Below, in pieces: positions 1 through 64,000 of a DNA stretch of 64,000 nt. The translations under genes and the position numbers were made by a program. The stretch's first letter is position 1; every line of letters begins with the position of its first letter. This stretch comes from Clavibacter nebraskensis NCPPB 2581. Lineage in GTDB: Bacteria; Actinomycetota; Actinomycetes; Actinomycetales; Microbacteriaceae. Where the stretch lies: positions 248,001 to 312,000 of the forward strand of contig NC_020891.1 of assembly GCF_000355695.1 (NCBI RefSeq), given 5' to 3'. Below the pieces are notes generated by a model, which searched no databases, had not been told where the DNA came from, and worked only from the letters and a program-made list of their open reading frames with translations.

Positions 1-1
1 C

Positions 2-370
2 CGCAACACGGGCGACCGCGACGGCACCGACGTCGTGCAGCTCTACGCGCGCGACGTGCAGGGCAGCGTCACGCGGCCCGTCGCGCAGCTGCTCGGCTAT
101 CTGCGGCTGGATCTCGCGGCAGGCGAGTCCGCGCGCGTCACGTTCCGGGTGCCCACCACCCGCCTCGCCCTCACGGACCTGCGGTACCGCCGCGTGGTCG
201 AGCCGGGCGCGGTCGAGCTGTGGGTCGGGTCGTCGAGCGCGGTGAAGGAGACGCAAGCGGCCATCGCGGTCACCGGATCCGCGCACCACGTGACGGTCGC
301 CGACGAGCGGTACGTGGGCACGTCGGTGGAGGCGGTCGGCGCATCCGAGCGGGTGCTCGAGCCGAGCTGA
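2..370 (+). CDS. C-terminal part of a GH3 beta-glucosidase-type glycosidase (5' end outside window)
   Basis: The frame is open from the first bases and ends at TGA 368-370, so only about 122 C-terminal residues are present. The pattern NTGDRDGTDVVQLYARD, a partner RPVAQLLGYLRLDLAAGES and then a strand ending ELWVGSSS are the hallmarks of the fibronectin-III-like domain that closes many glycoside hydrolase family 3 enzymes. The catalytic domain lies upstream of the window, so the substrate cannot be told. GH3 proteins with this tail are usually beta-glucosidases or beta-xylosidases acting on plant oligosaccharides. A strong hairpin follows the stop codon. The domain call is firm; the substrate is unknown. 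Confidence 0.85.
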   Translation, partial: RNTGDRDGTDVVQLYARDVQGSVTRPVAQLLGYLRLDLAAGESARVTFRVPTTRLALTDLRYRRVVEPGAVELWVGSSSAVKETQAAIAVTGSAHHVTVADERYVGTSVEAVGASERVLEPS

Positions 371-382
371 TCCCCGTCATGC

Positions 383-429
383 CGGAGCCCCGGCCGCCAC
401 GCCCTCGACGCGCGGCGGACGGGGCTCCG
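383..429. terminator. Hairpin terminator after the GH3 gene
   Basis: A perfect 10-bp inverted repeat, CGGAGCCCCG at 383-392 against CGGGGCTCCG at 420-429, encloses a second small GCCGC/GCGGC stem. There is no T run, as is common in high-GC actinobacteria. It lies between the ends of two convergent reading frames (370 and 461), so it could serve both strands. Confidence 0.6.
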
Positions 430-460
430 TCGTGCGCGGGCAGGCTGCCGGCCGGCGCCG

Positions 461-604
461 TCAGGCCCCCGCCACCTCCACGGGCGCCGTCGTCAGCGTC
501 TGCAGGCCCGTGACCCGCAGCAGGTCCAGCCGGGCCTCGTCGGTGCTGCCCGGCACGACCGTGTAGACGACGATGCGGAGGTCGGCGCCCGGCACCGAGT
601 ACTG
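461..604 (-). pseudogene. C-terminal remnant of an XRE-family regulator with MmyB-like ligand-binding domain
   Basis: Read on the minus strand, the last 47 codons before the stop at 461-463 give VPGADLRIVVYTVVPGS followed by LDLLRVTGLQ. This closely matches the end of the MmyB-like (ligand-binding) domain of actinobacterial helix-turn-helix regulators, whose usual ending reads like LVVYTAEPGSPS...LRLLA. Upstream of about position 604 the similarity stops and the frame runs antiparallel into the GNAT gene that starts at 635. The HTH and most of the sensor domain are therefore missing. I read it as the scar of a deleted regulator gene. The call rests on recalled family sequence only. Confidence 0.55.
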
Positions 605-634
605 ACGCCGGGCGCGCGCTGGCAGGGTGGGGGC

Positions 635-1177
635 ATGACCGGCCCCCGCCTCCGCCCCTGGACCGCGTCCGATGCCGCCGCCCTGCGCGACGCGTTCCTC
701 ACGACGCCGGATCTCGTCACCCAGCTCGGCGGCGCGGACCTGTCGAGCATCGAGGCGGCGGAGGCCCACATCTCGGGTCCGCTCGCCTCCGACGACGCGC
801 ACCGCATCTGGGCGATCGTCGACGGGGGAGTCGCGATCGGCAGCGTCGGCGTCTCCGCGATCGACCGCCGGCACGACACGGCGTGGCTGCACTACTGGCT
901 CGCGGGATCCGGCCGCGGCCGCGGTCTCGCCACCCGGGCGCTCGCGGGCGCGGCGGCGTGGGGCTTCGCCGACGGCCTGTTCCGCCTCGAGCTCGGCCAC
1001 CGCGTGAACAACCCGGCGTCGTGCCGGGTCGCGACGCGCTCGGGCTTCGCGGCCGAGGGGATCGAGCGCGCCAAGCTCCGCTACGGCGACGAGCGCTTCG
1101 ACGTGGAGACGCACGCGCGGCTCGCGACGGATCCAGCGACCGCTGTCGTGCCGCTTCCGGGTAGCGTCGGATCGTGA
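635..1177 (+). CDS. GNAT-family N-acetyltransferase (RimJ/RimL-like)
   Basis: A 180-residue protein beginning MTGPRLRPWTASDAAAL, the usual first strand and helix of RimJ/RimL-type GNAT acetyltransferases. The acetyl-CoA site is visible as a GSGRGRGLATRAL stretch (Q/R-x-x-G-x-G/A motif), followed by FRLELGHRVNNPASCRVATRSGF, the conserved N-x-x-S and beta-bulge region. It would transfer an acetyl group from acetyl-CoA to an amine. The substrate cannot be predicted; ribosomal protein N-termini or small molecules are both possible. Its TGA overlaps the GTG of the next gene (GTGA), so the two are probably co-transcribed. It starts 30 bp after the regulator remnant. Confidence 0.8.
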   Translation: MTGPRLRPWTASDAAALRDAFLTTPDLVTQLGGADLSSIEAAEAHISGPLASDDAHRIWAIVDGGVAIGSVGVSAIDRRHDTAWLHYWLAGSGRGRGLATRALAGAAAWGFADGLFRLELGHRVNNPASCRVATRSGFAAEGIERAKLRYGDERFDVETHARLATDPATAVVPLPGSVGS

Positions 1178-1572
1178 CCTGGCCAGCGACGCACATCACC
1201 CGCTCCGTCGACGCCGACGTGGCATCTGTCGTCGCGGTGGCGGGGGATCCCGCGCGGCTGCCCGAGTGGGCGGCGGGCGTCAGCTCGGGGATCCGGCTCG
1301 AGGGCGGCCGCTGGCTGTCGGACTCGCCGATGGGCGCGATCGAGATCGCGTTCACGGGCCCGCGCGAGCTCGGGATCCTCGACCACGACGTGACGCTCCC
1401 CGACGGCACCGTGGTGCGCAACCCGCTGCGCGTGCTCCCGAACGACGAGGGCAGCGAGGTCGTCTTCACGCTCTTCCGTCGGCCGGGCATGACCGACATC
1501 GCGCTCGCGGAGGACGCGGCGCTCGTCGCGGACGACCTCGACCGGCTCGCGGCGCTGGTCGCGCGGGGCTGA
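1174..1572 (+). CDS. SRPBCC (START-like) family protein
   Basis: A 132-residue protein starting at GTG 1174, which overlaps the stop of the preceding GNAT. It opens with ITRSVDADVASVVAVAGDPARLPEWA, the N-terminal strand and helix of the SRPBCC/polyketide-cyclase-like ligand-binding fold. A set of beta strands follows, then a long C-terminal helix (DDLDRLAALV). Members bind hydrophobic ligands in a deep cavity, but most bacterial stand-alone members have no known substrate and none can be assigned here. The overlap with the GNAT gene suggests a two-gene transcription unit. No signal peptide or membrane segment is seen. Confidence 0.65.
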   Translation: MTWPATHITRSVDADVASVVAVAGDPARLPEWAAGVSSGIRLEGGRWLSDSPMGAIEIAFTGPRELGILDHDVTLPDGTVVRNPLRVLPNDEGSEVVFTLFRRPGMTDIALAEDAALVADDLDRLAALVARG

Positions 1573-1606
1573 GCGGTCAGCCCGGGAGCGGTGCTGCGCA
1601 GCGCGG

Positions 1607-2128
1607 TCAGCGCCCGAAGGCCCGGTCGATGCGGAGGAGGGCGATGTCGCGGAGGGCTGCCCGCACCTCGACCTGCTCGTCGGCGACGCCGTTCTGCGAT
1701 CGGCGCTGCAGCTCGAGGAGGATCTCGGGCGCCGAGCGTCCTGCGGCGCGGATGAGGAACACCCACCCGAACCGGTCCTCGTACGCGACGTTGCCAGCCC
1801 GGATCGCCGCCGCGGTGTCGGGATCCGGACCCGCGGACGCGGCCTGCTCGACGACCGACGACGATGCGCCGCGGCTCGTCTCCGCGGCCCGCTGCCCGAT
1901 GCGGGGGTGCTCCGCCAGGGCCGCCATCACCTCGGGCCAGGTCCACGCCTCCGCGGCGTCGCGCGCCGCCCTGCTCAGCTCCTCGACGGAGCCGTAGGGG
2001 CGCGCCGCGGCGAGGGCGGACGCCCAGGAGGGGATCGCCGCCCACTCCAGCGCGAGCTCCCGTGCGGCATCGGGGGGCAGGGCGAGGAACCGGTCCCATC
2101 GGGCGCCGTCGACGACCACGGCGTTCAC
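1607..2128 (-). CDS. uraD: OHCU decarboxylase (2-oxo-4-hydroxy-4-carboxy-5-ureidoimidazoline decarboxylase)
   Basis: A 173-residue protein starting at GTG 2128, which overlaps the uricase stop as GTGA; this overlap decides the start. UraD removes CO2 from OHCU to give S-allantoin, the third step from urate. Seen in the sequence are AHPRIG in the form LAEHPRIGQRA (catalytic His region), then an AIRAGNVAYEDRFGWVFLIRAAGRS block corresponding to the family's Y-x-x-K/R-F-G-x-x-F-I-x-x-A-G-R-S motif, and EILLELQRRSQN near the end. Length is normal for the family (about 165-175). It is the last gene of the hiuH-uricase-uraD unit. Confidence 0.92.
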   Translation of the reverse strand: MNAVVVDGARWDRFLALPPDAARELALEWAAIPSWASALAAARPYGSVEELSRAARDAAEAWTWPEVMAALAEHPRIGQRAAETSRGASSSVVEQAASAGPDPDTAAAIRAGNVAYEDRFGWVFLIRAAGRSAPEILLELQRRSQNGVADEQVEVRAALRDIALLRIDRAFGR

Positions 2129-3042
2129 AGGAACCCGGGGACGGACACCCACGCACCCGGTGCTGCCGGCTCTCCGTCCCGCACGACCGAGCCGTTGATC
2201 AGGCCATAGGGGCGGTCCGCGGCGAAGAGGACCTCGTTGTCGTTCGTGAGGCCGAAGGGCGCGAGATCGACCGGGAAGTGGTGGTTGTTCGGCATCGCGA
2301 GCCTCACCTCCGCGAGTTCCGGGCAGGCTTCGAGGACGGCTCGCCCCATCGCGAAGAGCGTCTGCTGCAATGCGAGGGAATGCACGGTGGCGAAGGCCTC
2401 GAGCAGGGCCGCGACAGCTCGGTCGTGCACATCGTCGAAGTCCGACGTGTCCGCCGCGGCCTCCACGTAGCGCCATCGCGCGGTGACGTCCGTCGCGAGG
2501 ACGCGGTCCGCGGTCTCCCCGAGCGTCGTGTGCTCCGTGCGCGGGAACCCGTGGAATTCGCTGCCGGCGGACTTGAGGACGGTCAGATCCGTCACGCCGC
2601 CGAGCACGTGGACGGTCGCGGCGTCCCTCTGCACGACGCTGGTGCGGGTCCCTCCGCCGGTTCGGACGAACGAGTGGTCGTGGGGTGCGCCGTCCGCGGT
2701 GATCCGTGACCAGCCGTACTGCTCCGCGGAGAGCGTGCAGCCGTCGTACTGCGGGAAGGCGTCCATGAAGTGGGAGGCGAGGGTGAGGAGGAACCGTTCG
2801 GGGCTGCGCACGCCGAACCTCTTCGCGAAGGCGTAGATGGTGTTCTTCTGGGAGTCGGTCGCGTGGACGAGCGAGTTGTCGCCGCTGTAATAGGACTCGT
2901 CCAGTGCCGCGCCGCGCATCTGCGTCGTCACGCTGAGGTCCTCGATGGCGTGCCGGGACGTGTCGCGGGTGACGCGCACGAGTCGGACCTCGGCCTTGCC
3001 GTACTGATGGGTTCCGAGGACGAAACCGGGAGGATGGGGCAT
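2125..3042 (-). CDS. pucL: Urate oxidase (uricase, factor-independent urate hydroxylase)
   Basis: A 305-residue cofactor-free oxidase that converts urate, O2 and water to 5-hydroxyisourate and H2O2. The N-terminal signature HQYGKAEVRLVRV contains the probable catalytic Lys16, and VHATDSQKNTIYAFAK supplies the partner Thr62. SFVRTGGGTRTSVVQRD and the C-terminal NNHHFPVDL block are further uricase signatures. Length is the usual single-domain uricase (about 300), without the OHCU decarboxylase fusion found in Bacillus PucL. It lies 3 bp after hiuH and overlaps uraD by 4 bp, so the three sequential enzymes are surely translated from one message. Confidence 0.96.
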   Translation of the reverse strand: MPHPPGFVLGTHQYGKAEVRLVRVTRDTSRHAIEDLSVTTQMRGAALDESYYSGDNSLVHATDSQKNTIYAFAKRFGVRSPERFLLTLASHFMDAFPQYDGCTLSAEQYGWSRITADGAPHDHSFVRTGGGTRTSVVQRDAATVHVLGGVTDLTVLKSAGSEFHGFPRTEHTTLGETADRVLATDVTARWRYVEAAADTSDFDDVHDRAVAALLEAFATVHSLALQQTLFAMGRAVLEACPELAEVRLAMPNNHHFPVDLAPFGLTNDNEVLFAADRPYGLINGSVVRDGEPAAPGAWVSVPGFL

Positions 3043-3045
3043 CGG

Positions 3046-3390
3046 TCAGCTTCCTCGATAGGTGGAGTAGGCAAACGGGCTCAGCAGCAGGGGCACGTGG
3101 TAGTGCGATGCGGCCCCGTCCGGGATCGTGAACGCCACGGTGATGTGCGGGAAGAAGTGCGCCGTGGCCGTCGACGCGAAGTACGCACCGGTGTCGAACG
3201 TCAGCGTGTAGGTGCCGGCGGAGAGCGCCTCGGCGAACGCGGCGACGCGGCCGTCGCCGTCGGTCGAGGCCGAGCCGATGCGGTCGCCGGTGTCCGCACG
3301 AGCGAGATCCACGCGGAGGCCCCGGGCGGGCTCACCTCGGCCGGTGTCGAGGACGTGCGTCGACAGCGTCGTGGGCGTGGACGTGGTCAC
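3046..3390 (-). CDS. uraH: 5-hydroxyisourate hydrolase (transthyretin-like)
   Basis: A 114-residue transthyretin-related protein. LSTHVLDTGRGEPARGL near the N-terminus and the C-terminal ending YSTYRGS are the two diagnostic motifs of HIU hydrolase. HFFPHITVAF and HYHVPLLLSPFAYSTYRGS contain the active-site His and Arg residues. It opens the 5-hydroxyisourate ring to OHCU. The start is GTG at 3388-3390 (VTTSTPTTLSTHV). It is the first gene of the urate-to-allantoin unit, so the promoter must lie in the 369-bp gap upstream. Confidence 0.95.
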   Translation of the reverse strand: MTTSTPTTLSTHVLDTGRGEPARGLRVDLARADTGDRIGSASTDGDGRVAAFAEALSAGTYTLTFDTGAYFASTATAHFFPHITVAFTIPDGAASHYHVPLLLSPFAYSTYRGS

Positions 3391-3759
3391 GGGGTCATCC
3401 CGACGCGATGGTCGGGGGAGGGGGCGAGCGCACGGCTCATGGCGGTGGTCATGTCGGTCATGTCGGTCCTGACGATCGCGCGAGGAGGGGCTGCGGATGC
3501 AGCGGGCGACCGGTCGAGCGCCGGTCGGAGGCAGCGTCCCGCTCAGGGACGGACCGAGGGTTGCCTCCCGTGCGCGATCGCCCCGCGGTTCCAGGCGGGG
3601 CGAGCGACGGACGTGGACGTACCCGACATGGCTGGCTCCCTCCGGTATGCGGCGATCGTTCCTGGGATCGACCGTAGGAGGCGGATGTTTCCTCCTTGTT
3701 GCCGGCGTGTTGAGGGTGGTCGCGGCGCACCGGCCTCGGAACGGGAGCGCCGGAGCCGC
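3391..3759. other. 369-bp gap: probable promoter region of hiuH-uricase-uraD
   Basis: No convincing gene is seen; the short frames here give low-complexity Arg/Pro-rich products. The local base composition dips slightly near 3680-3700. Read on the minus strand that stretch contains GGAGGAAACATCC, part of an imperfect AGGAGG/CCTCCT inverted repeat (3676-3695). A related GGGGAAACA lies upstream of the purine permease gene at 11079-11087, so this may be an operator shared by the two purine units. I could not place -35/-10 boxes with confidence. Confidence 0.4.
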
Positions 3760-4593
3760 CTAGGGTCCGGCGAGCTCGTCCAGTGCGTCGTAGGCGGTCG
3801 CGATGGCCGCGATCCGGTCCCGACCCGTCCGGCCCGCGGCGTCGTAGACGTCGTTCGCGATCGCGGCGATCACGGCGAACATCGCCGCGAGCGAGTCGAA
3901 CGCCGACGGCGAGTCCACGGGGCAGAGGATCGTCGTGGCGGCGGGCGCGGCGAGCACGGCTGCCGTCGGGTCGCCGAGCACGACGACGTCGGCTCCCGAC
4001 GCGACGCAGCGCTGGACCAGCCGGTCGATCCCCGCAGCGTGTCGGCGCACGGAGACGATGATGACCACGTCACGCCGGTCGAGGTCGGCGACCTCCTCTC
4101 CCAGGCGCTGCCCGGGCGCGGGGACGATGCGCACATCCGGTCGCACCTGGAGGAGCTGAGCCCGGAGCTGGAGCGCGACCGGGTGCGCTCCGCGTTCACC
4201 GGACAGCATCACCCGGCGGGCGCGCACGATCCGGCGGGCGAGGCGCGAGCGATCCGCGCGCGCGAGGGACGCGAACGCCGCATGGAGGTTCCGGGACTCG
4301 ACCGCGCGCTGGTCGACGTGAGCGGCATCCTCCGCCACCCACGGCATCCCGCTGCCCCGGGCGGCCATGAGCTCTCGCCGCACATCGGCCGCGTCCTGGA
4401 AGCCGAGGGAGCGCACCAGCCGCGAGACGGTGGCCTTCGACGTCCCGGACTCGGCGGCGAGGTGCGCGGAGGTCCCGACGAGCAGGAGCTCCGGGTCGTG
4501 GCGGACCATCGCGGCGACCCGGCGCTCGGCGGGCGAGAGCCGATCCCAGACGGCGTCGATGCGCTCGCGCACATCGGGCTGCGCCGCCGTCAT
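3760..4593 (-). CDS. MurR/RpiR-family transcriptional regulator (SIS domain)
   Basis: A 277-residue protein starting at ATG 4593, which overlaps the upstream gene's stop (ATGA). Residues about 12-85 form the RpiR helix-turn-helix: LSPAERRVAAMVRHDPE, then SGTSKATVSRLVRSLGFQD. Residues about 120-260 form a SIS (sugar isomerase-like) ligand domain with VMLSGERGAHPVALQLRAQL and the second strand VVIIVSVRR. RpiR regulators usually bind phosphosugars. This one is the last gene of the allantoin/permease operon, and similar RpiR genes occur with purine genes elsewhere, so regulation by a purine intermediate is likely. It may control both purine units; the ligand is unknown. Confidence 0.85.
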   Translation of the reverse strand: MTAAQPDVRERIDAVWDRLSPAERRVAAMVRHDPELLLVGTSAHLAAESGTSKATVSRLVRSLGFQDAADVRRELMAARGSGMPWVAEDAAHVDQRAVESRNLHAAFASLARADRSRLARRIVRARRVMLSGERGAHPVALQLRAQLLQVRPDVRIVPAPGQRLGEEVADLDRRDVVIIVSVRRHAAGIDRLVQRCVASGADVVVLGDPTAAVLAAPAATTILCPVDSPSAFDSLAAMFAVIAAIANDVYDAAGRTGRDRIAAIATAYDALDELAGP

Positions 4594-5840
4594 GACGCGC
4601 TCCGTCCCAGGTGGGCGATCGCCTCCACGAGCGCGTCCAGCCCGAGCGCGATGTCGCCGACGGAGACGAACTCGTCCGGGTGGTGGCTGATGCCGTCCGG
4701 GTTGCGGAGGAACAGCATCGCGACGTCGGTGATGCGCCCGAGCGACATGGCGTCGTGGCCGGCGCGCGAGAACAGCTCCATGGGCTGCGCCTGTCCGGTG
4801 GCGACGATGCCGGCGCGGACGGCGGCCATCAGGCGCGGCGAGCAGAGCACGGCGGGAGCGCGGTGCACCTCGGTCGGGGTCACGCTCACCCCACGACGCT
4901 CCCTGATGCCGGCGAACGCCGTGACGATCTCGTCCCAGACGCGGTCGCGTCCGTCGTCGGACTCCGCACGCAGGTCGACGGAGAACCACGCGAGCCCCGG
5001 CACGACGTTCACCGCGCCCGGTGCGACGGTCATCGTGCCGACGGTGCCGACCGCGCCGAGGTGGTGCGAGCTGCGGCAGATCCGCTCGACGGCCAGTGCC
5101 GCCTCGGCCGCGGCGAGCAGGGCGTCGTGCCGCCGCTCGTACGGGGTGCCGCCGGCGTGCCGGGCCTCGCCGACCGCCTCGACCGTGAACCGTCGGGCGC
5201 TGGCGATGCTTGTGACGACGCCGAGCGCCTGGCCCGCCTCGTCCAGGAAGGGCCCCTGCTCGATGTGCGCCTCGAGGTACCCGACGAGTCGGGCCGGGTC
5301 CATCGCGGCGTCGCCGACACGGGCGGGGTCGAGTCCGAAGTCCGTGAACGCCTGCCGCAGCGAGATCCCGGCGGCGTCGGCGAGGTCCCACCAGGCGTCG
5401 TCCCACACCCCGGCGACCGCCGAGGACCCGAGGAGCGCCTTGCCGAACCGGGTGCCCTCCTCGTCGGAGAAGGCGATGACCTGGATGCCGAACGGCAGCG
5501 GTCCCTGGACCTTCAGCCGGGCGACCGCCGCGACCCCCAGGAGCACGCCGACGATGCCGTCGTAGGGCCCGGCGTCCACGACGGTGTCGAGGTGCGACCC
5601 GATGAGCAGGACGGGCGCGTCGTCGCGCGTGCCGGGGACGCTGCCGTGCAGGTTGCCGGCGGCGTCCTGCCACGTGGTCATCCCGACGCCCTGCATCCAC
5701 CGCGCGACCATCGTGTTGACGCGCTCGTGCTCCGGCGACAGGTACACGCGCGTGATGCTGCCGGGCGTCGAGGTCACGGCGGCGAGCTCGCCGCACCACC
5801 CGACGATCGTCGCGGCGTCCGGTACGGCGGCGGCCGTCAC
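4590..5840 (-). CDS. M20-family amidohydrolase, probable allantoate amidohydrolase
   Basis: A 416-residue Zn-dependent hydrolase of the hydantoinase/carbamoylase/allantoate amidohydrolase family, starting at GTG 5840 (overlap with pucG stop). Metal-binding motifs are visible: GSHLDTVVDAGPYDG, FSDEEGTRFG, LEAHIEQGP and a late SRAGHDAM. The dimerisation/lid domain lies between about residues 210 and 325. In this operon, between allantoinase and ureidoglycine aminotransferase genes, the natural substrate is allantoate, yielding ureidoglycine (or ureidoglycolate), ammonia and CO2. A role as N-carbamoyl-amino-acid hydrolase cannot be excluded from sequence alone; context makes allantoate more likely. 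Confidence 0.85.
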   Translation of the reverse strand: MTAAAVPDAATIVGWCGELAAVTSTPGSITRVYLSPEHERVNTMVARWMQGVGMTTWQDAAGNLHGSVPGTRDDAPVLLIGSHLDTVVDAGPYDGIVGVLLGVAAVARLKVQGPLPFGIQVIAFSDEEGTRFGKALLGSSAVAGVWDDAWWDLADAAGISLRQAFTDFGLDPARVGDAAMDPARLVGYLEAHIEQGPFLDEAGQALGVVTSIASARRFTVEAVGEARHAGGTPYERRHDALLAAAEAALAVERICRSSHHLGAVGTVGTMTVAPGAVNVVPGLAWFSVDLRAESDDGRDRVWDEIVTAFAGIRERRGVSVTPTEVHRAPAVLCSPRLMAAVRAGIVATGQAQPMELFSRAGHDAMSLGRITDVAMLFLRNPDGISHHPDEFVSVGDIALGLDALVEAIAHLGRSAS

Positions 5841-7108
5841 GCCACCACCGCCGATGGCGCCGGGCCTGCCGCGGTCGGGGCCGCGTACACGTCGAGCGCC
5901 GCGTCGACGCCGCCGCCCTGCGGCACGGGGAACCCGCCCCGACGCAGCACCTGCTCGAGCGCGGACAGCGTCGTCACGACGGCGTCCTTGCGGGCGTTGT
6001 AGCCCATGGTCCCGATGCGCCAGACACGCCCGCGCAGGGGCCCGAACGAGGTCCCGATCTCGATGCCGTGGTCCGCGAGCATGGCCCCGCGCACGGCGTC
6101 CCCGTCGACGACGTCCGGGATCCGCACCGCGACGACGTTGTGCATCTTGTGCGCCACGTCCCCGAAGACCCGCAGCCCGAGCTCCTGCACGCCGGTCAGC
6201 ATCGCGCGGCCGGCGAGCTCGTGCCGGGCGACGACGGCGTCGCGGCCTTCCTCGAGCAGGATCCGGGCGCACTCGTGGGCGGCGTAGAGCATCGACGCGG
6301 CCTCGGTGTGGTGGTTCAGCCGGCGGGGTCCCCAGTAGTCGAGGATCATCGCCAGGTCCAGGTAGTTCGAACGGATCGGCTCGTCGAGGATCTCGTCGCC
6401 CGGCTCGCGGATGCCCGCCTCGACGCTGCGCCGCCCGTCGAGCACGGCCGTGGCGCGCGGCGACAGCGTCACGGGAGCGCTGCCCGACGGCCCGCCGAGG
6501 CACTTCTGCAGCCCGACGCTGACGGCGTCGATGCCCCACGCGTCCACCTCGAGCGGATTGCCGCCGATGGATGCGGTGGCGTCGGTGTAGAGCAGCACGC
6601 CGTGTCGCTCGCAGATCGCGCCGAGCTCGTCGAGCGGCTGGTTCATCGTCGTGGAGGTGTCACCCTGGACGACCGCCAGCACCTTCGGCCTCGTCGCCAC
6701 GATCGCGTCCTCGATCGCGGAGGTCGGGAACACCTGCCCCCATGCCGTCTCGATCGTGTGGACCTCGGCCCCGGCCCGCCCGGCGATCTCGGCGAGCAGG
6801 TGTCCGAACCGCCCGAACACGGGCACGAGGACGCGGTCCCCCGGTGCGAGCAGCGACACGAGGACCGCTTCGATCCCGGCCCGGGAGGTGCCGTCGACGA
6901 GCGCCGTGGCCACGTTGGCGGTGCCGAACACCTGCCGGTACAGCGTCTGGGTGTCGTTCATCGTCGACGTCATCCACGGGTCGTACTGGCCGACGAGCGG
7001 CGTCGAGAGCGCTCGCAGCACGCGCGGGTCGGCGTCGATCGGCCCCGGCCCCATGAGGAGCCGGGCGGGCGGGTTCACTGGCAGCATCGGGATCTCCGTT
7101 CCGGTCAT
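5837..7108 (-). CDS. pucG: (S)-ureidoglycine-glyoxylate aminotransferase (class V PLP enzyme)
   Basis: A 423-residue class V aminotransferase. The PLP lysine is Lys202 in VGLQKCLGGPSG. VGQYDPWM near residue 40 contains Gln41, which matches the Gln described as diagnostic for PucG-type ureidoglycine transaminases over ordinary alanine-glyoxylate aminotransferases. PucG transfers the amino group of unstable ureidoglycine to glyoxylate, giving oxalurate and glycine. It overlaps the amidohydrolase gene by 4 bp, consistent with channelling of ureidoglycine from one product to the next. The start ATG 7108 lies 19 bp after the amidase stop at 7128. Confidence 0.88.
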   Translation of the reverse strand: MTGTEIPMLPVNPPARLLMGPGPIDADPRVLRALSTPLVGQYDPWMTSTMNDTQTLYRQVFGTANVATALVDGTSRAGIEAVLVSLLAPGDRVLVPVFGRFGHLLAEIAGRAGAEVHTIETAWGQVFPTSAIEDAIVATRPKVLAVVQGDTSTTMNQPLDELGAICERHGVLLYTDATASIGGNPLEVDAWGIDAVSVGLQKCLGGPSGSAPVTLSPRATAVLDGRRSVEAGIREPGDEILDEPIRSNYLDLAMILDYWGPRRLNHHTEAASMLYAAHECARILLEEGRDAVVARHELAGRAMLTGVQELGLRVFGDVAHKMHNVVAVRIPDVVDGDAVRGAMLADHGIEIGTSFGPLRGRVWRIGTMGYNARKDAVVTTLSALEQVLRRGGFPVPQGGGVDAALDVYAAPTAAGPAPSAVVA

Positions 7109-7127
7109 GAGGATAAGGGAACGCCTG

Positions 7128-8327
7128 TTACGACATCGTCCCGGCGAGCGCGACGATCGCGCGGTCGGACCCGGCCGGTCCGAGCAGGCAGACGCCGACG
7201 GGTGCGTCCTCGACCTGCAGGAACGGCGCGCTGACCGCCGGCAGCCCGCCGATGCCGGCGACGGCCGTCATCCGCAGCGTCGCGAGCCGGGTGCGCTGGA
7301 CCGCGTCCCCGGTGGCCGTCCGGAGCGGCGCGGGCCCCGGCACGGTCGGGAGGGTCAGCACGCCGGTGCCGATCGCCTCGCGGACGCGGGTGCGCAGGCG
7401 GTCGAGCCGCTCTCGCGCGAGCGCCTCGTCCTCCGCCGTGATCGTGGCCGCTGCCGCGAACCGCGCGGCCACGTCGTCCCCGACGGCGCCGGGGTGCGCG
7501 TCGATCCAGGGTCCGTGGTTGCGCCAGGCCTCGGCGGCCTGGACGATCCGGAGGGTCTCGGCGAGGTCGCCAGGCGGCGGCAGGTCGATCCGGCGGACGG
7601 GCCGACGGGTCGCCGCCAGCCATCCCCGGAACGCCTCGGCGGTCGCGGGTTCGACGGCGTCGAGCAGGGCGTCGCAGACGAGGAGCGTGCCGTCGTCCAA
7701 GTCCACGTCCACGTCCACGCCCGGGCCCGGGCGGACGGCGGCATCGGCCGCCGACGCGAGCACGGACGCCGACCGGGCGATCCACCCGACGGTGTCGAAC
7801 GACTGCGCCAGGGGCACGAGCCCGTCGCGCGGGACGCTGCCGTGGGTCGTCCGGAGGCCCCACAGGCCCTGGTAGCTCGACGGCACGCGGAGGCTCCCCG
7901 CGGTGTCGGTGCCGAGCCCGAGGTCCGCCTGCCCGAGCGCGACCGCGGACGCCGAGCCCGAGGACGACCCGCCGCCGATCCTGGTCGGGGCGGCTCCGTT
8001 GGGCGGCGACCCGAAGTGCGCGTTCTGCCCCGCGAGCGAATAGGCGAACTCGTCGGTGCGGGCGATCCCGGTGACGTCGGCCCCCGCGTCGAGGAGCACC
8101 TGCACGGCCGGGGCGGTGACCGTCGAGACCGGCGCCGATCGCTCCCAGGTCGGGTTGCCCGCGCCGACGACGTGCCCGCGGACCGCGTACAGGTCCTTGA
8201 CGGCGACGCGGATCCCGGTGAGCGGCCCGTCCGGGGCACCGTGCACGAGCGGGTCGCCGACGACGCGCCACACCGTCCGGGCGGACGCCCGCTCGAGCCC
8301 CTCGGGCCAGCTCCCGTGCAGGATCAT
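7128..8327 (-). CDS. Amidase-signature family amidohydrolase of the purine operon
   Basis: A 399-residue amidase-signature enzyme with the Ser-cisSer-Lys triad: Lys44 in VAVKDLYAVRG, the cis-Ser in IGGGSSSGSAS (about 118-127) and the nucleophile Ser145 in GTDTAGSLRVP. The usual TGGS is TAGS here. It resembles the AtzF/allophanate-hydrolase and AtzE-like branch but lacks the C-terminal allophanate hydrolase extension. Its place between allantoinase and PucG genes suggests a late purine intermediate. Oxalurate, the product of PucG, is an attractive substrate, but this is inference. Start ATG 8327 is 27 bp after the allB stop. Confidence 0.8.
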   Translation of the reverse strand: MILHGSWPEGLERASARTVWRVVGDPLVHGAPDGPLTGIRVAVKDLYAVRGHVVGAGNPTWERSAPVSTVTAPAVQVLLDAGADVTGIARTDEFAYSLAGQNAHFGSPPNGAAPTRIGGGSSSGSASAVALGQADLGLGTDTAGSLRVPSSYQGLWGLRTTHGSVPRDGLVPLAQSFDTVGWIARSASVLASAADAAVRPGPGVDVDVDLDDGTLLVCDALLDAVEPATAEAFRGWLAATRRPVRRIDLPPPGDLAETLRIVQAAEAWRNHGPWIDAHPGAVGDDVAARFAAAATITAEDEALARERLDRLRTRVREAIGTGVLTLPTVPGPAPLRTATGDAVQRTRLATLRMTAVAGIGGLPAVSAPFLQVEDAPVGVCLLGPAGSDRAIVALAGTMS

Positions 8328-8354
8328 GCGTCGACCGCCGCATGGGGTCGCGCG

Positions 8355-9686
8355 TCAGCCACGGGCGACCAGCTCCCCGGCCGCCGAGGTGGCGGTGACC
8401 GGCTCGCCGCGCAACCAGGTCCCGGTGACCCGGCCACGGGCCTCCAGGCCGGCGAAGGCGGAGACCGGGTTGCGGTGCGCCAGTCCGGCGACCTCGATGA
8501 CCTCGGTGGCGGACGGGTCGAACACGGTGAGGTGGGCGAGCGCTCCGGGCGCGATGCGACCGCGGTCGGCGAAGCCCGCGAGCGCCGCGGGGCCGGTCGT
8601 GAACCAGGGCAGGACGTCCTCGAGGGACACGCCGCGGCGCATCGCCTCGGTCCACACGGCGCGGAAGCCGACCTGCAGCCCGGCGATGCCGCCCCACGCC
8701 AGGCCCCAGTCGTCGGTCTTCAGGTCGGCGGTCGACGGCGAGTGGTCCGACACGACCATGTCGATCGTGCCGTCGAGGAGCCCCTGCCAGAGCGCGTCGC
8801 GGTTGGCGTCGTCGCGGATCGGCGGGCAGCACTTGAACTCGGTCGCGCCGTCGGGGATGGTCGATGCCTCGAACGCCAGGTAGTGCGGGCAGGTCTCGAC
8901 CGTGATCCGCACGCCGTCGTCCTTCGCCGCGCGGATGATGGGCAGCGCTCCGGCGTCGGAGAGGTGCAGCACGTGGGCCCGGGCCCGGGTCACACGGGCG
9001 CCGTCGATCACCTGCGCGATCGCGGACTCCTCGGCTGCGGCGGGGCGGGTGGCGAGGAAGTCCGCGTAGCGGCCGCCGAGGGCCCCGTGGTCGACGAGGT
9101 GCGCGGGGTCCTCGGCGTGCACGATGAGCAGCGCATCGATGTCGGCGACCTCCTGGAGTGCGGCGCGGAGCTGCTCCAGTCCGAGGTGCGGGAACTCGTC
9201 CACGCCCGACGGCGCGGTGAAGCACTTGAACCCGAACACGCCCTGCTCGTGCAGCCCGTCGAGCGAGCCGAGGCTGTCCGGCACGGCGCCGCCCCAGAAC
9301 CCCACGTCGACGGCCAGCCGGCCCGCGGCGCTGGCGCGCTTGACGGCCAGGGCATCGACGGTCGTCGTGGCCGGGATCGAGTTGAGCGGCATGTCGATGA
9401 TCGTCGTGACGCCGCCGAGCGCCGCGGCGCGGGTGGCGGACGCGAAGCCCTCCCACTCCGTGCGCCCCGGCTCGTTGACGTGCACGTGCGTGTCGACCAG
9501 CCCGGGCAGCAGGACGTGGCCGTCGGCGACGACGTGCACGTCGGCATCGATGCCCAGGGGGGCGTCGAGGGGCAGCACCTCGTCGATGCGTCCCTCGACG
9601 ACGGTCACGGTCGCCGGGCGCAGCGCCCCGTCGACCCAGGCTCGGGCGCATCGGAACGCGAGCACGGCCGGTCGGGGCGCCGTCAC
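8355..9686 (-). CDS. allB: Allantoinase
   Basis: A 443-residue cyclic amidohydrolase that opens the allantoin ring to allantoate. Metal-site motifs are DTHVHVNEPGRTEWEGF, the carboxylated-lysine strand GVFGFKCFT, LLIVHAED, AHVLHLSDA and MVVSDHSPS. The binuclear metal ligands are therefore all present. KCCPPIRDDANRD and the downstream WGGIAGLQ block are typical of allantoinases rather than dihydropyrimidinases. The start is GTG 9686, set by a GTGA overlap with the permease stop. Second gene of the operon. Confidence 0.95.
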   Translation of the reverse strand: MTAPRPAVLAFRCARAWVDGALRPATVTVVEGRIDEVLPLDAPLGIDADVHVVADGHVLLPGLVDTHVHVNEPGRTEWEGFASATRAAALGGVTTIIDMPLNSIPATTTVDALAVKRASAAGRLAVDVGFWGGAVPDSLGSLDGLHEQGVFGFKCFTAPSGVDEFPHLGLEQLRAALQEVADIDALLIVHAEDPAHLVDHGALGGRYADFLATRPAAAEESAIAQVIDGARVTRARAHVLHLSDAGALPIIRAAKDDGVRITVETCPHYLAFEASTIPDGATEFKCCPPIRDDANRDALWQGLLDGTIDMVVSDHSPSTADLKTDDWGLAWGGIAGLQVGFRAVWTEAMRRGVSLEDVLPWFTTGPAALAGFADRGRIAPGALAHLTVFDPSATEVIEVAGLAHRNPVSAFAGLEARGRVTGTWLRGEPVTATSAAGELVARG

Positions 9687-11056
9687 AGCCGGTCGGCGTC
9701 CGTCATCGCGACGCCACCGGGGAGGGTCGCGGGCTCGGCGGCCTTCCCGGTGCCGAGCAGCAGGTTGAGCAGGATCGCGGACGCCGCGCCGGCCGAGATG
9801 CCCGAGTCGAACACGAGCGTGAACCACGTCGGGAACGCCGCGTAGATCGACGGCGCGACGGTCGGCAGCAGCGCGATCCCGAGCGGCAGGGCCACGACGA
9901 GCACGTTCCGGTTGTCGAACCGGACCCGCGACAGGGTGCGGATGCCGCTCGCCGCGACCATCCCGAACAGCGCGACGCCGGCGCCGCCGAGGACCGCGTG
10001 CGGCACCGCCTCGACCACCGCCGCGACCTTGGGCACGAGGCCGAGCACGACGAGGATCCCGCCCGCGGCCGTCGCGACGTACCGGGAACGCACCCCCGAG
10101 AGCGCCACGAGTCCGACGTTCTGCGCGAACGCCGTGTACGGGAACGTGTTGAAGACCCCGCCGACGACGGTGCCGAGGCCGTCCGCCCGGAGCCCGTCCG
10201 CGAGCGTCCGGTTCGAGAGAGGTCGACCGACGACCTCGCCGATGGCCACCATGTCGCCCGTGGTCTCGGTCATGATCACGAGCCCGACGACGAGCATCGA
10301 CACGATCGACGCGAGGTCGAACGTCGGCAGGCCGAAGTGGAACGGCGTGACGACCGCGAACCACGGCGCCTGGCCGATGCCGGACCCGTCGACCATCCCC
10401 GGCACGAACAGCGCCACGAGGGTGCCGAGGAGCAGGCCGGCGAGGACCGAGACCCGGGCGAGCCCCCGGGGTGCGAAGCGCTCGACGAGCACGATGGCGA
10501 GGAGCACGCCGGCGGCGAACGCGACGTCGACGGGGCGGGCGGCGCCGTCCTCCCCGCCCTCGGTGATCCACCCGGCTGCCACGCTCATCAGCGACAGCCC
10601 GATGATGAGGATGACCGTCCCGGTGACGATCGGCGGGAACAGCCGGATGAGCTGCGAGAACCACGGCGCGACGACGACCATGAAGACCCCGCAGGCGATC
10701 GTCGCCCCGTACACGGCGGTGATGCCGTGCTCGGTCCCGATCGCGATCATCGGTCCGACCGCGGCGAAGGTGACACCCTGCACGAGCGGCAGACGGACCC
10801 CGAAGCGCCAGAAGCCGACGGACTGCACGATGGTGGCGAGGCCGGCGACGAACAGGTCGGCGCTGATCAGGAACGCCAGGTCGGCGCTGTCGAAGCCGAG
10901 CGCACCGCCGACGATGAGCGGGACGGCGATCGCGCCCGCGTACATCGCGAGGACGTGCTGCAGCCCGAGGGGCAGGAGCCGGGCGAGCGGCGGGACGGTG
11001 TCGACCCCGTCGCCCGTGCTGGTGTCAGCTGCTCGTCGGCGCGATGCTGTGCTCAT
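9683..11056 (-). CDS. NCS2-family purine (urate/xanthine) permease
   Basis: A 457-residue integral membrane protein with about 12-14 hydrophobic segments. LPLGLQHVLAMYAGAIAVPL is the opening signature of the nucleobase-ascorbate (NCS2/NAT) transporters. LVQGVTFAAVGPMIAIG corresponds to the TM3 region and VVGLVIMTETTGDMVAIGEV to the substrate-contact TM8 region, where the acidic residue marks purine permeases of the PucJ/PucK/XanP branch. It should import urate, xanthine or uric-acid-like purines by proton symport. It is the first gene of a six-gene unit ending in the RpiR regulator. Start ATG 11056. Confidence 0.9.
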   Translation of the reverse strand: MSTASRRRAADTSTGDGVDTVPPLARLLPLGLQHVLAMYAGAIAVPLIVGGALGFDSADLAFLISADLFVAGLATIVQSVGFWRFGVRLPLVQGVTFAAVGPMIAIGTEHGITAVYGATIACGVFMVVVAPWFSQLIRLFPPIVTGTVILIIGLSLMSVAAGWITEGGEDGAARPVDVAFAAGVLLAIVLVERFAPRGLARVSVLAGLLLGTLVALFVPGMVDGSGIGQAPWFAVVTPFHFGLPTFDLASIVSMLVVGLVIMTETTGDMVAIGEVVGRPLSNRTLADGLRADGLGTVVGGVFNTFPYTAFAQNVGLVALSGVRSRYVATAAGGILVVLGLVPKVAAVVEAVPHAVLGGAGVALFGMVAASGIRTLSRVRFDNRNVLVVALPLGIALLPTVAPSIYAAFPTWFTLVFDSGISAGAASAILLNLLLGTGKAAEPATLPGGVAMTDADRL

Positions 11057-11078
11057 GTCCGGACGCTAACCAACCACT

Positions 11079-11087
11079 GTTTCCCCG
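11079..11087 (-). promoter_or_regulatory. GGGGAAACA motif upstream of the purine permease operon
   Basis: On the minus strand the 80 bp before the permease ATG contain GCCGGGGAAACAGTGG. GAGGAAACA, differing in one base, occurs in the promoter gap of hiuH (3686-3694). A shared 9-mer in front of the two purine units, one of which encodes an RpiR regulator, suggests a common operator. With only two examples this is weak. Confidence 0.25.
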
Positions 11088-11220
11088 GCGTTTCGGTCGG
11101 GCGTCCGGTCGCGAACGAGCGTGCCGTCCGGTGGCGTCCGGGAACGACGGTCTCGGGCGACGGCGTCGAGCGCCCCGTCTCCGCGAGCGCCTGCGCGGAC
11201 CCGGCCGCTACCGTCGACGC

Positions 11221-11356
11221 ATGACGTCCGCCCGCCTCGCCGCCCCCGAGGACCGCATGGCCCGGCTCGACCTCCACCTCCCTCTCCGGTCGATGCGGCA
11301 GAGGTGCACGCGATCCGCTCCGACCCCGCCGTCTTGACCCACTACCCGTCGCTGCG
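11221..11356 (+). pseudogene. Frameshifted, truncated GNAT acetyltransferase remnant
   Basis: From ATG 11221 one frame reads MTSARLAAPEDRMARLDLHLP and then becomes nonsense. In another forward frame the text resumes at about 11289 as PVDAAEVHAIRSDPAVLTHYPSLR, ending at 11356. Joined, these pieces make the first beta strand and helix pair of a RimJ-type GNAT (typical text: LTLHP..DADEVHAIHSDP). One indel near 11283-11290 separates them and everything after residue about 45 is missing. It abuts a second remnant on the other strand, so a deletion removed the 3' ends of both. Confidence 0.6.
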
Positions 11357-11630
11357 GTCGTCGGGACCGGCGCGCGACGCGCCCGCCGCGCCCCGACCTC
11401 CGCCACGAGGATCCGCGTCGCCGCCAGGAGCACGAGCACGACCGCCGTCAGCACGACGAGCGGCTGCAGGGCGAAGCCGACTCCGACGACCCAGTGGTCC
11501 ATCCCGAGCGCGGGCCAGCCCATGTCCTCCCACCGATCCGCGAGGAGCAGCAGCACCCGAGGGCGACGAGCTCCACCGCCAGCACCCCGATCGTGATGCG
11601 CGTCGCGAGCCTCATGTCGTTCTCATCCAT
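11357..11630 (-). pseudogene. Frameshifted small membrane protein remnant
   Basis: On the minus strand ATG 11630 (or 11615) starts MDENDMRLATRITIGVLAVE, continuing LVALG, then shifts frame at about 11555. The next frame continues LLLLADRWEDMGWPALG, then VVGVGFALQPLVVLTAVVLV and RILVAEVGARRARRAP. Inserting one base restores a three-helix-like small membrane protein of at least 85 residues. After ARRAP the frame runs into the antisense of the GNAT remnant, so the natural end is lost. A sequencing error could explain the frameshift but not the missing 3' end. No function can be named. Confidence 0.5.
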
Positions 11631-11700
11631 GTGCCGAGCCGCCACCCTCGCATGGTTCCCCCGCCTGCGGAAGACCCGGATCCCGCGCCACACTGGATCC

Positions 11701-12624
11701 ATGAGCACCGCCGCCGACGCCCTCGCCCGCCTCGTCGAGGGGATCGACCGCGAGCGGCTCGGCGCGTACGGCGTCGTCGTGCGGGTCGGCGACGACGAGG
11801 TCGCGCACCGCTGGCGCAGCGACGACCGCGAGAACCTGTACTCGGTGTCCAAGGGCGTGTGCGCGCTGGCCGTCGGCATCGCCGTGGACGAGGGGATCCT
11901 CCGGCTCGACACCCGCGTGCCGGAGCTGCTGCCCGGCCTCGACCTCGGCCCGGGCGTCGACGAGGTCACCGTCGAGCACCTCCTCACCATGACGAGCGGC
12001 ATCGACTTCGCGTGGTTCGGCGACGAGCCCGTCCCCGGATCCGACCTCGCGCAGGCGATGCTCGGGCTCCCCACCCGCGGCCCCGGCCGCGTCTTCCAGT
12101 ACAGCGACGCCAGCTCCTACGTCGCCATGCGGATGCTCGCGGCCGCGGTCGGCGACGTGCGCGACTGGCTCCTCCCGCGCCTCTTCGAGCCGCTCGGCAT
12201 CGACAACCCGCAGTGGCACCGCTGCCCGCTCGGCTTCATCGTGGGCGGCAGCGGCCTGGAGCTGCGCACCGGCGAGCTCGCGCGCATCGGCCGCCTGCTG
12301 CGCGACCGCGGCGCGGGGGAGGGCCGGCAGCTCGTGAACGCGGAGTGGGTCGACCGGATGCACGGATCCTGGGTCGACACCGGCGCCGATCCTGCCGCCC
12401 CCTTCGCCCGCTACGGCCTCGCGACCTGGGACGGCCCCGGCGACGCCTGGCGCCTCGACGGCCGCTACGGCCAGTACGTGCTGGTCGACGGATCCCGCGA
12501 CGCGGTCGTCACCATCACCGCCCACGAGGAGGAGCGGGACCACCTGCTCGCCGAGCTGGCCGCGGAGGCCGTCACGGATCCGGCGCAGGTGGTCGGTCGA
12601 GGGGTCGTCACTCATCTGACGTGA
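11701..12624 (+). CDS. Beta-lactamase-fold serine hydrolase (class C-like, cytoplasmic)
   Basis: A 307-residue protein of the AmpC/esterase-type serine hydrolase family. The nucleophile motif SxxK is S48-V-S-K51 in LYSVSKGVCALAVG, and the Y-x-N equivalent is Y134-S-D136 in FQYSDASSY. TVEHLLTMTSGIDF is the conserved family block after the first helix. No signal peptide is seen, so it probably acts in the cytoplasm as an esterase or peptidase rather than a secreted beta-lactamase. The HxG motif is not obvious; YGQYVLVDGS may occupy that strand. The substrate is unknown. Confidence 0.8.
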   Translation: MSTAADALARLVEGIDRERLGAYGVVVRVGDDEVAHRWRSDDRENLYSVSKGVCALAVGIAVDEGILRLDTRVPELLPGLDLGPGVDEVTVEHLLTMTSGIDFAWFGDEPVPGSDLAQAMLGLPTRGPGRVFQYSDASSYVAMRMLAAAVGDVRDWLLPRLFEPLGIDNPQWHRCPLGFIVGGSGLELRTGELARIGRLLRDRGAGEGRQLVNAEWVDRMHGSWVDTGADPAAPFARYGLATWDGPGDAWRLDGRYGQYVLVDGSRDAVVTITAHEEERDHLLAELAAEAVTDPAQVVGRGVVTHLT

Positions 12625-12640
12625 TTGGTAACATTACCAA
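12625..12640. promoter_or_regulatory. Operator-like palindrome TTGGTAA-N2-TTACCAA, copy 1
   Basis: TTGGTAACATTACCAA: two perfect 7-bp arms around a central CA. It begins immediately after the TGA of the preceding hydrolase gene (12622-12624) and is repeated exactly 28 bp downstream. Its AT-rich character stands out in this sequence. The likely role is autoregulation of the downstream ATPase gene or binding of a separate repressor. Confidence 0.75.
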
Positions 12641-12652
12641 TCCACCACGAGC

Positions 12653-12668
12653 TTGGTAACATTACCAA
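12653..12668. promoter_or_regulatory. Operator-like palindrome TTGGTAA-N2-TTACCAA, copy 2
   Basis: An exact second copy of the 16-mer, ending one base before the ATG at 12670. A protein bound here would cover the translation start, and probably the start of a leaderless transcript. Spacing between copies is 28 bp centre to centre. A longer reading frame that enters from GTG 12625 merely translates the two palindromes, so ATG 12670 is the true start. Confidence 0.75.
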
Positions 12669-12669
12669 C

Positions 12670-13911
12670 ATGCGCGACGCGACCGACAACCCCTTCAGTC
12701 CCGGCTCGGACACCGTCCCGGAGATCTGGGCGGGCCGCACCGAGCAGCTCAGCGACTGGCGGGACGTCGTCCGCCCCCGCCTTCTCCGCGGGCTCCCCGA
12801 GCGCGGGCGCACCGTCCTCGGCGAACCCGGGCTCGGCAAGTCCTCCCTCGTGCGACGCATCGCGCAGACCGCCGCCCGCGAAGGCGACTGGGTCACGCCG
12901 CAACTCCGCATCCCCCTCGGCGCCGATCCGCTGAAGCCGGTCGCGGCCGCGGTGCTGGAGCTCGCGCGCGCTGCCGGTCTGCCCGCGGTGCGCGAGAAGC
13001 GCATCAAGGACGCCATCGCGCGGGTGGAGACGGTCGCGGCCGCCGGGCTCTCGCTCACCGTGCGCGGGGGATCCGCGCAGAGCGGCCCGGAGCCGTACAC
13101 GGCGCTGACGGCACTGCTCGTCGAGGTCGGCCGCGCGGCCATGCGGCACGACCGGGTCGCCCTGGTCCACGTCGACGAGGTCCAGAACATCACGGACGAG
13201 CGGACGCTCTCGCAGCTGCTGATCGCGCTCGGCGACGCGATCACGCACGAGGAGGAGGTGAGGATCCCCGGCGGTGCGTACGTGCTCCGGTCCCTGCCGA
13301 TCGCCGTCTACCTCACCGGCCTGCCGGACTTCGAGGACCGCGCTGGCGCCCACAAGGGCGCGACCTTCGCCCGGCGCTTCCGCACCACCGTGCTCACCGC
13401 GATCGACGACGAGGACATCCGCGCAGCGCTGCAGGACTTCGTCGTGCCGGGCTGGGAGGTCGCGGACGGCTCCGGCCGCACCCGCCGCATCCGCATGGAC
13501 CAAGATGCCGTCGCCGCGATCGTGGACCTGTGCCGCGGGGAGCCGTTCCTCTTCCAGCTGGCTGGGGAGCGCGCCTGGTACGCGGGATCCGGGCCGACGA
13601 TCACCCGGGACGAGGTGCACGCGGGCTGGCGCGGGGCGGAGCGCGAGGCGGCCGCGCACGTCGAGCGGATCCTCGAACGGCTGCCCCCGCGGGAGCGCGC
13701 CTTCATCGAGGCGATGGCCGCGCTGCCCGCCGAGGAGCGCACGCTCACCCGCATCGCGAAGGAGATGGGCCGGTCGAGGGCCGCGGAGGTCGGCACCACG
13801 GCGCAGCGCCTCGACACCGTGCGCGGCATCATCGACCGGGGCACGGCCTACGGCTTCCGGCACCGCGCGATCGAGGCGCACCTCACCAGTGCCTGGCCGC
13901 GCATCGGGTGA
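12670..13911 (+). CDS. AAA/STAND-type ATP-binding protein
   Basis: A 413-residue ATPase. Walker A is GEPGLGKSSLVRR (about residues 52-64), Walker B VALVHVDEVQN (about 162-172), and a sensor-like strand YLTGLPDFEDRAG follows. The C-terminal third (after about 330) looks like a winged helix: LPPRERAFIEAMAALPAEER, then ITRIAKEMGRSRAAEV-like text and a final basic segment. This Orc1/Cdc6-like arrangement occurs in stand-alone actinobacterial ATP-binding proteins of unknown role. It has its own promoter region with two identical palindromes and no partner gene, so its function is unassigned; DNA binding is likely. Confidence 0.7.
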   Translation: MRDATDNPFSPGSDTVPEIWAGRTEQLSDWRDVVRPRLLRGLPERGRTVLGEPGLGKSSLVRRIAQTAAREGDWVTPQLRIPLGADPLKPVAAAVLELARAAGLPAVREKRIKDAIARVETVAAAGLSLTVRGGSAQSGPEPYTALTALLVEVGRAAMRHDRVALVHVDEVQNITDERTLSQLLIALGDAITHEEEVRIPGGAYVLRSLPIAVYLTGLPDFEDRAGAHKGATFARRFRTTVLTAIDDEDIRAALQDFVVPGWEVADGSGRTRRIRMDQDAVAAIVDLCRGEPFLFQLAGERAWYAGSGPTITRDEVHAGWRGAEREAAAHVERILERLPPRERAFIEAMAALPAEERTLTRIAKEMGRSRAAEVGTTAQRLDTVRGIIDRGTAYGFRHRAIEAHLTSAWPRIG

Positions 13912-13943
13912 GGCGGTCGACTGGCCGCGGGGCCCGCGTCGCG

Positions 13944-14002
13944 TTGACACTGCCCCGACGCCCCCGCGAGAATGGATCCGCGTTGCTCTTACAACGTTGT
14001 AA
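13944..14002 (+). promoter_or_regulatory. Promoter and LacI-type operator of the arabinofuranosidase gene
   Basis: TTGACA at 13944-13949 and GAGAAT at 13968-13973 are separated by 18 bp and make a good -35/-10 pair for a high-GC genome. Sixteen bases further on is the perfect palindrome TTACAACGTTGTAA (13989-14002), the size and style of LacI/GalR-family operators. Repression by a sugar-responsive LacI protein encoded elsewhere is the likely mode. The leader to ATG 14071 is about 90 nt. Confidence 0.7.
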
Positions 14003-14070
14003 AGGCTCGGATCCACCCGGCACCGCCGGCGTCGATCGGCCCCGCTCCCGATGAAGTGAAGGACCACTCC

Positions 14071-15594
14071 ATGACCGACGCCCGCCCCGCGGCCGACGCC
14101 CGCATCGCCATCGACCGCAACTCGGTCGTCGCCCCCGTCAACCGCCGCACCTTCGGCTCGTTCGTCGAGCACCTCGGCCGCTGCGTCTACGACGGCATCT
14201 ACGAGCCCGGCCACCCCACCGCGACCGCGGACGGCTTCCGCGGCGACGTCGTCGACCTCGTCAAGGAGCTCGGCACCAGCACCATCCGCTACCCCGGCGG
14301 CAACTTCGTCTCCGGCTACCGCTGGGAGGACGGCGTCGGCCCGCGCGCCGAGCGCCCGAAGCGCCTCGACCTCGCCTGGCACTCGCTCGAGACCAACGAG
14401 GTCGGCCTCGACGAGTTCGCGCGCTGGTGCGAGCTCACCGGCAGCGAGCTGATGATGGCCGTCAACCTCGGCACGCGCGGCGTTCTCGAGGCCCTCGACA
14501 TCCTCGAGTACGCCAACCACCCGGGCGGCACGGCCCTCTCCGACCAGCGCATCGCCAACGGATCCCCCGAGCCCCACGGCGTGAAGATGTGGTGCCTCGG
14601 CAACGAGATGGACGGCCCGTGGCAGGTCGGCCACATGACCGCCGACGACTACGGCAAGCTCGCGAACCGCACCGCCGGCGCCATGAAGATGGTGGATCCC
14701 ACGCTCGAGCTCGTCGCGTGCGGCAGCAGCGGATCCGGCATGCCGACCTTCGGCGAGTGGGAGCGCACCGTGCTCGAGCACGCGTACGACAACGTCGACT
14801 TCATCTCGGCCCACGCCTACTACCAGGAGCGCAAGGGCGACCTCGGCAGCTTCCTCGCCTCCTCGCTCGACATGGAGTACTTCATCCGCACGGTCGTCGC
14901 GTCGGCCGACCAGGTCAAGTACCGCCGCAAGAGCGACAAGACCATCAACATCTCGTTCGACGAGTGGAACGTCTGGTACCTCGACGAGCACCAGGAGTCG
15001 GGCGTCATCACGGAGGGCTGGCCCTACGCGCCGCACCTGCTCGAGGATGTCTACTCGGTCGCGGACGCGGTCGTGCTCGGCAACCTCATGATCACGCTGC
15101 TCAAGCACAGCGACCGCGTCACCTCCGCCAGCCTCGCGCAGCTCGTGAACGTGATCGCGCCGATCATGACGGAGACCGGCGGCGGCGCCTGGCGCCAGAC
15201 GACCTTCTTCCCGTTCTCGGTCACCAGCCGCCTCGCGCAGGGCGAGGTGCTGAAGCCGCGCATCGACGTCGGCACGTACGAGACCGAGGTGCACGGCACC
15301 GCGCCGCTCGTCGACTCCGTCGCGACCTTCGACGAGGCCACCGGCCGCGCCGCGGTCTTCCTCGTGAACCGCAGCCTCTCGGACGCGCTCACGATCGAGG
15401 TCGACGTCGCCGGGCTCGCCGTGTCCGAGGTGCTCCAGGCGGTCGGGATCCACGACGACGACGTCTACGCGAAGAACACCTTCGAGGACCGTGAGCGCGT
15501 GGGCCTGACGGAGAACGCGTCGGCGACGCTCGCCGACGGCACCCTCACGATCACGCTGCCGCCCGTGTCGTGGACGGCCGTGTCGCTCGGCTGA
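14071..15594 (+). CDS. GH51 alpha-L-arabinofuranosidase
   Basis: A 507-residue intracellular glycosidase that removes terminal arabinofuranose from arabinan or arabinoxylan oligosaccharides. The acid/base is Glu179 in MWCLGNEMDGPWQ and the nucleophile Glu298 in ISFDEWNVWY. TIRYPGGNFVSGYRWEDGVG and the C-terminal all-beta domain (MTETGGGAWRQTTFFPF) complete the GH51 pattern. Length matches the family (about 500) and there is no signal peptide, so it works on imported oligomers. It stands alone behind a LacI-type operator, fitting induction by plant cell-wall sugars. ATG 14071 follows a GAAGGA-like ribosome site. Confidence 0.95.
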   Translation: MTDARPAADARIAIDRNSVVAPVNRRTFGSFVEHLGRCVYDGIYEPGHPTATADGFRGDVVDLVKELGTSTIRYPGGNFVSGYRWEDGVGPRAERPKRLDLAWHSLETNEVGLDEFARWCELTGSELMMAVNLGTRGVLEALDILEYANHPGGTALSDQRIANGSPEPHGVKMWCLGNEMDGPWQVGHMTADDYGKLANRTAGAMKMVDPTLELVACGSSGSGMPTFGEWERTVLEHAYDNVDFISAHAYYQERKGDLGSFLASSLDMEYFIRTVVASADQVKYRRKSDKTINISFDEWNVWYLDEHQESGVITEGWPYAPHLLEDVYSVADAVVLGNLMITLLKHSDRVTSASLAQLVNVIAPIMTETGGGAWRQTTFFPFSVTSRLAQGEVLKPRIDVGTYETEVHGTAPLVDSVATFDEATGRAAVFLVNRSLSDALTIEVDVAGLAVSEVLQAVGIHDDDVYAKNTFEDRERVGLTENASATLADGTLTITLPPVSWTAVSLG

Positions 15595-15661
15595 TCCGCG
15601 CCCGTTCCCCCACGCGCCCGTCGCGCCGCACCCGCGGCCGGCGGGCGTCGTGCGTGGTGCC

Positions 15662-16252
15662 TCAGCCCCGCGGATCCGAGCGCAGCAGCGCCATGACGAT
15701 CACGTCGACCGGCTCGCCGTCGAAGCGGAAGCCGCCGCGGAGGCGTCCCTCCTCGACGAAGCCCGCGCGCTCGTAGACGCGGCGGGCGCGGGGGTTGGAG
15801 TCCATGACCTCGAGGGAGACGCGCTCGAGGTCGGTCGCGGCGAACGCGTGGTCGACGAGCAGGCCGACGGCCTCGGAGCCGAGCCCGCGATCGCGGCCGG
15901 CGGGGCCGATGAGGATGCGGAGGTTCGCGCTCCGGTCCTCGGGGCTCCAGTCGTTGATCACGGCCTCGCCCACGCACGCGTCCGTCGCGCGGTCGATGAG
16001 CGCGAGGTCGAGGCGGTCGGTCTGCTCGGCGCGCGTCGCGTACCAGGTGCGCGTGCGGTCGTCGAGCTCCGTCCGCGCGGCCATCTCGGCGACCTCGGTG
16101 GTCGTGTGCGCGGATCCGGTGAGGCGGATCACGTCGGGGTCGGCGAGCACGGGGCCCATGGCGTCGATGTCGGCGGGGGAGAAGGGGCGGAGGATCACGC
16201 GCTCGCCCTCGAGCCTCGGGACGGCGGGGAACAGGCGGGGCTCGGCGCTCAT
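15662..16252 (-). CDS. GNAT-family N-acetyltransferase (RimJ/RimL-like)
   Basis: A 196-residue acetyltransferase with LEGERVILRPFSPADIDAM at the start, the CoA-loop motif GRDRGLGSEAVGLLVDHAF, then LERVSLEVMDSNPRARRVYE and AGFVEEG. These are the ordered motifs of RimJ/RimL GNATs. The substrate is not predictable. It is convergent with the arabinofuranosidase gene (67 bp between stops) and 42 bp downstream of the Lsr2-like gene on the same strand, so the two may share a transcript. Start ATG 16252. Confidence 0.85.
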   Translation of the reverse strand: MSAEPRLFPAVPRLEGERVILRPFSPADIDAMGPVLADPDVIRLTGSAHTTTEVAEMAARTELDDRTRTWYATRAEQTDRLDLALIDRATDACVGEAVINDWSPEDRSANLRILIGPAGRDRGLGSEAVGLLVDHAFAATDLERVSLEVMDSNPRARRVYERAGFVEEGRLRGGFRFDGEPVDVIVMALLRSDPRG

Positions 16253-16294
16253 GGGTCCATCGTGCCGGGCCGCCGAGGCCTCCGCGATCCGGGG

Positions 16295-16615
16295 TCAGCG
16301 CCCGTCGCGGCCCCGGTACAGCGTCATGAGCGTCGCCGAGATGCGGCCGCCCGGGCCGAGCGTGTGGCCGTTCGCCTCGAGCCAGGCGCGGGCGGCGGCG
16401 CGCTCGCCGGCGGGGCGGGCCGCGTGGCGCGTGGGCTCGTCGCGGATCGGCGTGATCGTCACGGTCGTGCGCCGCCCGGCCGCGACGTACGGCGCGAGCG
16501 CGGCGCGGAGGGCGCGTGCGCCGGCGGGGTCGAGGTCGATCTCGTGCACGATGCCGTCGATGCCGAAGCGCACCGATTCGGTCGCCTCGTCGCGCGGATC
16601 CACGTCGTCGGTCAT
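16295..16615 (-). CDS. Lsr2-family nucleoid-associated protein (variant)
   Basis: A 106-residue protein with the Lsr2 layout. An N-terminal beta-hairpin dimerisation part contains VRFGIDGIVHEIDLDPAGAR, then LRAALAPYVAAGRRT. A short linker leads to a C-terminal helix-loop-helix, ARAWLEANGHTLGPGGRISA. Lsr2 silences AT-rich DNA by inserting an RGR loop into the minor groove. Here the loop reads GPGGRIS, so the first arginine is replaced. RGR occurs only at the extreme C-terminus (LYRGRDGR). It may be a paralogue with weaker or altered DNA preference. Start ATG 16615. Confidence 0.75.
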   Translation of the reverse strand: MTDDVDPRDEATESVRFGIDGIVHEIDLDPAGARALRAALAPYVAAGRRTTVTITPIRDEPTRHAARPAGERAAARAWLEANGHTLGPGGRISATLMTLYRGRDGR

Positions 16616-16685
16616 GCCGTCTCCTCGAGCTCTCGATCCCCTCTCGCAGCCTAGGCCGCCGTGCGGACATCGATCGCGATGCAGA

Positions 16686-16700
16686 TGAGAACGATTCTCT
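16686..16700. promoter_or_regulatory. Zur-like box before the CobW-like gene
   Basis: TGAGAACGATTCTCT has GAGAA/TTCTC arms around a 3-bp centre and resembles the actinobacterial Zur consensus TGAAAATGATTTTCA (recalled). It lies just upstream of a -10-like TAGGCT at 16703-16708, 7 bp before ATG 16715, which implies a leaderless message repressible by zinc-loaded Zur. A COG0523-type gene downstream supports the call. A Fur-type site cannot be excluded. Confidence 0.55.
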
Positions 16701-16714
16701 TCTAGGCTGGACGG

Positions 16715-17788
16715 ATGGATCCCCACGCGAACGCCCGCCCGTCCGTCGTCCGCGGCGGGCTGGCCGTCGCCCTCGTCTCGGCGAGCGACCTCGCGGTCGC
16801 GTCGCGCGTCGCCGCTGCCGCGGTCGGCGCACCCGCGTCGGCACCGCCCGCCGTGGTCGAGGCGCCGGGCGGCGACAGCGGCGACCTCGGCGCGGACCTC
16901 GCCGAGGGCCTCATCGCGGACGCCGACGATGGGCGCACCGGGCTCGCGGTCGTCGCGCTCGAGCCCGCCGCGGACCCGCTCGAGGTCGCGCTCGTGCTCG
17001 AGCACGTCGTCGAGGCGCGGCATCCCGGATCCACGCCCATCGGCATCCTCGAGGTGGTCGCGGTCTCCTCTGTCGCCGAGATCCGCGACCTGCTGCTCGA
17101 CCCGAGCGGCGCCGACGCGACGCCGTTCGACGCGGCCGAGCGGCTGGCCGGGCGGCTCGAGTGCGCGAGCGTCGTGGTGCTCGACGACCTGGATCCCGAC
17201 CGCCCCACCCCGGACGCCCGTCGCGCTGTCGCGCTGCTCGCGCACCTGGCCCCGGATGCCCGCGTGGTCGCCACGGCCGATCGGGCATCGCTCGCGCCGG
17301 CGCCCCTGCGCATCGGCCGGGGTCGCGCACGAGGGCTCGCCGCGGGCATGGGATGGCAGCTCGCGCTCGCGGGCGAGGCCGCGCCGACGACCGCCGGCGG
17401 CATGGGCGTGCACGTGTTCCGCGATCCCCGCCCGTTCCACCCCGGTCGCCTGCACCAGGCCGTCGCGCACGACCTCGTGCCCGGCCCCGTCGGCCGGATC
17501 GTCCGCTCCCGCGGGCTGGTGCGCCTCGCGACGCGGCCCGCGACCGTCGGCTCGTGGGCGACCGCCGGTGACGTGCTGAGCCTCGACCCGACCGCGATGC
17601 GCAGCTGGGACGCCGACTCGCCCGCCGGGCAGGAGATCGCGTTCGTGGGCGAGCACCTCGACGGCGCCCTGCTCGACCGGATCCTCGGCGCCTGCCTCCT
17701 GGAGCCCGGCGAGCTCGTGGCGGGGCCCGATGCGTGGCACGGCTACGCGGATCCGTTCCCCGTCTGGGACACCGAGCACCGGCACTGA
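16715..17788 (+). CDS. CobW/COG0523-like protein lacking the GTPase P-loop
   Basis: A 357-residue protein. From about residue 225 the CobW C-terminal domain is clear: FRDPRPFHPGRLHQAV, GRIVRSRGLVRLATRPATVG, SWDADSPAGQEIAFVGEHLD and the closing HGYADPFPVWDT. In the N-terminal half the position of the Walker A loop reads GLAVALVSASDLAVASR instead of GxxGxGKT, and no CxCC metal motif is seen. The protein is therefore unlikely to hydrolyse GTP as ordinary metallochaperones do. The Zur-like box upstream suggests induction under zinc starvation. It ends at a strong terminator. Confidence 0.75.
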   Translation: MDPHANARPSVVRGGLAVALVSASDLAVASRVAAAAVGAPASAPPAVVEAPGGDSGDLGADLAEGLIADADDGRTGLAVVALEPAADPLEVALVLEHVVEARHPGSTPIGILEVVAVSSVAEIRDLLLDPSGADATPFDAAERLAGRLECASVVVLDDLDPDRPTPDARRAVALLAHLAPDARVVATADRASLAPAPLRIGRGRARGLAAGMGWQLALAGEAAPTTAGGMGVHVFRDPRPFHPGRLHQAVAHDLVPGPVGRIVRSRGLVRLATRPATVGSWATAGDVLSLDPTAMRSWDADSPAGQEIAFVGEHLDGALLDRILGACLLEPGELVAGPDAWHGYADPFPVWDTEHRH

Positions 17789-17794
17789 GCCGGG

Positions 17795-17818
17795 GGGGCG
17801 CGGCGCGGGCCGCGCCCC
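17795..17818. terminator. Hairpin between the CobW-like and GNAT genes
   Basis: A perfect 10-bp stem GGGGCGCGGC (17795-17804) and GCCGCGCCCC (17809-17818) with loop GCGG. It lies between the convergent stops at 17788 and 17839, so it likely serves both strands. No T tract follows. Confidence 0.65.
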
Positions 17819-17838
17819 TCGGCGTCGTCCGGCCGCGA

Positions 17839-18423
17839 TCACCGCGCCCGCAGCGCCGCCGCGAGGTCGAGCCGCAGCACCACGAAGTGCAGCCCGTCGA
17901 CCTTGCTGAGCTCCGCGGGGACCGGCCGGGTCTCGCCGGTGGCGACGAAGCCCTCGCGCTGGTACCGCGCGATCATCCCCGTGTGCTCGGAGAAGACGTG
18001 GATCTCGGCCCGCGCGCACCCGCGCACGGTCGCCAGGTACCCCAGGGTCTGCCGTCCGAGGCGCTTCGCGATCCCCGAGAGCCGAGCATCCGGCGCGACC
18101 GCCATCATGCCCAGGAGCGCCGTCTCCGCGTCGAGGAGGCGGTGCTCACAGCAGGCGACGATGCGGTCGCCGTCCCGCGCGACCATGAACGTCGCGATGC
18201 CCTCGGCCATCGACGCGCGGATCTCCTCGACGCTCGTGCGGTCGCCGTGCGCCAGGTCCGCGTCCCGCGTCATCTGCTTCTCCGGGGAGGGCTCCCGGTA
18301 CGCGGCGAGCACCAGCGCGGCGAGCTCCTCCGCGTCGGACGCGCTCGCGAACCCGATGTCGAGGGGCGCGTCCTGCGGCATCCTCGTCCCCGTCTGGTCA
18401 TCCCTCACCTCGGGCATGGTCAT
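17839..18423 (-). CDS. GNAT-family N-acetyltransferase
   Basis: A 194-residue protein with LDIGFASASDAEELAALVLAAY near the start, MMAVAPDARLSGIAKRLGRQ as the acetyl-CoA strand/loop and VFSEHTGMIARYQREGFV as the final GNAT motif. EHTGMIARYQREGF resembles GNATs annotated as acting on small amines, but the substrate is open. ATG 18423 is chosen because AGGAGG lies about 9 bases upstream on the minus strand; the next Met is two codons in. The 291-bp divergent region to the glycosyltransferase gene at 18715 shows no recognisable operator. Confidence 0.8.
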   Translation of the reverse strand: MTMPEVRDDQTGTRMPQDAPLDIGFASASDAEELAALVLAAYREPSPEKQMTRDADLAHGDRTSVEEIRASMAEGIATFMVARDGDRIVACCEHRLLDAETALLGMMAVAPDARLSGIAKRLGRQTLGYLATVRGCARAEIHVFSEHTGMIARYQREGFVATGETRPVPAELSKVDGLHFVVLRLDLAAALRAR

Positions 18424-18714
18424 GTCGGTCTCCTCCTGCCGGTCCGTGCCGGGCGAGGACGCGCGGATCGCGTCGGCCGGGGGACCGTTCGCTGTGACCG
18501 TAGGAGTTGATGCGCCGCCGCGCGACGATCCTCCCCATCGGCCGGGCGGGCGTCCGCGCTTGTGGAGGGGCCGGCCCGTGAGGCGCGCGGCGCATGCCAA
18601 GGTCCATCCACCCGTCGAGCCGCCACCGCTGCCGTCGCCGACGCGGGATCCCCTCCCCTCGCTCGCGCGCTGCTCCGCCGTGGTGCGCGCCCGTCTCCGA
18701 AGGAGCGCCGCTGC

Positions 18715-19896
18715 ATGACGACCGTGACCGGAGCCCCGCGCGGGGCGCGCATGCTCTTCTCCTTCGCCCGCGGGCGCGGTCACCTCGGCCCCCTGCTCCC
18801 GCTCGCGCGTGCGGCGGCCGCGGCGGGCCACGAGACCGCCCTCGCGGGAGCGCGATCGGTGATCCGCGACCAGACCGGCTTCGATCACCTGCATCCCCGG
18901 GATGTGCCGACCGCGCCCGCGTCGTCGCGGGGCGAGGGCACGGGCCGGCTGGTGCCGGTGTCCGCGGACACGCTCCTGAAGGACATGGCGCCGTACTTCC
19001 TCGGTCCTACCGGCCGCGACGCGCGCGACGCCGTCATCGAGATCGCCACCTCGTGGTCGGCCGACGTCGTCGTCTGCGACGGGCAGGACTTCGGGGCGAT
19101 GGTCGCAGCCGAACGCGTCGGCATCCCCTGCGTCGTGGTCGAGGTGTTCGCGACCGCGCCCGACGGGTGGATCGAGCAGATCCGCGGGCCGATGCAGAGC
19201 TTCCGGGCCGAGGTCGGCCTCGCACCCGACCACGAGCTGGCCGGGATCGACGGGCAGCTCGCCGTGATCCCGTTCCCCGCCTCGTTCCGCCCCCTCCGGG
19301 AGCGCCGCGGCCAGATGACGCGGATGCGCCCGGACGCCCCGGAGGCGGACCGCGACCACCCCGCCATCGCCTGGCTCGCGGCGGGCGACCAGGAGCACCG
19401 CGTCTACGCGACCCTCGGCACGATCTTCAACCGGGCGTCCGGCGACCTGCTCCCGCGGATCATCACGGCGCTCGCCTCGCTCCCCGTGCGCGCGCTGGTC
19501 ACGACGGGGCCCGACATCGACCCGGCCGGCTTCGGGGTGCCGGGCGCGAACGTGCGCCTCGAGCCGTATGTGCCGCAGAACGGCATGCTGGAGGTGGTCG
19601 ACCTCGTCGTGTCGCACGGCGGATCCGGCACCATGACGCAGTCCCTGGCGCACGGCGTGCCCCTGCTCGTGCTCCCGCTGGGCGCCGACCAGCTCCCCAA
19701 CGGCGAGCGCGTGCGGGACCTCGGCGCGGGCGCGATGCTCGACGCGCGGGCGACGCCGACGGAGATCGCGGCGCGGATCCGGGGCATGCTCGGCGATCCC
19801 GCCCACCGCGCGGCCGCCGCCGCCGTGGCCGACGAGATGCGTGCGCTGCCGTCGCCCGCCGACGTCGTGGAGCGGATCGAGGCGCTCCTGCGCTGA
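18715..19896 (+). CDS. MGT-type (UGT-like, GT1) glycosyltransferase
   Basis: A 393-residue GT-B fold glycosyltransferase. MLFSFARGRGHLGPLLPLAR is the N-terminal acceptor-domain signature (G-H-x-x-P-x-x-x-L). Near residues 280-330, VRLEPYVPQNGMLEVVDLVV, SHGGSGTMTQSLAHGVPLL and LPLGADQLPNGERV form the nucleotide-sugar binding motif of GT1 enzymes that glycosylate antibiotics, lipids or plant phenolics. It has no signal peptide. ATG 18715 follows GAAGGAG at a proper distance. The next gene, a flavin reductase-like protein, follows 94 bp later on the same strand. The acceptor is unknown. Confidence 0.85.
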   Translation: MTTVTGAPRGARMLFSFARGRGHLGPLLPLARAAAAAGHETALAGARSVIRDQTGFDHLHPRDVPTAPASSRGEGTGRLVPVSADTLLKDMAPYFLGPTGRDARDAVIEIATSWSADVVVCDGQDFGAMVAAERVGIPCVVVEVFATAPDGWIEQIRGPMQSFRAEVGLAPDHELAGIDGQLAVIPFPASFRPLRERRGQMTRMRPDAPEADRDHPAIAWLAAGDQEHRVYATLGTIFNRASGDLLPRIITALASLPVRALVTTGPDIDPAGFGVPGANVRLEPYVPQNGMLEVVDLVVSHGGSGTMTQSLAHGVPLLVLPLGADQLPNGERVRDLGAGAMLDARATPTEIAARIRGMLGDPAHRAAAAAVADEMRALPSPADVVERIEALLR

Positions 19897-19990
19897 CGCC
19901 GGCGGCAGCGGCGACCGGGGCCGTCGCTCCGGCCTTGCGGATCCCGCAAGGAGTCGTGCGCGCGGCACCCGACAGCACGAGGCTCGAGCC

Positions 19991-21082
19991 ATGGACATCA
20001 CACGAGGCATCGATGGAAGGCACGAGTGGGACGCGGTCGTCGTCGGCGGCGGCGTGGCGGGATCGAGCGCGGCGCTCATGCTGGCGCGCGCCCGCAGGAG
20101 CGTGCTCGTCGTCGACGCGGGCCAGCCCCGCAACGCCGTCGCCGCGCACATGCACGGCGTGCTCGGCCACGACGGGAAGCCGCCGCGGCAGCTCGTCGCC
20201 GAGGGGCGGCGCGAGATCGAGGGCTACGGCGGCGTCGTGGTCGACGGGCGCGTCGAGGGGGTCGCCGCGGTGGACGACCCGGCGGGCCCGCGATTCCGCG
20301 TGACGCTCGACGGCGGCGCCGAGGTCGCGGCCCGCCGCGTGATCCTCGCGACCGGCCTCGTCGACGTCCTGCCCGAGGTCCCCGGCCTGACCGCGCACTG
20401 GGGCGCGGGCGTCGTCGTCTGCCCCTACTGCGACGGCTACGAGGTGCGCGACCGCCGCATCGGCGTGCTCGCGACCGGGCCCGGCAGCCTCCACCACGTG
20501 CAGATGCTGCGGCAGTGGTCGGCCGACGTCACGTTCCTCATCGCGGGCGGCATGGCGGACGGCCAGCCGCTCGACTTCGATGACGCGACCCGCGCCGGGA
20601 TCGACGCCCGGGGGATCCGCGTGGAGGAGGCCGCGGTCGTCCGCGTGCTCGGCGAGCGCGGTGCGCTGGAGGGCGTGGAGCTCGCCGACGGCCGGATCCT
20701 GCCGCTCGACTCTCTCTTCGCGATGCCCGGCGTCGCGCCCCGCGACGGCATCGCCCGCGCGCTCGGCGCCACCACCGAGGACGCACCCTGGGGCCCGTTC
20801 GTGGCGGCGGATCCGATGGGCCAGACGAGCGTCCCGGGCCTCCTCATCGCGGGCAACGCGTCCAGCGGATCGGCGAACGTGCCGGTGGCCATGGCCGCGG
20901 GCACCATGGCGGGCGCGATGGCGAACGCCGGGATGGTGACGGAGGACGTCGCGACGGCGGTCGCTGCCACCGCGACCGCCGCCGCGGATCAGGCCCCCGT
21001 CGCCTCGCCCGCCGGCCGGATGTCCGCCAGCAGCCCCGCCGCCACGTCGGTCAGCACGAGCTCGCCCGTGTCGGCGTCGTAG
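19991..21082 (+). CDS. NAD(P)/FAD-dependent oxidoreductase, thioredoxin-reductase-like
   Basis: A 363-residue flavoprotein. FAD motif AVVVGGGVAGSSAALMLARA lies at residues about 15-34, the redox pair is Cys144-Pro-Tyr-Cys147 in VVVCPYCDGYEV, and a second dinucleotide-like strand IGVLATGPGS follows. The C-terminal FAD block reads TSVPGLLIAGNAS. It resembles the TrxB-like branch that includes dithiol oxidases for thio-containing natural products (GliT/HlmI type). The last about 35 residues are low-complexity and overlap the convergent ABC gene by 94 bp, so the natural tail may have been extended by loss of an earlier stop. Confidence 0.8.
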   Translation: MDITRGIDGRHEWDAVVVGGGVAGSSAALMLARARRSVLVVDAGQPRNAVAAHMHGVLGHDGKPPRQLVAEGRREIEGYGGVVVDGRVEGVAAVDDPAGPRFRVTLDGGAEVAARRVILATGLVDVLPEVPGLTAHWGAGVVVCPYCDGYEVRDRRIGVLATGPGSLHHVQMLRQWSADVTFLIAGGMADGQPLDFDDATRAGIDARGIRVEEAAVVRVLGERGALEGVELADGRILPLDSLFAMPGVAPRDGIARALGATTEDAPWGPFVAADPMGQTSVPGLLIAGNASSGSANVPVAMAAGTMAGAMANAGMVTEDVATAVAATATAAADQAPVASPAGRMSASSPAATSVSTSSPVSAS

Positions 21083-22338
21083 TCGAACAGCTCGCCGTAG
21101 CGGCCCCAGTCGATGGCGATGTCCAGCTGCCGCTGCGCGTCGGCGTCCGTGAAGCCGCGGCGGAGCAGGTCGCGGAAGAAGTCGTCGCGGAGCGCGCCGT
21201 CGTCGCTGTTCTCGAGGGCCTTGACGATGGTCCGCACCAGCGGTGCGCCCGTCGCCGCCAGGTGCGCGAAGAGCTCCTTGCTGCGCAGGATCCCGGCGGT
21301 GACCCACGCGCGCCCGTCGTCCGTGAGGAACGCCTGCGCGCCCTCCACCTCGAGGAGCCCGAGCATGCGCCCGGCGTCGACGAGGGGCAGGAGGTCGTCG
21401 AGCTCGAACGAGAGCTCGTCGGCGAGGTCGGGCAGGTCGGCCTGCCCGTCGTGCGCGTGCACGATCTCGACCAGGCCGGCCAGGCCGCCCACGCTGGCCT
21501 GGGGCAGCGGGTGCGAGAGCGGCCCGGGCGTCGCGCTGACGGTCGTGGACCGCTCGTCGCGGTCGGTGAGGATCGCGTACAGGGCGTCGACCGCGGCCTC
21601 GAAGGTGGGGCTCCTGCGGTCGCGCGGGCGCGGCAGCGTGATCGGGACCTCGGCCTTCACCCGGCCGGGGTTCGACCCGAGCACGAGCACCCGGTCGGCG
21701 AGGAGCACGGCCTCCTCGATGTTGTGGGTGACGATGCAGATGCTGCGGGTCGGGAAGCCCGGCTGCGCCCACAGCGACGCGATCTCCCCGCGCAGGTTCT
21801 CGCTCGTGAGCACGTCGAGCGCGGAGAAGGGCTCGTCCATCAGCAGCACGTCGGGGCGGAGCACGAGCGCGCGGGCGAAGCCGACGCGCTGGCGCATCCC
21901 GCCGGACAGCTCCCGTGGGTAGGCGGACTCGAAGCCGTCCAGTCCGATCGAGTCGATGGCCGCGAGGGCGCGCTCGCGGCGCTCCGCCTCGCCGACCCCG
22001 GCCGCGAGCAGTCCGAGCTCCACGTTCTGCAGCACCGTGAGCCAGGGCATCAGCGCGAACGACTGGAACACCATCGCGGTGCCGGGGTTCGCGCCGTCGA
22101 GCAGGGCGCCGCGGTACCGCACCTCGCCGCCGGTGGGGGCGATGAGGCCGGCGAGGGCGCGCAGCAGCGTCGACTTCCCCGAGCCCGACTTGCCGAGGAG
22201 GGCGACGATCTCGCCCTCGTGCAGCGTGAGGTCGACGTGCTCCAGCACGTCGAGCGTGGTGCCGTCCGCGGACGGGAAGGACTTCGAGACGTCGCGCGCG
22301 GTGATGAGCTCGGTGCGGGTCCGGGTGGTGGTGGTCAT
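20989..22338 (-). CDS. ABC transporter ATP-binding protein, NitT/TauT type with C-terminal AAA-associated domain
   Basis: A 449-residue ATPase. Walker A is LLGKSGSGKSTLLRAL, Q-loop VFQSFALMPWLTV, signature ELSGGMRQRVGFARAL and Walker B DVLLMDEPFSALD: the nitrate/sulfonate/taurine (SsuB/TauB-like) class. After about residue 285 there is an extra 160-residue region (ADLPDLADELSFELDDLLPL, then FRDLLRRGFTDADAQRQLDI). This is the AAA-associated C-terminal domain found on some NitT/TauT ATPases and is probably regulatory. The start ATG 22338 is 38 bp after the permease stop. No periplasmic-type binding protein gene is adjacent. Confidence 0.87.
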   Translation of the reverse strand: MTTTTRTRTELITARDVSKSFPSADGTTLDVLEHVDLTLHEGEIVALLGKSGSGKSTLLRALAGLIAPTGGEVRYRGALLDGANPGTAMVFQSFALMPWLTVLQNVELGLLAAGVGEAERRERALAAIDSIGLDGFESAYPRELSGGMRQRVGFARALVLRPDVLLMDEPFSALDVLTSENLRGEIASLWAQPGFPTRSICIVTHNIEEAVLLADRVLVLGSNPGRVKAEVPITLPRPRDRRSPTFEAAVDALYAILTDRDERSTTVSATPGPLSHPLPQASVGGLAGLVEIVHAHDGQADLPDLADELSFELDDLLPLVDAGRMLGLLEVEGAQAFLTDDGRAWVTAGILRSKELFAHLAATGAPLVRTIVKALENSDDGALRDDFFRDLLRRGFTDADAQRQLDIAIDWGRYGELFDYDADTGELVLTDVAAGLLADIRPAGEATGA

Positions 22339-22376
22339 GGTCGTGCCGCCCTTCGGGGGTCGTCTGCTCGGGTCGT

Positions 22377-24125
22377 TCAGGAGAGGGAGAAGCGCGTCTC
22401 GGCGTACGCGTGCAGGCGTCGCCAGACGAGGCGGTTGAGGCCGACGACGAAGACGCTCATGACGGTGACGCCCACGAGGGTCCGCGCGAAGTCGCCGCTC
22501 GCGGTGGAGTCCGCGATGTAGGCGCCGAGGCCCGTCGCGTGCAGCGTCGTGTCGCCGTAGCCCACGACCTCGGAGACGATGGACGCGTTCCAGGCACCGC
22601 CCGCGGCCGTGATCCCGCCGGTGACCCAGGCGCCGAAGACCGCGGGCCCGTACAGCGCGCGCCACCGTCGCACCCGCGACAGCCGGAGGCTCGCGGCGAC
22701 CTCGCGGAGGTCGGCGGGGATCGCCGACGCCCCGGCGATGACGTTGAAGAGGATGTACCACTGGGCGCCGAGCGACATGAGGAGGATCCCGCCCCAGTCG
22801 AGGCTCACGCCGGTGGAGATGAGGGCGAGCGTGGCGAAGGGGAACAGGAAGTTCGCCGGGAAGCTCGCGAGCACCTGCACGATCGGCTGCGCGATGCGCG
22901 TGACCTTCGGGCTCAGGCCGATCCAGACGCCGACCGGCACCCAGACGATCGTGCCGACGACGAGGAGCACCAGCACGCGGCCGAACGTGATCACCCCGAG
23001 GCCCGCGGCGACCCCGAACTCCCCGATGCCGGCGCGCGCGTCGACGTAGCCGAGCATCGCGGTCATGCCCCAGGCGATGAGCGCGACGACGAGCACGAGG
23101 AGCGCGACGTCGCCGGCGCGTCGCCGCCGCGGGTCGACGTGCAGCGGGCGGTCCGCGACGCCGAAGGGCCGCATGGCCGCGTCGAGGCCGCGCGCCACGG
23201 GACGCAGGGCGCGCAGGGCGAGCCCGGGGATCGCCGACCGCCGGAGCACACCCAGGACGACGCTCGTCTGCACCTCGGCGGCGCTCGTGTCGCCGGTGCG
23301 GAACCGTTCGGCCCACGCCGTGAGAGGCCGCCAGAACAGCAGGTTGACGCCCACGACCATCGCGACCATGACGCCCACCGCGAGCAGCAGGTGGCCGATC
23401 TCCCCGGCCCGCGACGCGGCGGCGACGTAGGAGCCGATGCCCGGCAGCGCGTAGACGTCGCCGTTGACGCTGATGGCCTCCGACGCGACGAGGAAGAACC
23501 ACCCGCCGCCGAAGCTCATCATCCCGTTCCAGACCAGCGGGATCATGCCGTGCGGCACGTCGAGCTTCCAGAACCGCTGCCAGCGCGTGAGCCGCAGGAG
23601 GCGCGCGGCCTCGTCGAGCTCCGCGGGCTGCGTGACCAGCGACTGGTAGAAGGCGAACGTGAGGTTCCAGGCCTGGCTCGTGAAGATCGCGAAGACGCTG
23701 GCGCACTCCACCCCGAGCTGCGAGCCGGGGAACAGGGCCAGCCACATCGTGACCGTCACCGACAGGAACGCGAGGACGGGCACGGACTGCAGCACGTCGA
23801 GCACGGGCAGCAGGATCCTCTCCGCCCGGCGGGACCGGGCGGCGAGGGTCGCGTAGGCGAACGTGAACGCGACGGACACGGCCAGCGCGGCGAACATGCG
23901 CAGCAGGGACCGGGCGGCGAAGTAGGGGAGCTGGGCGGGATCCGTCGACACCGACGAGGGCGCGCTGGCCCGGTCGAACGGGGCCCCGACCCCGTGGGAC
24001 AGGACGATGAGGATCCAGAAGACGACAGCCACAGCGACGAGGACGGTGGCGTCGACGGCGAGCCGGCTGCGCGAGCGCAGCGGGGCGGCCTGGCTGGTGA
24101 AGGTGAGCGGGCGGGACGAGGGCAT
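22377..24125 (-). CDS. Fused two-domain ABC permease (NitT/TauT family)
   Basis: A 582-residue membrane protein containing two BinPDT-type permease units in tandem. Each has about six hydrophobic segments and an EAA loop: LDEAARLLRLTRWQRFWKL in the first half and LREVAASLRLSRVRRWRAL in the second. One polypeptide thus supplies the whole membrane part of the transporter, partnering the downstream ATPase. The start ATG 24125 (MPSSRPLTF) was chosen over a longer frame because the extension is Arg/Pro-rich and hydrophilic. The substrate is unknown. A divergent ArsR gene suggests a metal or metal-linked ligand. Confidence 0.85.
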   Translation of the reverse strand: MPSSRPLTFTSQAAPLRSRSRLAVDATVLVAVAVVFWILIVLSHGVGAPFDRASAPSSVSTDPAQLPYFAARSLLRMFAALAVSVAFTFAYATLAARSRRAERILLPVLDVLQSVPVLAFLSVTVTMWLALFPGSQLGVECASVFAIFTSQAWNLTFAFYQSLVTQPAELDEAARLLRLTRWQRFWKLDVPHGMIPLVWNGMMSFGGGWFFLVASEAISVNGDVYALPGIGSYVAAASRAGEIGHLLLAVGVMVAMVVGVNLLFWRPLTAWAERFRTGDTSAAEVQTSVVLGVLRRSAIPGLALRALRPVARGLDAAMRPFGVADRPLHVDPRRRRAGDVALLVLVVALIAWGMTAMLGYVDARAGIGEFGVAAGLGVITFGRVLVLLVVGTIVWVPVGVWIGLSPKVTRIAQPIVQVLASFPANFLFPFATLALISTGVSLDWGGILLMSLGAQWYILFNVIAGASAIPADLREVAASLRLSRVRRWRALYGPAVFGAWVTGGITAAGGAWNASIVSEVVGYGDTTLHATGLGAYIADSTASGDFARTLVGVTVMSVFVVGLNRLVWRRLHAYAETRFSLS

Positions 24126-24283
24126 GGCTGCTCCAGGGCGAGGCGTCCCGCCGGCGTCAGGTGCGTCGCGGCGGGAGCGGAGGATGGTGGGGTGTCGGGC
24201 GGGGTCTATGGCCATCAGGGCTCATGCCGTCTCGCCTCCTCCGGTGCGGGCCTCGGGTCGGCCGGGGGGTGAGCATACACAGA

Positions 24284-24301
24284 TGCTCAAGCGCTTGCGC
24301 A
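24284..24301. promoter_or_regulatory. 18-bp operator-like palindrome between the ABC permease and ArsR genes
   Basis: TGCTCAAGCGCTTGCGCA is a near-perfect 18-bp inverted repeat (only one arm pair mismatched) around the perfect core CAAGCGCTTG. It lies 10 bp before the first ArsR ATG and about 160 bp before the divergent permease start. ArsR/SmtB repressors bind 12-2-12-type repeats containing similar AT/GC-mixed arms, so this is the best candidate site for the adjacent ArsR protein. Confidence 0.5.
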
Positions 24302-24310
24302 ACCATGTGA

Positions 24311-24706
24311 ATGGACCATGATGGACGCATGCCGAGAGACGAGGCCGTCCCCGTGACCGAGGCGCGGCTCGCCGCCGCGAGCGAGACCTTCGAGCTGCTC
24401 GCGACGCCGAGCCGCCTCCACCTGGTGTGGCTCCTCGCGGAGGGCGAGGCCGACGTCTCGACCCTCGCGGAGCGCAGCGCCGCCTCCATCCCGGCCACGA
24501 GCCAGCACCTCGCCAAGCTGCGGGCCGCGGGCGTGGCCGCCGCGCGACGCGACGGCCGGCGGCAGCTCTACCGCCTCGAGGATCCGCACATCGTCGCGAT
24601 CGTGCGGCAGATGTTCTCGCACATCGCGGCCGACGGCACGATCGCGGCCGAGCCCGACGCACGACGCCCGCCGCGGCGTCCCCGGTTCGACGCCCGCCGT
24701 GCCTGA
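24311..24706 (+). CDS. ArsR/SmtB-family winged-helix regulator
   Basis: A 131-residue protein (125 if translation starts at ATG 24329). The ArsR winged helix is evident: [41 protein letters not shown] for the recognition helix and [16 protein letters not shown] for the wing. The alpha-3 ELCVCDL cysteines of arsenic and cadmium sensors are absent. Helix 5, [17 protein letters not shown], carries two His residues, as in zinc/nickel/cobalt-sensing members. It is divergent from the ABC permease with a palindrome between them and likely represses that system. The ligand is inferred only. Confidence 0.82.
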
Positions 24707-24756
24707 CCGACGGATCCCCCTCGGCGCGCTGGCGCGGGGCGAGACCCCGCAGTAAA

Positions 24757-24777
24757 CTTGAGCCCGCTCGACTCAAG
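24757..24777. promoter_or_regulatory. HAIR element (HspR operator) before clpB
   Basis: CTTGAG at 24757-24762 and ACTCAAG at 24771-24777 form the HspR inverted repeat CTTGAGT-N7-ACTCAAG with one changed base in the left arm. It overlaps a TAAACT -10-like hexamer (24753-24758) and lies 19 bp before GTG 24797. HspR, with DnaK as corepressor, represses heat-shock genes in actinobacteria through this site. hspR itself is not in the window. Confidence 0.8.
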
Positions 24778-24796
24778 TACGACCGAAGGGAACGCA

Positions 24797-26989
<2,193 letters not shown>

Positions 26990-26998
26990 TCCCCGTGC

Positions 26999-27035
26999 GG
27001 CCCGCCGCGCGCCCCTCCCGGGTGCGCCGCGGGCC
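26999..27035. terminator. Hairpin between clpB and the alpha-galactosidase gene
   Basis: GGCCCGC (26999-27005) pairs with GCGGGCC (27029-27035), extended by an inner GCGC/GCGC-type stem. It lies between convergent stops at 26989 and 27056, so it probably ends both transcripts. Confidence 0.55.
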
Positions 27036-27055
27036 GTCGTCGTGTCCGGCCGGGA

Positions 27056-29239
27056 TCAGACCGCCGTCACCCGCAGGATCGCGATCGACTCGGGCAGCAT
27101 CAGCGGCGCGTGCAGGCCCGAGGCCCCGAGCGCGCGGCCCGTCAGCTCGACGCCGCCCCACCAGGCCGGCGCGACGAAGCCCGGCTCGGGGGTGCCGACG
27201 CGCACGGGCTCCACGCGGTAGCGGCGCGCGGGATCCAGGCCCGGCAGCAGGACGCGGCCGCGCGGCGAGACCTCGGAGCGGCCGATCGACGCGAGGAAGA
27301 ACAGCGCGGAGCCCGCGTCCTCCGCGACGGCGCCGTAGACGAGCAGCGTCGGGTCGCTCTCGTCCGCGCGGACCACCGTGCCCGAGTGCATGAGCGCGCG
27401 CTCCTCCTTGTAGAGGGCGATCCACGCCGCGAGGTCCGCGTTCTCTTCGTCGGTCGCCTGCGCGAGGTCCCACTCGATGCCGAGGTGGCCGTAGAGCGCC
27501 GAGCCCGCGCGGAACGCGAGCCGGTGCGCGCGGCCCGTGGTGTGGCTGACACCGGACGCGATGTGGGAGCCGAGCAGCTCCGGCGGGAGGAGCTGCATGG
27601 TCCAGCGCATCATCGTCTGCCGGTCGAGCGGGTCGATGCAGTCGGAGACCCAGACGCGGTCGGTGCGCTCGAGCACGCCGAGGTCGACGCGGGATCCGCC
27701 CGAGGAGCACGACTCGATCTCGAGGCCGGGGAAGCGCGCCTTCAGCTCGTCCATGAGGCGGTACGCGGCGAGCGTCTGCAGGTGCACGCCCGCCTCGCCG
27801 CGCGGGGCGATGCCGGCGTCGACGAGGTCGCGGTTGTGGTCCCACTTGATGTAGGCGATGTCGTTCTCGGTCAGGATCGCGGTCATCCGCTCGAGCACGT
27901 GGTCGTAGGCCGCCGGGATCGCGAGGTCGAGCACCTGCTGGTCGCGGGCGCGGACGGGGAGGCGGCCGCCGGTGGCCATGATCCACTCCGGGTGGGCGCG
28001 CGCCAGGTCGGAGTCCTCGTTGACCATCTCGGGCTCGAACCAGATGCCGAACTCCATGCCGAGGCCCTGGACGTGGTCGATGATGGGGCGCAGGCCGTCG
28101 GGCCAGACGTCCTCGTCGACGTACCAGTCGCCGAGGCCGGCGTGGTCGTCGCGGCGGTGGCGGAACCAGCCGTCGTCGAGCACGTAGCGCTCGACGCCGA
28201 GGGCGGCGGCGCGATCCGCGAGGTCGGTGAGGCGCGCGAGGTCGTGGTCGAAGTAGACGGCCTCCCACACGTTGATCGTCATGGGCCGGTCGCGGCGCGG
28301 GTGCGTGTCCCGCGCGCGCAGGTGGCGGTGGAAGCGGGCGGCCTGGTCGTCGAGGCCGTGGCCGTACGCGGCGTACACCCACGGGCTCGCATACGCCTCT
28401 CCCTGCGCCAGGCGCACCTCGCCGGGCAGCAGCAGCTCGCCGCCGCCGATCACCTGGCGGCCGGTGGAGAGGCGCTCGGCGTAGTGGCGGTGGTTGCCGC
28501 TGAAGGCGACGTGCACGCCGCGGACGTCGCCGTACCGGAAGCCGAAGCCGGGCGTGCCGACGGAGAGGAGGGTCGCCGCGTCGGGGCCGGTGCGGCCCTT
28601 GCGGCCCTCGCGCTCGTGGATCCCGACCACGAGCTCGCGGCGCTGCGGCGTGCGCTCGAGGCCCCACCGGCCGGCGAAGTCGAGGATCTCGCGGGCCTCG
28701 GCGGGCAGCGGCAGCGCGAGCGTGACGCCGCCGACGGAGTAGATCCCCTCGCCCGTGTTGGTGACCTCGGCGCGCGTGCGGACGAGGCCCGACGGCAGCA
28801 GCTCGACGTCGAGCGCGAGGCCGAGGCCCGCGACCTCGTCGACCGCGTCGACGTGCACGAGGGCGGGGCCGGCGGACGCGGATCCGGGCCGGCCGTCGAC
28901 GCCAGCGGGGAGCGGGTCGCCGTCGACGGAGGCGGACGTGACGCGGAACAGCGGCGACCAGTCGGCGCCGTCGCGGTGGCCCTCGAGGCCGGGCTTGCCG
29001 GTCCAGGAGGTGTGCGCCTCGGGGAGGATCGCGAGGCGGATGGGGTCGTCGGCGACGCTGCCCGCGATCGGCTCGACGGCGGCGAGCGCCAGCGTCGCGA
29101 GGTCGTCCGCGGTGGTGTCGCCGAGGCCAGCGCCCCAGTGCACGACGGCCGGCAGGCGGCCCTCCGTGAGGTCGAGCACCAGGGAGACGCCGGACGCCCG
29201 GAGGTGGAGGAGGGCGGAGGGGACGGCGGTGTCGGGCAT
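27056..29239 (-). CDS. GH36 alpha-galactosidase
   Basis: A 727-residue enzyme with the three-part GH36 architecture: an N-terminal beta-sandwich (to about 330), a TIM barrel and a C-terminal beta domain. The nucleophile Asp is in IKWDHNRDL near residue 464. The acid/base Asp is in VWVSDCIDPLDRQ near 530. YVLDDGWFRHRRDDHAGLGD and GIWFEPEMVNEDSDL are the substrate-pocket blocks. It hydrolyses alpha-1,6-galactosides such as raffinose and melibiose. No signal peptide is seen, so it acts on imported sugar. It has no sugar transporter next to it. ATG 29239 is the start. Confidence 0.95.
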   Translation of the reverse strand: MPDTAVPSALLHLRASGVSLVLDLTEGRLPAVVHWGAGLGDTTADDLATLALAAVEPIAGSVADDPIRLAILPEAHTSWTGKPGLEGHRDGADWSPLFRVTSASVDGDPLPAGVDGRPGSASAGPALVHVDAVDEVAGLGLALDVELLPSGLVRTRAEVTNTGEGIYSVGGVTLALPLPAEAREILDFAGRWGLERTPQRRELVVGIHEREGRKGRTGPDAATLLSVGTPGFGFRYGDVRGVHVAFSGNHRHYAERLSTGRQVIGGGELLLPGEVRLAQGEAYASPWVYAAYGHGLDDQAARFHRHLRARDTHPRRDRPMTINVWEAVYFDHDLARLTDLADRAAALGVERYVLDDGWFRHRRDDHAGLGDWYVDEDVWPDGLRPIIDHVQGLGMEFGIWFEPEMVNEDSDLARAHPEWIMATGGRLPVRARDQQVLDLAIPAAYDHVLERMTAILTENDIAYIKWDHNRDLVDAGIAPRGEAGVHLQTLAAYRLMDELKARFPGLEIESCSSGGSRVDLGVLERTDRVWVSDCIDPLDRQTMMRWTMQLLPPELLGSHIASGVSHTTGRAHRLAFRAGSALYGHLGIEWDLAQATDEENADLAAWIALYKEERALMHSGTVVRADESDPTLLVYGAVAEDAGSALFFLASIGRSEVSPRGRVLLPGLDPARRYRVEPVRVGTPEPGFVAPAWWGGVELTGRALGASGLHAPLMLPESIAILRVTAV

Positions 29240-29295
29240 GGGGCTCCTCGCGTCGATGCGGGTGGGATGCCCCCATCCTCGCGGGTCGACGGGAT

Positions 29296-29318
29296 GCGCG
29301 CGCCGAGGAGGCGCGCGT
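29296..29318. terminator. Hairpin after the 122-residue hypothetical gene
   Basis: CGCGCGCC (29297-29304), loop GAGGA and GGCGCGCG (29310-29317) form a perfect 8-bp stem. It stands directly downstream of the minus-strand gene ending at 29323 and separates it from the alpha-galactosidase start. Confidence 0.5.
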
Positions 29319-29322
29319 GCCG

Positions 29323-29691
29323 TCAGTCCAGGTCCTCGAGCCCCGGGACGGACGTGCCGTCCTGCCGGTCGGCGGTCACGCGCGTGCTCGACTGCGACTG
29401 GCGGGCGCGGACGGTGAGCGCCCGGATCCGGTCGACGGCCCCCGGGGCCCGCAGCTCGTCCTCCGACGGGCCGACCGGCTCCACCACGATCTGGCTGGCC
29501 GGGCCGATGAGGATCGCCACCTCGCCCACGCCGCCCTGGGGCAGCCACACGGGGACCCGCACTGTCTCCGCCGCCGCGCCCTCGCGCGCGAGCGCCTGCG
29601 CGCACTCGACGACGGCACGGGCGATGTCGTCGCCCGTCAGGTAGCGCCCGTCGGCGTAGTGGATGGTGTGCACGCCTCCAGTGAAGGCCAT
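29323..29691 (-). CDS. Hypothetical 122-residue protein
   Basis: The reading frame starts at ATG 29691 (MAFTGGVHTIHYADGRYLTG) and encodes a compact protein with an apparent alpha/beta part to about residue 85. The C-terminal tail is polar and Gln/Ser/Thr-rich (VRARQSQSSTRVTADRQDG). A DDIARAVVECAQALAREG helix and a GEVAILIGPASQIVVEPVG strand pair suggest a folded domain, but I do not recognise the family. It has its own terminator and is divergent from the aldo/keto reductase gene 95 bp away. The coding pattern supports a real gene. Function unknown. Confidence 0.6.
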   Translation of the reverse strand: MAFTGGVHTIHYADGRYLTGDDIARAVVECAQALAREGAAAETVRVPVWLPQGGVGEVAILIGPASQIVVEPVGPSEDELRAPGAVDRIRALTVRARQSQSSTRVTADRQDGTSVPGLEDLD

Positions 29692-29786
29692 GCCATCCGC
29701 GCCGCATAGGGGCTTGTCGGCAGCGGCCCGGGGGTGGAGGGTCCGCCGCGCGCGGGGCGGCAGCGCGCCCTCGGTACGCTCGGCGG

Positions 29787-30791
<1,005 letters not shown>

Positions 30792-30798
30792 TCCGCGG

Positions 30799-32004
30799 AT
30801 GACGGACGCACCCGCCCCCGCCGCCCTCGCCGACCGCGTCGCGCGGCTGCTCGACGCGCAGGGGATCGTCGACGGCCACGACGACCTCGCCTGGGCGCTC
30901 CGCAAGCGCGCGGTGCGGGATGGCGGGCCGAGCGCGTCCGTCGGCGACGACGTGATCGCGCGCCTCGCTGTCGAGGATGCCGTGCCCGGCCTGCACACCG
31001 ACGTGCCGCGCCTCGCGCGCGGCCGAGTCGCAGCGCAGTTCTGGTCGGTGTGGGTGCCGGACCTGCCCGGGATCGACCCCGTGCGCTCGACCATCGAGCA
31101 GATCGACGTGGTGCGCCGCATCGTCGCCGCGCACCCGGACCGGCTCGCGCTCGCGGTGACGGCCGACGACGTGGACCGCGTCGTCGCGTCCGGCCGCGTC
31201 GCGTCGCTCCTCGGCATGGAGGGCGGCCACTCGATCGGCGGGTCCCTCGGCGCGCTGCGCACCATGCGCGCGCTCGGCGTCCGCTACATGACGCTCACGC
31301 ACAACGCGAACGTGGCGTGGGCCGACTCCGCGACCGACGCGCCCGTGCACCACGGGCTGAGCCCGGCGGGCGAGCGCGTGGTGGGCGAGATGGAGCGCAT
31401 CGGCATGCTCGTCGACCTGTCGCACGTGTCGGCCGACGTGATGCGGCACGCGCTGCGGATCGCCCGGCGGCCCGTGCTGTTCTCGCACTCGGGCGCGCGC
31501 ACCGTGTGCGACGTGCCGCGGAACGTGCCCGACGACGTGCTCGAGTCGCTGCCGGCGAACGGCGGCGTCTGCATGGCCACGTTCGTGCCGCAGTTCGTGT
31601 CGCCCGCGGTCGCGGCGTGGCACGACGAGACGCTGGCGCTCGCGGTGGCGGAGGGCGTGGATCCGCGCGACCACGAGGGCGTGCAGGCCGTCGCCGCGCG
31701 CCGGCCCGGGGAGCGGCCGCGCGCGACGCTCGCCGACGTCGTGCGGCACGTGGAGCGGATCCGCGAGGTCGCCGGCCCCCGGCACGTGGGCCTCGGCGGC
31801 GACTACGACGGCATCGACCGCACGCCCGACGGGCTCGAGGACGTCTCCTGCTACCCGGCCCTGATCGCCGCGCTCGCCGAGCGCGGCTGGTCGGACGACG
31901 ACCTCCGCGCGCTCGCGGGCGGCAACGCGCTGCGCGTGCTGCGGGGCGCGGACGCGGACGACGACGTGTCGCGCGGGGCGGCGGACGCGGGGGCGCTGGC
32001 GTGA
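30799..32004 (+). CDS. Membrane-dipeptidase family (M19) zinc peptidase
   Basis: A 401-residue renal-dipeptidase-like enzyme. Metal ligands can be traced as GIVDGHDDLAWAL (H-x-D), the bridging Glu in LLGMEGGHSIGGSLG, then VDLSHVSADVM and VLFSHSGAR, and the final Asp in GLGGDYDGIDRTPDG. It hydrolyses dipeptides, often including D-residues, in the cytoplasm; no signal peptide is present. Length is normal. It follows the aldo/keto reductase after 7 bp and its TGA overlaps the next gene's GTG. Confidence 0.92.
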   Translation: MTDAPAPAALADRVARLLDAQGIVDGHDDLAWALRKRAVRDGGPSASVGDDVIARLAVEDAVPGLHTDVPRLARGRVAAQFWSVWVPDLPGIDPVRSTIEQIDVVRRIVAAHPDRLALAVTADDVDRVVASGRVASLLGMEGGHSIGGSLGALRTMRALGVRYMTLTHNANVAWADSATDAPVHHGLSPAGERVVGEMERIGMLVDLSHVSADVMRHALRIARRPVLFSHSGARTVCDVPRNVPDDVLESLPANGGVCMATFVPQFVSPAVAAWHDETLALAVAEGVDPRDHEGVQAVAARRPGERPRATLADVVRHVERIREVAGPRHVGLGGDYDGIDRTPDGLEDVSCYPALIAALAERGWSDDDLRALAGGNALRVLRGADADDDVSRGAADAGALA

Positions 32005-32858
32005 GCGTCGACGCCGGATCCGCGGTCGGAGCCGCCGCCGTCGCCGCGATGGACCCGCGCGCCGCGGCCGCCCTGCTCGACGACCTGGCCGACCGCGGCT
32101 GGCCGGCCGAGCACCGCGAGCGGTATGCGGGCTGGATCCTCCGCGCCGCCGGCGGCGTGACGAAGCGCGCGAACTCGGCGCTCCCGGTCGGCCCCGTCGA
32201 CGACCCGGACGCCGCTCTCGACGCGGTGGAGGCGTTCGCGCGCGACCACGGGATCGACGCGTGCGTGCAGGTGTCGCCCGCGTCGGAGCCGTCCGACCTC
32301 CCGGCGCGGCTGGCATCCCGCGGCTACGTCGCCGAGGCGCGCACGCTCGTGCAGGTGGCCGACGCGCACGTCGTCGCCGACCGGCTCGCGGGCGCCCGGC
32401 ACGTCGATCCCGCGCTCGCGGTCACGGTCGCGGACGCGCCCGACGACGCCTGGCTCGACGCGTGGTGGAGCGTCGACGGGCGCGGCGGATCCACGGAGCT
32501 CGCGGTCGCGCGCGGGATCCTCGAGCGTGGCCCGGCCGTGCACGCCGCCGTCCGCGACGGCGACCGCGTCCTCGCGACCGCGCGCCTCGCGCTCGTGGGC
32601 GGCTGGGGCGGCCTCTTCGCCGTCGCGACGCGCCCCGACGCCCGCCGCAGGGGCCTGTCGCGGGCGGCCATGGGAGCGGCGGTCCGGGCGGGCGCCGCGC
32701 GGGGGATCACCGACCTCTGGCTGCAGGTCGTGGCCGAGAACCGCGGGGCCCTGGCCCTGTACGACGCGCTCGGCTTCGTGCCCGCCTCGCGCTACGAGTA
32801 CTGGGCCCGCACCCGCCAGCCGTCCGACGCGACGAGGTCGGCGAGGAACCCGGCGTAG
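32001..32858 (+). CDS. GNAT-family N-acetyltransferase with N-terminal extension
   Basis: A 285-residue protein starting at GTG 32001, fixed by the GTGA overlap with the dipeptidase stop. The first about 130 residues (WPAEHRERYAGWILRAAGG, TKRANSALPVG) form the degenerate N-terminal GNAT half seen in a group of actinobacterial tandem GNATs. The C-terminal half has the functional CoA motif RPDARRRGLSRAAMGAAV and ENRGALALYDALGFVPASRY. The substrate is unknown; the operon partner suggests amino acids or peptides. Its last 67 bp overlap the convergent ABC transporter gene, and the final residues after WART are probably neutral tail. Confidence 0.82.
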   Translation: MSVDAGSAVGAAAVAAMDPRAAAALLDDLADRGWPAEHRERYAGWILRAAGGVTKRANSALPVGPVDDPDAALDAVEAFARDHGIDACVQVSPASEPSDLPARLASRGYVAEARTLVQVADAHVVADRLAGARHVDPALAVTVADAPDDAWLDAWWSVDGRGGSTELAVARGILERGPAVHAAVRDGDRVLATARLALVGGWGGLFAVATRPDARRRGLSRAAMGAAVRAGAARGITDLWLQVVAENRGALALYDALGFVPASRYEYWARTRQPSDATRSARNPA

Positions 32859-34531
32859 ACGCCCGGCTGCCCGGCGAGCTCGTCGTGCGCGCCGCGCTGC
32901 GCGAGGCGGCCGCCGTCGAGCACGAGGATCTCGTCGGCGCTCCGCACGGTGTCGAGCCGGTGCGCGATCACGAGCAGGGTGCGGCGCCCGCGCAGGAGCC
33001 GGATCGCCTCGGCCACGGCCGCGGCGCTCTCCGCGTCGAGCGCCGCCGTGGCCTCGTCGAGCACGACCACGGGCGCGTCCTTCAGGAGCACGCGGGCGAT
33101 CGACACGCGCTGGCGCTGGCCGCCCGAGAGCTGGCGGCCGCCCTCGCCCACGGGCGTGTCGAGGTCGAGCCCGTCGCCGAGCGGAAGGCCGGCACGGCGC
33201 AGCGCGTCCGTGACGGCCGCGTCGTCCGCGTCCGGATCCGCGATGCGCACGTTGTCGCCGAGCGTGCCCGCGAGCAGGTGCACGTCCTGGAAGACGGTGG
33301 ACACGTGCGCGGCCACGTCCGCGAGCGCCATGTCGCGGACGTCGACCCCGCCGATGCGCACGGCGCCGCCGGTCACGTCGGCGGCGCGGGCGACGAGCCG
33401 CGCGACCGTCGTCTTGCCGGATCCGGATGGCCCCACGAGCGCGGTCATGCGGCCCGCGGTCAGCGTGGCGCGGAGATCGGACACGGCGTCGACCGGCGCG
33501 CCCGAGTAGGCGAAGGAGACCCCGTCGAGCTCCACGTCGGATCCGTCGGGCCGGCGCGTCTCCTGGGGTGCGCGCTCGGGGATGGGGGCGGCGTCGAGGA
33601 TCCGGCCCACGGCACGCAGGTCGCGGCGGGCGGCACGTACCCCGACCGCGAGCTCGGCGGCCTGCCCGACGAGGTCTGCCGCGTGGAACACGAGCACGAG
33701 CACCGCGATGGTGCGTCCGGCGTCCGCGGGGCCGAGGAGGGGAGCCACCGCGACCACGAGCGTCACGACGAGCGCCATGCGCAGGGCGGCCCCGAACGCG
33801 ACGAGGCCCGCCACGGTGCGGCCGATGAGGGCGCGCGCGGCCGACCGGCGGCGCACGAGGATCGCGTCGAGGAGGCCCGCGTCGCGCCCGGTGCGCCCGT
33901 GCGCCCGCAGCACGTGCTGCGCCTGCGCGAACTCCACGATGCGCTCGCCCGCCTCGGTGTCCGCCGCGGCGCGCTCGGCGTCGGCGCCCTGCGCGACCAT
34001 GCCGCCCCAGCGCAGCGCGAGGGCCACGAGCGGCGCCAGCACCAGCAGCGCGATGCCGAGCGGCGGGTCGATCGCGAGCAGCCCGGCCGCGATCACGGCG
34101 GGAACGACGGTCGCGGTGATGAGCGGGCGCAGCAGGTACGCGGGCACCCCCATCGACGCCAGCACGCTGCTGCCCGCCGCGGACGTGAGCTCCGCCCGAT
34201 GCGCGGAGTCGAACCACGCGAGCGGCAGGCGCACGACGTGGTCGCCGATGCGGTGGTGAAGTACGTTCGCAGCCCGCACGCCAGCGCCGAACGCGGCTGA
34301 CTGCGCGCCGGCCTGCACGGCCAGATGAGCGGCGGCGAGCACCAGAAACAGGCCTATCCACGGCCACGCGGCCGACGGATCCGCGCCGAAGAGGCGCTCG
34401 AGCACCGGCACGAGCGCGAGCGCCGCGGCGCCGTGCAGCACGGAGGCGGCGACCATGCGGATCACCACGGGGCGGAGCTCGCGCTCCGCGTCCGGGCCGA
34501 GGGTCCTCCGCAGGTCGTCCATCGCGCGCAT
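32792..34531 (-). CDS. ABC transporter half-subunit 2 (IrtB/YbtQ-like, membrane plus ATPase)
   Basis: A 579-residue type IV (exporter-fold) half-transporter. Residues about 1-320 form six membrane segments with the ABC_membrane pattern HHRIGDHVVRLPLAWFDSAH. The ATPase has Walker A GPSGSGKTT near 365-373, signature LSGGQRQRVSIARVLL and Walker B APVVVLDEATAALD. It starts one base inside the stop of the preceding ABC gene (TGATG), so the two form an obligate heterodimer. Homologous pairs in siderophore clusters (IrtAB, YbtPQ) import the metal complex despite their exporter fold. No FAD/siderophore-interaction domain is fused here. Confidence 0.88.
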   Translation of the reverse strand: MRAMDDLRRTLGPDAERELRPVVIRMVAASVLHGAAALALVPVLERLFGADPSAAWPWIGLFLVLAAAHLAVQAGAQSAAFGAGVRAANVLHHRIGDHVVRLPLAWFDSAHRAELTSAAGSSVLASMGVPAYLLRPLITATVVPAVIAAGLLAIDPPLGIALLVLAPLVALALRWGGMVAQGADAERAAADTEAGERIVEFAQAQHVLRAHGRTGRDAGLLDAILVRRRSAARALIGRTVAGLVAFGAALRMALVVTLVVAVAPLLGPADAGRTIAVLVLVFHAADLVGQAAELAVGVRAARRDLRAVGRILDAAPIPERAPQETRRPDGSDVELDGVSFAYSGAPVDAVSDLRATLTAGRMTALVGPSGSGKTTVARLVARAADVTGGAVRIGGVDVRDMALADVAAHVSTVFQDVHLLAGTLGDNVRIADPDADDAAVTDALRRAGLPLGDGLDLDTPVGEGGRQLSGGQRQRVSIARVLLKDAPVVVLDEATAALDAESAAAVAEAIRLLRGRRTLLVIAHRLDTVRSADEILVLDGGRLAQRGAHDELAGQPGVYAGFLADLVASDGWRVRAQYS

Positions 34532-36339
34532 CAGCGGTCCTCCTCGGGGGTGGGGGCGGGGGCGGGGGTGGGGGCGAGGGTGGCGCGGAGCAGCCGTGCG
34601 TACGGGCCGTCGTGCGCCAGCAGCTCGGCGTGGGTGCCGCTCTCGGCGATGCGACCGGCCTCCATCACGACGATGCGGTCGGCGTGCTCCACGCTCGCCA
34701 GCCGGTGCGCGACCACCAGCACGGTGCGGCCGCGCGTCGCGTGCTCCAGGGCGCGCTGCATGCGGGCGGCGGTCGACGGATCCGCGTGCGCCATCGGCTC
34801 GTCGAGCAGGAGCACGGGGCAGTCCGCGACGAGCGCGCGGGCGAGCGCGAGCCGCTGGGCCTCTCCTCCGGAGAGGGCGGTGCGCGGATCCAGCACGGTC
34901 GCGTACCCGTCCGGGAGCGCGGCGATCACGTCGTCGATCTGCGCGATGCGGGCGGCGGCGCGCACCTCGCCGAGCGATGCGTCCGGGCGGCCGAGGCGGA
35001 GGTTCTCGAGCGCGGTGTCGCGCAGCAGCACGGTGTCCTGCAGCACGCAGCCGACCTGGACGTGCCAGGCGGCGGCGGTCGCATCGCGCACGTCCACCCC
35101 GCCGAGCTCGACGGTGCCGCGCGTGGGCAGGCGGAGGCGCGCCACGAGGGCCGCGAGGGTGGACTTGCCGGATCCGGACGGGCCGACGAGCGCGGTCACG
35201 GATCCGGGCGGCAGGTCGAGGTCGATGCCGTCGAGCACGTCGCGCTCGCCGTCGTACGAGAAGCCGACCCCGCGGAGCACGAGGCCCGCGCCGCTCCGCA
35301 CCTCCGGCGTCCGCGGGTGCTCGACGGACGGCTCGACGGGCGCGCGCAGCACCTCGTCGACCGAGGCCGCCGCGTCCACGGCGCCGCGGATCGCCTGCAC
35401 GCGCGGTCCGATGGCGCCGACGGGCGCCGCCATCGCGGGCGCCAGCAGCAGGAACGGTGCGAGGTCGGCGGCGGGCAGCGCGCCCGCGGCGACCATCGCG
35501 CCGCCCACCGGGACGACCAGCGCGAGGACGCCGAGCGGCGAGACGGTGAGCCACGACGCCGTGGTGGCGGCCGTGGTGCGGGCGACCCAGGCGCCGAAGA
35601 ACGCGGCGAACGCATCCACCGCCTCCGTGTAGCGCGCGTGCGCCCGGCCGGGGCGGCCGAAGGAGCGCACCACCTGGATCCCGTCGGCGAACTCCACCAC
35701 GCTGCCCGCGATCTCCCCGGCCGCGCGCCCGTACTCGGCCATCGAGGACATGGCGCCCGCCATCGCCCGCGCGAACAGGGCCATTCCGGCCACGAGCGGC
35801 AGCAGGCAGACGAGCGCGAGCGGTACGTCGACGGTGAGCAGGTAGACGAGCGACGCGACGGTGACGACCACGAGCCGCGTCGCGTCGAGCAGCGTGTGCG
35901 CGACGAGCGCGTGCAGCGCCGCCACGTCCCCCTGCACCGACTGTCGCACGCGGCCGGCGTCGTGCGCGTCGAACCAGGAGAGCGGCACGCGGCCGAGGCG
36001 CGCGACGACGCGGCGTCGGAGATCCAGCTGCAGGTCGGCGTCGGCCAGGTGCGTGAGCGTGTCGGCGGACGCGCTGAGCACGAGACCCGCGATCCCCGCG
36101 GCGGCGGCGGCGACCACCCAGCCCCACGCGGGCGGGCCGCCGGGGTCCGCGACCAGGGCGCGGCCGATCTCGGCGACCGCGACGAAGGCGACCAGCCCGC
36201 TCGCGGACGCGACCGCCTGCACCGCGACGGCCGCGACCAGGCGCCCGCGGACGGCGCGCACGGCGTCGGCGACGGTCGCGGGGGCGTCCGTCGCGGGATC
36301 CGCGCGCGCCTCCCGCTGCGCCGTCGTCGCGTCGCTCAT
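34531..36339 (-). CDS. ABC transporter half-subunit 1 (IrtA/YbtP-like, membrane plus ATPase)
   Basis: A 602-residue partner of the following half-transporter. The membrane domain (about 30-330) contains RRVVARLGRVPLSWFDAHDA. The ATPase has Walker A GPSGSGKSTL near 383, signature ALSGGEAQRLALARAL and Walker B PVLLLDEPMAHADP, with DEPMAHAD instead of the usual DEATSALD, a variation shared with YbtP/IrtA-like subunits. The C-terminus is a short Pro/Ala repeat. It starts ATGA-overlapping the methyltransferase stop, placing it third in the thioesterase-led unit. Predicted role: uptake or export of the metallophore. Confidence 0.88.
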   Translation of the reverse strand: MSDATTAQREARADPATDAPATVADAVRAVRGRLVAAVAVQAVASASGLVAFVAVAEIGRALVADPGGPPAWGWVVAAAAAGIAGLVLSASADTLTHLADADLQLDLRRRVVARLGRVPLSWFDAHDAGRVRQSVQGDVAALHALVAHTLLDATRLVVVTVASLVYLLTVDVPLALVCLLPLVAGMALFARAMAGAMSSMAEYGRAAGEIAGSVVEFADGIQVVRSFGRPGRAHARYTEAVDAFAAFFGAWVARTTAATTASWLTVSPLGVLALVVPVGGAMVAAGALPAADLAPFLLLAPAMAAPVGAIGPRVQAIRGAVDAAASVDEVLRAPVEPSVEHPRTPEVRSGAGLVLRGVGFSYDGERDVLDGIDLDLPPGSVTALVGPSGSGKSTLAALVARLRLPTRGTVELGGVDVRDATAAAWHVQVGCVLQDTVLLRDTALENLRLGRPDASLGEVRAAARIAQIDDVIAALPDGYATVLDPRTALSGGEAQRLALARALVADCPVLLLDEPMAHADPSTAARMQRALEHATRGRTVLVVAHRLASVEHADRIVVMEAGRIAESGTHAELLAHDGPYARLLRATLAPTPAPAPTPEEDR

Positions 36340-37103
36340 CGGCGCAGCACCGCGACCTCCGTCGCCGCGTCCTCCATCCCGCCGCGGAGCGCGCTCCACG
36401 GTCGGCCCGCCTCGCGTGCCAGCGTCGCCGCGTCCAGGCTGTGCCATTCGTATCCCCCCATGACCTCGCGTACCGCCCTCGTGCCGTCGAGCACGAGCCA
36501 GCGGGTGGTGAACCGGGTGGCGCCGTCCCGGCCGGGCTCGGCCGTGGTCCACCACTCGTAGGTCTGCGTGCCGATGCGCTCGCGCAGGAGCCGCGTCGGC
36601 GGGAGCGCGCGGGCGCTCGTGCCCATCAGGTCGACCACGATCACGCCGCCGGGCTCGAGCCGCTCGAGGCAGCGCCGCCAGAGGCCAGCGCGGTCGGCGC
36701 CGCCGAGGTGCCCGGCCACGCCGATGAGCACGACCGCCTGGATGCGGTCGGGCAGCGTCAGCTCCTGGGCCGTCTCGGGGCGGATGGTCACCCGGTGGCG
36801 GAGCGCCGGATCCTCGTGCACGCGGCTCCGCAGCACCGCGCGCATCACGGGCGAGGGCTCGGCCGCGAGGATCGGCGCGTCGGGGAGCAGCGCGGCGATC
36901 AGGCGCGTGATGCGGCCCGTGCCGGCGCCGATCTCCACGACGGTCCCGGGGGCGTCGGGCGCAGCGGGGGCGCCGACCGGCTCGCCCGCCGAGGTGCCCG
37001 CCAGCGCCTCGGCGAGCACGCCCGCCATCGCCTCCGTGTGCCTCCGGGCCACGAGGTCGTAGAACTCCGCGCCGGGGGAGTAGTCCTGCAGGTCGAGCGT
37101 CAC
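36336..37103 (-). CDS. Class I SAM-dependent methyltransferase of the metallophore cluster
   Basis: A 255-residue methyltransferase starting at GTG 37103 (GTGA overlap with the thioesterase stop). SAM motif I is VVEIGAGTGRITRLI near residues 53-67, the acidic loop is ILAAEPSPVMRAVL, and LPDRIQAVVLIGVAGHLGG is motif II/III. It is clearly paralogous to the C-terminal domain of the reductase-methyltransferase fusion at 39235-41157: both share AEPS..RAVL, DLPDR/LPDR, a GH-L block, a V-DLMG/V-ETMG strand and E-WW. It probably methylates an N, O or C atom of the peptide scaffold. Position cannot be predicted. Confidence 0.85.
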   Translation of the reverse strand: MTLDLQDYSPGAEFYDLVARRHTEAMAGVLAEALAGTSAGEPVGAPAAPDAPGTVVEIGAGTGRITRLIAALLPDAPILAAEPSPVMRAVLRSRVHEDPALRHRVTIRPETAQELTLPDRIQAVVLIGVAGHLGGADRAGLWRRCLERLEPGGVIVVDLMGTSARALPPTRLLRERIGTQTYEWWTTAEPGRDGATRFTTRWLVLDGTRAVREVMGGYEWHSLDAATLAREAGRPWSALRGGMEDAATEVAVLRR

Positions 37104-37897
37104 GGGAACATCGCCTCCGCCTGCGCGGGGAAGGCCAGCGCGGGATCCAGCCGGGAGACGAGCGCCTCCACGACCTCCGCGCGCCGGGCCTGGAGGTAGA
37201 AGTGGCCGCCGGGGAACACCGCGAGGTCGGCCCCTCCCGCGCCGCCGGCGAGCCGGTGCCACGCGTCGGCCTCCGCGGGTCGCAGCTCGGGATCCGCGTC
37301 GCCGCTGAACACGCTCAGCGGGCAGCGGGGATCCGGCCCCGGTGCGGTGCGGTGCGTCTCCACGAGCCGGTAGTCGTCGCGGAGGCAGGCGAGGACCGTG
37401 CGCCGCATCTCGGCGTCGGCGAGGATCTCCGCCGCGGTCCCGCCCTGCCGCTCGAGGTCGGCGAGGAGCACGTCCTCGTCCTGCAGGTGCAGGGTGCCGC
37501 CCCACCGCACGGTCGGCGCGCGGCGGCCTGACACGACGAGCCGCACGGCGGGGCGGTCGCGCGCGGCGAGGAGGCGCGCGGTCTCGTAGGCCACCAGGGC
37601 GCCCATGCTGTGGCCGAAGAGCACGACCGGCAGGCGGTCGGTCAGCGCGGCGACGGCGTCGGCGATCTCGGCTGCGAGGGCGTCGAGGTCGCGGGGCAGG
37701 GGGTCCCCGAAGCGATCGCCCCGGCCGGGGTACTGGACGCCCACCAGCTCGACGCCCGCGGGGAGGAAGGGCGCCCAGCCGCGATGCGCCGTGGCCGCGC
37801 CGCCCGCGTGCGGCAGGCAGACGAGGCGGATGCGCGCGTCGGGCGCCGCCGCGAGCCGCCGCAGCGGGCCGGGCGCGGCGCGCGGGGTGTCGATCAT
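37100..37897 (-). CDS. Type II thioesterase of the NRPS cluster
   Basis: A 265-residue alpha/beta hydrolase with the ordered signatures of editing thioesterases: RLVCLPHAGGAATAHRGWAP, VQYPGRGDRFGDPLP, the nucleophile elbow VVLFGHSMGALVAYETA and a late catalytic His in FPGGHFYLQARR. It clears mis-primed or stalled acyl groups from carrier proteins of the two NRPSs. ATG 37897 has GAGGAG about 7 bases upstream on the minus strand. First gene of a unit running thioesterase, methyltransferase, ABC1, ABC2, divergent from the P450 gene. Confidence 0.92.
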   Translation of the reverse strand: MIDTPRAAPGPLRRLAAAPDARIRLVCLPHAGGAATAHRGWAPFLPAGVELVGVQYPGRGDRFGDPLPRDLDALAAEIADAVAALTDRLPVVLFGHSMGALVAYETARLLAARDRPAVRLVVSGRRAPTVRWGGTLHLQDEDVLLADLERQGGTAAEILADAEMRRTVLACLRDDYRLVETHRTAPGPDPRCPLSVFSGDADPELRPAEADAWHRLAGGAGGADLAVFPGGHFYLQARRAEVVEALVSRLDPALAFPAQAEAMFP

Positions 37898-37965
37898 GGC
37901 TGCTCCTCGTGACGGGGGCGGGCGGGCGGTCGCCGCGGTCGACGCGACGGAGGCGGTCGGGGAGG

Positions 37966-37997
37966 AGCGTAGCCCTTATTGAGAACCATGTGCAATA
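37966..37997. promoter_or_regulatory. Divergent promoter region with TTATTGAGAACC motif (thioesterase unit / P450)
   Basis: On the minus strand TTGCAC (37990-37995) and TACGCT (37966-37971) are 18 bp apart and make a plausible -35/-10 pair for the thioesterase unit. Between them lies the 12-mer TTATTGAGAACC (37977-37988), identical to one in the NRPS/ligase promoter at 54725-54736. Its second half (ATGTGCA) fits a 15-bp Zur-like palindrome poorly. The shared 12-mer nevertheless suggests common control of both divergent promoters. Confidence 0.45.
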
Positions 37998-38048
37998 GTG
38001 CCGACGCCGCGCCCGACCGAGCCGGCCCGATCCCCGCAAGGAGAAGCC

Positions 38049-39245
38049 GTGTCCCCCGTCACGCCCCCCGCGTTCCCGTTCCGGCGCACGTGCCCGTACC
38101 ACCCGCCGACGGAGTACGACGCGGTGCGCGGACAGGGCCCGCTCACCCGGGTGCGCCTCCCCACGGGCGGCGACGCGTGGATCGTCACCCGCTACGACGA
38201 CGTCCGTCGCCTCCTCGCCTCGCCCGACCTCAGCTCCGACGCGCGCGACGAGCGCTTCCCCGCGATGGGCGTGGGCGAGCGGGAGGCAGCGGCGAAGGCG
38301 CGGCCGTTCATCCGGATGGACGCCCCCGACCACACGAGGTACCGCACCGCGTTCCTCTCCGAGTTCAGCGCCCGCCGGGTGCGTGAGCTGGAGCCCGCCG
38401 TCGCCCGCGTCATCGCGGACGCCCTCGACCGGCTGCCCGCCGTGGATCCGCCCGTGGACTTCGTGCGCCACATCGCCAACGCGGTCTCGACAGGCGTGAT
38501 CTGCGAGCTCGTGGGCGTGGAGGACGCCGACACCGAGTTCTTCCGCGACGTGGTGCGCGTCTCGGGATCCCGCCGGAGCACGGCCGAGGAGGTGGGCGCC
38601 GCCATCGGGTCGCTGTTCCGGCTGCTCGACGGGATCATCGAGCGCCGCCTCGCCGAGCCCGGGACCGACCTGCTCAGCCGCTTCGTGCAGAGGCACCTCG
38701 TCCGCGGCGGGTTCGACCGGCGCGAGGTGCTCTCGGCCATCGCCATGGTCGTCATCGCGGCGCGCGAGACGACCACGGCGAGCATGGCGCTCGCCACGCT
38801 GCAGCTGCTGGAGCGGCCGGATCTGGTGGCGGCGTCGCGGGCCGACCCGGGGATCCTGCCGGGTCTCGTCGACGAGCTGCTGCGGCGAGCCGCGGTGAGC
38901 GACGCGTTGCCGCTGCGCGTCGCGACGGCCGACATCGAGGTGGGGGACGCGCGCATCCGTGCGGGCGACGGCGTCATCCTCCTGCTCGGCGCCGCCAACC
39001 ACGACCCGGCGCAGTTCCCGGACCCGTACGAGATCGACCCGTCGCGCCCGTCGCGTCACCTCACGTTCGGGCACGGCGCGCACGCGTGCTTCGGGGCGAG
39101 CCTCGCGCGGATGGAGATGCGCCTGCTGCTCGGGGCCCTCTTCGCGCGCTACCCGGACCTCCGCCTCGCGACGCCGCTCGACGACGTCGAGCTCAAGCAC
39201 GAGTCGGCGTCGTTCGGCGTGGAGGAGATGCTCGTCACCTGGTGA
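38049..39245 (+). CDS. Cytochrome P450 of the metallophore cluster
   Basis: A 398-residue soluble P450. Heme ligand Cys347 is in LTFGHGAHACFGASLARMEM, the ExxR motif is in LVDELLRRAAVS, and the I-helix reads AARETTTASMAL, where the usual A/G-G is A-R. GTG 38049 is preferred because AAGGAG lies 7 bases upstream; an in-frame upstream ATG at 37998 has no such site and lies in the promoter. It needs ferredoxin partners from elsewhere. A likely role is oxidation of a thiazoline/thiazolidine or aryl ring. It is convergent with, and overlaps by 11 bp, the reductase-methyltransferase gene. Confidence 0.92.
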   Translation: MSPVTPPAFPFRRTCPYHPPTEYDAVRGQGPLTRVRLPTGGDAWIVTRYDDVRRLLASPDLSSDARDERFPAMGVGEREAAAKARPFIRMDAPDHTRYRTAFLSEFSARRVRELEPAVARVIADALDRLPAVDPPVDFVRHIANAVSTGVICELVGVEDADTEFFRDVVRVSGSRRSTAEEVGAAIGSLFRLLDGIIERRLAEPGTDLLSRFVQRHLVRGGFDRREVLSAIAMVVIAARETTTASMALATLQLLERPDLVAASRADPGILPGLVDELLRRAAVSDALPLRVATADIEVGDARIRAGDGVILLLGAANHDPAQFPDPYEIDPSRPSRHLTFGHGAHACFGASLARMEMRLLLGALFARYPDLRLATPLDDVELKHESASFGVEEMLVTW

Positions 39246-41157
39246 CGCCGCTCGCCCGCCGCGGCACGAGCGCCCCGAGCGGGAGCGACGCGCCGGCGGC
39301 GGCGGGCAGGCGCACGAGGTCCATGCCGGCCTCGCGGGCGAGCGCCTCCAGGCCCACGGGATCCCAGGAGTACGCGTCGTGCACCTCGCGCTCCCGGCCG
39401 CCGGGCTCGCGGCTGCGCCAGCGGGTGCGCAGGTCGAGGAGGCCGTCGGGCGCGGGATCCGCCCGGAACCACCACTCGATCTCGTCGTCGCCCACGCGCG
39501 TGCGGGCCAGGCGCGCCTCCGGTACGCGCGTCCCGGCCTCGAGCCCCATCGTCTCGACGACGACGACCCCGTCCGGCAGCAGCCGCTCCGCGATGCGCTG
39601 CCAGAGCCGGGCGCGCTGCCCGGGATCGAGGTGGCCGAGCACGCCGCAGAGCAGCACCGCGGAGAGGCGGTCGGGCAGGTCGAGGCCGGGCGCGGATCCG
39701 GCGGTCACCGTCACGCGCTCCTGCAGGCCGTCGGCGTCGAGGATCCGCGCGGTCAGCACCGCCCGCAGCGGCTCGGACGGCTCGGCGGCGACGATCCGCG
39801 CCTCCGGATGCGCGCGCGCGACGGCCCGCGCGATGACGCCCGTCCCCGCGCCGATGTCGAGCACGGGCGCCGCGGACAGGTCGCGGCCGTCGAGGAGCCG
39901 GCACACCGCGGCGGCCGTGAGCTCGGCGTGCGCGGCGGCGGCGAGGTCGAAGAGCTCGGCCGCGGGTCCGTACGGGTCCGCCGGCTCCCGGTCGGGGGAC
40001 GCGCCCGCCGCGGCGCCGCCTGCCACCGCGTGCCCGGGTCCCGGCTCCGCCGCGGGCAGGATCGCCTCGGCCGTCACGCGCGGCGGCTCGCCCGGGCGGA
40101 TGCTCCGCGGCGGGCCGAGGCGGCGGGTGAGGTCCACCCACGCGCGCGCCATCGTGATGTCGGCCTGCGCTGAGCGGAGCGCGTCGCCGTCGCCCGCGCG
40201 GATCTCCGCCACGAGCATCCCCAGCGCGTGCCCGACCGCATCCGGCCACACGTCGTCGAAGAGCTCGCCCGCGGTCGGGGCGGGCGCGTCCGGCCAGGAG
40301 GCGAGGCGCGGCAGGGCGCGTCGCGCGGGATCCCCGTCGAGGTCGAGCCGGCCGGCCGCGTCGCGGCGGGTGTGCAGCGCCGGGCTCCAGGTGACCGGGC
40401 CGTGCACGTCGGCGAGCGTCAGCACGCCCGCCTCCGAGGCGAGGGAGATGCGAGGCCAGAGCAGCGCGTGGTTGTCGCGGTCGCCGGGGTGCAGCTCGTC
40501 GTGCACGCGCAGCGAGAGCGGGACGCCGCCGACCACGCCCTCGATCGCCGTGAGCGGGGACGCGCGCGTCTCGAGCGCGGTCAGCTCGCGCGGGCGCGCC
40601 ACGGGATCCGCGAACGCCCACGGCCGGAGACCCCCGACCGCCTGGCCGAGGACGTCGACGAGCGGCTGCAGCAGGTGCACGGGACCCGCGGCGTCCACGT
40701 GCACGAGCGGGCTCCTGGCCCGCAGCCGCTCGGCCGACGCGAGGAAGCCCCGGGTCGCACGGACGTGCCGGTAGTGCGTGGAGAGCCGGTAGCGGACGCC
40801 GGCCGTGCGGGCCGCGCGAGCCGCCGCGGTGATCTCGTCGGGGTGCGCCGGATGCTCCTGCAGCACGTGGATCCCGCGCGCGAGCAGCGCCAGCACGAGC
40901 GCGGATCCGGGCCCGCCCTGCACGGCCGAGCCGACGGCGACCGAGGCCAGGTCGACGTCGGCGGGCAGGTCGGCGACGTCGGTCCACAGCGGCACGCCGT
41001 GCCGGGCCGCGAGCGCGCGGGAGGCGTCGCCGCCGCGCGCGAGGATCCCGGCCAGCCGCAGCTCGGGGCGCCCGAGCACGGCCCGGAGGTGGATGCGGCC
41101 GAAGCCCGTGCCGCAGACGACCACGCGCAGCGGGCGGTCGGCGGCGTCGCCGGTCAC
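39235..41157 (-). CDS. Thiazolinyl-imide reductase fused to a SAM methyltransferase
   Basis: A 640-residue two-domain protein starting at GTG 41157 (GTGA overlap). Residues about 8-345 match Irp3/PchG-type thiazolinyl-imide reductases: LRVVVCGTGFGRIHLRAVLG is the NAD(P) motif, IHVLQEHPAHPDEI the active-site strand with EHP, and YRLSTHYRHVRATRGFL follows. It would reduce an NRPS-bound thiazoline to thiazolidine. After a Pro/Gly/Ala linker, residues about 400-640 form a methyltransferase with VLDIGAGTGVIARAVA near 430 and EIEWWFRADP. The fusion joins two tailoring steps; in yersiniabactin and pyochelin systems these are separate. The second domain is paralogous to the enzyme at 36336-37103. Confidence 0.85.
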   Translation of the reverse strand: MTGDAADRPLRVVVCGTGFGRIHLRAVLGRPELRLAGILARGGDASRALAARHGVPLWTDVADLPADVDLASVAVGSAVQGGPGSALVLALLARGIHVLQEHPAHPDEITAAARAARTAGVRYRLSTHYRHVRATRGFLASAERLRARSPLVHVDAAGPVHLLQPLVDVLGQAVGGLRPWAFADPVARPRELTALETRASPLTAIEGVVGGVPLSLRVHDELHPGDRDNHALLWPRISLASEAGVLTLADVHGPVTWSPALHTRRDAAGRLDLDGDPARRALPRLASWPDAPAPTAGELFDDVWPDAVGHALGMLVAEIRAGDGDALRSAQADITMARAWVDLTRRLGPPRSIRPGEPPRVTAEAILPAAEPGPGHAVAGGAAAGASPDREPADPYGPAAELFDLAAAAHAELTAAAVCRLLDGRDLSAAPVLDIGAGTGVIARAVARAHPEARIVAAEPSEPLRAVLTARILDADGLQERVTVTAGSAPGLDLPDRLSAVLLCGVLGHLDPGQRARLWQRIAERLLPDGVVVVETMGLEAGTRVPEARLARTRVGDDEIEWWFRADPAPDGLLDLRTRWRSREPGGREREVHDAYSWDPVGLEALAREAGMDLVRLPAAAGASLPLGALVPRRASGVTR

Positions 41158-42299
41158 AGGTCCTCCTCCACCATCTCGCCCGCGTCGCCGGCGTCGTCGA
41201 TGCGGGTGACGGCGCTCGCGCCCGACGCGGTGACGAGGTCGAGGACGCGCCGCGGATCCAGCACGTCGTGCGCGAAGCCGACGCCCGCGGGTACGGCGCC
41301 CGCGCGGATCTCCTGCACGGTGATCGCGGCGAGACGGCCGGCGAGCACGTAGCTGTCGTCGCTGTGCAGCACGATCGCGCGCTCGACCGGATCGCCGTCG
41401 GCGTCCGTGCCGCGGACGGAGACGGCCAGCACGTGGAACGGCCGGGTCCCGAGCAGGTCGAGGTTGCCCGCGCGGACGAGCGCGTCGGCCGCCGCCGTCG
41501 CGCCGTCGTCGCCCGCGAGCAGCGCGGGCAGGCGGTTGAGGGCGTCGCGCACGGCCGGGCCCGGGTGCACGTTCCACCACTCCGCGTCCGCGAAGCCGGC
41601 GCCGCGCGCGATCCGCTCGGTCTCGGCCGACAGGTACGGCTGGAGCGCGACCCGGCCCGCGAAGAAGGGCGCCGTCGCGTCCTCCTCCGCGCGCAGCGCC
41701 CGCTCGACGCGCCGGCCGCCCGACCACGCGGCGAGCGGCGTGCCATACGCGGTGGATCCGGGTCCGCCGGCCGCGAGCGACAGCGGCACGTCGAGCGCGA
41801 CCCCGGGGGAGCACGCCTCGACGCCGCCCACCCAGCCGCGCAGCCGGAGCGGGCCGCGCAGCCCCTGGGCGGCGAGCCGCGGCAGGAGCCCCGAGAGGCC
41901 GGGGACCACGCCCGTCGACACGACCGCGCGGCGGCCGTCGTGCACGGCGGCGTCGGCGAGGCCGCGGGCGACGAGGCCCGCGCGCACGGGTTCCTCGCCG
42001 CAGACGTCCACGTAGTCGGCGCCCGCCTCGAGGGCCGCGGCCGCGATCCGGTCGCCGAACGCGAAGGCCGGCGCGGCGCAGTGCACGACCACGTCGGCGC
42101 CGCGGCAGAAGCCCGCGAGCGCGTCGTCGTCCAGGAGGTCGACGGTCACGATCTCGACCTCGCCGCCCGCCTCCTCGGCGAGCGCGCGCAGCGGCGCCTC
42201 GCGCCGCCCGCCGAGCCGGAGCGGCTCGCCGGACGCGGCGCGGAGGGCGAGCACCGCGGGCCGCCCGACGGCACCCGAGGCGCCGATGACCGCGATCAC
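41154..42299 (-). CDS. Saccharopine-dehydrogenase-like NAD(P) reductase
   Basis: A 381-residue protein starting at GTG 42299, overlapping the NRPS stop. The dinucleotide-binding motif is AVIGASGAVGRPAVLALRA. ADVVVHCAAPAFAFGDRIA, GADYVDVCGEEPV and a central VVSTGVVPGLSGLLPRL are typical of the saccharopine dehydrogenase NADP-binding family, which includes trans-acting reductases of lipid and peptide pathways. Tandem Cys/Thr-specific NRPS systems often carry such a gene. The probable role is a second reduction of a ring or of a released aldehyde/imine, but the exact reaction is not known. Third gene of the NRPS unit. Confidence 0.75.
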   Translation of the reverse strand: MIAVIGASGAVGRPAVLALRAASGEPLRLGGRREAPLRALAEEAGGEVEIVTVDLLDDDALAGFCRGADVVVHCAAPAFAFGDRIAAAALEAGADYVDVCGEEPVRAGLVARGLADAAVHDGRRAVVSTGVVPGLSGLLPRLAAQGLRGPLRLRGWVGGVEACSPGVALDVPLSLAAGGPGSTAYGTPLAAWSGGRRVERALRAEEDATAPFFAGRVALQPYLSAETERIARGAGFADAEWWNVHPGPAVRDALNRLPALLAGDDGATAAADALVRAGNLDLLGTRPFHVLAVSVRGTDADGDPVERAIVLHSDDSYVLAGRLAAITVQEIRAGAVPAGVGFAHDVLDPRRVLDLVTASGASAVTRIDDAGDAGEMVEEDL

Positions 42300-45200
42300 G
42301 CGATCACCGCCCCGCCCGTGACGCGCGTGAGGATCGACAGCACGCGCGGCGCGTGCTCGACCGACAGGCAGTCGTAGTGGTCGCCCGGGATGTCGACGAT
42401 GTCGAGCTCGCCGAGCGCCAGCTCCTCCCAGTAGTCGGTGACCGCCTCCCTGCTGCCCGGGAACGGGTACGCGCCGCTGTGCCGGAGGAACGTGATGTCG
42501 CCCGCGTACGGGTCCGGCCGGTAGCGCGTGATCGCGAAGACGCTCTGCCGGAACGTGCGGAAGAAGCGCGTCATCTGCTCAGGGCTGTAGCTGCCGGACG
42601 CCGGAGGCACGACCTCGCACATCCGGGCGATGCGGGCCCGGCGCGGGATGCGCGACAGGTCGAGGAACGCCCGGCCGATGTCGGCGAACTCGTCGTCGAG
42701 CGACGCGTACCCGTCCGCGGGCATGACCCCGGGGGTCCGCTCGAGGATGCGCGCGCCCGCCGCGGCGATGCGCCAGGGGTCGGCCGGGAAGCCGAGGTCG
42801 ACGGGGTCGATGCCGATCATCATCGCGAAGGAGTACTCCGACACCATCTCGTCGTCGAGCCGGAACGCGGGGCTGTGACTGCTGATGGCGGTGAACGAGG
42901 CGACGTCCGCGCCCGCCTCGGTGAGCGCGCGCGCCACCTCGGTGGCGACCAGCCCGCCGAGGCAGTAGCCGACGACGTGGAAGGTGCGGATCCCGGTCGC
43001 GAGGAGCTCACGGGCGTACTCCGCGGCGATCCGGTCGATGAGCCCGTGCGGGTCGGCGTCGAGGAAGGCGTCGAGGTCGGGCACCTCCACGCCGTACAGC
43101 GAGCCGGTGCCGCGCGACCTCCGGCGGATCTCGGTCATGAGCGCGCGGTACGGCATGATCGTGCCGATCCCGGCGTGGACGAGCACGGTGGCCGGGCCTC
43201 GGCCGGATCCGGAGAGCAGGCTCACGGCCGGCGTCGCGGGGGCGTCCCGGTCGCCCGCGGTTCCCTCGCCGGCCTGGCGCACGTAGCCCGCGAGCCCGGC
43301 GATGGTCGGCCTCCGCAGCATGTGGCGGAGCACGACGTCCCATTCGAGGTCGACGACCTCGGGGAGCTGCTCCCGCATCCGGCCGACGAGGCGCGCCACG
43401 AGCAGCGAGTCGCCGCCGAGCGCGAAGAAGTCGTCGTCGCGGCCGATCCCCGGGCGGCCCAGCAGCTCCGCCCACAGCTCCTGGAGCCGGCGCTCGACGT
43501 CGTCGCGGGGCGCGTCGGATCCGGCGGCGACCGTCGCCTGGGGCGTCCGGTCCTCCGCGAGCCGGGCGAGCGCGGCCCGGTCGACCTTGCCGTTCGCGGT
43601 GACCGGCAGCGCGTCGAGCACCTGCCAGCGGCGCGGCACCATGTACTCCGGCAGGCGGTCGGCGGTGTGGCGGCGGAGCGACGCGGCCCGGAGGGGCGCG
43701 CGGTCGACCTTCACCTGCGCGAGCAGGAGGTGCTGGCCGAGGCCGGAGAGCGGATCCTCGTCCGCCGGCACCTGCTGGATCCCCCGGGCGCCGATCCCGT
43801 CGAGCATCGCCCGCCACTCGGCGGCCGCGAAGAGCAGGGCGTCCTCGGCGAGCCGCGCGTCCGCCGGGCCGCCGGCGCGCACCTCCATGAAGTCGGTGGC
43901 GATCATCAGCGGCGGGTTGTCCTCGCGCGTGCTCTCGATAACGGCGAGGTGGCCGTGCGGGGCGAGGAGCCCCCGCAGGCGCCGGAGCGCGGCCGGCACG
44001 TCGGGCACGCCGTGCAGGCCGTTGGAGCAGATCACGACGTCGTAGGAGTTCGGCCGCTGCCCCTGCGGCAGAGGGTCGAGGGCCGGATCGAAGGCCTGGA
44101 ACCGCACGCCGGGGCGATCGGGGTGGCGCTCGCGCGCCTCGCCGACGTGGAACATCGACGGGTCGGTGAACGTGTACTCCACGGCCCGGCCCGCGAGCGC
44201 GGGGATGAGCTGGTCGGCCGCGCCGCCCACGCCGCCGCGCACCTCGAGGATCCGCAGCGGCTCGTCCGCGCCGTGCCCCCGGGCGTCGTGCCGGTCGGCG
44301 AGGGTCACGACCGCGGCCGTGAGCGCTGCCGTGAGGAGGCGCACGCCGAGGTTGTCGCGGTAGGCCGCGCCGATCGCATCGCTCGGGGCGCCCGGGTAGA
44401 GCAGCTCCGCGATGTCGAGGTCGCCGCTCACGAGGTCCGCGAGCGCGAGGCTCGACGCCTGCACGTGGCGGAGCAGCTCCGCGCTCCAGCCGATCTCCCG
44501 CTCGGCCTCCTCCACCCGGGCCCAGGCGCGCGCGACCCGCTCCGGATCCGCGGAGAGGGCGCCACGGTAGCGCCCGTCGGCGTCGCGCGCGATGCGCCCG
44601 CGCCGCTCGAGCGCGCGCAGCCAGCGGCGCACGACGACCCGGTGCGCGTCGCTGGCGCGGAGGAGGTCGGCGACCTCGTCCGCGCTGACGGGCACGGCGT
44701 CGTCGACGAGCGCGCCCGTCGCGGCGAGCGTGCGCTCGATCACGCGGAGCGCGTGCTCGTCGAACTGGGCGAGGAAGGCCCCGAGCGCGTCGGTGTCGAC
44801 GTCGGCGGCGGCCACGGCGAGGGCGGCGCGCGCGGCGTCGCCCGGCGCGTCGTCGTCCGGCGACGTGACGGGCGCGATCCGCTCGGGCTGGACGAGCCCG
44901 ACGAGGTGCCGGCCCGCGGTGCCCTCGGCCACCTGCACTGCGCAGTCGGCGACGCCCGGGTGGGCGAGCACCGCGGCCTGGATCTCCGCCAGCTCGATGC
45001 GGTACCCGCGGATCTTCACCTGCGCGTCCTCGCGCCCGAGGAGCTCGATGCTCCCGTCGGGCAGGTAGCGGCCGATGTCGCCCGTGCGGTACTCGCGGTC
45101 GCCCGTGGCGGGATCCACCGCGAAGCGCTCGCCCGTGCGCTCCGGGTCGCCGAGGTACCCGAGCGCGACGCCGGCGCCGCGGATGAGGATCTCGCCGGGC

Positions 45201-47860
45201 ACGCCCTCGGGCCGGTCGCGCCCGAGGTGGTCGACGACGGCCAGGCGCTGGCCCCGCAGGGGCGTGCCGTACGGGATGCTCGGCCGCAGGCGGTCGACCT
45301 CGCCGATCACGTGGTGCACCGACCAGATGGCGGCCTCGGTCGCGCCGCCGAGGCTCACGACGGTGAGCTCGGGGTGGCCGGCGCGCATGGCGTCGGGCAG
45401 CGTCACGGGGATCCAGTCGCCCGAGAGGAGCGCGAGCCGCAGCGTGCTCGGGCCGTCGCCGTCCGCCTCCCCGCCGGTCGCGGCCACCGCGTCGCGGTAG
45501 TCCTGCAGCATGCGCGCCTGCGCCGGCACGGAGTTCCAGAGGGTGACGCGGTGGCGGGCGATGAGCGCGGCCCAGTGCGAGGGGTCGTCGCGCCGTCGCG
45601 GGTCCGGCAGCACCATCGCTCCGCCCGCTCCGAGCACGCCGAGCACGTCGAAGACCGACAGGTCGAAGCCGAGTCCGGCCAGGGCGAGCACGCGGTCGTC
45701 GGGGCCCACGCCGAAGCGCTCGCGGATGTCGACGAGCGTGTTGTGCGCGGCGTGGTGGGAGAGGATCGCGCCCTTCGGGGTGCCGGTGGACCCGGACGTG
45801 TAGATGACGTAGGCGGGGTCGGCCGGATCCACGCCGTCGCGCCCGGCACCGGGGGCCGGCCGGCTGGCGGCGGGCTCGAGCGCGTCGACCGCGATCCGCT
45901 CGACGCCCGCGGGCCAGTCCGCGGGGGCGCCGACGAGGGCCTCCTGCGTGAGCACCTGGCGGATCCCGGCGTCCGCCAGCACGGTGTCGCGGCGGATCCG
46001 CGGCTGGGCCACGTCCACCGGCACGTAGGCGCCGCCCGCGAGGAGCACGCCGACGACGGCGACGACCTGCTCCCAGCCGCGCGCCGCGACGATCGCCACC
46101 CGGTCGCCCGGGCGGTGCCCGGTGGAGCGGAGGCGCGCGGCCACGGCGGCCGCGCGTCGCACGAGCTCGTCGTGGCTCATCGTGCGGTCGGGGGCGATGA
46201 CGGCGGGCGCGTCGGGTGCGGCCTCCGCCGCGGCGAGGAGCGGCTCGTGCACGAGCGCGGGCGCGACCGGATCCCCGGTGTCGTCCACCCGCCGCCGGCG
46301 CTCGCGCTGGTCGTCGGGCAGGTCGACGGCGCACGGCAGCTGCCAGGCGGCCGGGTCGTCGGCGAGGGCGCGCACGGCCACGACGAACGCGCCGAACGCG
46401 GCGTCGGCCACCCCGTCGGCGAGCACGCCCTCCCGCACGTCCCAGCTGAGCTGCAGCCCGTCGGGCACGCGGAGGGCCTGGCAGTCGATCCACACCTGCG
46501 GCGTGCGGGTGACGGCCGCGGTGATCCGCCCGCCGTCGCCCGTGGAGCCCGCCGCCGCGTCCCCGGAGAGCGCGCTCGTGAAGACCACGGGCGCGAGCGC
46601 CACGTCGCGCGCGTGGCCGCCGCGCCGCCGGGTGAGCTCGGCGAGGAGCTCGGTGCCGCTGCAGAGCGGGTGGGCGAGGTCCTCGAGCAGGCGGGCGGAG
46701 AGCGCGCGCATCCGCTCCACGGCGGGCACGTCCTCGGTGAGGTCGACCTCGAGCAGCTCCACGGACGTGAAGTCGCCCACCACGTGCGCGGCGCCCGCGG
46801 GCAGGCCGCCGCGATCCGAGACGGGCACGTTGAGGAGGAAGCGCGGGCTGCGGCTCCAGCGGCCCACGGTCTCGGCGTAGGCGGCGAGCAGGGCGCTCGT
46901 GGGGGTCACGCCGGCGTCGGCGGCGGCGTGGTCGAGGCGCGCGGCGGCGGCGGGGTCGAGCACGGCGGACAGCCGGCGGAACCGCGCGGGAGCCGCCATC
47001 GGGTCGTGGTCCGCCATCGGCAGCTCCGGCGCGGGCGGCAGGTCGTCGAGGCGCCGCCACCAGTAGGAGCGGTCGCGCTCGTACGCGGCCGACGCCGTGA
47101 GGGCGCGCCGGGCCAGCACGCAGTCGCGGAAGCCGGGCCCGTCGGTCCCGCCGGGCAGGGCGGCGGCGGGATCCGCGACGAGCGCGCGCAGCTGGTCGAG
47201 CACGAGCTGCAGGCTCGCGTGGTCGAGCACGAGCAGGTCGACCGCGAGGTGGAGGCGCACGGCGTCGTCGGCGCGGGTCACGACGGCGCGCACGCGCGGC
47301 CAGCCCGGGTCGCCGCCCGTGCCCTGCGCGAGGTCCGCGCGCACCGCGTCGATGCGGTGCCCGAGCGACGCGGGGCCGAGGCCGCGGAGGTCGTCGACCG
47401 GCACCTCGACGGGGCCGGGGTCGGCGATGACGCGCTGCGAGCCGTCGGGGTGGATCTCGGCGCGCAGCATGTCGTGGTGCGCGACCAGGCGGATCCACGC
47501 GTCGACGATGCGCGCGGGGTCGGTGGACGCCGGCCACGACAGGTCGAGGTCGGCGCTGCAGGCGACGCCGCCGTACGGGTACGCGTCGGTGCGGCCGAGG
47601 AGGTAGGCGGTCTGCACGGCGGTGAGCGGGAACGGCGCATGCGCGGCGGCGGGATCCGCGGCGCCCGGATCCGGAGCGCCCGGCCCCGTCCCGTCCTGCC
47701 GACCGAGGATCGCGAGCACCTCGTCGCGGTGCCGGCGGATGAGCTCGCGCCGGTCGTCGTCGATCACGCCGCGCGGCCCGCGGAACCGGATCCGCCCCTC
47801 CTCCGCCCAGAGCCGGACGCCGCGGGCGTTGAGGTCGTCGATGAGCTGTTGAGCGTTCAC
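42296..47860 (-). CDS. NRPS 2: docking-Cy-A(MT-like insert)-PCP-TE
   Basis: An 1854-residue terminal synthetase starting at GTG 47860. Order: TubC-like docking domain (1-52, MNAQQLIDDLNARGVRLW); heterocyclisation domain from about 75 with the D-x4-D-x2-S motif DLLVLDHAS; A domain from about 520 with YVIYTSGSTGTPKG; a 400-residue insert between A8 and A10 with a methyltransferase-like fold (ILEVRGGVGGAADQ near 1203); A10 PVTANGKVDRAAL near 1423; PCP with FFALGGDSLLV (Ser near 1484); thioesterase with VVGYCLGGLVA, so the nucleophile is Cys near 1632, and His in PGDHYDCLS near 1828. My hand-read A code is close to D-L-F-N-L-S-L-I-W, near the cysteine code. It adds and cyclises the last Cys and releases the product. 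Confidence 0.92.
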   Translation of the reverse strand: MNAQQLIDDLNARGVRLWAEEGRIRFRGPRGVIDDDRRELIRRHRDEVLAILGRQDGTGPGAPDPGAADPAAAHAPFPLTAVQTAYLLGRTDAYPYGGVACSADLDLSWPASTDPARIVDAWIRLVAHHDMLRAEIHPDGSQRVIADPGPVEVPVDDLRGLGPASLGHRIDAVRADLAQGTGGDPGWPRVRAVVTRADDAVRLHLAVDLLVLDHASLQLVLDQLRALVADPAAALPGGTDGPGFRDCVLARRALTASAAYERDRSYWWRRLDDLPPAPELPMADHDPMAAPARFRRLSAVLDPAAAARLDHAAADAGVTPTSALLAAYAETVGRWSRSPRFLLNVPVSDRGGLPAGAAHVVGDFTSVELLEVDLTEDVPAVERMRALSARLLEDLAHPLCSGTELLAELTRRRGGHARDVALAPVVFTSALSGDAAAGSTGDGGRITAAVTRTPQVWIDCQALRVPDGLQLSWDVREGVLADGVADAAFGAFVVAVRALADDPAAWQLPCAVDLPDDQRERRRRVDDTGDPVAPALVHEPLLAAAEAAPDAPAVIAPDRTMSHDELVRRAAAVAARLRSTGHRPGDRVAIVAARGWEQVVAVVGVLLAGGAYVPVDVAQPRIRRDTVLADAGIRQVLTQEALVGAPADWPAGVERIAVDALEPAASRPAPGAGRDGVDPADPAYVIYTSGSTGTPKGAILSHHAAHNTLVDIRERFGVGPDDRVLALAGLGFDLSVFDVLGVLGAGGAMVLPDPRRRDDPSHWAALIARHRVTLWNSVPAQARMLQDYRDAVAATGGEADGDGPSTLRLALLSGDWIPVTLPDAMRAGHPELTVVSLGGATEAAIWSVHHVIGEVDRLRPSIPYGTPLRGQRLAVVDHLGRDRPEGVPGEILIRGAGVALGYLGDPERTGERFAVDPATGDREYRTGDIGRYLPDGSIELLGREDAQVKIRGYRIELAEIQAAVLAHPGVADCAVQVAEGTAGRHLVGLVQPERIAPVTSPDDDAPGDAARAALAVAAADVDTDALGAFLAQFDEHALRVIERTLAATGALVDDAVPVSADEVADLLRASDAHRVVVRRWLRALERRGRIARDADGRYRGALSADPERVARAWARVEEAEREIGWSAELLRHVQASSLALADLVSGDLDIAELLYPGAPSDAIGAAYRDNLGVRLLTAALTAAVVTLADRHDARGHGADEPLRILEVRGGVGGAADQLIPALAGRAVEYTFTDPSMFHVGEARERHPDRPGVRFQAFDPALDPLPQGQRPNSYDVVICSNGLHGVPDVPAALRRLRGLLAPHGHLAVIESTREDNPPLMIATDFMEVRAGGPADARLAEDALLFAAAEWRAMLDGIGARGIQQVPADEDPLSGLGQHLLLAQVKVDRAPLRAASLRRHTADRLPEYMVPRRWQVLDALPVTANGKVDRAALARLAEDRTPQATVAAGSDAPRDDVERRLQELWAELLGRPGIGRDDDFFALGGDSLLVARLVGRMREQLPEVVDLEWDVVLRHMLRRPTIAGLAGYVRQAGEGTAGDRDAPATPAVSLLSGSGRGPATVLVHAGIGTIMPYRALMTEIRRRSRGTGSLYGVEVPDLDAFLDADPHGLIDRIAAEYARELLATGIRTFHVVGYCLGGLVATEVARALTEAGADVASFTAISSHSPAFRLDDEMVSEYSFAMMIGIDPVDLGFPADPWRIAAAGARILERTPGVMPADGYASLDDEFADIGRAFLDLSRIPRRARIARMCEVVPPASGSYSPEQMTRFFRTFRQSVFAITRYRPDPYAGDITFLRHSGAYPFPGSREAVTDYWEELALGELDIVDIPGDHYDCLSVEHAPRVLSILTRVTGGAVIA

Positions 47861-50800
47861 AGGTCTCCGCTTTCGAAGAGGTCGGCGCCGGCGGTGGCCG
47901 GCGGTCGGGCGGGGGCGTCCGCGGGGGACGCGGACGCGGGGGTGGACGGGGTGGCGGCCGCGAGGCGCGCGCGGTCGATGCAGGCGGCGTACGCCGGCAC
48001 GGTCGGCTCCTCGAGGAAGCGGCGGACGCCCGCGTCGACGCCGAAGCGGCGCTGGGCGGCGGTCACGAGCCGGAGCATGGCGAGGCTGTCGCCGCCCGCC
48101 GCGAAGAAGCCGACGCCCGGGGCCGGCGGGGTGCCGAGGACCCCGGCCCACAGCTCGGTGAGGGCGGCCTCCGTCGCGGTCGCGGGCGCGGCGGGGCGCG
48201 CGGGGCCGTGAGCGGCGTCGGCGTCGGCGCACCGCGTCGGGTCCGCGCCGGCGTGGGTGAGCGCGTCCGCCTCCGCGAGCGCGCGGGCGAGCGCCGGCAC
48301 GTCCACCTTGCCGTTCGCGGTCAGCGGCCACGCGTCGACGAGGTGGATCCTTTGCGGCATCGCGTACGAGGGGAGCCGGTCGGCGGCCGTCGCGGTCGCC
48401 GCGGACAGCACCGCGGCCCCGTCGTGCCCGTCGTCCGGCTCGACGGCCGCGTGCAGGCGCCGCCGTCCCGCCGGCCCGTCGACCACGAGCGCGATCGCGC
48501 GCCGCACCCCGGGAGATGCCGCGAGGGCGGCCTCGATCTCGCCGAGCTCCATCCGGTGCCCGCCGAGCTTCACCTGCCGGTCCGCGCGACCGAGGAACTC
48601 GAGGATCCCGCCCGGCCGGTACCTGCCCGTGTCGCCCGTGCGGTACCAGCGGCCGCCGTCGAGCTCGACGAACGCGGCCGCCGTGCGCGCGGGGTCGCCC
48701 CGGTAGCCGCGGGCGAGGCCGCGGCCGCCGATGACGAATTCGCCCGGCACCCAGTCGGGGCAGTCCCGGCCGCACGCGTCGAGCACCCGGAACGCCTGGT
48801 CGGGCAGCGGTCGGCCGTAGGGCGCGGATCCCCAGCCCTCCAGCGGGCCGTCCACCTCCCACGCGTTCGACCAGATGGCCGCCTCGGTCGCGCCGCCCAG
48901 CGCGACGAGCCGCGTGCCCGGCCCGGCCGCCCGGATCAGGCGCCCGTGCAGGTCGGTGCCCACGCGGTCGCCGGAGACCAGCGCCGCCCGCAGCGCGCCG
49001 AGCCTCCCCGGCCGGTCGTCGGCCGCGACGAGGAGCATGTCGAGCAGCATCGGCACCGTGTCCCACAGCGTGACCCCGTGCTCGTGCACGAGGTCGAGCC
49101 AGCGCGGGGCGTCGCGCTCCTCGCCCTCCTCGGGGATCACGAGCGCGCCGCCCGCGCCCAGCACGCCGAGCACGTCGAACACGGAGAGGTCGAAGTCGAG
49201 CGCGGAGAGCGCGAGGATCCGGTCGCCGGGGCCGAGGTCGAGCATCCGGCCCACCGCCTCGACCGTGGACCACGCGGCGTCGTGCGCGATCTCCACCCCC
49301 TTGGGCTCGCCCGTGGAGCCGGAGGTGTGGATGACGTAGGCGAGCGCCTCGACGGACGGGCGTACCGGGGCGGCGAGCGGCTCCTCCGCGGCGGCGTCGG
49401 CCGGGCGGAGGAGGGCGGGCGCGTCGGGCTCGTCGCCGCCCGCCGCGGCCGGATCGTCGGCGATGACCAGGCGGATGCCGCCCGCGCGGTGGATCGCCCG
49501 CCGCCGCGCGGGAGGCTGTCCGACGCCGATGGGCGCGTACGCGGCACCCGCGCTGAGGACGCCGAGGACCGCGGCCGCCTGGTCCGCGCCGCGCGGCAGC
49601 GTGACGCCGACGAGGTCGCCCGGGCCGATGCCGCGACGCTGGAGCGCGCCGGCGATCCGCAGGGCGCGGTCGGCGAGCTGGCCGTGCGTCACGACGCGCG
49701 TCGACGCGCCCGTGCCCGTGATGAGCGCGGGTGCCTCGGGCGCCCGGAGCGCGGCCTCCCGCACGGCGTCGTGCAGGAGGCGGCCCGGTCGCGGGGCCGC
49801 GGTCGCCGTGGCGCGGGCGCGCGCCTGGTCGGCCGGGGGATCCACGGGGAGCGGCGCGTCCCAGCCGGACGCGGCGAGGTGCTCGAGCGTGGCCACGTAC
49901 GCGGCGAACAGCGCGTCGACGAGGCCCGGCGGGAACGCGTCGTCGCGCGCGTCCGCGTCGACCCGCAGGCCGCCGTGGTCCTCCAGCACCTGGACGTCGA
50001 GGAGCACCTGGGGCGACTGGGACACGCCGTGGATCCGCTCGCCGAACGCCCCCGACACGTCGGCTGAGACCCCGTCGCCGACGCCGACGCCGACCCCGTC
50101 GCCGACGCCGACCCCGTCGCCGACGCCGACCCCGTCGCCGACGCCGATCGCGCTCGTGAACACGACGGGCACCGGCGCGACGGCCGTGCCCGCGAGGCGC
50201 GCGCGCTCCCGCAGGATCCACGACGCGGGCGCCTCGCGGTGGTCGAGGTCGGCGGCGAGGCGCTCCTGCAGCCCGCGCGCCGCCTCGACCGCCGAGCCCG
50301 CGGCCCGGTGGTCGAGGAGGGTCAGGGCGGTGAAGTCGCCCACGAGGCGCGGCATGTCGGGATGCACGTCGCGCCGGTCGAAGAGGGTCAGCGTCATGGT
50401 GAGGTCGCGCTGCCCGCTCCAGCGGGAGAGCACGTGGCCGTACGCGGTCGCCAGCATGCTCGTGGGCGTGAGCCCGGCCGTCCGGCAGCGGTCGCGGAAC
50501 GCGGCCCACCACGCCGCGTCGAAGCGGTGTGCGCGGCGCGTGAAGCGGGGGGCCGGATCCCTGTCCGCGAGCGGCAGCCGCGGGGCGTCGGGCATGTCGG
50601 CGAGCCGCGCGCGCCAGTGCTCCTCGTCGGCGCGCCGCCGCTCCGGGTCCGGCCGGGTCTGCAGCACGCAGTCCCGGAACGTCAGCTCGGCGGGCGCGGG
50701 CGGGAGCGGCAGGCCGCGCACGAGGAGGTCGAGCTCGGTGTACAGGATCATGATCGAGAGCGCGTCGACGACGGCGTAGTCGATGCCGATGGCGATGCGC

Positions 50801-53800
50801 GTGCGGATCCCACCGCGGCCGTCGGGGTAGCGCAGCGCGTCGACGTCGAAGAGCGGCCAGACGGCGAGGTCGTGGCACCGGTGCGAGGTGCGCGCGCGGA
50901 ACGCCTGGAGCGCCGCGTCCACCGCGTCCGGATCCGCGTCGGCCGGCACGTCGCGCGCGTCGACGCGCACGGCAGGCACCTCCTCCAGCACGCGCTGGGT
51001 GCCGTCGGGGTCGATCACGGTGCGCAGCGTCGGGTGCCGGCGCACGAGCTCGTCGAACGCGGCCGCGAGCAGGTCGAGGTCCTGCCCCTGGCCGTCGAAC
51101 TCGGTGTGGTGGTAGGTGCCGACGCCGCCGAGCGGGATGCGGGGGTCGCGGCCGACCGCGTACGCGCGCTGCACGTCGGTGAGCGGGAAGGGGTCGTGCC
51201 GGTGCTCGGGGTCCGGCACGATGCGGGAGCGCGCGTCCGCCGGCTCCGGTGCCGTGAGGTGCAGCGTCGCCGCGAAGTCGGCCAGCACCGGGTGCCGGAA
51301 GAGCGCGGCCACGCTCGCGTCGGCGGCGCCCGCGGCGCGCAGGGCGGCGATGCTGCGGGTGGCCTGCAGGGAGTCGCCGCCCGCGGCGAAGAAGGAGCGC
51401 CCGCGACCGCACGGGGTGCCGAGCAGGCCGCTCCACACCCGCTCCACGAGCCGCTCCTCGGGCGACATCGAGGCGTCGTCCGGCCGCGGCGCGGGGGCCG
51501 GGCGCTCGGCGAGCGCGGCGATGATCCGGGCCCGGTCGACCTTCCCGTTGGCCGTGAGCGGCAGCTCGGCCCGCACGACCACGCGCGCGCACGCCATGGA
51601 CGGCGGCAGCAGCGCGCCCGCGTGGGTCGCGACGTCGTCGGGCACGACGACCGCGCCGGGCTCGGGCACCACCATCGCCGCGAGCGCGCCCGCGACGGCG
51701 ACGACGACCGCGCGCTGCACGCCCGGGAAGGAGGCCAGCGCGGCCTCGACCTCCCCGGGTTCGACGCGGTGGCCGCGGATCTTGAGCTGGTGATCCGCGC
51801 GCCCGAGGAACTCGAGCACCGGCCGCCCCGCGTCGTCGCGCCGGTACCTGCCGCGGTCGCCCGAGCGGTACCAGCGCTCGCCGCCGCGCACCGGGAAGCG
51901 GGCCGCGGTGAGACCGGGCTCGCCGCGGTAGCCGCGGGCCAGCGCGTGCCCGCCCACGAGCAGCTCGCCGGGCACGCCGTCGGGGCGGTCGCGTCCGCGC
52001 TCGTCGACGACCCGGAGGCGCACGCCCGGCAACGGGGCGCCCCAGGGGAGGCCGCGCGCGGCGGACGCGGGGGACACGGGGGCGTCGGCGCGCGCCTCGT
52101 GCACGGTGGAGTGGATGGTCGCCTCCGTCATCCCGCCGAGCGCGAGCAGCCGGGCGGCGGGCGCGCAGGCGGCCAGGCGCCCCGGCAGATCCACCCCGAC
52201 CACGTCGCCGCCGAGCAGCACGAGCCGGAGCGGCAGGGATCCGTCGCCGGTCGCCGCGAGCAGCATGTCGAGGAGCGCCGGCACGGTGTTCCAGACCGTG
52301 ACGCCGTGCGCGCGGACGAGCTCCCGCCACCGGTCGGCGTCGCGGCGCTCGTGCTCGGCGGGCACGACGACCGCGCCGCCCACCGAGAGCACCGCGAACA
52401 GGTCGTAGACGGAGAGGTCGAAGTCGAGCGCGGAGAGCGCGATGGTGCGGTCGTCCGGGCCGAGGGGCGCGACGACCGCGAGGGACAGGATGGTGGCGGC
52501 AGCGGCCCGGTGGGCGACCTCCACGCCCTTCGGCCGGCCGGTGGATCCGGACGTGAAGAGCAGGTAGGCGGGCTCGTCGGGGGCGACGGCGACGGGACCC
52601 GCGAGCGGCTCGGCGTGCCGGGCGGCGCCCAGCGCGACCACGGGCGGGCCGCCCGGACCGACGGCCGCCGCGGATTCGGCGACCAGCGCGTCGTCGGCGA
52701 GGACGCAGTCGATCCCCCGCTCGAGGACCGTCGCGCGGCGCGCGGGCGGCTGGTCCGGGCCGACGGGCGCGTAGCAGGCGCCGGCGAGCAGCACTCCGAG
52801 CACGGCGGCCACGCGATCCGTCCCGGCCGGCGCGGTGATCGCCACTGTCGCGCCGGGGCCGACGCCGTGCTCGCCCAGCAGCCCGGCGACCCGGCGCGCG
52901 TGGTCGGCGAGCTCACCGTACGCGACCTCTCGGTCGTCCGACGCGATGACCGCCGGCCGGTCCGGATCCGCGGCCGCCCGCGCGAGGAACGCCGAGTGCA
53001 GGAGGCCGTCGCCCGCGCCGGGCGCGTCCGCAGCCGGGGCCGGCCGCTCGAGGGCCCGGTGCGCCCGCACGTCCTCCGGGGCGGGGACCGCGAGCGCCGG
53101 CCGGTCCCAGGCGCCGGGCCGCTCGTGCACCAGCTCGTCGACGAGGCGGCGGTACGCGAGGAACGCGGCCTCCATCGCCGCCTCCTCGAGGATGTCGACC
53201 CGCACGTCCCAGTTGAGCAGCAGCCCGCCCTCGAGCTCGGTGACCTGCGCGTCGAGCCAGACCTGCGGACCCTGGGAGATGATCCACACCGGCTCCCCGA
53301 GCGCGCGACGGATGGACGCGTCGTACAGCTCGCCCAGGCCGATGGCGCTCGTGTACACGACGGGCGCCAGCACGGGGCTGCCGCCGTCGCGGCGCGCGAG
53401 GTCGCGGAGCACGTCGACGCCGCCGTAGCCCGCGTGGGCGACGGCCTCGCGCACGCCCTGCTGGATCCGCGCCGCGTCCTCCCGGAACGGCCGCTCCTCC
53501 CGCAGGTCGACGTCGAGCAGGATCGAGGTGCTGAACTCGCCGACGAGCAGCTCCAGCCCCTCCTCGTCGCTGCGGTCGAGCACGGGGAGGTTGAGGAGGA
53601 AGCGGCCGTCGGCCGACCAGGCGGCCACGACCTCGGCGAACGCCGTCGCGAGCACGGCGGCCACCGTCAGCCCGCGGGAGCGCGCCGCGGCCTCAAGCAG
53701 GCGGAGCTCCTCCTCTCCTACACGGTGGTGCAGCCGGCGGGAGCGCGGCACGGTCCCCGCCCGCTCGGCGTCGTCGCGCACGGGCAGCGCGGGTCCCGCC

Positions 53801-54702
53801 GGGAGGTCGGGCACGCGCTCGCGCCACCAGCGCGCGTCGGACGAGGAGCGGGACGCCGCGGCGCGCGCGGCCCGGGCCGCCAGCTCGCCGCGCACGTCGC
53901 GGTGGATCTCGCGCAGCGGCCGCCCCGGCTCGTCCACGAGGTCGCGGAGGTCGGCGAGGATCACGCGGAGGCTGATGGCGTCGCCCGCGAGCATGTCGAG
54001 GTCGACGTGCAGGCGGCAGCGGCCGAACGGCAGGAGCGTCAGGTCGACGCGGAGCACCTCGCCGCGCTCGACGGCCATGCGGCGGTGCGTGCCCGCGTCG
54101 CGCATCTCCGCCAGGCGCGCGTCCACGGCGTCGGCGGGCAGCGCGCGGAGGTCGTGGACGCGCAGCCGGGCGGCGGGCGGCTCCTCGTCGGCGGGCAGGG
54201 GCTGCTGCGTGCCGTCGTCCCGGAAGCGCATCCTGAGCGACGCGTGCCGGGCGACCAGGGCGGCGAGGGCCGTGCGCAGCCGCTCGGGGTCCCGCTCCGC
54301 CCCGTCGAGCTCGACGTAGAAGTGCGCGGCGACCGACCCGGACGGCTGGCCGGGCTGCCGGCCGAGCCAGTACGCGTGCTGCAGCGGCGTGAGGGGCGAC
54401 GGCGACGCGGGGTCGAGGGCGGGAGCGGCGGCCGTGCTCGTGCCGGGATCCGCGTCCGCGGCGGCATCGCCCAGCACTCGCGTCCACGCCCGGATCGTGG
54501 GGTCGGCCGCGAGCCGCGAGAAGTCGGCCGCGAGCCCGTCGCGTCGCCAGCGCCCGGCGAGGCGGATCAGCGCGGTGGACTCGAGCCCGAGGTCCACCAG
54601 GTCGTCGTCGAGGCCCACCTCGGCGGGGTCGAGGCGCAGGGCGCGCGCGACCTGGTCGCGGAGCAGCGCGGCGGGAGGGACGGAGGGGATCCGCTCGGTC
54701 AT
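47857..54702 (-). CDS. NRPS 1: ArCP-Cy-A-PCP-Cy-A-PCP, aryl-thiazoline synthetase
   Basis: A 2281-residue synthetase. Aryl carrier protein at 8-80 with the phosphopantetheine Ser42 in LVDLGLESTALIR; Cy1 from about 103 (LTPLQHAYWLGRQ; motif DMLAGDAIS); A1 with YLLFTSGSTGRPKG; PCP1 FFAAGGDSLQATR near 1110; Cy2 from about 1171 (DYAVVDALS); A2 with YVIHTSGSTGEPKG; PCP2 FFAAGGDSLAMLR near 2204; and a short C-terminal tail (ADLFESGDL) that may dock the next enzyme. Hand-read codes are D-L-Y-N-L-G-L-I-H for A1 and D-L-F-D-L-S-L-I-W for A2, both near the Cys code. It loads salicylate and builds two thiazoline-type rings. ATG 54702 has GAGGAG upstream. Confidence 0.93.
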   Translation of the reverse strand: MTERIPSVPPAALLRDQVARALRLDPAEVGLDDDLVDLGLESTALIRLAGRWRRDGLAADFSRLAADPTIRAWTRVLGDAAADADPGTSTAAAPALDPASPSPLTPLQHAYWLGRQPGQPSGSVAAHFYVELDGAERDPERLRTALAALVARHASLRMRFRDDGTQQPLPADEEPPAARLRVHDLRALPADAVDARLAEMRDAGTHRRMAVERGEVLRVDLTLLPFGRCRLHVDLDMLAGDAISLRVILADLRDLVDEPGRPLREIHRDVRGELAARAARAAASRSSSDARWWRERVPDLPAGPALPVRDDAERAGTVPRSRRLHHRVGEEELRLLEAAARSRGLTVAAVLATAFAEVVAAWSADGRFLLNLPVLDRSDEEGLELLVGEFSTSILLDVDLREERPFREDAARIQQGVREAVAHAGYGGVDVLRDLARRDGGSPVLAPVVYTSAIGLGELYDASIRRALGEPVWIISQGPQVWLDAQVTELEGGLLLNWDVRVDILEEAAMEAAFLAYRRLVDELVHERPGAWDRPALAVPAPEDVRAHRALERPAPAADAPGAGDGLLHSAFLARAAADPDRPAVIASDDREVAYGELADHARRVAGLLGEHGVGPGATVAITAPAGTDRVAAVLGVLLAGACYAPVGPDQPPARRATVLERGIDCVLADDALVAESAAAVGPGGPPVVALGAARHAEPLAGPVAVAPDEPAYLLFTSGSTGRPKGVEVAHRAAAATILSLAVVAPLGPDDRTIALSALDFDLSVYDLFAVLSVGGAVVVPAEHERRDADRWRELVRAHGVTVWNTVPALLDMLLAATGDGSLPLRLVLLGGDVVGVDLPGRLAACAPAARLLALGGMTEATIHSTVHEARADAPVSPASAARGLPWGAPLPGVRLRVVDERGRDRPDGVPGELLVGGHALARGYRGEPGLTAARFPVRGGERWYRSGDRGRYRRDDAGRPVLEFLGRADHQLKIRGHRVEPGEVEAALASFPGVQRAVVVAVAGALAAMVVPEPGAVVVPDDVATHAGALLPPSMACARVVVRAELPLTANGKVDRARIIAALAERPAPAPRPDDASMSPEERLVERVWSGLLGTPCGRGRSFFAAGGDSLQATRSIAALRAAGAADASVAALFRHPVLADFAATLHLTAPEPADARSRIVPDPEHRHDPFPLTDVQRAYAVGRDPRIPLGGVGTYHHTEFDGQGQDLDLLAAAFDELVRRHPTLRTVIDPDGTQRVLEEVPAVRVDARDVPADADPDAVDAALQAFRARTSHRCHDLAVWPLFDVDALRYPDGRGGIRTRIAIGIDYAVVDALSIMILYTELDLLVRGLPLPPAPAELTFRDCVLQTRPDPERRRADEEHWRARLADMPDAPRLPLADRDPAPRFTRRAHRFDAAWWAAFRDRCRTAGLTPTSMLATAYGHVLSRWSGQRDLTMTLTLFDRRDVHPDMPRLVGDFTALTLLDHRAAGSAVEAARGLQERLAADLDHREAPASWILRERARLAGTAVAPVPVVFTSAIGVGDGVGVGDGVGVGDGVGVGVGDGVSADVSGAFGERIHGVSQSPQVLLDVQVLEDHGGLRVDADARDDAFPPGLVDALFAAYVATLEHLAASGWDAPLPVDPPADQARARATATAAPRPGRLLHDAVREAALRAPEAPALITGTGASTRVVTHGQLADRALRIAGALQRRGIGPGDLVGVTLPRGADQAAAVLGVLSAGAAYAPIGVGQPPARRRAIHRAGGIRLVIADDPAAAGGDEPDAPALLRPADAAAEEPLAAPVRPSVEALAYVIHTSGSTGEPKGVEIAHDAAWSTVEAVGRMLDLGPGDRILALSALDFDLSVFDVLGVLGAGGALVIPEEGEERDAPRWLDLVHEHGVTLWDTVPMLLDMLLVAADDRPGRLGALRAALVSGDRVGTDLHGRLIRAAGPGTRLVALGGATEAAIWSNAWEVDGPLEGWGSAPYGRPLPDQAFRVLDACGRDCPDWVPGEFVIGGRGLARGYRGDPARTAAAFVELDGGRWYRTGDTGRYRPGGILEFLGRADRQVKLGGHRMELGEIEAALAASPGVRRAIALVVDGPAGRRRLHAAVEPDDGHDGAAVLSAATATAADRLPSYAMPQRIHLVDAWPLTANGKVDVPALARALAEADALTHAGADPTRCADADAAHGPARPAAPATATEAALTELWAGVLGTPPAPGVGFFAAGGDSLAMLRLVTAAQRRFGVDAGVRRFLEEPTVPAYAACIDRARLAAATPSTPASASPADAPARPPATAGADLFESGDL
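50071..50148 (+). repeat. 18-bp tandem repeat inside the second Cy domain of NRPS 1
   Basis: Four copies of CCCGTCGCCGACGCCGAC, with a 6-bp partial unit after the first, run in phase with the gene. They encode a VGVGDG repeat (about residues 1518-1544) between the VVFTSAIG and HGVSQSPQ blocks of the Cy domain. The other two Cy domains have only a short loop there. A slippage-prone in-frame repeat can change length without breaking the gene. Confidence 0.85.
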
Positions 54703-54727
54703 GTGCACGCTCCTCGGACTCGGGTTA

Positions 54728-54745
54728 TTGAGAACCGTTATCATA
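54728..54745. promoter_or_regulatory. Zur-like box and divergent promoter between NRPS 1 and the salicylate ligase
   Basis: TGAGAACCGTTATCA (54729-54743) is a 7-1-7 inverted repeat with six of seven arm pairs matching, similar to the actinobacterial Zur consensus TGAAAATGATTTTCA (recalled). It overlaps a minus-strand -10-like TATGAT (54745-54740), about 38 bp before the NRPS ATG. On the plus strand TTGAGA (54728-54733) could serve as a -35. One bound repressor could therefore shut off both operons. It does not resemble the IdeR/DtxR iron box. Confidence 0.55.
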
Positions 54746-54802
54746 TGGCCGATGACGCGCCGGCGACGAGATCCGTCCACGGCAGGAGGAGGACGCCGAC
54801 GG

Positions 54803-56512
54803 ATGCACGGACGCGAGCACACGGAGGGCCCGGGTCACGAGCCCGGTGGCGGATGCGCCGACTGGGCCGAGGGGATGGGCCGGGCCGCCCGGGCGGCGGG
54901 GCGGCAGCCGGACGCGCGGCTCGACGGCATCCTGCGGCGGAGCGCCGCCCGCGTGCCCGACCGCACGGCGCTCGTCGGCGCCGGCGGGCGCTGGACCCAC
55001 GCCGAGCTCGACGCCGAGGTCGACCTCGCCGCGCGCGGCCTGATCCGGTCGGGCATCCGGCCAGACGACCGGATCCTGCTGCAGCTCGCCGACGGCGCCG
55101 CCTTCGTCATCGCCTGGTTCGCGCTCGTGCGCGCCGGCGCCGTGCCCGTGCACGCGATGCCCGCCCACCGGCTCATGGAGCTCGCGCACCTCGCGGCCGG
55201 CAGCGGGGCGCGCGGCATGGTCGTCGCGGAGCGCGTCGGCCGGGACGACGGCCGTGGCCTCGCGGCCGGGGTGCGCGCGGCCTGCCCCGGGCTCGACCTC
55301 GTCATCGTGCACGGGCCGCGACGCGCGGACGGCGCCCTCACGTGGGAGGGGATCCGCGAGCTCGGGCGCGAGGACGCGAGCCCCGCCCCGGGGCTCGACC
55401 CGGTCGCGCCCGACGGCGCGCCCCGCCTCGCGCTCCTCCTGCACTCGGGCGGCACCACGGGCCTGCCCAAGCTCATCCCGCGCCACCACGCGGAGTACTC
55501 CTACAACGCGTGGGCGGCGGCGCGCGCGGCGGGCGTCGGTCCCGGCGCGGTGCTGCTGGCCGTGCTGCCCGTGGCCTTCAACTTCACCCTCGCGTGCCCC
55601 GGCGTGCTCGGCGTGCTCGATGCGGGCGGTACCGTCGTCGTCGCGCCCGACCCGGATCCCGCGACGGCCTTCGCGCTCGTCGCCCGCGAGCGCGTGACGC
55701 ACGTGGCCCTGACCCCCACGCTGGCGCGGGCGTGGATCGACGAGGCCGCGCACGCGACCGCCGACCTCTCGAGCCTCCGCGTCGTCCAGGTCGGCGGCGC
55801 CCGACTCGACGACGTCACGGCGCGCGCCCTGGAGCCCGCGCTCGGGGCGACGCTCCAGCAGGTCTACGGGATGGCCGAGGGGCTCGTCTGCATGACCGCC
55901 CTCGACGATCCGCCCGAGCTGCGCTGGAGCACCCAGGGGCGCCCGACCAGCCCCGACGACCTGGTCCGACTGCGTGCCGCCGACGGATCCCTCGCGGCTG
56001 ACGGCGACGAGGGCGAGCTGGAGACCCGCGGGCCGTGCACGCTCCGCGCGTACCACGCGGCCCCCGAGGCGGACGCGTCGGCCTTCACGCCCGACGGCTT
56101 CTACCGCGCCGGCGACATCGTGCGGCGGCTCCCGTCGGGGCACGTCGTGGTCACGGGACGCGCGAAGGACCAGGTCAACCGCGGCGGCGAGAAGTACTCC
56201 GCGGCGGAGGTCGAGCGCTACCTGCAGGCCATGCCGTCCGTGCGCGCGGCAGCCGTGGTGCCGGTGCCGGATCCCGACCTCGGCGAACGCGCCGTCGCGG
56301 TCATCGCCTGCGCGGGGCACGCTCCCGATCGCCGCGCGGTCGTCGCGCACCTCCGGTCGCTCGGGGTGGCGGCGTACAAGCACCCGGACCGCGTGGTCGC
56401 GCTGCCCGCGCTGCCGCTCACCGCCGTGGGCAAGGTCGACAAGGCCCGGATCGCCGCGCTGCTCTCCGCGGGATCGGGCACGGATGCGCATGCCGACCGG
56501 GACCGTGCTTGA
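54803..56512 (+). CDS. Salicylate-AMP ligase (aryl-adenylating stand-alone A domain)
   Basis: A 569-residue ANL enzyme that activates an aryl acid and loads the ArCP of NRPS 1. The P-loop is LLLHSGGTTGLPKLIPRHH; other blocks are VYGMAEGLVCMTALDD, YRAGDIVRRLPSGHVVVTGR and the catalytic Lys in LPLTAVGKVDKARI. Asn260, Phe261, Cys265 and Cys363 correspond to the N-F-C...C residues of the salicylate code recalled for PchD/YbtE, not the N-Y-S...N of 2,3-dihydroxybenzoate enzymes; one position (Val362) fits the latter. ATG 54803 was chosen because AGGAGGAGG lies 10 bases upstream; ATG 54752 has no ribosome site. Confidence 0.93.
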   Translation: MHGREHTEGPGHEPGGGCADWAEGMGRAARAAGRQPDARLDGILRRSAARVPDRTALVGAGGRWTHAELDAEVDLAARGLIRSGIRPDDRILLQLADGAAFVIAWFALVRAGAVPVHAMPAHRLMELAHLAAGSGARGMVVAERVGRDDGRGLAAGVRAACPGLDLVIVHGPRRADGALTWEGIRELGREDASPAPGLDPVAPDGAPRLALLLHSGGTTGLPKLIPRHHAEYSYNAWAAARAAGVGPGAVLLAVLPVAFNFTLACPGVLGVLDAGGTVVVAPDPDPATAFALVARERVTHVALTPTLARAWIDEAAHATADLSSLRVVQVGGARLDDVTARALEPALGATLQQVYGMAEGLVCMTALDDPPELRWSTQGRPTSPDDLVRLRAADGSLAADGDEGELETRGPCTLRAYHAAPEADASAFTPDGFYRAGDIVRRLPSGHVVVTGRAKDQVNRGGEKYSAAEVERYLQAMPSVRAAAVVPVPDPDLGERAVAVIACAGHAPDRRAVVAHLRSLGVAAYKHPDRVVALPALPLTAVGKVDKARIAALLSAGSGTDAHADRDRA

Positions 56513-57185
56513 CGCGATCCTCCCCGCCGGGGCCGTCCTGGCGGAGGAGCGCGGTCCCGCGGGCGAGCACCCCCTGCATCCCGCTGAGGCCGGCGCCGTG
56601 GCCCGCGCGGTGCCGTCCCGCCGGCGCGAGTTCGCGGCGACCCGGGCCTGCGCCCGCACCGCCCTCGCCGCCCTCGCCGGGGACGCGACGGGCGCCGCCG
56701 CCGTCGCGATCCCGAAGGGCCGGGGAGGCGACCCCGTCTGGCCGCGCGGCGTGGTCGGCAGCCTCACGCACTGCGCCGGCTATCGGGCCGCCGTCGTCGC
56801 GGGCGTCGACGCGCTGCGCACCATCGGGATCGACGCCGAGCCGCACGCGCCCCTGCCCCGGGAGGCCCGGGACATGGTCGGCCTCGCGGGCGAGCTCGAC
56901 CCGCATCCGCCGCTCGGCGCCGACGTGCACGCGGACTGCGTGCTCTTCAGCGCGAAGGAGTCGGTGGGCAAGGCGCACTTCGCCCGGTACCGCGAGTGGC
57001 TGGGCTTCACGGACCTCCACGTGACGCTCCACCCCGGCGGCACGTTCACCGCCCGCCGGTGCGCGCCCGGCCCCGTCCCGTTCCCCGCCTACCGCGGCAG
57101 CTGGTGCGTCGCGGAGGGCCTCGTCCTCACGTGCGCGTGGCTCGCCGTGCCCCGCATCCCGTCCGCCGTCCCCCGCCCCGCCTGA
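56490..57185 (+). CDS. 4'-phosphopantetheinyl transferase (EntD/Sfp type)
   Basis: A 231-residue protein overlapping the ligase stop by 23 bp (start ATG 56490; ATG 56484 two codons earlier is possible). EntD-type motifs are GVVGSLTHCAGYRAAVVA, TIGIDAEPHAPLP (Mg-binding Asp-x-Glu) and LFSAKESVGKAHF. It converts the apo carrier domains of the two NRPSs to the active form by adding the phosphopantetheine arm. Having a dedicated enzyme in the cluster makes the pathway self-contained. Second gene of the ligase-PPTase-salicylate synthase operon. Confidence 0.93.
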   Translation: MPTGTVLDAILPAGAVLAEERGPAGEHPLHPAEAGAVARAVPSRRREFAATRACARTALAALAGDATGAAAVAIPKGRGGDPVWPRGVVGSLTHCAGYRAAVVAGVDALRTIGIDAEPHAPLPREARDMVGLAGELDPHPPLGADVHADCVLFSAKESVGKAHFARYREWLGFTDLHVTLHPGGTFTARRCAPGPVPFPAYRGSWCVAEGLVLTCAWLAVPRIPSAVPRPA

Positions 57186-57195
57186 AGGAGTCCTC

Positions 57196-58632
57196 ATGCC
57201 CGCAGCCCCCGTGACCCGCGCCGCCGAGCTGCGGATCACCCGCGACCCGCTCGGTGCCGTCGCCGACCTCGCGCGGGCGTTCCGCCATGAGCCGCACGTG
57301 ATCCTCGAGGAGGCGGGGCGGTTCTCGTGCGCGATCGGCGCGTGGGCGGAGGTCGTGGTCGACCGTCGGGTCGTCCGCCTGCGCGTCCCGGGCGCGGAGG
57401 ACGTGGTCGTGCCGTGGCGGGAGCAGCCGCTGCGCCAGGTGGACCGGCTGCTCGCGAGCCTCGGCCCCGACCGCGGGCGGGCATACGGCACCGCGTCCTT
57501 CGAGCTGGCGTGCGCGCACGCGGGCATGCCGGTCGCCGCGGACGCGGGGGAGCTCCTGCACGTGATCCTGCCGCGCACGGAGGTGACCATCGCGGACGGC
57601 CGCGCGACCGTCCGATCGGGGGACGCGCGCGAGGCAGCGCTGGTCGCGCGGATCCTCGGCGCGGCCGAGCCCGCGGCGGGCCCCGACGCCGAGCTCGCCG
57701 CCCTCGAGCCCGCGCACGAGCGCCTCGGCGCGGCCGACCCCGAGGAGGGGCACGCGCGCTACCTGGCGGCGGTCGCGGCGGGCATCGCCGCCATCCGCGC
57801 GGGGGAGCTCCGGAAGGTCGTCCTGTCGCGCCGGGTGCCCGTCGCGGGAGAGGTCGACCTGCCCGCCACCTTCGTGCGGGGACGACGGGCGAACACGCCC
57901 GCCCGCTCCTACCTGCTGGGCCTCGGCGGGGTCGAGGCGGTGGGCTTCAGCCCCGAGATCGTCGTGGCGGTGGACGCCCGGGGCACCGTGCGCACCCAGC
58001 CGCTCGCCGGCACGCGCGCGCTCGTGGCCGACCCCGTCGAGTCGCGACGGCTGCGCGAGGAGCTCCTGTCGGACGCGAAGGAGATCCACGAGCACGCCAT
58101 CTCGGTGAAGCTCGCGGTCGAGGAGATGGCGCCCGTGTGCCGGCCGGGCAGCGTGCGCGTCGAGGAGTTCATGGTGGTGGAGGAGCGCGGCACGGTGCAG
58201 CACCTGGCCTCCCGCGTCGCGGGCGAGCTCGTCGACGGCCTCACGTCCTGGGATGCGCTGGCCGCGTCATTCCCGGCCGTCACCGCCTCGGGCGTCCCCA
58301 AGCGCGCCGCGTTCGACCTCATCCGACGGCTGGAGGGGCGTGACCGCGGCCTCTACGCCGGCGCGGTCCTCCGGATCGACCCGGACGGCGCGCTCGACGC
58401 GGCCCTGGTGCTGCGGACGCTGTTCCGGTGCGGGGACGCGACGTGGATCCAGGCCGGTGCGGGCGTCATGGGGGAGTCCCGCCCGGCGCGCGAGCTCGAG
58501 GAGACGCGCGAGAAGCTGGCGAGCATCGCGGACCACGTCGTCCGCTCCCGCGAACCCGGCTTCGGGGCGGAGTCGACGGACGGGGGTGCCGCCCACGCCC
58601 GTGCACCGCGGGGATCCGCCGCCCGCCGGTGA
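57196..58632 (+). CDS. Salicylate synthase (MbtI/Irp9-like chorismate-utilising enzyme)
   Basis: A 478-residue chorismate-binding enzyme that makes salicylate from chorismate through isochorismate. The catalytic base lysine is in GELRKVVLSRRVPV near residue 206, where MbtI has Lys205. TQPLAGTRALVADPVESRRL, LSDAKEIHEHAISVKLAVEE, FMVVEERGTVQHLASRV and FPAVTASGVPKRAAFDLI are MbtI/Irp9 blocks. AGAGVMGESRPARELEET and EKLASIADH complete the Mg-binding end. No separate pyruvate lyase (PchB-like) gene is present, consistent with a bifunctional enzyme. It follows the PPTase after 10 bp and ends 11 bp from the convergent membrane protein gene. Confidence 0.93.
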   Translation: MPAAPVTRAAELRITRDPLGAVADLARAFRHEPHVILEEAGRFSCAIGAWAEVVVDRRVVRLRVPGAEDVVVPWREQPLRQVDRLLASLGPDRGRAYGTASFELACAHAGMPVAADAGELLHVILPRTEVTIADGRATVRSGDAREAALVARILGAAEPAAGPDAELAALEPAHERLGAADPEEGHARYLAAVAAGIAAIRAGELRKVVLSRRVPVAGEVDLPATFVRGRRANTPARSYLLGLGGVEAVGFSPEIVVAVDARGTVRTQPLAGTRALVADPVESRRLREELLSDAKEIHEHAISVKLAVEEMAPVCRPGSVRVEEFMVVEERGTVQHLASRVAGELVDGLTSWDALAASFPAVTASGVPKRAAFDLIRRLEGRDRGLYAGAVLRIDPDGALDAALVLRTLFRCGDATWIQAGAGVMGESRPARELEETREKLASIADHVVRSREPGFGAESTDGGAAHARAPRGSAARR

Positions 58633-58643
58633 CGGGCCGCGGC

Positions 58644-60464
58644 TCAGACCCCGCCGCCCCCGCCTCCTCCCCCGCCGCCGCCGGAGGTCGTGCCTCCCGT
58701 GGATCCGCCGCTCGTGCTCGAGCCGGAGTACGTGCCGTGCATGCTCGACGACACCGACCCGAGGCTCGCCGCGAACACGGCGGGCGCGAACGGCGTCTGC
58801 CCGGCGTACCAGCTCGGCCGGCTCCGCTCGTGCTCGTAGCGGCGGCCGAGCTCGTCGGCCCACTCGCGCTCCTGGCCGAACACGGCGGCGTACGGCAGCA
58901 GCTCCTCGGTGAGGCGCAGCGCGTCGCGGTCGTCGCGGGGGAGGTCCTGCCGCTCGGCGCCCTCGGGCGACTGCAGCACGCGGATCCGGTCGGCCTCGGC
59001 CAGCCGGATGAACAGGCGGAGCCCTGCCAGGTGGTCGCGGAGGGCCACGCCGCGCTCGGTGAGCGGGTGCGTCACGAGCGCCGCGATCGTCACGCCGAGC
59101 GCGAGCACGGCCGCGACGAGGAACGCGATCACGACCGGCCCGCCGTACGCCAGCGCCAGCGCCAGCACCGCGAAGACGATCGCGGCGACCATCCCGAGCG
59201 TCGCCGCGACGAGCAGCAGCACGATGGGCCCCACCGGCAGCGGCCTGCGCAGGCCGTCCGTCACGGTGCGCTTCCGCACGCCGGCCATGAGCGCCTGGAT
59301 CCGCGTCGCCACCTTCGTGTCGGTGCCCCGCAGCTCCTTCACCGCGCCGGCCCCGGCGTCGTCGCCGAAGACCGCGGCGACGAAGCGCCGCTCGTCGGGG
59401 TCGGTGACGCGCGACGGGTCCACCAGCTCCAGCGAGAACGCCGGCTTCCGGCCGCCGTCCCGCTCCAGGATCCGCACGGCGCCGCGCACCGCGAGGTCGA
59501 GCAGCAGCGCGGTGGTGGCGCGCGCGGCGTTCCCCGAGATCACCGACGACACCAGCACGCCGACGCCCCCCGGCGGCTCGTACCGCGCGACGATCGTGCC
59601 GCGGCCGGGCGCGTCGGCCAGGCGCCGGCGACGCAGCACGAGGGCGCCCGCGGCGGCGGCCAGCGCGAGCAGCGCGCCCGCGAGCGACAGCGCCGGCCAC
59701 GGGGCCGCGAGGAACGACGAGTCGCGGGCCGTGAACGTGCCGCGCTCGAAGCCGATGGAGAGGCTGAGGTTCTCGCGCGGGCCGAGGTCGGTCGCGCTCG
59801 CCCGGAAGCCGGCGCCCGTGCGCGTGATCTCCGCGGGCCCGTCGGCGCCCGCGGGTCCCGCCGCGGCATCCGCCCCGCCCGTGAGCCGGGGGAGGAGCTC
59901 CGGCGCGATCTCCACGGTCGCCGACACGCGCCCGAACGGCTGCGCCCACCCGAGCCCGTTGACGTCCCAGTAGAACTCGTCGGCGTCCGTGTCCGCGTAG
60001 GCGCGGGTCACGTCGTGCTGCTCGTACTCGATCACGTAGGTCTGCTCGCCGCGCACGTACCGGTCGTCGTCGGCGATGGTGAGCACGAGCGCGCCGTCGT
60101 CCGTCTCGGAATCGTAGGCGCGCGGGACGCCTGCGCCGTCGCTCACGGAGAGCACGCGGAGCCCGGTCGGGTGGCCGTCGTAGCCCCGCACGAGCTCGCG
60201 GCGGATCCCGCGGTTCTGGTCCCGGTCGGGGAACTCCGCGACGAGCGTCTCGGTGGTGCGGAGCACGGAGCGGCCGTCCGCGTCGGCCGACAGCCGGTAG
60301 ACGGCGTCGAACGAGCGGAACGAGAAGTCGTCCACGTCCGCGTGGGCCGGGGCGGCGAGCCCGAGCGGGATCGCGAGCGCGGTCAGCAGCGCGGCGACGA
60401 GCGCCAGCCGGATCCGGGCGGTGCGGCCCCTCACGCCGGGGCGGGTCCGCGCGCGCTCACGCAC
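58644..60464 (-). CDS. DUF2207 family membrane protein
   Basis: A 606-residue protein starting at GTG 60464, eight bases inside the upstream gene's end. It has a signal peptide (LVAALLTALAIPLGLAAPAHA, about residues 20-41) and an extracellular DUF2207 beta domain (SFDAVYRLSADADGRSVLRT, GIRRELVRGYDGHPTGLRV). One membrane segment near 255 and a pair of segments near 430-480 follow. The cytoplasmic end is Gly/Ser-rich and closes in a poly-Gly run (GGGGGGGGGGGV). Such C-terminal Gly-rich tails are typical of this family. The biochemical role is unknown; it is not part of the metallophore cluster. Confidence 0.85.
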   Translation of the reverse strand: MRERARTRPGVRGRTARIRLALVAALLTALAIPLGLAAPAHADVDDFSFRSFDAVYRLSADADGRSVLRTTETLVAEFPDRDQNRGIRRELVRGYDGHPTGLRVLSVSDGAGVPRAYDSETDDGALVLTIADDDRYVRGEQTYVIEYEQHDVTRAYADTDADEFYWDVNGLGWAQPFGRVSATVEIAPELLPRLTGGADAAAGPAGADGPAEITRTGAGFRASATDLGPRENLSLSIGFERGTFTARDSSFLAAPWPALSLAGALLALAAAAGALVLRRRRLADAPGRGTIVARYEPPGGVGVLVSSVISGNAARATTALLLDLAVRGAVRILERDGGRKPAFSLELVDPSRVTDPDERRFVAAVFGDDAGAGAVKELRGTDTKVATRIQALMAGVRKRTVTDGLRRPLPVGPIVLLLVAATLGMVAAIVFAVLALALAYGGPVVIAFLVAAVLALGVTIAALVTHPLTERGVALRDHLAGLRLFIRLAEADRIRVLQSPEGAERQDLPRDDRDALRLTEELLPYAAVFGQEREWADELGRRYEHERSRPSWYAGQTPFAPAVFAASLGSVSSSMHGTYSGSSTSGGSTGGTTSGGGGGGGGGGGV

Positions 60465-60723
60465 CGGTCGCCCCCGTGCTCGTGCCCGATCCCGTCTCGG
60501 GTCCTTCGTCGACCAGCCGCCACGCGGCGACGAACTCGCGGACGCGACCGGCGAGGTCCCCGCCCATGCCCACGACCGTGAGCGCGACGGCGCCGATCGC
60601 GCGCGCCGCCCGTCGCACGGGCTGACGCGGGCCGGCGTCCAGCAGCGCCTCGAGGACCTCGGCGGCAGCGGCCTCGTCCCGGCCGCCCTCACCGCCCGTG
60701 CCGGATGCGTCAGCGCTCGTCAT
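60457..60723 (-). CDS. Small hypothetical protein (88 residues)
   Basis: Starts at ATG 60723 and overlaps the DUF2207 start by 8 bp, so it is translationally coupled to it. The centre holds a moderately hydrophobic helix, RAARAIGAVALTVVGMGGD; the ends are Gly/Ser/Thr-rich. I do not recognise the family. The coupling suggests an accessory of the DUF2207 protein. A hairpin terminator lies directly upstream, which separates it from the LpqF-like gene. Confidence 0.6.
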   Translation of the reverse strand: MTSADASGTGGEGGRDEAAAAEVLEALLDAGPRQPVRRAARAIGAVALTVVGMGGDLAGRVREFVAAWRLVDEGPETGSGTSTGATGA

Positions 60724-60735
60724 CGTGCTCCCCTC

Positions 60736-60753
60736 GCGCGGCCCCCGCCGCGC
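60736..60753. terminator. Hairpin after the LpqF-like lipoprotein gene
   Basis: GCGCGGC (60736-60742), loop CCCC and GCCGCGC (60747-60753) form a perfect 7-bp stem just downstream of the minus-strand stop at 60760. It is placed to end that transcript before the small coupled gene begins at 60723. Confidence 0.55.
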
Positions 60754-60759
60754 TCGGAG

Positions 60760-62187
60760 TCAACCACGGGCGCCGTCCGCCAGCAGGGTCGCGGCGTCGG
60801 CGGCCAGACCCGAGTAGGCCGACTGCCGCTCGAGCCCGTCCGCCTCGCGCGCCGCGGCCTGCACGACCACCGTCCACGCGTCGTCCCCGTCCTCCACGAG
60901 GTAGGAGAGCGCGAGCGTGCCCACCGAGCTGCCGCCCTTGAACGCCACGTGGTCGAAGCGCTCCGGCTCGGGCAGGCCCGGGTTCGCTCCGAGGATCCCG
61001 CGCACGGGCTCCCCCGCGGGCGTCGCCGCGAGCTCCGCGAGGCGCAGGTGCGCGCGGGCGATGTCGTCGGGGGTCGCGAACCAGTCGGCGCCCGCGGTCC
61101 ACACCACGTCCGTGACCGCCGTGACGGGCACGTCGAGGATCCCGCCCGGCAGCCCGTCGAGGAGCGCGCGCCGCTCGGCCGCGTCGCCGTCCGCCCACCG
61201 GGCGCGGAGCGCGCCGTCATCCTGCCAGCCGATGCGGAACAGGTCGCGCGTCGTCATGAGCGGCACGTTGCGCGGCGGATCCGAGTGGCCGAGGTCCGCG
61301 AGCGCCGCCTCCACGCGCTCCCGCCCCACCGCCTGGATGAGCATGTCGGTGGCCGTGTTGTCGCTGATCGCGATCATCTTCTCGGCGGTGTCGCGGACGC
61401 TCACGACGGTGCCGGTCGGGGCCTCCTGCAGCTCGCCGGAGGGGAGGCTGCGCACGTCGTCGGTCACGGTGAGCGGGTCGTCCCAGTCGATGCGGCCCTC
61501 CTCCACGGCCTGCACGAGCGCGCCCAGCACGTAGAGCTTGACGATGGATCCGATGGGCCGCGCGTCCGTGGCCCGCACGCCGTCGGGCAGCACCTCGAGG
61601 ACCCGCTCGCCGAGGTCCCCGCCGGATGCGCGCGTGACCGTGAGCGACACGTCGCCGCCGAGCGCCGCGGCCTGCTCCTCCAGCTCCGCCCAGCTCGTGG
61701 CGGGCTCGCGATCGCCCTCCGGCTCGCCGAAGAATAGGCCGACGATGAGGCGGTCGTCGTCGACCGCGACCGTCATGTCGAAGGTGCCGCCCGCCTCGCT
61801 CGCGATGGTGGTGACGGACTGCCCGCCCTGCTCCTCGTGCGCGGTCGCGGTCCACGGGCGGCCCGCGCGCACCTGCTCCAGCACGGCCGCGAGGTCCTCC
61901 GCGGAGGTCGCGTCGAGCATCACCTGCGCGAGGCGCTCGCCGGTCTCCTGCACGGGCACCGCCTCATCGGAGTTCACGGTGTCGAGCAGCCACTGCGCCT
62001 GCTGGCCGACGGGCGATCCCGGCAGCACCACCGGCTCGGCGACGGCCGCGGGCGTGGCGGGATCCGCGGGCGACGCCGAGCACGCGCCCGTCAGGGCGGT
62101 GACGGCGGCGATGGCGAGGGCGATCGCGGCGCGCGCGGGGCGGGGTCGGCGGGTGGGACGGGGTGGTCGGAGCGGTGACGTGGGCAT
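60760..62187 (-). CDS. Lipoprotein with beta-lactamase-fold domain (Cpe/LpqF-like)
   Basis: A 475-residue predicted lipoprotein. The signal peptide ends in the lipobox LTGAC (Cys about residue 36). Residues about 60-180 form an N-terminal alpha/beta domain (QAQWLLDTVNSDEAVPV) as in Cpe/LpqF and the clavulanic-acid ORF12 protein. The C-terminal class A-like serine hydrolase has SxxK in PIGSIVKLYVLGALV (Ser near 212), SDN in AISDNTATDML and KGG in VAFKGGSSVGTLA. All three penicillin-recognition motifs are present. It may hydrolyse esters or modify envelope components; true beta-lactamase activity is uncertain, since the Glu166 equivalent is not evident. ATG 62187. Confidence 0.85.
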   Translation of the reverse strand: MPTSPLRPPRPTRRPRPARAAIALAIAAVTALTGACSASPADPATPAAVAEPVVLPGSPVGQQAQWLLDTVNSDEAVPVQETGERLAQVMLDATSAEDLAAVLEQVRAGRPWTATAHEEQGGQSVTTIASEAGGTFDMTVAVDDDRLIVGLFFGEPEGDREPATSWAELEEQAAALGGDVSLTVTRASGGDLGERVLEVLPDGVRATDARPIGSIVKLYVLGALVQAVEEGRIDWDDPLTVTDDVRSLPSGELQEAPTGTVVSVRDTAEKMIAISDNTATDMLIQAVGRERVEAALADLGHSDPPRNVPLMTTRDLFRIGWQDDGALRARWADGDAAERRALLDGLPGGILDVPVTAVTDVVWTAGADWFATPDDIARAHLRLAELAATPAGEPVRGILGANPGLPEPERFDHVAFKGGSSVGTLALSYLVEDGDDAWTVVVQAAAREADGLERQSAYSGLAADAATLLADGARG

Positions 62188-62203
62188 GCGTCCATCCGAC
62201 AGG

Positions 62204-62257
62204 AACGGGGCCGCCCGGGCGTCCCCCAGGAGGGGGAATCGTCCGGGCGACCCCGTT
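62204..62257. terminator. Strong hairpin after the DUF1906 gene
   Basis: AACGGGG-C-CGCCCGG at 62204-62218 pairs with CCGGGCG-A-CCCCGTT at 62243-62257, and an inner TCCCCC/GGGGGA stem continues the structure. It lies between the DUF1906 stop at 62281 and the lipoprotein start at 62187, so the promoter of the latter must overlap or follow it closely. Confidence 0.7.
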
Positions 62258-62280
62258 CGTCGTGTCGTACCGCGGTCGGA

Positions 62281-63525
62281 TCAGCCGCGCGGCTCGACCC
62301 GGCTCTGGCCCGCGTCGCGGCCGGAGACGACGTTCGTGTCGATGTCGAACGCCTGGTCGCCCGCGCCGATCGTGTGCTCGAGGATCTGGTCGAAGGCCCA
62401 GTTCTCCGGGATCTTGGCGCCGAGGTTCGCGCCCCAGCCGGTGGACATGTCGGCCACGTAGCTGAGCTCGGTGAGGTGCGCGGCGGCGAGGGTGCAGCAG
62501 ACGCGGCGGCCCGCGTACACGCCCACGCGGTAGGCGCTGCCGCGGCGGCGGAGCTCGTCGTGGATGCCGCGGAAGTACGGCTCGATGTAGGTCTCGACCT
62601 CGTCGCGCGTCGCGTCGAAGTCGACCGCGTAGTAGATGGGCGTTCCCGGCAGGAAGCCGAGGCGGCGGGCCGCGTCGTCGGCCCGGCCGGCGGCACGCAC
62701 CCCGAGGCCGTACGAGAAGTACGTGGTGTTGGTGCCGCCCTCCTGGAAGATCGGGAAGACCTTGAGACCGCCCGCGAAGATGGCGTCGAGCTCGCCGTCC
62801 TGGATGCGCTTGTCCAGCGGGTCGGGGATGTCCGAGTTCGTGAGGTAGCGCCCGACGATCGTGTAGCCGGCGTCCTTCAACGTCTTCGCGCGCGCGGCGG
62901 TGATGACGGTGATGCCGTCGGCCGCGTTGCCCGGGCGGGTCGGGTCGCCGTTGCTCGCGAGCAGCGCGGCCCACGTGCGGTAGTCGCCGCGGCCCGTCTC
63001 GGGGAGGGCCACCGTGCGCTGGAACTGCGAGAGGCGCACGCCCTGCTTGGCGGAGAAGGTGCCGTCGACCGGCCCGTCCCACGTGCTCATGACCACGAGC
63101 GACGCCTGGAGCAGGTGCACGAGGTAGCCGGTGGTGTCGGCGGATCCCACGGTGAGGGTCGCCTGCTTCTGCAGGGTCCTGCGGGTGAGCGGCCCGAACA
63201 CGCCGTTGGCGGTGGCCTCGTCGATGCCCATCTCGAGCTGGAGGGCGTGGATGAGGGCTTTGTGCGAGTCGCTGGTCCACACGCCGTCGGTGGTGACGGC
63301 CGGGAAGCCGGTGCGGGCGCCGTAGCGCGCGACGAGCTGCTTCTGGATGTCGCGGACGACCGGGCGGCCGTTCGACGCGAGCGGGACCTCGGGGATCGGG
63401 GTCGCGGGGGTGGTCGCCTCGTCGGCGTGCGCGGGACCCGCGGCGACGAGGGCGACGGGGACGGCGGCGATCGCGCCCCCCAGGACGGAGCGTCGTGACA
63501 GGACGGTGCTTCGAGACTGGTTCAT
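62281..63525 (-). CDS. Tat-exported DUF1906 glycosidase-like protein with peptidoglycan-binding-like domain
   Basis: A 414-residue exported protein. ATG 63525 is chosen over ATG 63540 because GGGAGG lies about 7 bases upstream. The signal peptide has the twin-arginine motif SRRSVLGGAIAA and ends at AHA. Residues about 60-190 carry two peptidoglycan-binding-like repeats (VTTDGVWTSDSHKALIHAL and VDGTFSAKQGVRLSQFQ). From about 190 the DUF1906 TIM-barrel (Rv2525c/GH25-like) reads ITAARAKTLKDAGYTIVGRY, TPIYYAVDFDA and VGVYAGRRVCC. The likely role is cell-wall glycan hydrolysis or remodelling; activity is unproven for this family. A strong terminator follows. Confidence 0.88.
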   Translation of the reverse strand: MNQSRSTVLSRRSVLGGAIAAVPVALVAAGPAHADEATTPATPIPEVPLASNGRPVVRDIQKQLVARYGARTGFPAVTTDGVWTSDSHKALIHALQLEMGIDEATANGVFGPLTRRTLQKQATLTVGSADTTGYLVHLLQASLVVMSTWDGPVDGTFSAKQGVRLSQFQRTVALPETGRGDYRTWAALLASNGDPTRPGNAADGITVITAARAKTLKDAGYTIVGRYLTNSDIPDPLDKRIQDGELDAIFAGGLKVFPIFQEGGTNTTYFSYGLGVRAAGRADDAARRLGFLPGTPIYYAVDFDATRDEVETYIEPYFRGIHDELRRRGSAYRVGVYAGRRVCCTLAAAHLTELSYVADMSTGWGANLGAKIPENWAFDQILEHTIGAGDQAFDIDTNVVSGRDAGQSRVEPRG

Positions 63526-63751
63526 CGGTGTGCCTCCCATGCCGGACCACCGAGCAGGCCGGTCCGCAGGGCGGCACGGTCGTCCGGGGACGGCGGTCTG
63601 CGGTTGTCCGACGGCCTGATGGCGACGCGTTCTGCCGCCGGGCCGAGCGGGCGTGAAAGGTCACCGTACGTGACGCCGGTGCGCGGCGCCGCCCGGCATC
63701 CACAGGGGAGCCGGGCGGCGGGTGGTGCGACGTGGTGCGATGCGGCGGGCG

Positions 63752-64000
63752 TCAGCGGTCGGCGGGCGCGGATCCCGCGGGGCCGGTGGGTCCGTCGTCG
63801 CCCGCACCCCGGTCGCCCGGGCGCATGCGGTCGCGCGCGTGGTGCAGCGTGTCCGATGGGACGGGCGGCACCCCGCGGGAGAGCCGTGCGAGGCCGAGCC
63901 GGACGACGACCGCGGTCGCGATCCCGAACAGCGCCAGCGTGATGAGCGTCGCCGCCCACAGCGGCAGCGCGAGCAGCAGGAGCGCCACGATCACCGCGGC
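63752..64000 (-). CDS. Membrane protein, partial (5' end outside window)
   Basis: The frame is open to the window edge and ends at TGA 63754-63752. The visible 80 or so residues hold two close hydrophobic segments, VALLLLALPLWAATLITLAL and FGIATAVVVRLGLARLS, followed by a hydrophilic tail rich in Asp, Arg and Pro. A GTG at 63994 could be a start, but the frame continues upstream. No family is recognised. The 226-bp gap before the DUF1906 gene shows no clear element. Confidence 0.5.
   Translation of the reverse strand, partial: AAVIVALLLLALPLWAATLITLALFGIATAVVVRLGLARLSRGVPPVPSDTLHHARDRMRPGDRGAGDDGPTGPAGSAPADR

What the first reader, a model, noticed from the sequence alone, without database searches (positions are those of the whole stretch)
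32792..58632. Complete, apparently undescribed salicylyl-tris(thiazoline-type) metallophore cluster in a Microbacteriaceae-like genome
Seen: salicylate synthase, salicylate ligase, PPTase, two NRPSs totalling ArCP plus three Cy-A-PCP modules and TE, two reductases, two methyltransferase domains, P450, type II thioesterase and an ABC pair, in four units around two divergent promoters. Established: this gene set recalls Streptomyces coelibactin and, more distantly, yersiniabactin/pyochelin. Inference: the product is salicylate plus three cyclised Cys residues, with reduction, methylation and oxidation. It differs from yersiniabactin in having no PKS and from pyochelin in having one more ring.
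Basis: partly seen in the sequence, partly recalled or inferred. Interest (0 to 1): 0.85.

Follow-up and report, generated by a model that had tools for sequence, protein, structure and literature searches.

The report
Zinc-controlled coelibactin-type metallophore cluster in Clavibacter
A plant-associated Clavibacter genome carries a removable 26-kb gene set that very probably builds a small metal-grabbing molecule of the coelibactin family and appears to be switched on when zinc runs short, which offers a new way to learn what coelibactin-type molecules look like.

Summary
In detail: 32,792-58,632 is an intact NRPS metallophore cluster in four units around two divergent promoters, with three (not two) methyltransferase domains. 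The genus is Clavibacter. It is not an unknown type: ten genes have the order seen in 17 of 80 fetched relatives (15 Streptomyces) at 43-55% identity, the P450's best solved relative is CYP105N1 of coelibactin, and the terminal TE has the rare active-site Cys of coelibactin and sorangibactin. The 'three cysteines' inference is probably wrong: the first A domain has a Ser/Thr-type code (DLYNLGLIH, as in a Sorangium homologue), so the first ring is probably an oxazoline/oxazole. New here: a perfect actinobacterial Zur-box core lies in the NRPS promoter and a weaker one in the other promoter; such sites also precede znuA-znuC-znuB-zur and CobW_C genes in this genome, so zinc is the likely cue. 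The cluster is a clean presence/absence island in 9 of 18 Clavibacter genomes. Only 2 of those 9 have the P450, and all 9 have Gly-to-Arg in SAM motif I of the embedded methyltransferase. I file it as a new member of a known kind with unusual variation; product, metal and regulation remain untested at the bench.

The parts
32792..34531 (-). ABC1, fused permease/ATPase
   Evidence: Pfam ABC_tran 8.2e-29; colinear in 17 relatives; start
34531..36339 (-). ABC2, fused permease/ATPase
   Evidence: Pfam ABC_tran, ABC_membrane; PDB matches include IrtA (about 330 bits) and YbtP (272 bits), but ABCB1-type exporters score as high (up to 343)
36336..37103 (-). stand-alone SAM methyltransferase, motif I VVEIGAGTG
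37100..37897 (-). type II thioesterase
   Evidence: Pfam Thioesterase 3.8e-45
37977..37997 (+). Zur-type box TATTGAGAACCATGTGCAATA in the TEII/P450 divergent promoter (2 of 10 core positions differ)
   Evidence: same place in 9 of 9 carriers with 2-3 core mismatches
38049..39245 (+). cytochrome P450, CYP105N1-like (SCO7686), inverted relative to Streptomyces
   Evidence: phmmer 3tyw 427.7 bits, next 292.2; 3TYW is CYP105N1; same strand as the operon in 17 of 17 colinear relatives
39235..41157 (-). Irp3/YbtU-like thiazolinyl imine reductase fused to a C-terminal SAM methyltransferase (VLDIGAGTG)
   Evidence: TIGR01761 4e-85; PDB 4gmf YbtU; fused in 17 of 17 colinear relatives
41154..42299 (-). 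saccharopine-dehydrogenase-like reductase (SrbE-like)
   Evidence: Pfam Sacchrp_dh_NADP 2.8e-12
42296..47860 (-). NRPS2: TubC_N docking-Cy-A3(embedded MT)-PCP-TE; TE motif GYCLGG; MT motif I LEVRGGVGG; A3 code DLFNLSLIW
   Evidence: motifs; code; start
47857..54702 (-). NRPS1: ArCP-Cy-A1-PCP-Cy-A2-PCP; A1 code DLYNLGLIH, A2 DLFDLSLIW
   Evidence: Pfam; codes; motifs
54726..54746 (+). Zur-type box TATTGAGAACCGTTATCATAT, perfect core at 54729-54743, in the NRPS1/ligase divergent promoter
   Evidence: perfect core in 8 of 8 carriers examined, G016 not examined
54803..56512 (+). salicylate (DHB-type) adenylate ligase
   Evidence: TIGR02275 1.4e-142, below its cut-off
56505..57185 (+). 4'-phosphopantetheinyl transferase
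   Evidence: Pfam 4PPT_N, ACPS; start read
57196..58632 (+). salicylate synthase
   Evidence: TIGR03494 5.5e-123, over cut-off
32805..58643 (.). island: absent with a clean junction in 9 of 18 genomes of the genus (ends uncertain by about 30 bases)

Best explanation
The locus is a functional coelibactin-family metallophore cluster of Clavibacter, held as a polymorphic chromosomal island and probably repressed by zinc-loaded Zur. Chorismate is turned into salicylate, which is activated by the ligase and loaded on the ArCP of NRPS1. Module 1 adds and cyclises a Ser or Thr (aryl-oxazoline); modules 2 and 3 add and cyclise two Cys. The Irp3-like reductase reduces thiazolines to thiazolidines, trans-acting methyltransferases N-methylate, and the P450, where present, oxidises the oxazoline to an oxazole. 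The Cys-type TE releases the chain, possibly by capture with a free amino acid as in sorangibactin. The product is probably a zinc-directed metallophore; the ABC pair moves it or its metal complex. Shown here: gene content, gene order, motif integrity, purifying selection, the Zur-type sites and the island junctions. Inferred: substrates, product, metal, Zur binding, and direction of transport.
For: Order and strand NRPS1-NRPS2-SDH-Irp3MT-P450-TEII-MT-ABC2-ABC1-SalS are shared by 17 of 80 fetched relatives (15 Streptomyces, Actinoallomurus, Microbispora) at 43-55% identity; in the window the same genes stand in that order except that the P450 is inverted and SalS sits elsewhere. The P450 is closest to CYP105N1. 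Cys-TE GYCLGG as in those loci and as described for coelibactin and sorangibactin (PMC10127202). A1 DLYNLGLIH equals the Sorangium and Luteibacter A1 and differs from Cys codes at 301 (G for S) and 331 (H for W); sorangibactin's first residue is Ser by isotope feeding, mupirochelin's is predicted Thr. Zur: the core of the published actinobacterial motif (PMC5472717) gives 10 sites at <=1 mismatch in 3.06 Mb, reversed control 0; one of 3 perfect sites is the NRPS promoter, and znuA-znuC-znuB-zur-rpmB-rpsN, two CobW_C genes and an ArsP_1 permease follow others. The regulator beside znuABC is closest to 3mwm (S. coelicolor Zur, recalled) and M. tuberculosis FurB 2o03. 13 of 13 segments tested have median omega 0.03-0.38.
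Against: The TEII/P450 box matches the core poorly (2-3 of 10 positions differ). The characterised relatives sorangibactin and mupirochelin answer mainly to iron, so a Zur site does not prove the ligand's metal. There is no room for a SrbJ (VOC) gene in the cluster, although it was essential for sorangibactin. The embedded methyltransferase has Gly to Arg in motif I. The P450 is missing in 7 of 9 carriers and the PPTase in one, G008. Ser/Thr versus Cys for A1 rests on a code; antiSMASH and PRISM called Cys for the related mupirochelin A1, though antiSMASH also called Cys for the sorangibactin A1 that takes Ser.
Confidence: 0.8

Rival explanations
1. Iron siderophore: the same kind of molecule, but used mainly for Fe(III), with the Zur-type boxes giving only secondary or no control.
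For: Sorangibactin is induced by low iron and binds Fe; mupirochelin is repressed more by iron than by zinc; yersiniabactin/pyochelin-type chemistry binds iron (recalled).
Against: No DtxR/IdeR-like site (consensus recalled) at <=3 mismatches in the window (chance expectation is also 0, so weak evidence); a perfect Zur core in 8 of 8 NRPS promoters examined; S. coelicolor coelibactin is Zur-controlled and without DmdR1 sites.
Confidence: 0.15
2. One reading: salicylate plus three cyclised Cys (tris-thiazoline type).
For: All three modules are Cy-A-PCP; antiSMASH and PRISM called Cys for the equivalent A1 of mupirochelin; A2 and A3 carry Cys-type codes.
Against: A1 code G301/H331, shared with the Sorangium homologue; 4 of 30 relatives have the S/W type instead (two Actinomyces, Microbulbifer, Frateuria).
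Confidence: 0.15
3. The cluster no longer makes a product in this lineage (decay after acquisition): changed methyltransferase motif, P450 losses, PPTase loss in one genome.
Against: No stops in the 13 segments tested in 8 carriers (P450, ABC2 and NRPS1 were not among them); median omega 0.03-0.38, TE 0.033, embedded MT 0.19; NRPS box kept.
Confidence: 0.07

Closest known systems
Coelibactin cluster, Streptomyces coelicolor SCO7681-7691 and Streptomyces homologues (product not isolated as of PMC10127202, 2023)
   Same: Gene content, core gene order (P450 in place but inverted, SalS moved), Irp3-methyltransferase fusion, CYP105N1-type P450, Cys-TE, Zur control (Streptomyces: published; here: sites). 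The S. coelicolor cluster itself was not fetched; relatives such as S. coelicoflavus and S. tendae were
   Different: 43-55% identity; P450 inverted; ligase-PPTase-SalS form a divergent unit upstream of NRPS1 while SalS is at the far end in the 17 colinear relatives; no ferredoxin/metal-ABC block like SCO7676-80 in the immediate flanks; A1 code DLYNLGLIH instead of DLWQLGLVH; changed MT motif I; most Clavibacter copies lack the P450
Sorangibactin cluster (srb, myxobacterial strain MSr11367; product known)
   Same: SalS, ligase, SDH, Irp3-like reductase, P450, methyltransferases, Cys-TE; A1 code identical in a Sorangium homologue (L160)
   Different: No VOC gene SrbJ in the cluster; reductase-methyltransferase fusion; no LysR regulator gene in the cluster; iron-repressed in its native strain
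Mupirochelin (Pseudomonas) and predicted equibactin
   Same: Aryl-oxazoline then thiazolidines predicted; mupirochelin binds Zn and Fe
   Different: TonB receptors and AraC regulator, mainly iron control
Yersiniabactin
   Same: SalS, ligase, Irp3/YbtU reductase, Cy domains, YbtPQ-like ABC pair
   Different: No PKS here; first residue probably not Cys; P450 and SDH present
Pyochelin
   Same: Salicyl-ArCP, Cy-A-PCP modules, embedded methyltransferase; the PchE structure 7emy is the best solved match of module 1
   Different: One more module, P450, SDH, Cys-TE

Membership tests
Coelibactin-type clusters | Two NRPSs with ArCP plus three Cy-A-PCP modules, embedded MT and TE | tested here: met
Coelibactin-type clusters | Core gene order shared with Streptomyces loci | tested here: met
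   17 of 80 relatives; the window differs by P450 inversion and SalS position
Coelibactin-type clusters | CYP105N1-type P450 | tested here: met
   but absent in 7 of 9 Clavibacter carriers
Coelibactin-type clusters | TE with active-site Cys | tested here: met
Coelibactin-type clusters | Zur control | tested here: inconclusive
   Zur-type sites present and conserved; binding not tested
Coelibactin-type clusters | Ferredoxin and metal-ABC genes (SCO7676-80) beside the cluster | tested here: not met
   three genes to the left are Aldo_ket_red, Peptidase_M19 and GNAT, three to the right DUF2207, Beta-lactamase2 and Rv2525c-like; elsewhere in the genome not tested; accessory genes, absence not disqualifying
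Sorangibactin biosynthesis | First residue Ser, oxazole formation by P450 | tested here: inconclusive
   A1 code identical to a Sorangium homologue; P450 present; MSr11367's own sequence was not compared
Sorangibactin biosynthesis | VOC protein SrbJ in the cluster | tested here: not met
   largest gaps between the 12 genes are 151 and 100 bases; rest of the genome not searched
Sorangibactin biosynthesis | C-terminal homocysteine thiolactone | not testable with these tools
   needs chemistry
Yersiniabactin | PKS module in the assembly line | tested here: not met
Pyochelin | Two Cys modules only | tested here: not met
   three modules
Zur regulon | Published Zur-box core in the promoter | tested here: met
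   perfect at 54729-54743; 2 mismatches at 37980-37994
Zur regulon | Zur binding and zinc repression | not testable with these tools
   needs EMSA/transcription assay

The most novel reading that the evidence does not exclude
Clavibacter species carry a zinc-starvation-induced, coelibactin-type zincophore as a swappable island with two natural chemotypes: a P450-plus form with an aryl-oxazole and a P450-minus form keeping the aryl-oxazoline, the natural counterpart of the sorangibactin P450 knockout. The embedded methyltransferase has lost or changed its SAM function genus-wide, so methylation has passed to the two trans-acting methyltransferase domains.
Probability: 0.35. Interest if true: 0.6.

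Novelty: new member of a known kind. Interest (0 to 1): 0.45.

Why it matters
Coelibactin has been called a zincophore for years but had not been isolated when PMC10127202 was written (2023). A compact, naturally varying Clavibacter family with Zur-type promoter sites and both P450-plus and P450-minus members gives a second, independent system in which structure, metal preference and the role of the P450 and Cys-TE can be tested. It also suggests that zinc limitation matters in the plant habitat of these bacteria and marks a clean accessory island that splits the sampled genus in half.

Tried and rejected
Iron control: a scan of the window for DtxR/IdeR-like sites gave none, but chance would also give none (consensus recalled). 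Relic or decay: judged unlikely on purifying selection. Arrival by an evident mobile element: in the sequences compared at the junction and in the six flanking genes given to Pfam there is no integrase or transposase; a tRNA scan was not run. Widespread Microbacteriaceae trait: in 398 genomes of the family from 85 genera, all full-length reductase-methyltransferase matches lay in the window's genus (at most 3 candidates were scored per genome, and the match list was cut after the best); partial matches elsewhere are generic Rossmann or methyltransferase hits. ABC pair as importer: not decidable by sequence for ABC2; ABC1 was not compared with PDB. My first A-domain table had two columns shifted by one; one search is the corrected one. 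A first PDB search of the embedded methyltransferase used a wrong frame (no hits) and was replaced, which found only generic methyltransferase structures apart from one chance-level hit. A regular-expression scan for the TE motif in relatives found nothing and was replaced by alignment. Papers: searches for Clavibacter with coelibactin, Clavibacter with zincophore and Clavibacter nebraskensis with siderophore gave 0. Clavibacter with yersiniabactin gave 2, one of them PMC2613160, which lists a C. michiganensis C-A-CMT-ACP protein in the same table as one of S. coelicolor (passage read). Broader searches were seen as part listings only, with no title on this cluster: 20 of 38; 15 of 31; 15 of 70; 12 of 26. 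PMC4059874 (passages) mentions other siderophore transporters, and its main text holds none of the NRPS terms searched. The original Clavibacter genome papers were not seen.
Full report
WHAT IS THERE. The window is bases 248,001-312,000 of a single-contig 3,063,596-base genome. The best named matches to its reductase-methyltransferase protein are Clavibacter sp. VKM Ac-2873, Clavibacter sp. VKM Ac-2872 and C. tessellarius, 90-91% identical; two genomes of the window's genus have contigs of exactly the lengths of the first two records (399,716 and 2,167,218 bases). Gene calls by codon-position GC and Pfam/NCBIfam give twelve proteins in four units, as listed under parts.

CLOSEST RELATIVES. A scan of one genome per species kept the best 80 of 117 relatives. 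Mapping the window's proteins on these 80 (whose printout was cut; recounted) shows 17 loci, 15 Streptomyces plus Actinoallomurus and Microbispora, with the order NRPS1-NRPS2-SDH-Irp3MT-P450-TEII-MT-ABC2-ABC1-SalS on one strand, best-segment identity 43-55% per gene. In the window the P450 is inverted and ligase-PPTase-SalS form a divergent unit upstream of NRPS1. The P450's best solved match is 3tyw at 427.7 bits against 292.2 for the next; 3TYW is CYP105N1, SCO7686, of the coelibactin cluster (PMC3430247, passages). The terminal TE reads GYCLGG in the nine Clavibacter carriers (G016 through its named record L017) and in 19 of 19 loci L018-L036; 13 Nocardia loci read GYSVGG or GYSMGG, two Actinomyces loci GHSLGG, and a more distant Streptomyces locus (L077) has none of these. 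PMC10127202 (abstract, introduction, results and conclusions read) says this rare Cys is shared by sorangibactin and coelibactin and is essential in the former, and that coelibactin had not been isolated.

WHAT IT PROBABLY MAKES. With nine specificity positions placed by motif anchors (positions and textbook codes recalled), A2 and A3 read DLFDLSLIW and DLFNLSLIW, the Cys type; A1 reads DLYNLGLIH. In the best match to module 1 in each of 30 relatives' records, 14 read DLWQLGLVH (all Streptomyces), 6 DLYSMGLIH (two Nocardia, Lentzea, Actinokineospora, two enterobacteria), 2 exactly DLYNLGLIH (Sorangium, Luteibacter), 4 the Cys-like S...W type (two Actinomyces, Microbulbifer, and Frateuria, which has a gap and may not be module 1), and 4 are one-off G...H variants. 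Sorangibactin's first residue is Ser by feeding although antiSMASH predicted Cys; mupirochelin's is taken as Thr from MS/MS while antiSMASH and PRISM called it Cys (passages). So Ser or Thr, giving an aryl-oxazoline, is more likely than Cys. The P450 should then oxidise it to an oxazole, as SrbH is proposed to do. The SrbJ gene that sorangibactin needs is not in the cluster, so the release step may differ.

WHAT CONTROLS IT. Both divergent promoters carry a similar AT-rich element in a 76% GC window. A pattern made from these two boxes finds, at <=3 mismatches in the whole genome, only themselves and two more sites, with 0 for the reversed pattern. One of the two lies directly before znuA of a znuA-znuC-znuB-fur-family-rpmB-rpsN string, the other before a CobW_C gene. 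The fur-family protein is closest to 3mwm (S. coelicolor Zur, recalled) and M. tuberculosis FurB, 130 and 121 bits, against 66 for the best ferric uptake regulator. A second fur-family gene lies beside a catalase gene. As an independent test I used the core of the 21-bp actinobacterial Zur motif quoted in PMC5472717 (passages): 10 sites at <=1 mismatch in 3.06 Mb, reversed control 0, and 3 perfect, one of them the NRPS promoter. Of the other nine, one precedes znuA, two CobW_C genes (one in this window), one an ArsP_1 permease, one a secreted-looking subtilase/kumamolisin-like protease and one an unassigned, apparently secreted protein; three were not tied to a gene. In the window, shuffles expect 0.55 sites at <=2 mismatches and 4 are seen. 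The NRPS box has a perfect core in 8 of 8 carriers examined (G016 not examined); the TEII box is at the same place in 9 of 9 but with 2-3 core mismatches, so it is a weak site. S. coelicolor coelibactin is reported as Zur-repressed and without DmdR1 sites (PMC8000910, PMC5472717, PMC12161575; passages). Against a purely zinc role: sorangibactin and mupirochelin respond mainly to iron.

ISLAND AND VARIATION. Of 18 genomes of the genus, 9 hold the full reductase-methyltransferase (one split over two contigs) and 9 do not; two of the latter have only short generic matches. In 9 of 9 non-carriers window position 32,804-32,834 is followed within 13-113 bases by 58,630-58,644, so the unit comes or goes as one piece, ending about at gene ends. 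The seven carriers fetched for this share flanks and order with the window. A tree of three flanking genes puts 8 carriers together (88/92 support) and G016 apart; the carrier label needs 2 changes, against a shuffled mean of 6.3. In the family sample of 398 genomes all full-length matches are in this genus (limits under Tried and rejected). GC is 77.7% inside against 74.1% to the left and 75.7% to the right within the window. The P450 is present in 2 of 9 carriers, G000 and G010; G005 has a 35% relative elsewhere. In the other seven the TEII and reductase genes are 113-177 bases apart with a box retained. On a tree of three cluster genes from 8 carriers the P450 label needs 2 changes and shows no clustering. 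Since 17 relatives have it at this place, repeated loss is simplest, but its inverted orientation here leaves re-entry possible. The PPTase is largely missing between ligase and SalS in G008, where another PPTase-like stretch (49%, one stop) lies elsewhere. The embedded methyltransferase has LEVRGGVGG in all nine Clavibacter carriers, against LEVGGGVGG or LEIGGGVGG in the colinear relatives; no other locus read has Arg at this place. The domain is still constrained (median omega 0.19; TE 0.033; the 13 segments 0.03-0.38), so it keeps some role; loss of SAM binding is an inference.

VERDICT. The new and testable points are the Zur-type promoters, the island, the P450 split and the altered methyltransferase motif.

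Noticed in passing
window 16686-16700 and 16715-17788: A Zur-core site (1 mismatch) lies 14 bases before a CobW_C (COG0523-like, ZigA-like) gene: a second probable Zur target inside the window.
   Followed up: partly
L171 (genome 456741-456755): One of three perfect Zur-core sites in the genome lies upstream of a secreted-looking protease gene with Pro-kuma_activ and Peptidase_S8 matches; zinc control of a secreted protease would be unusual.
   Followed up: partly
L172 (genome 1079563-1079577): Another perfect Zur-core site beside an ORF that looks secreted and has no Pfam or NCBIfam match.
   Followed up: no
L176 (genome 2412745-2412759): Zur-core site (1 mismatch) before an ArsP_1 permease gene, a possible zinc-related permease.
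   Followed up: no
L117 7600-7800 (G008): The PPTase between ligase and salicylate synthase is largely deleted in this carrier; another PPTase-like stretch with a stop is elsewhere in the genome.
   Followed up: partly
L041, L048, L046 (Actinomyces, Rothia): Coelibactin-like genes also occur in Actinomyces and Rothia genomes; the two Actinomyces loci have Cys-type A1 codes and Ser-type TEs, the Rothia locus a Cys-type TE.
   Followed up: no
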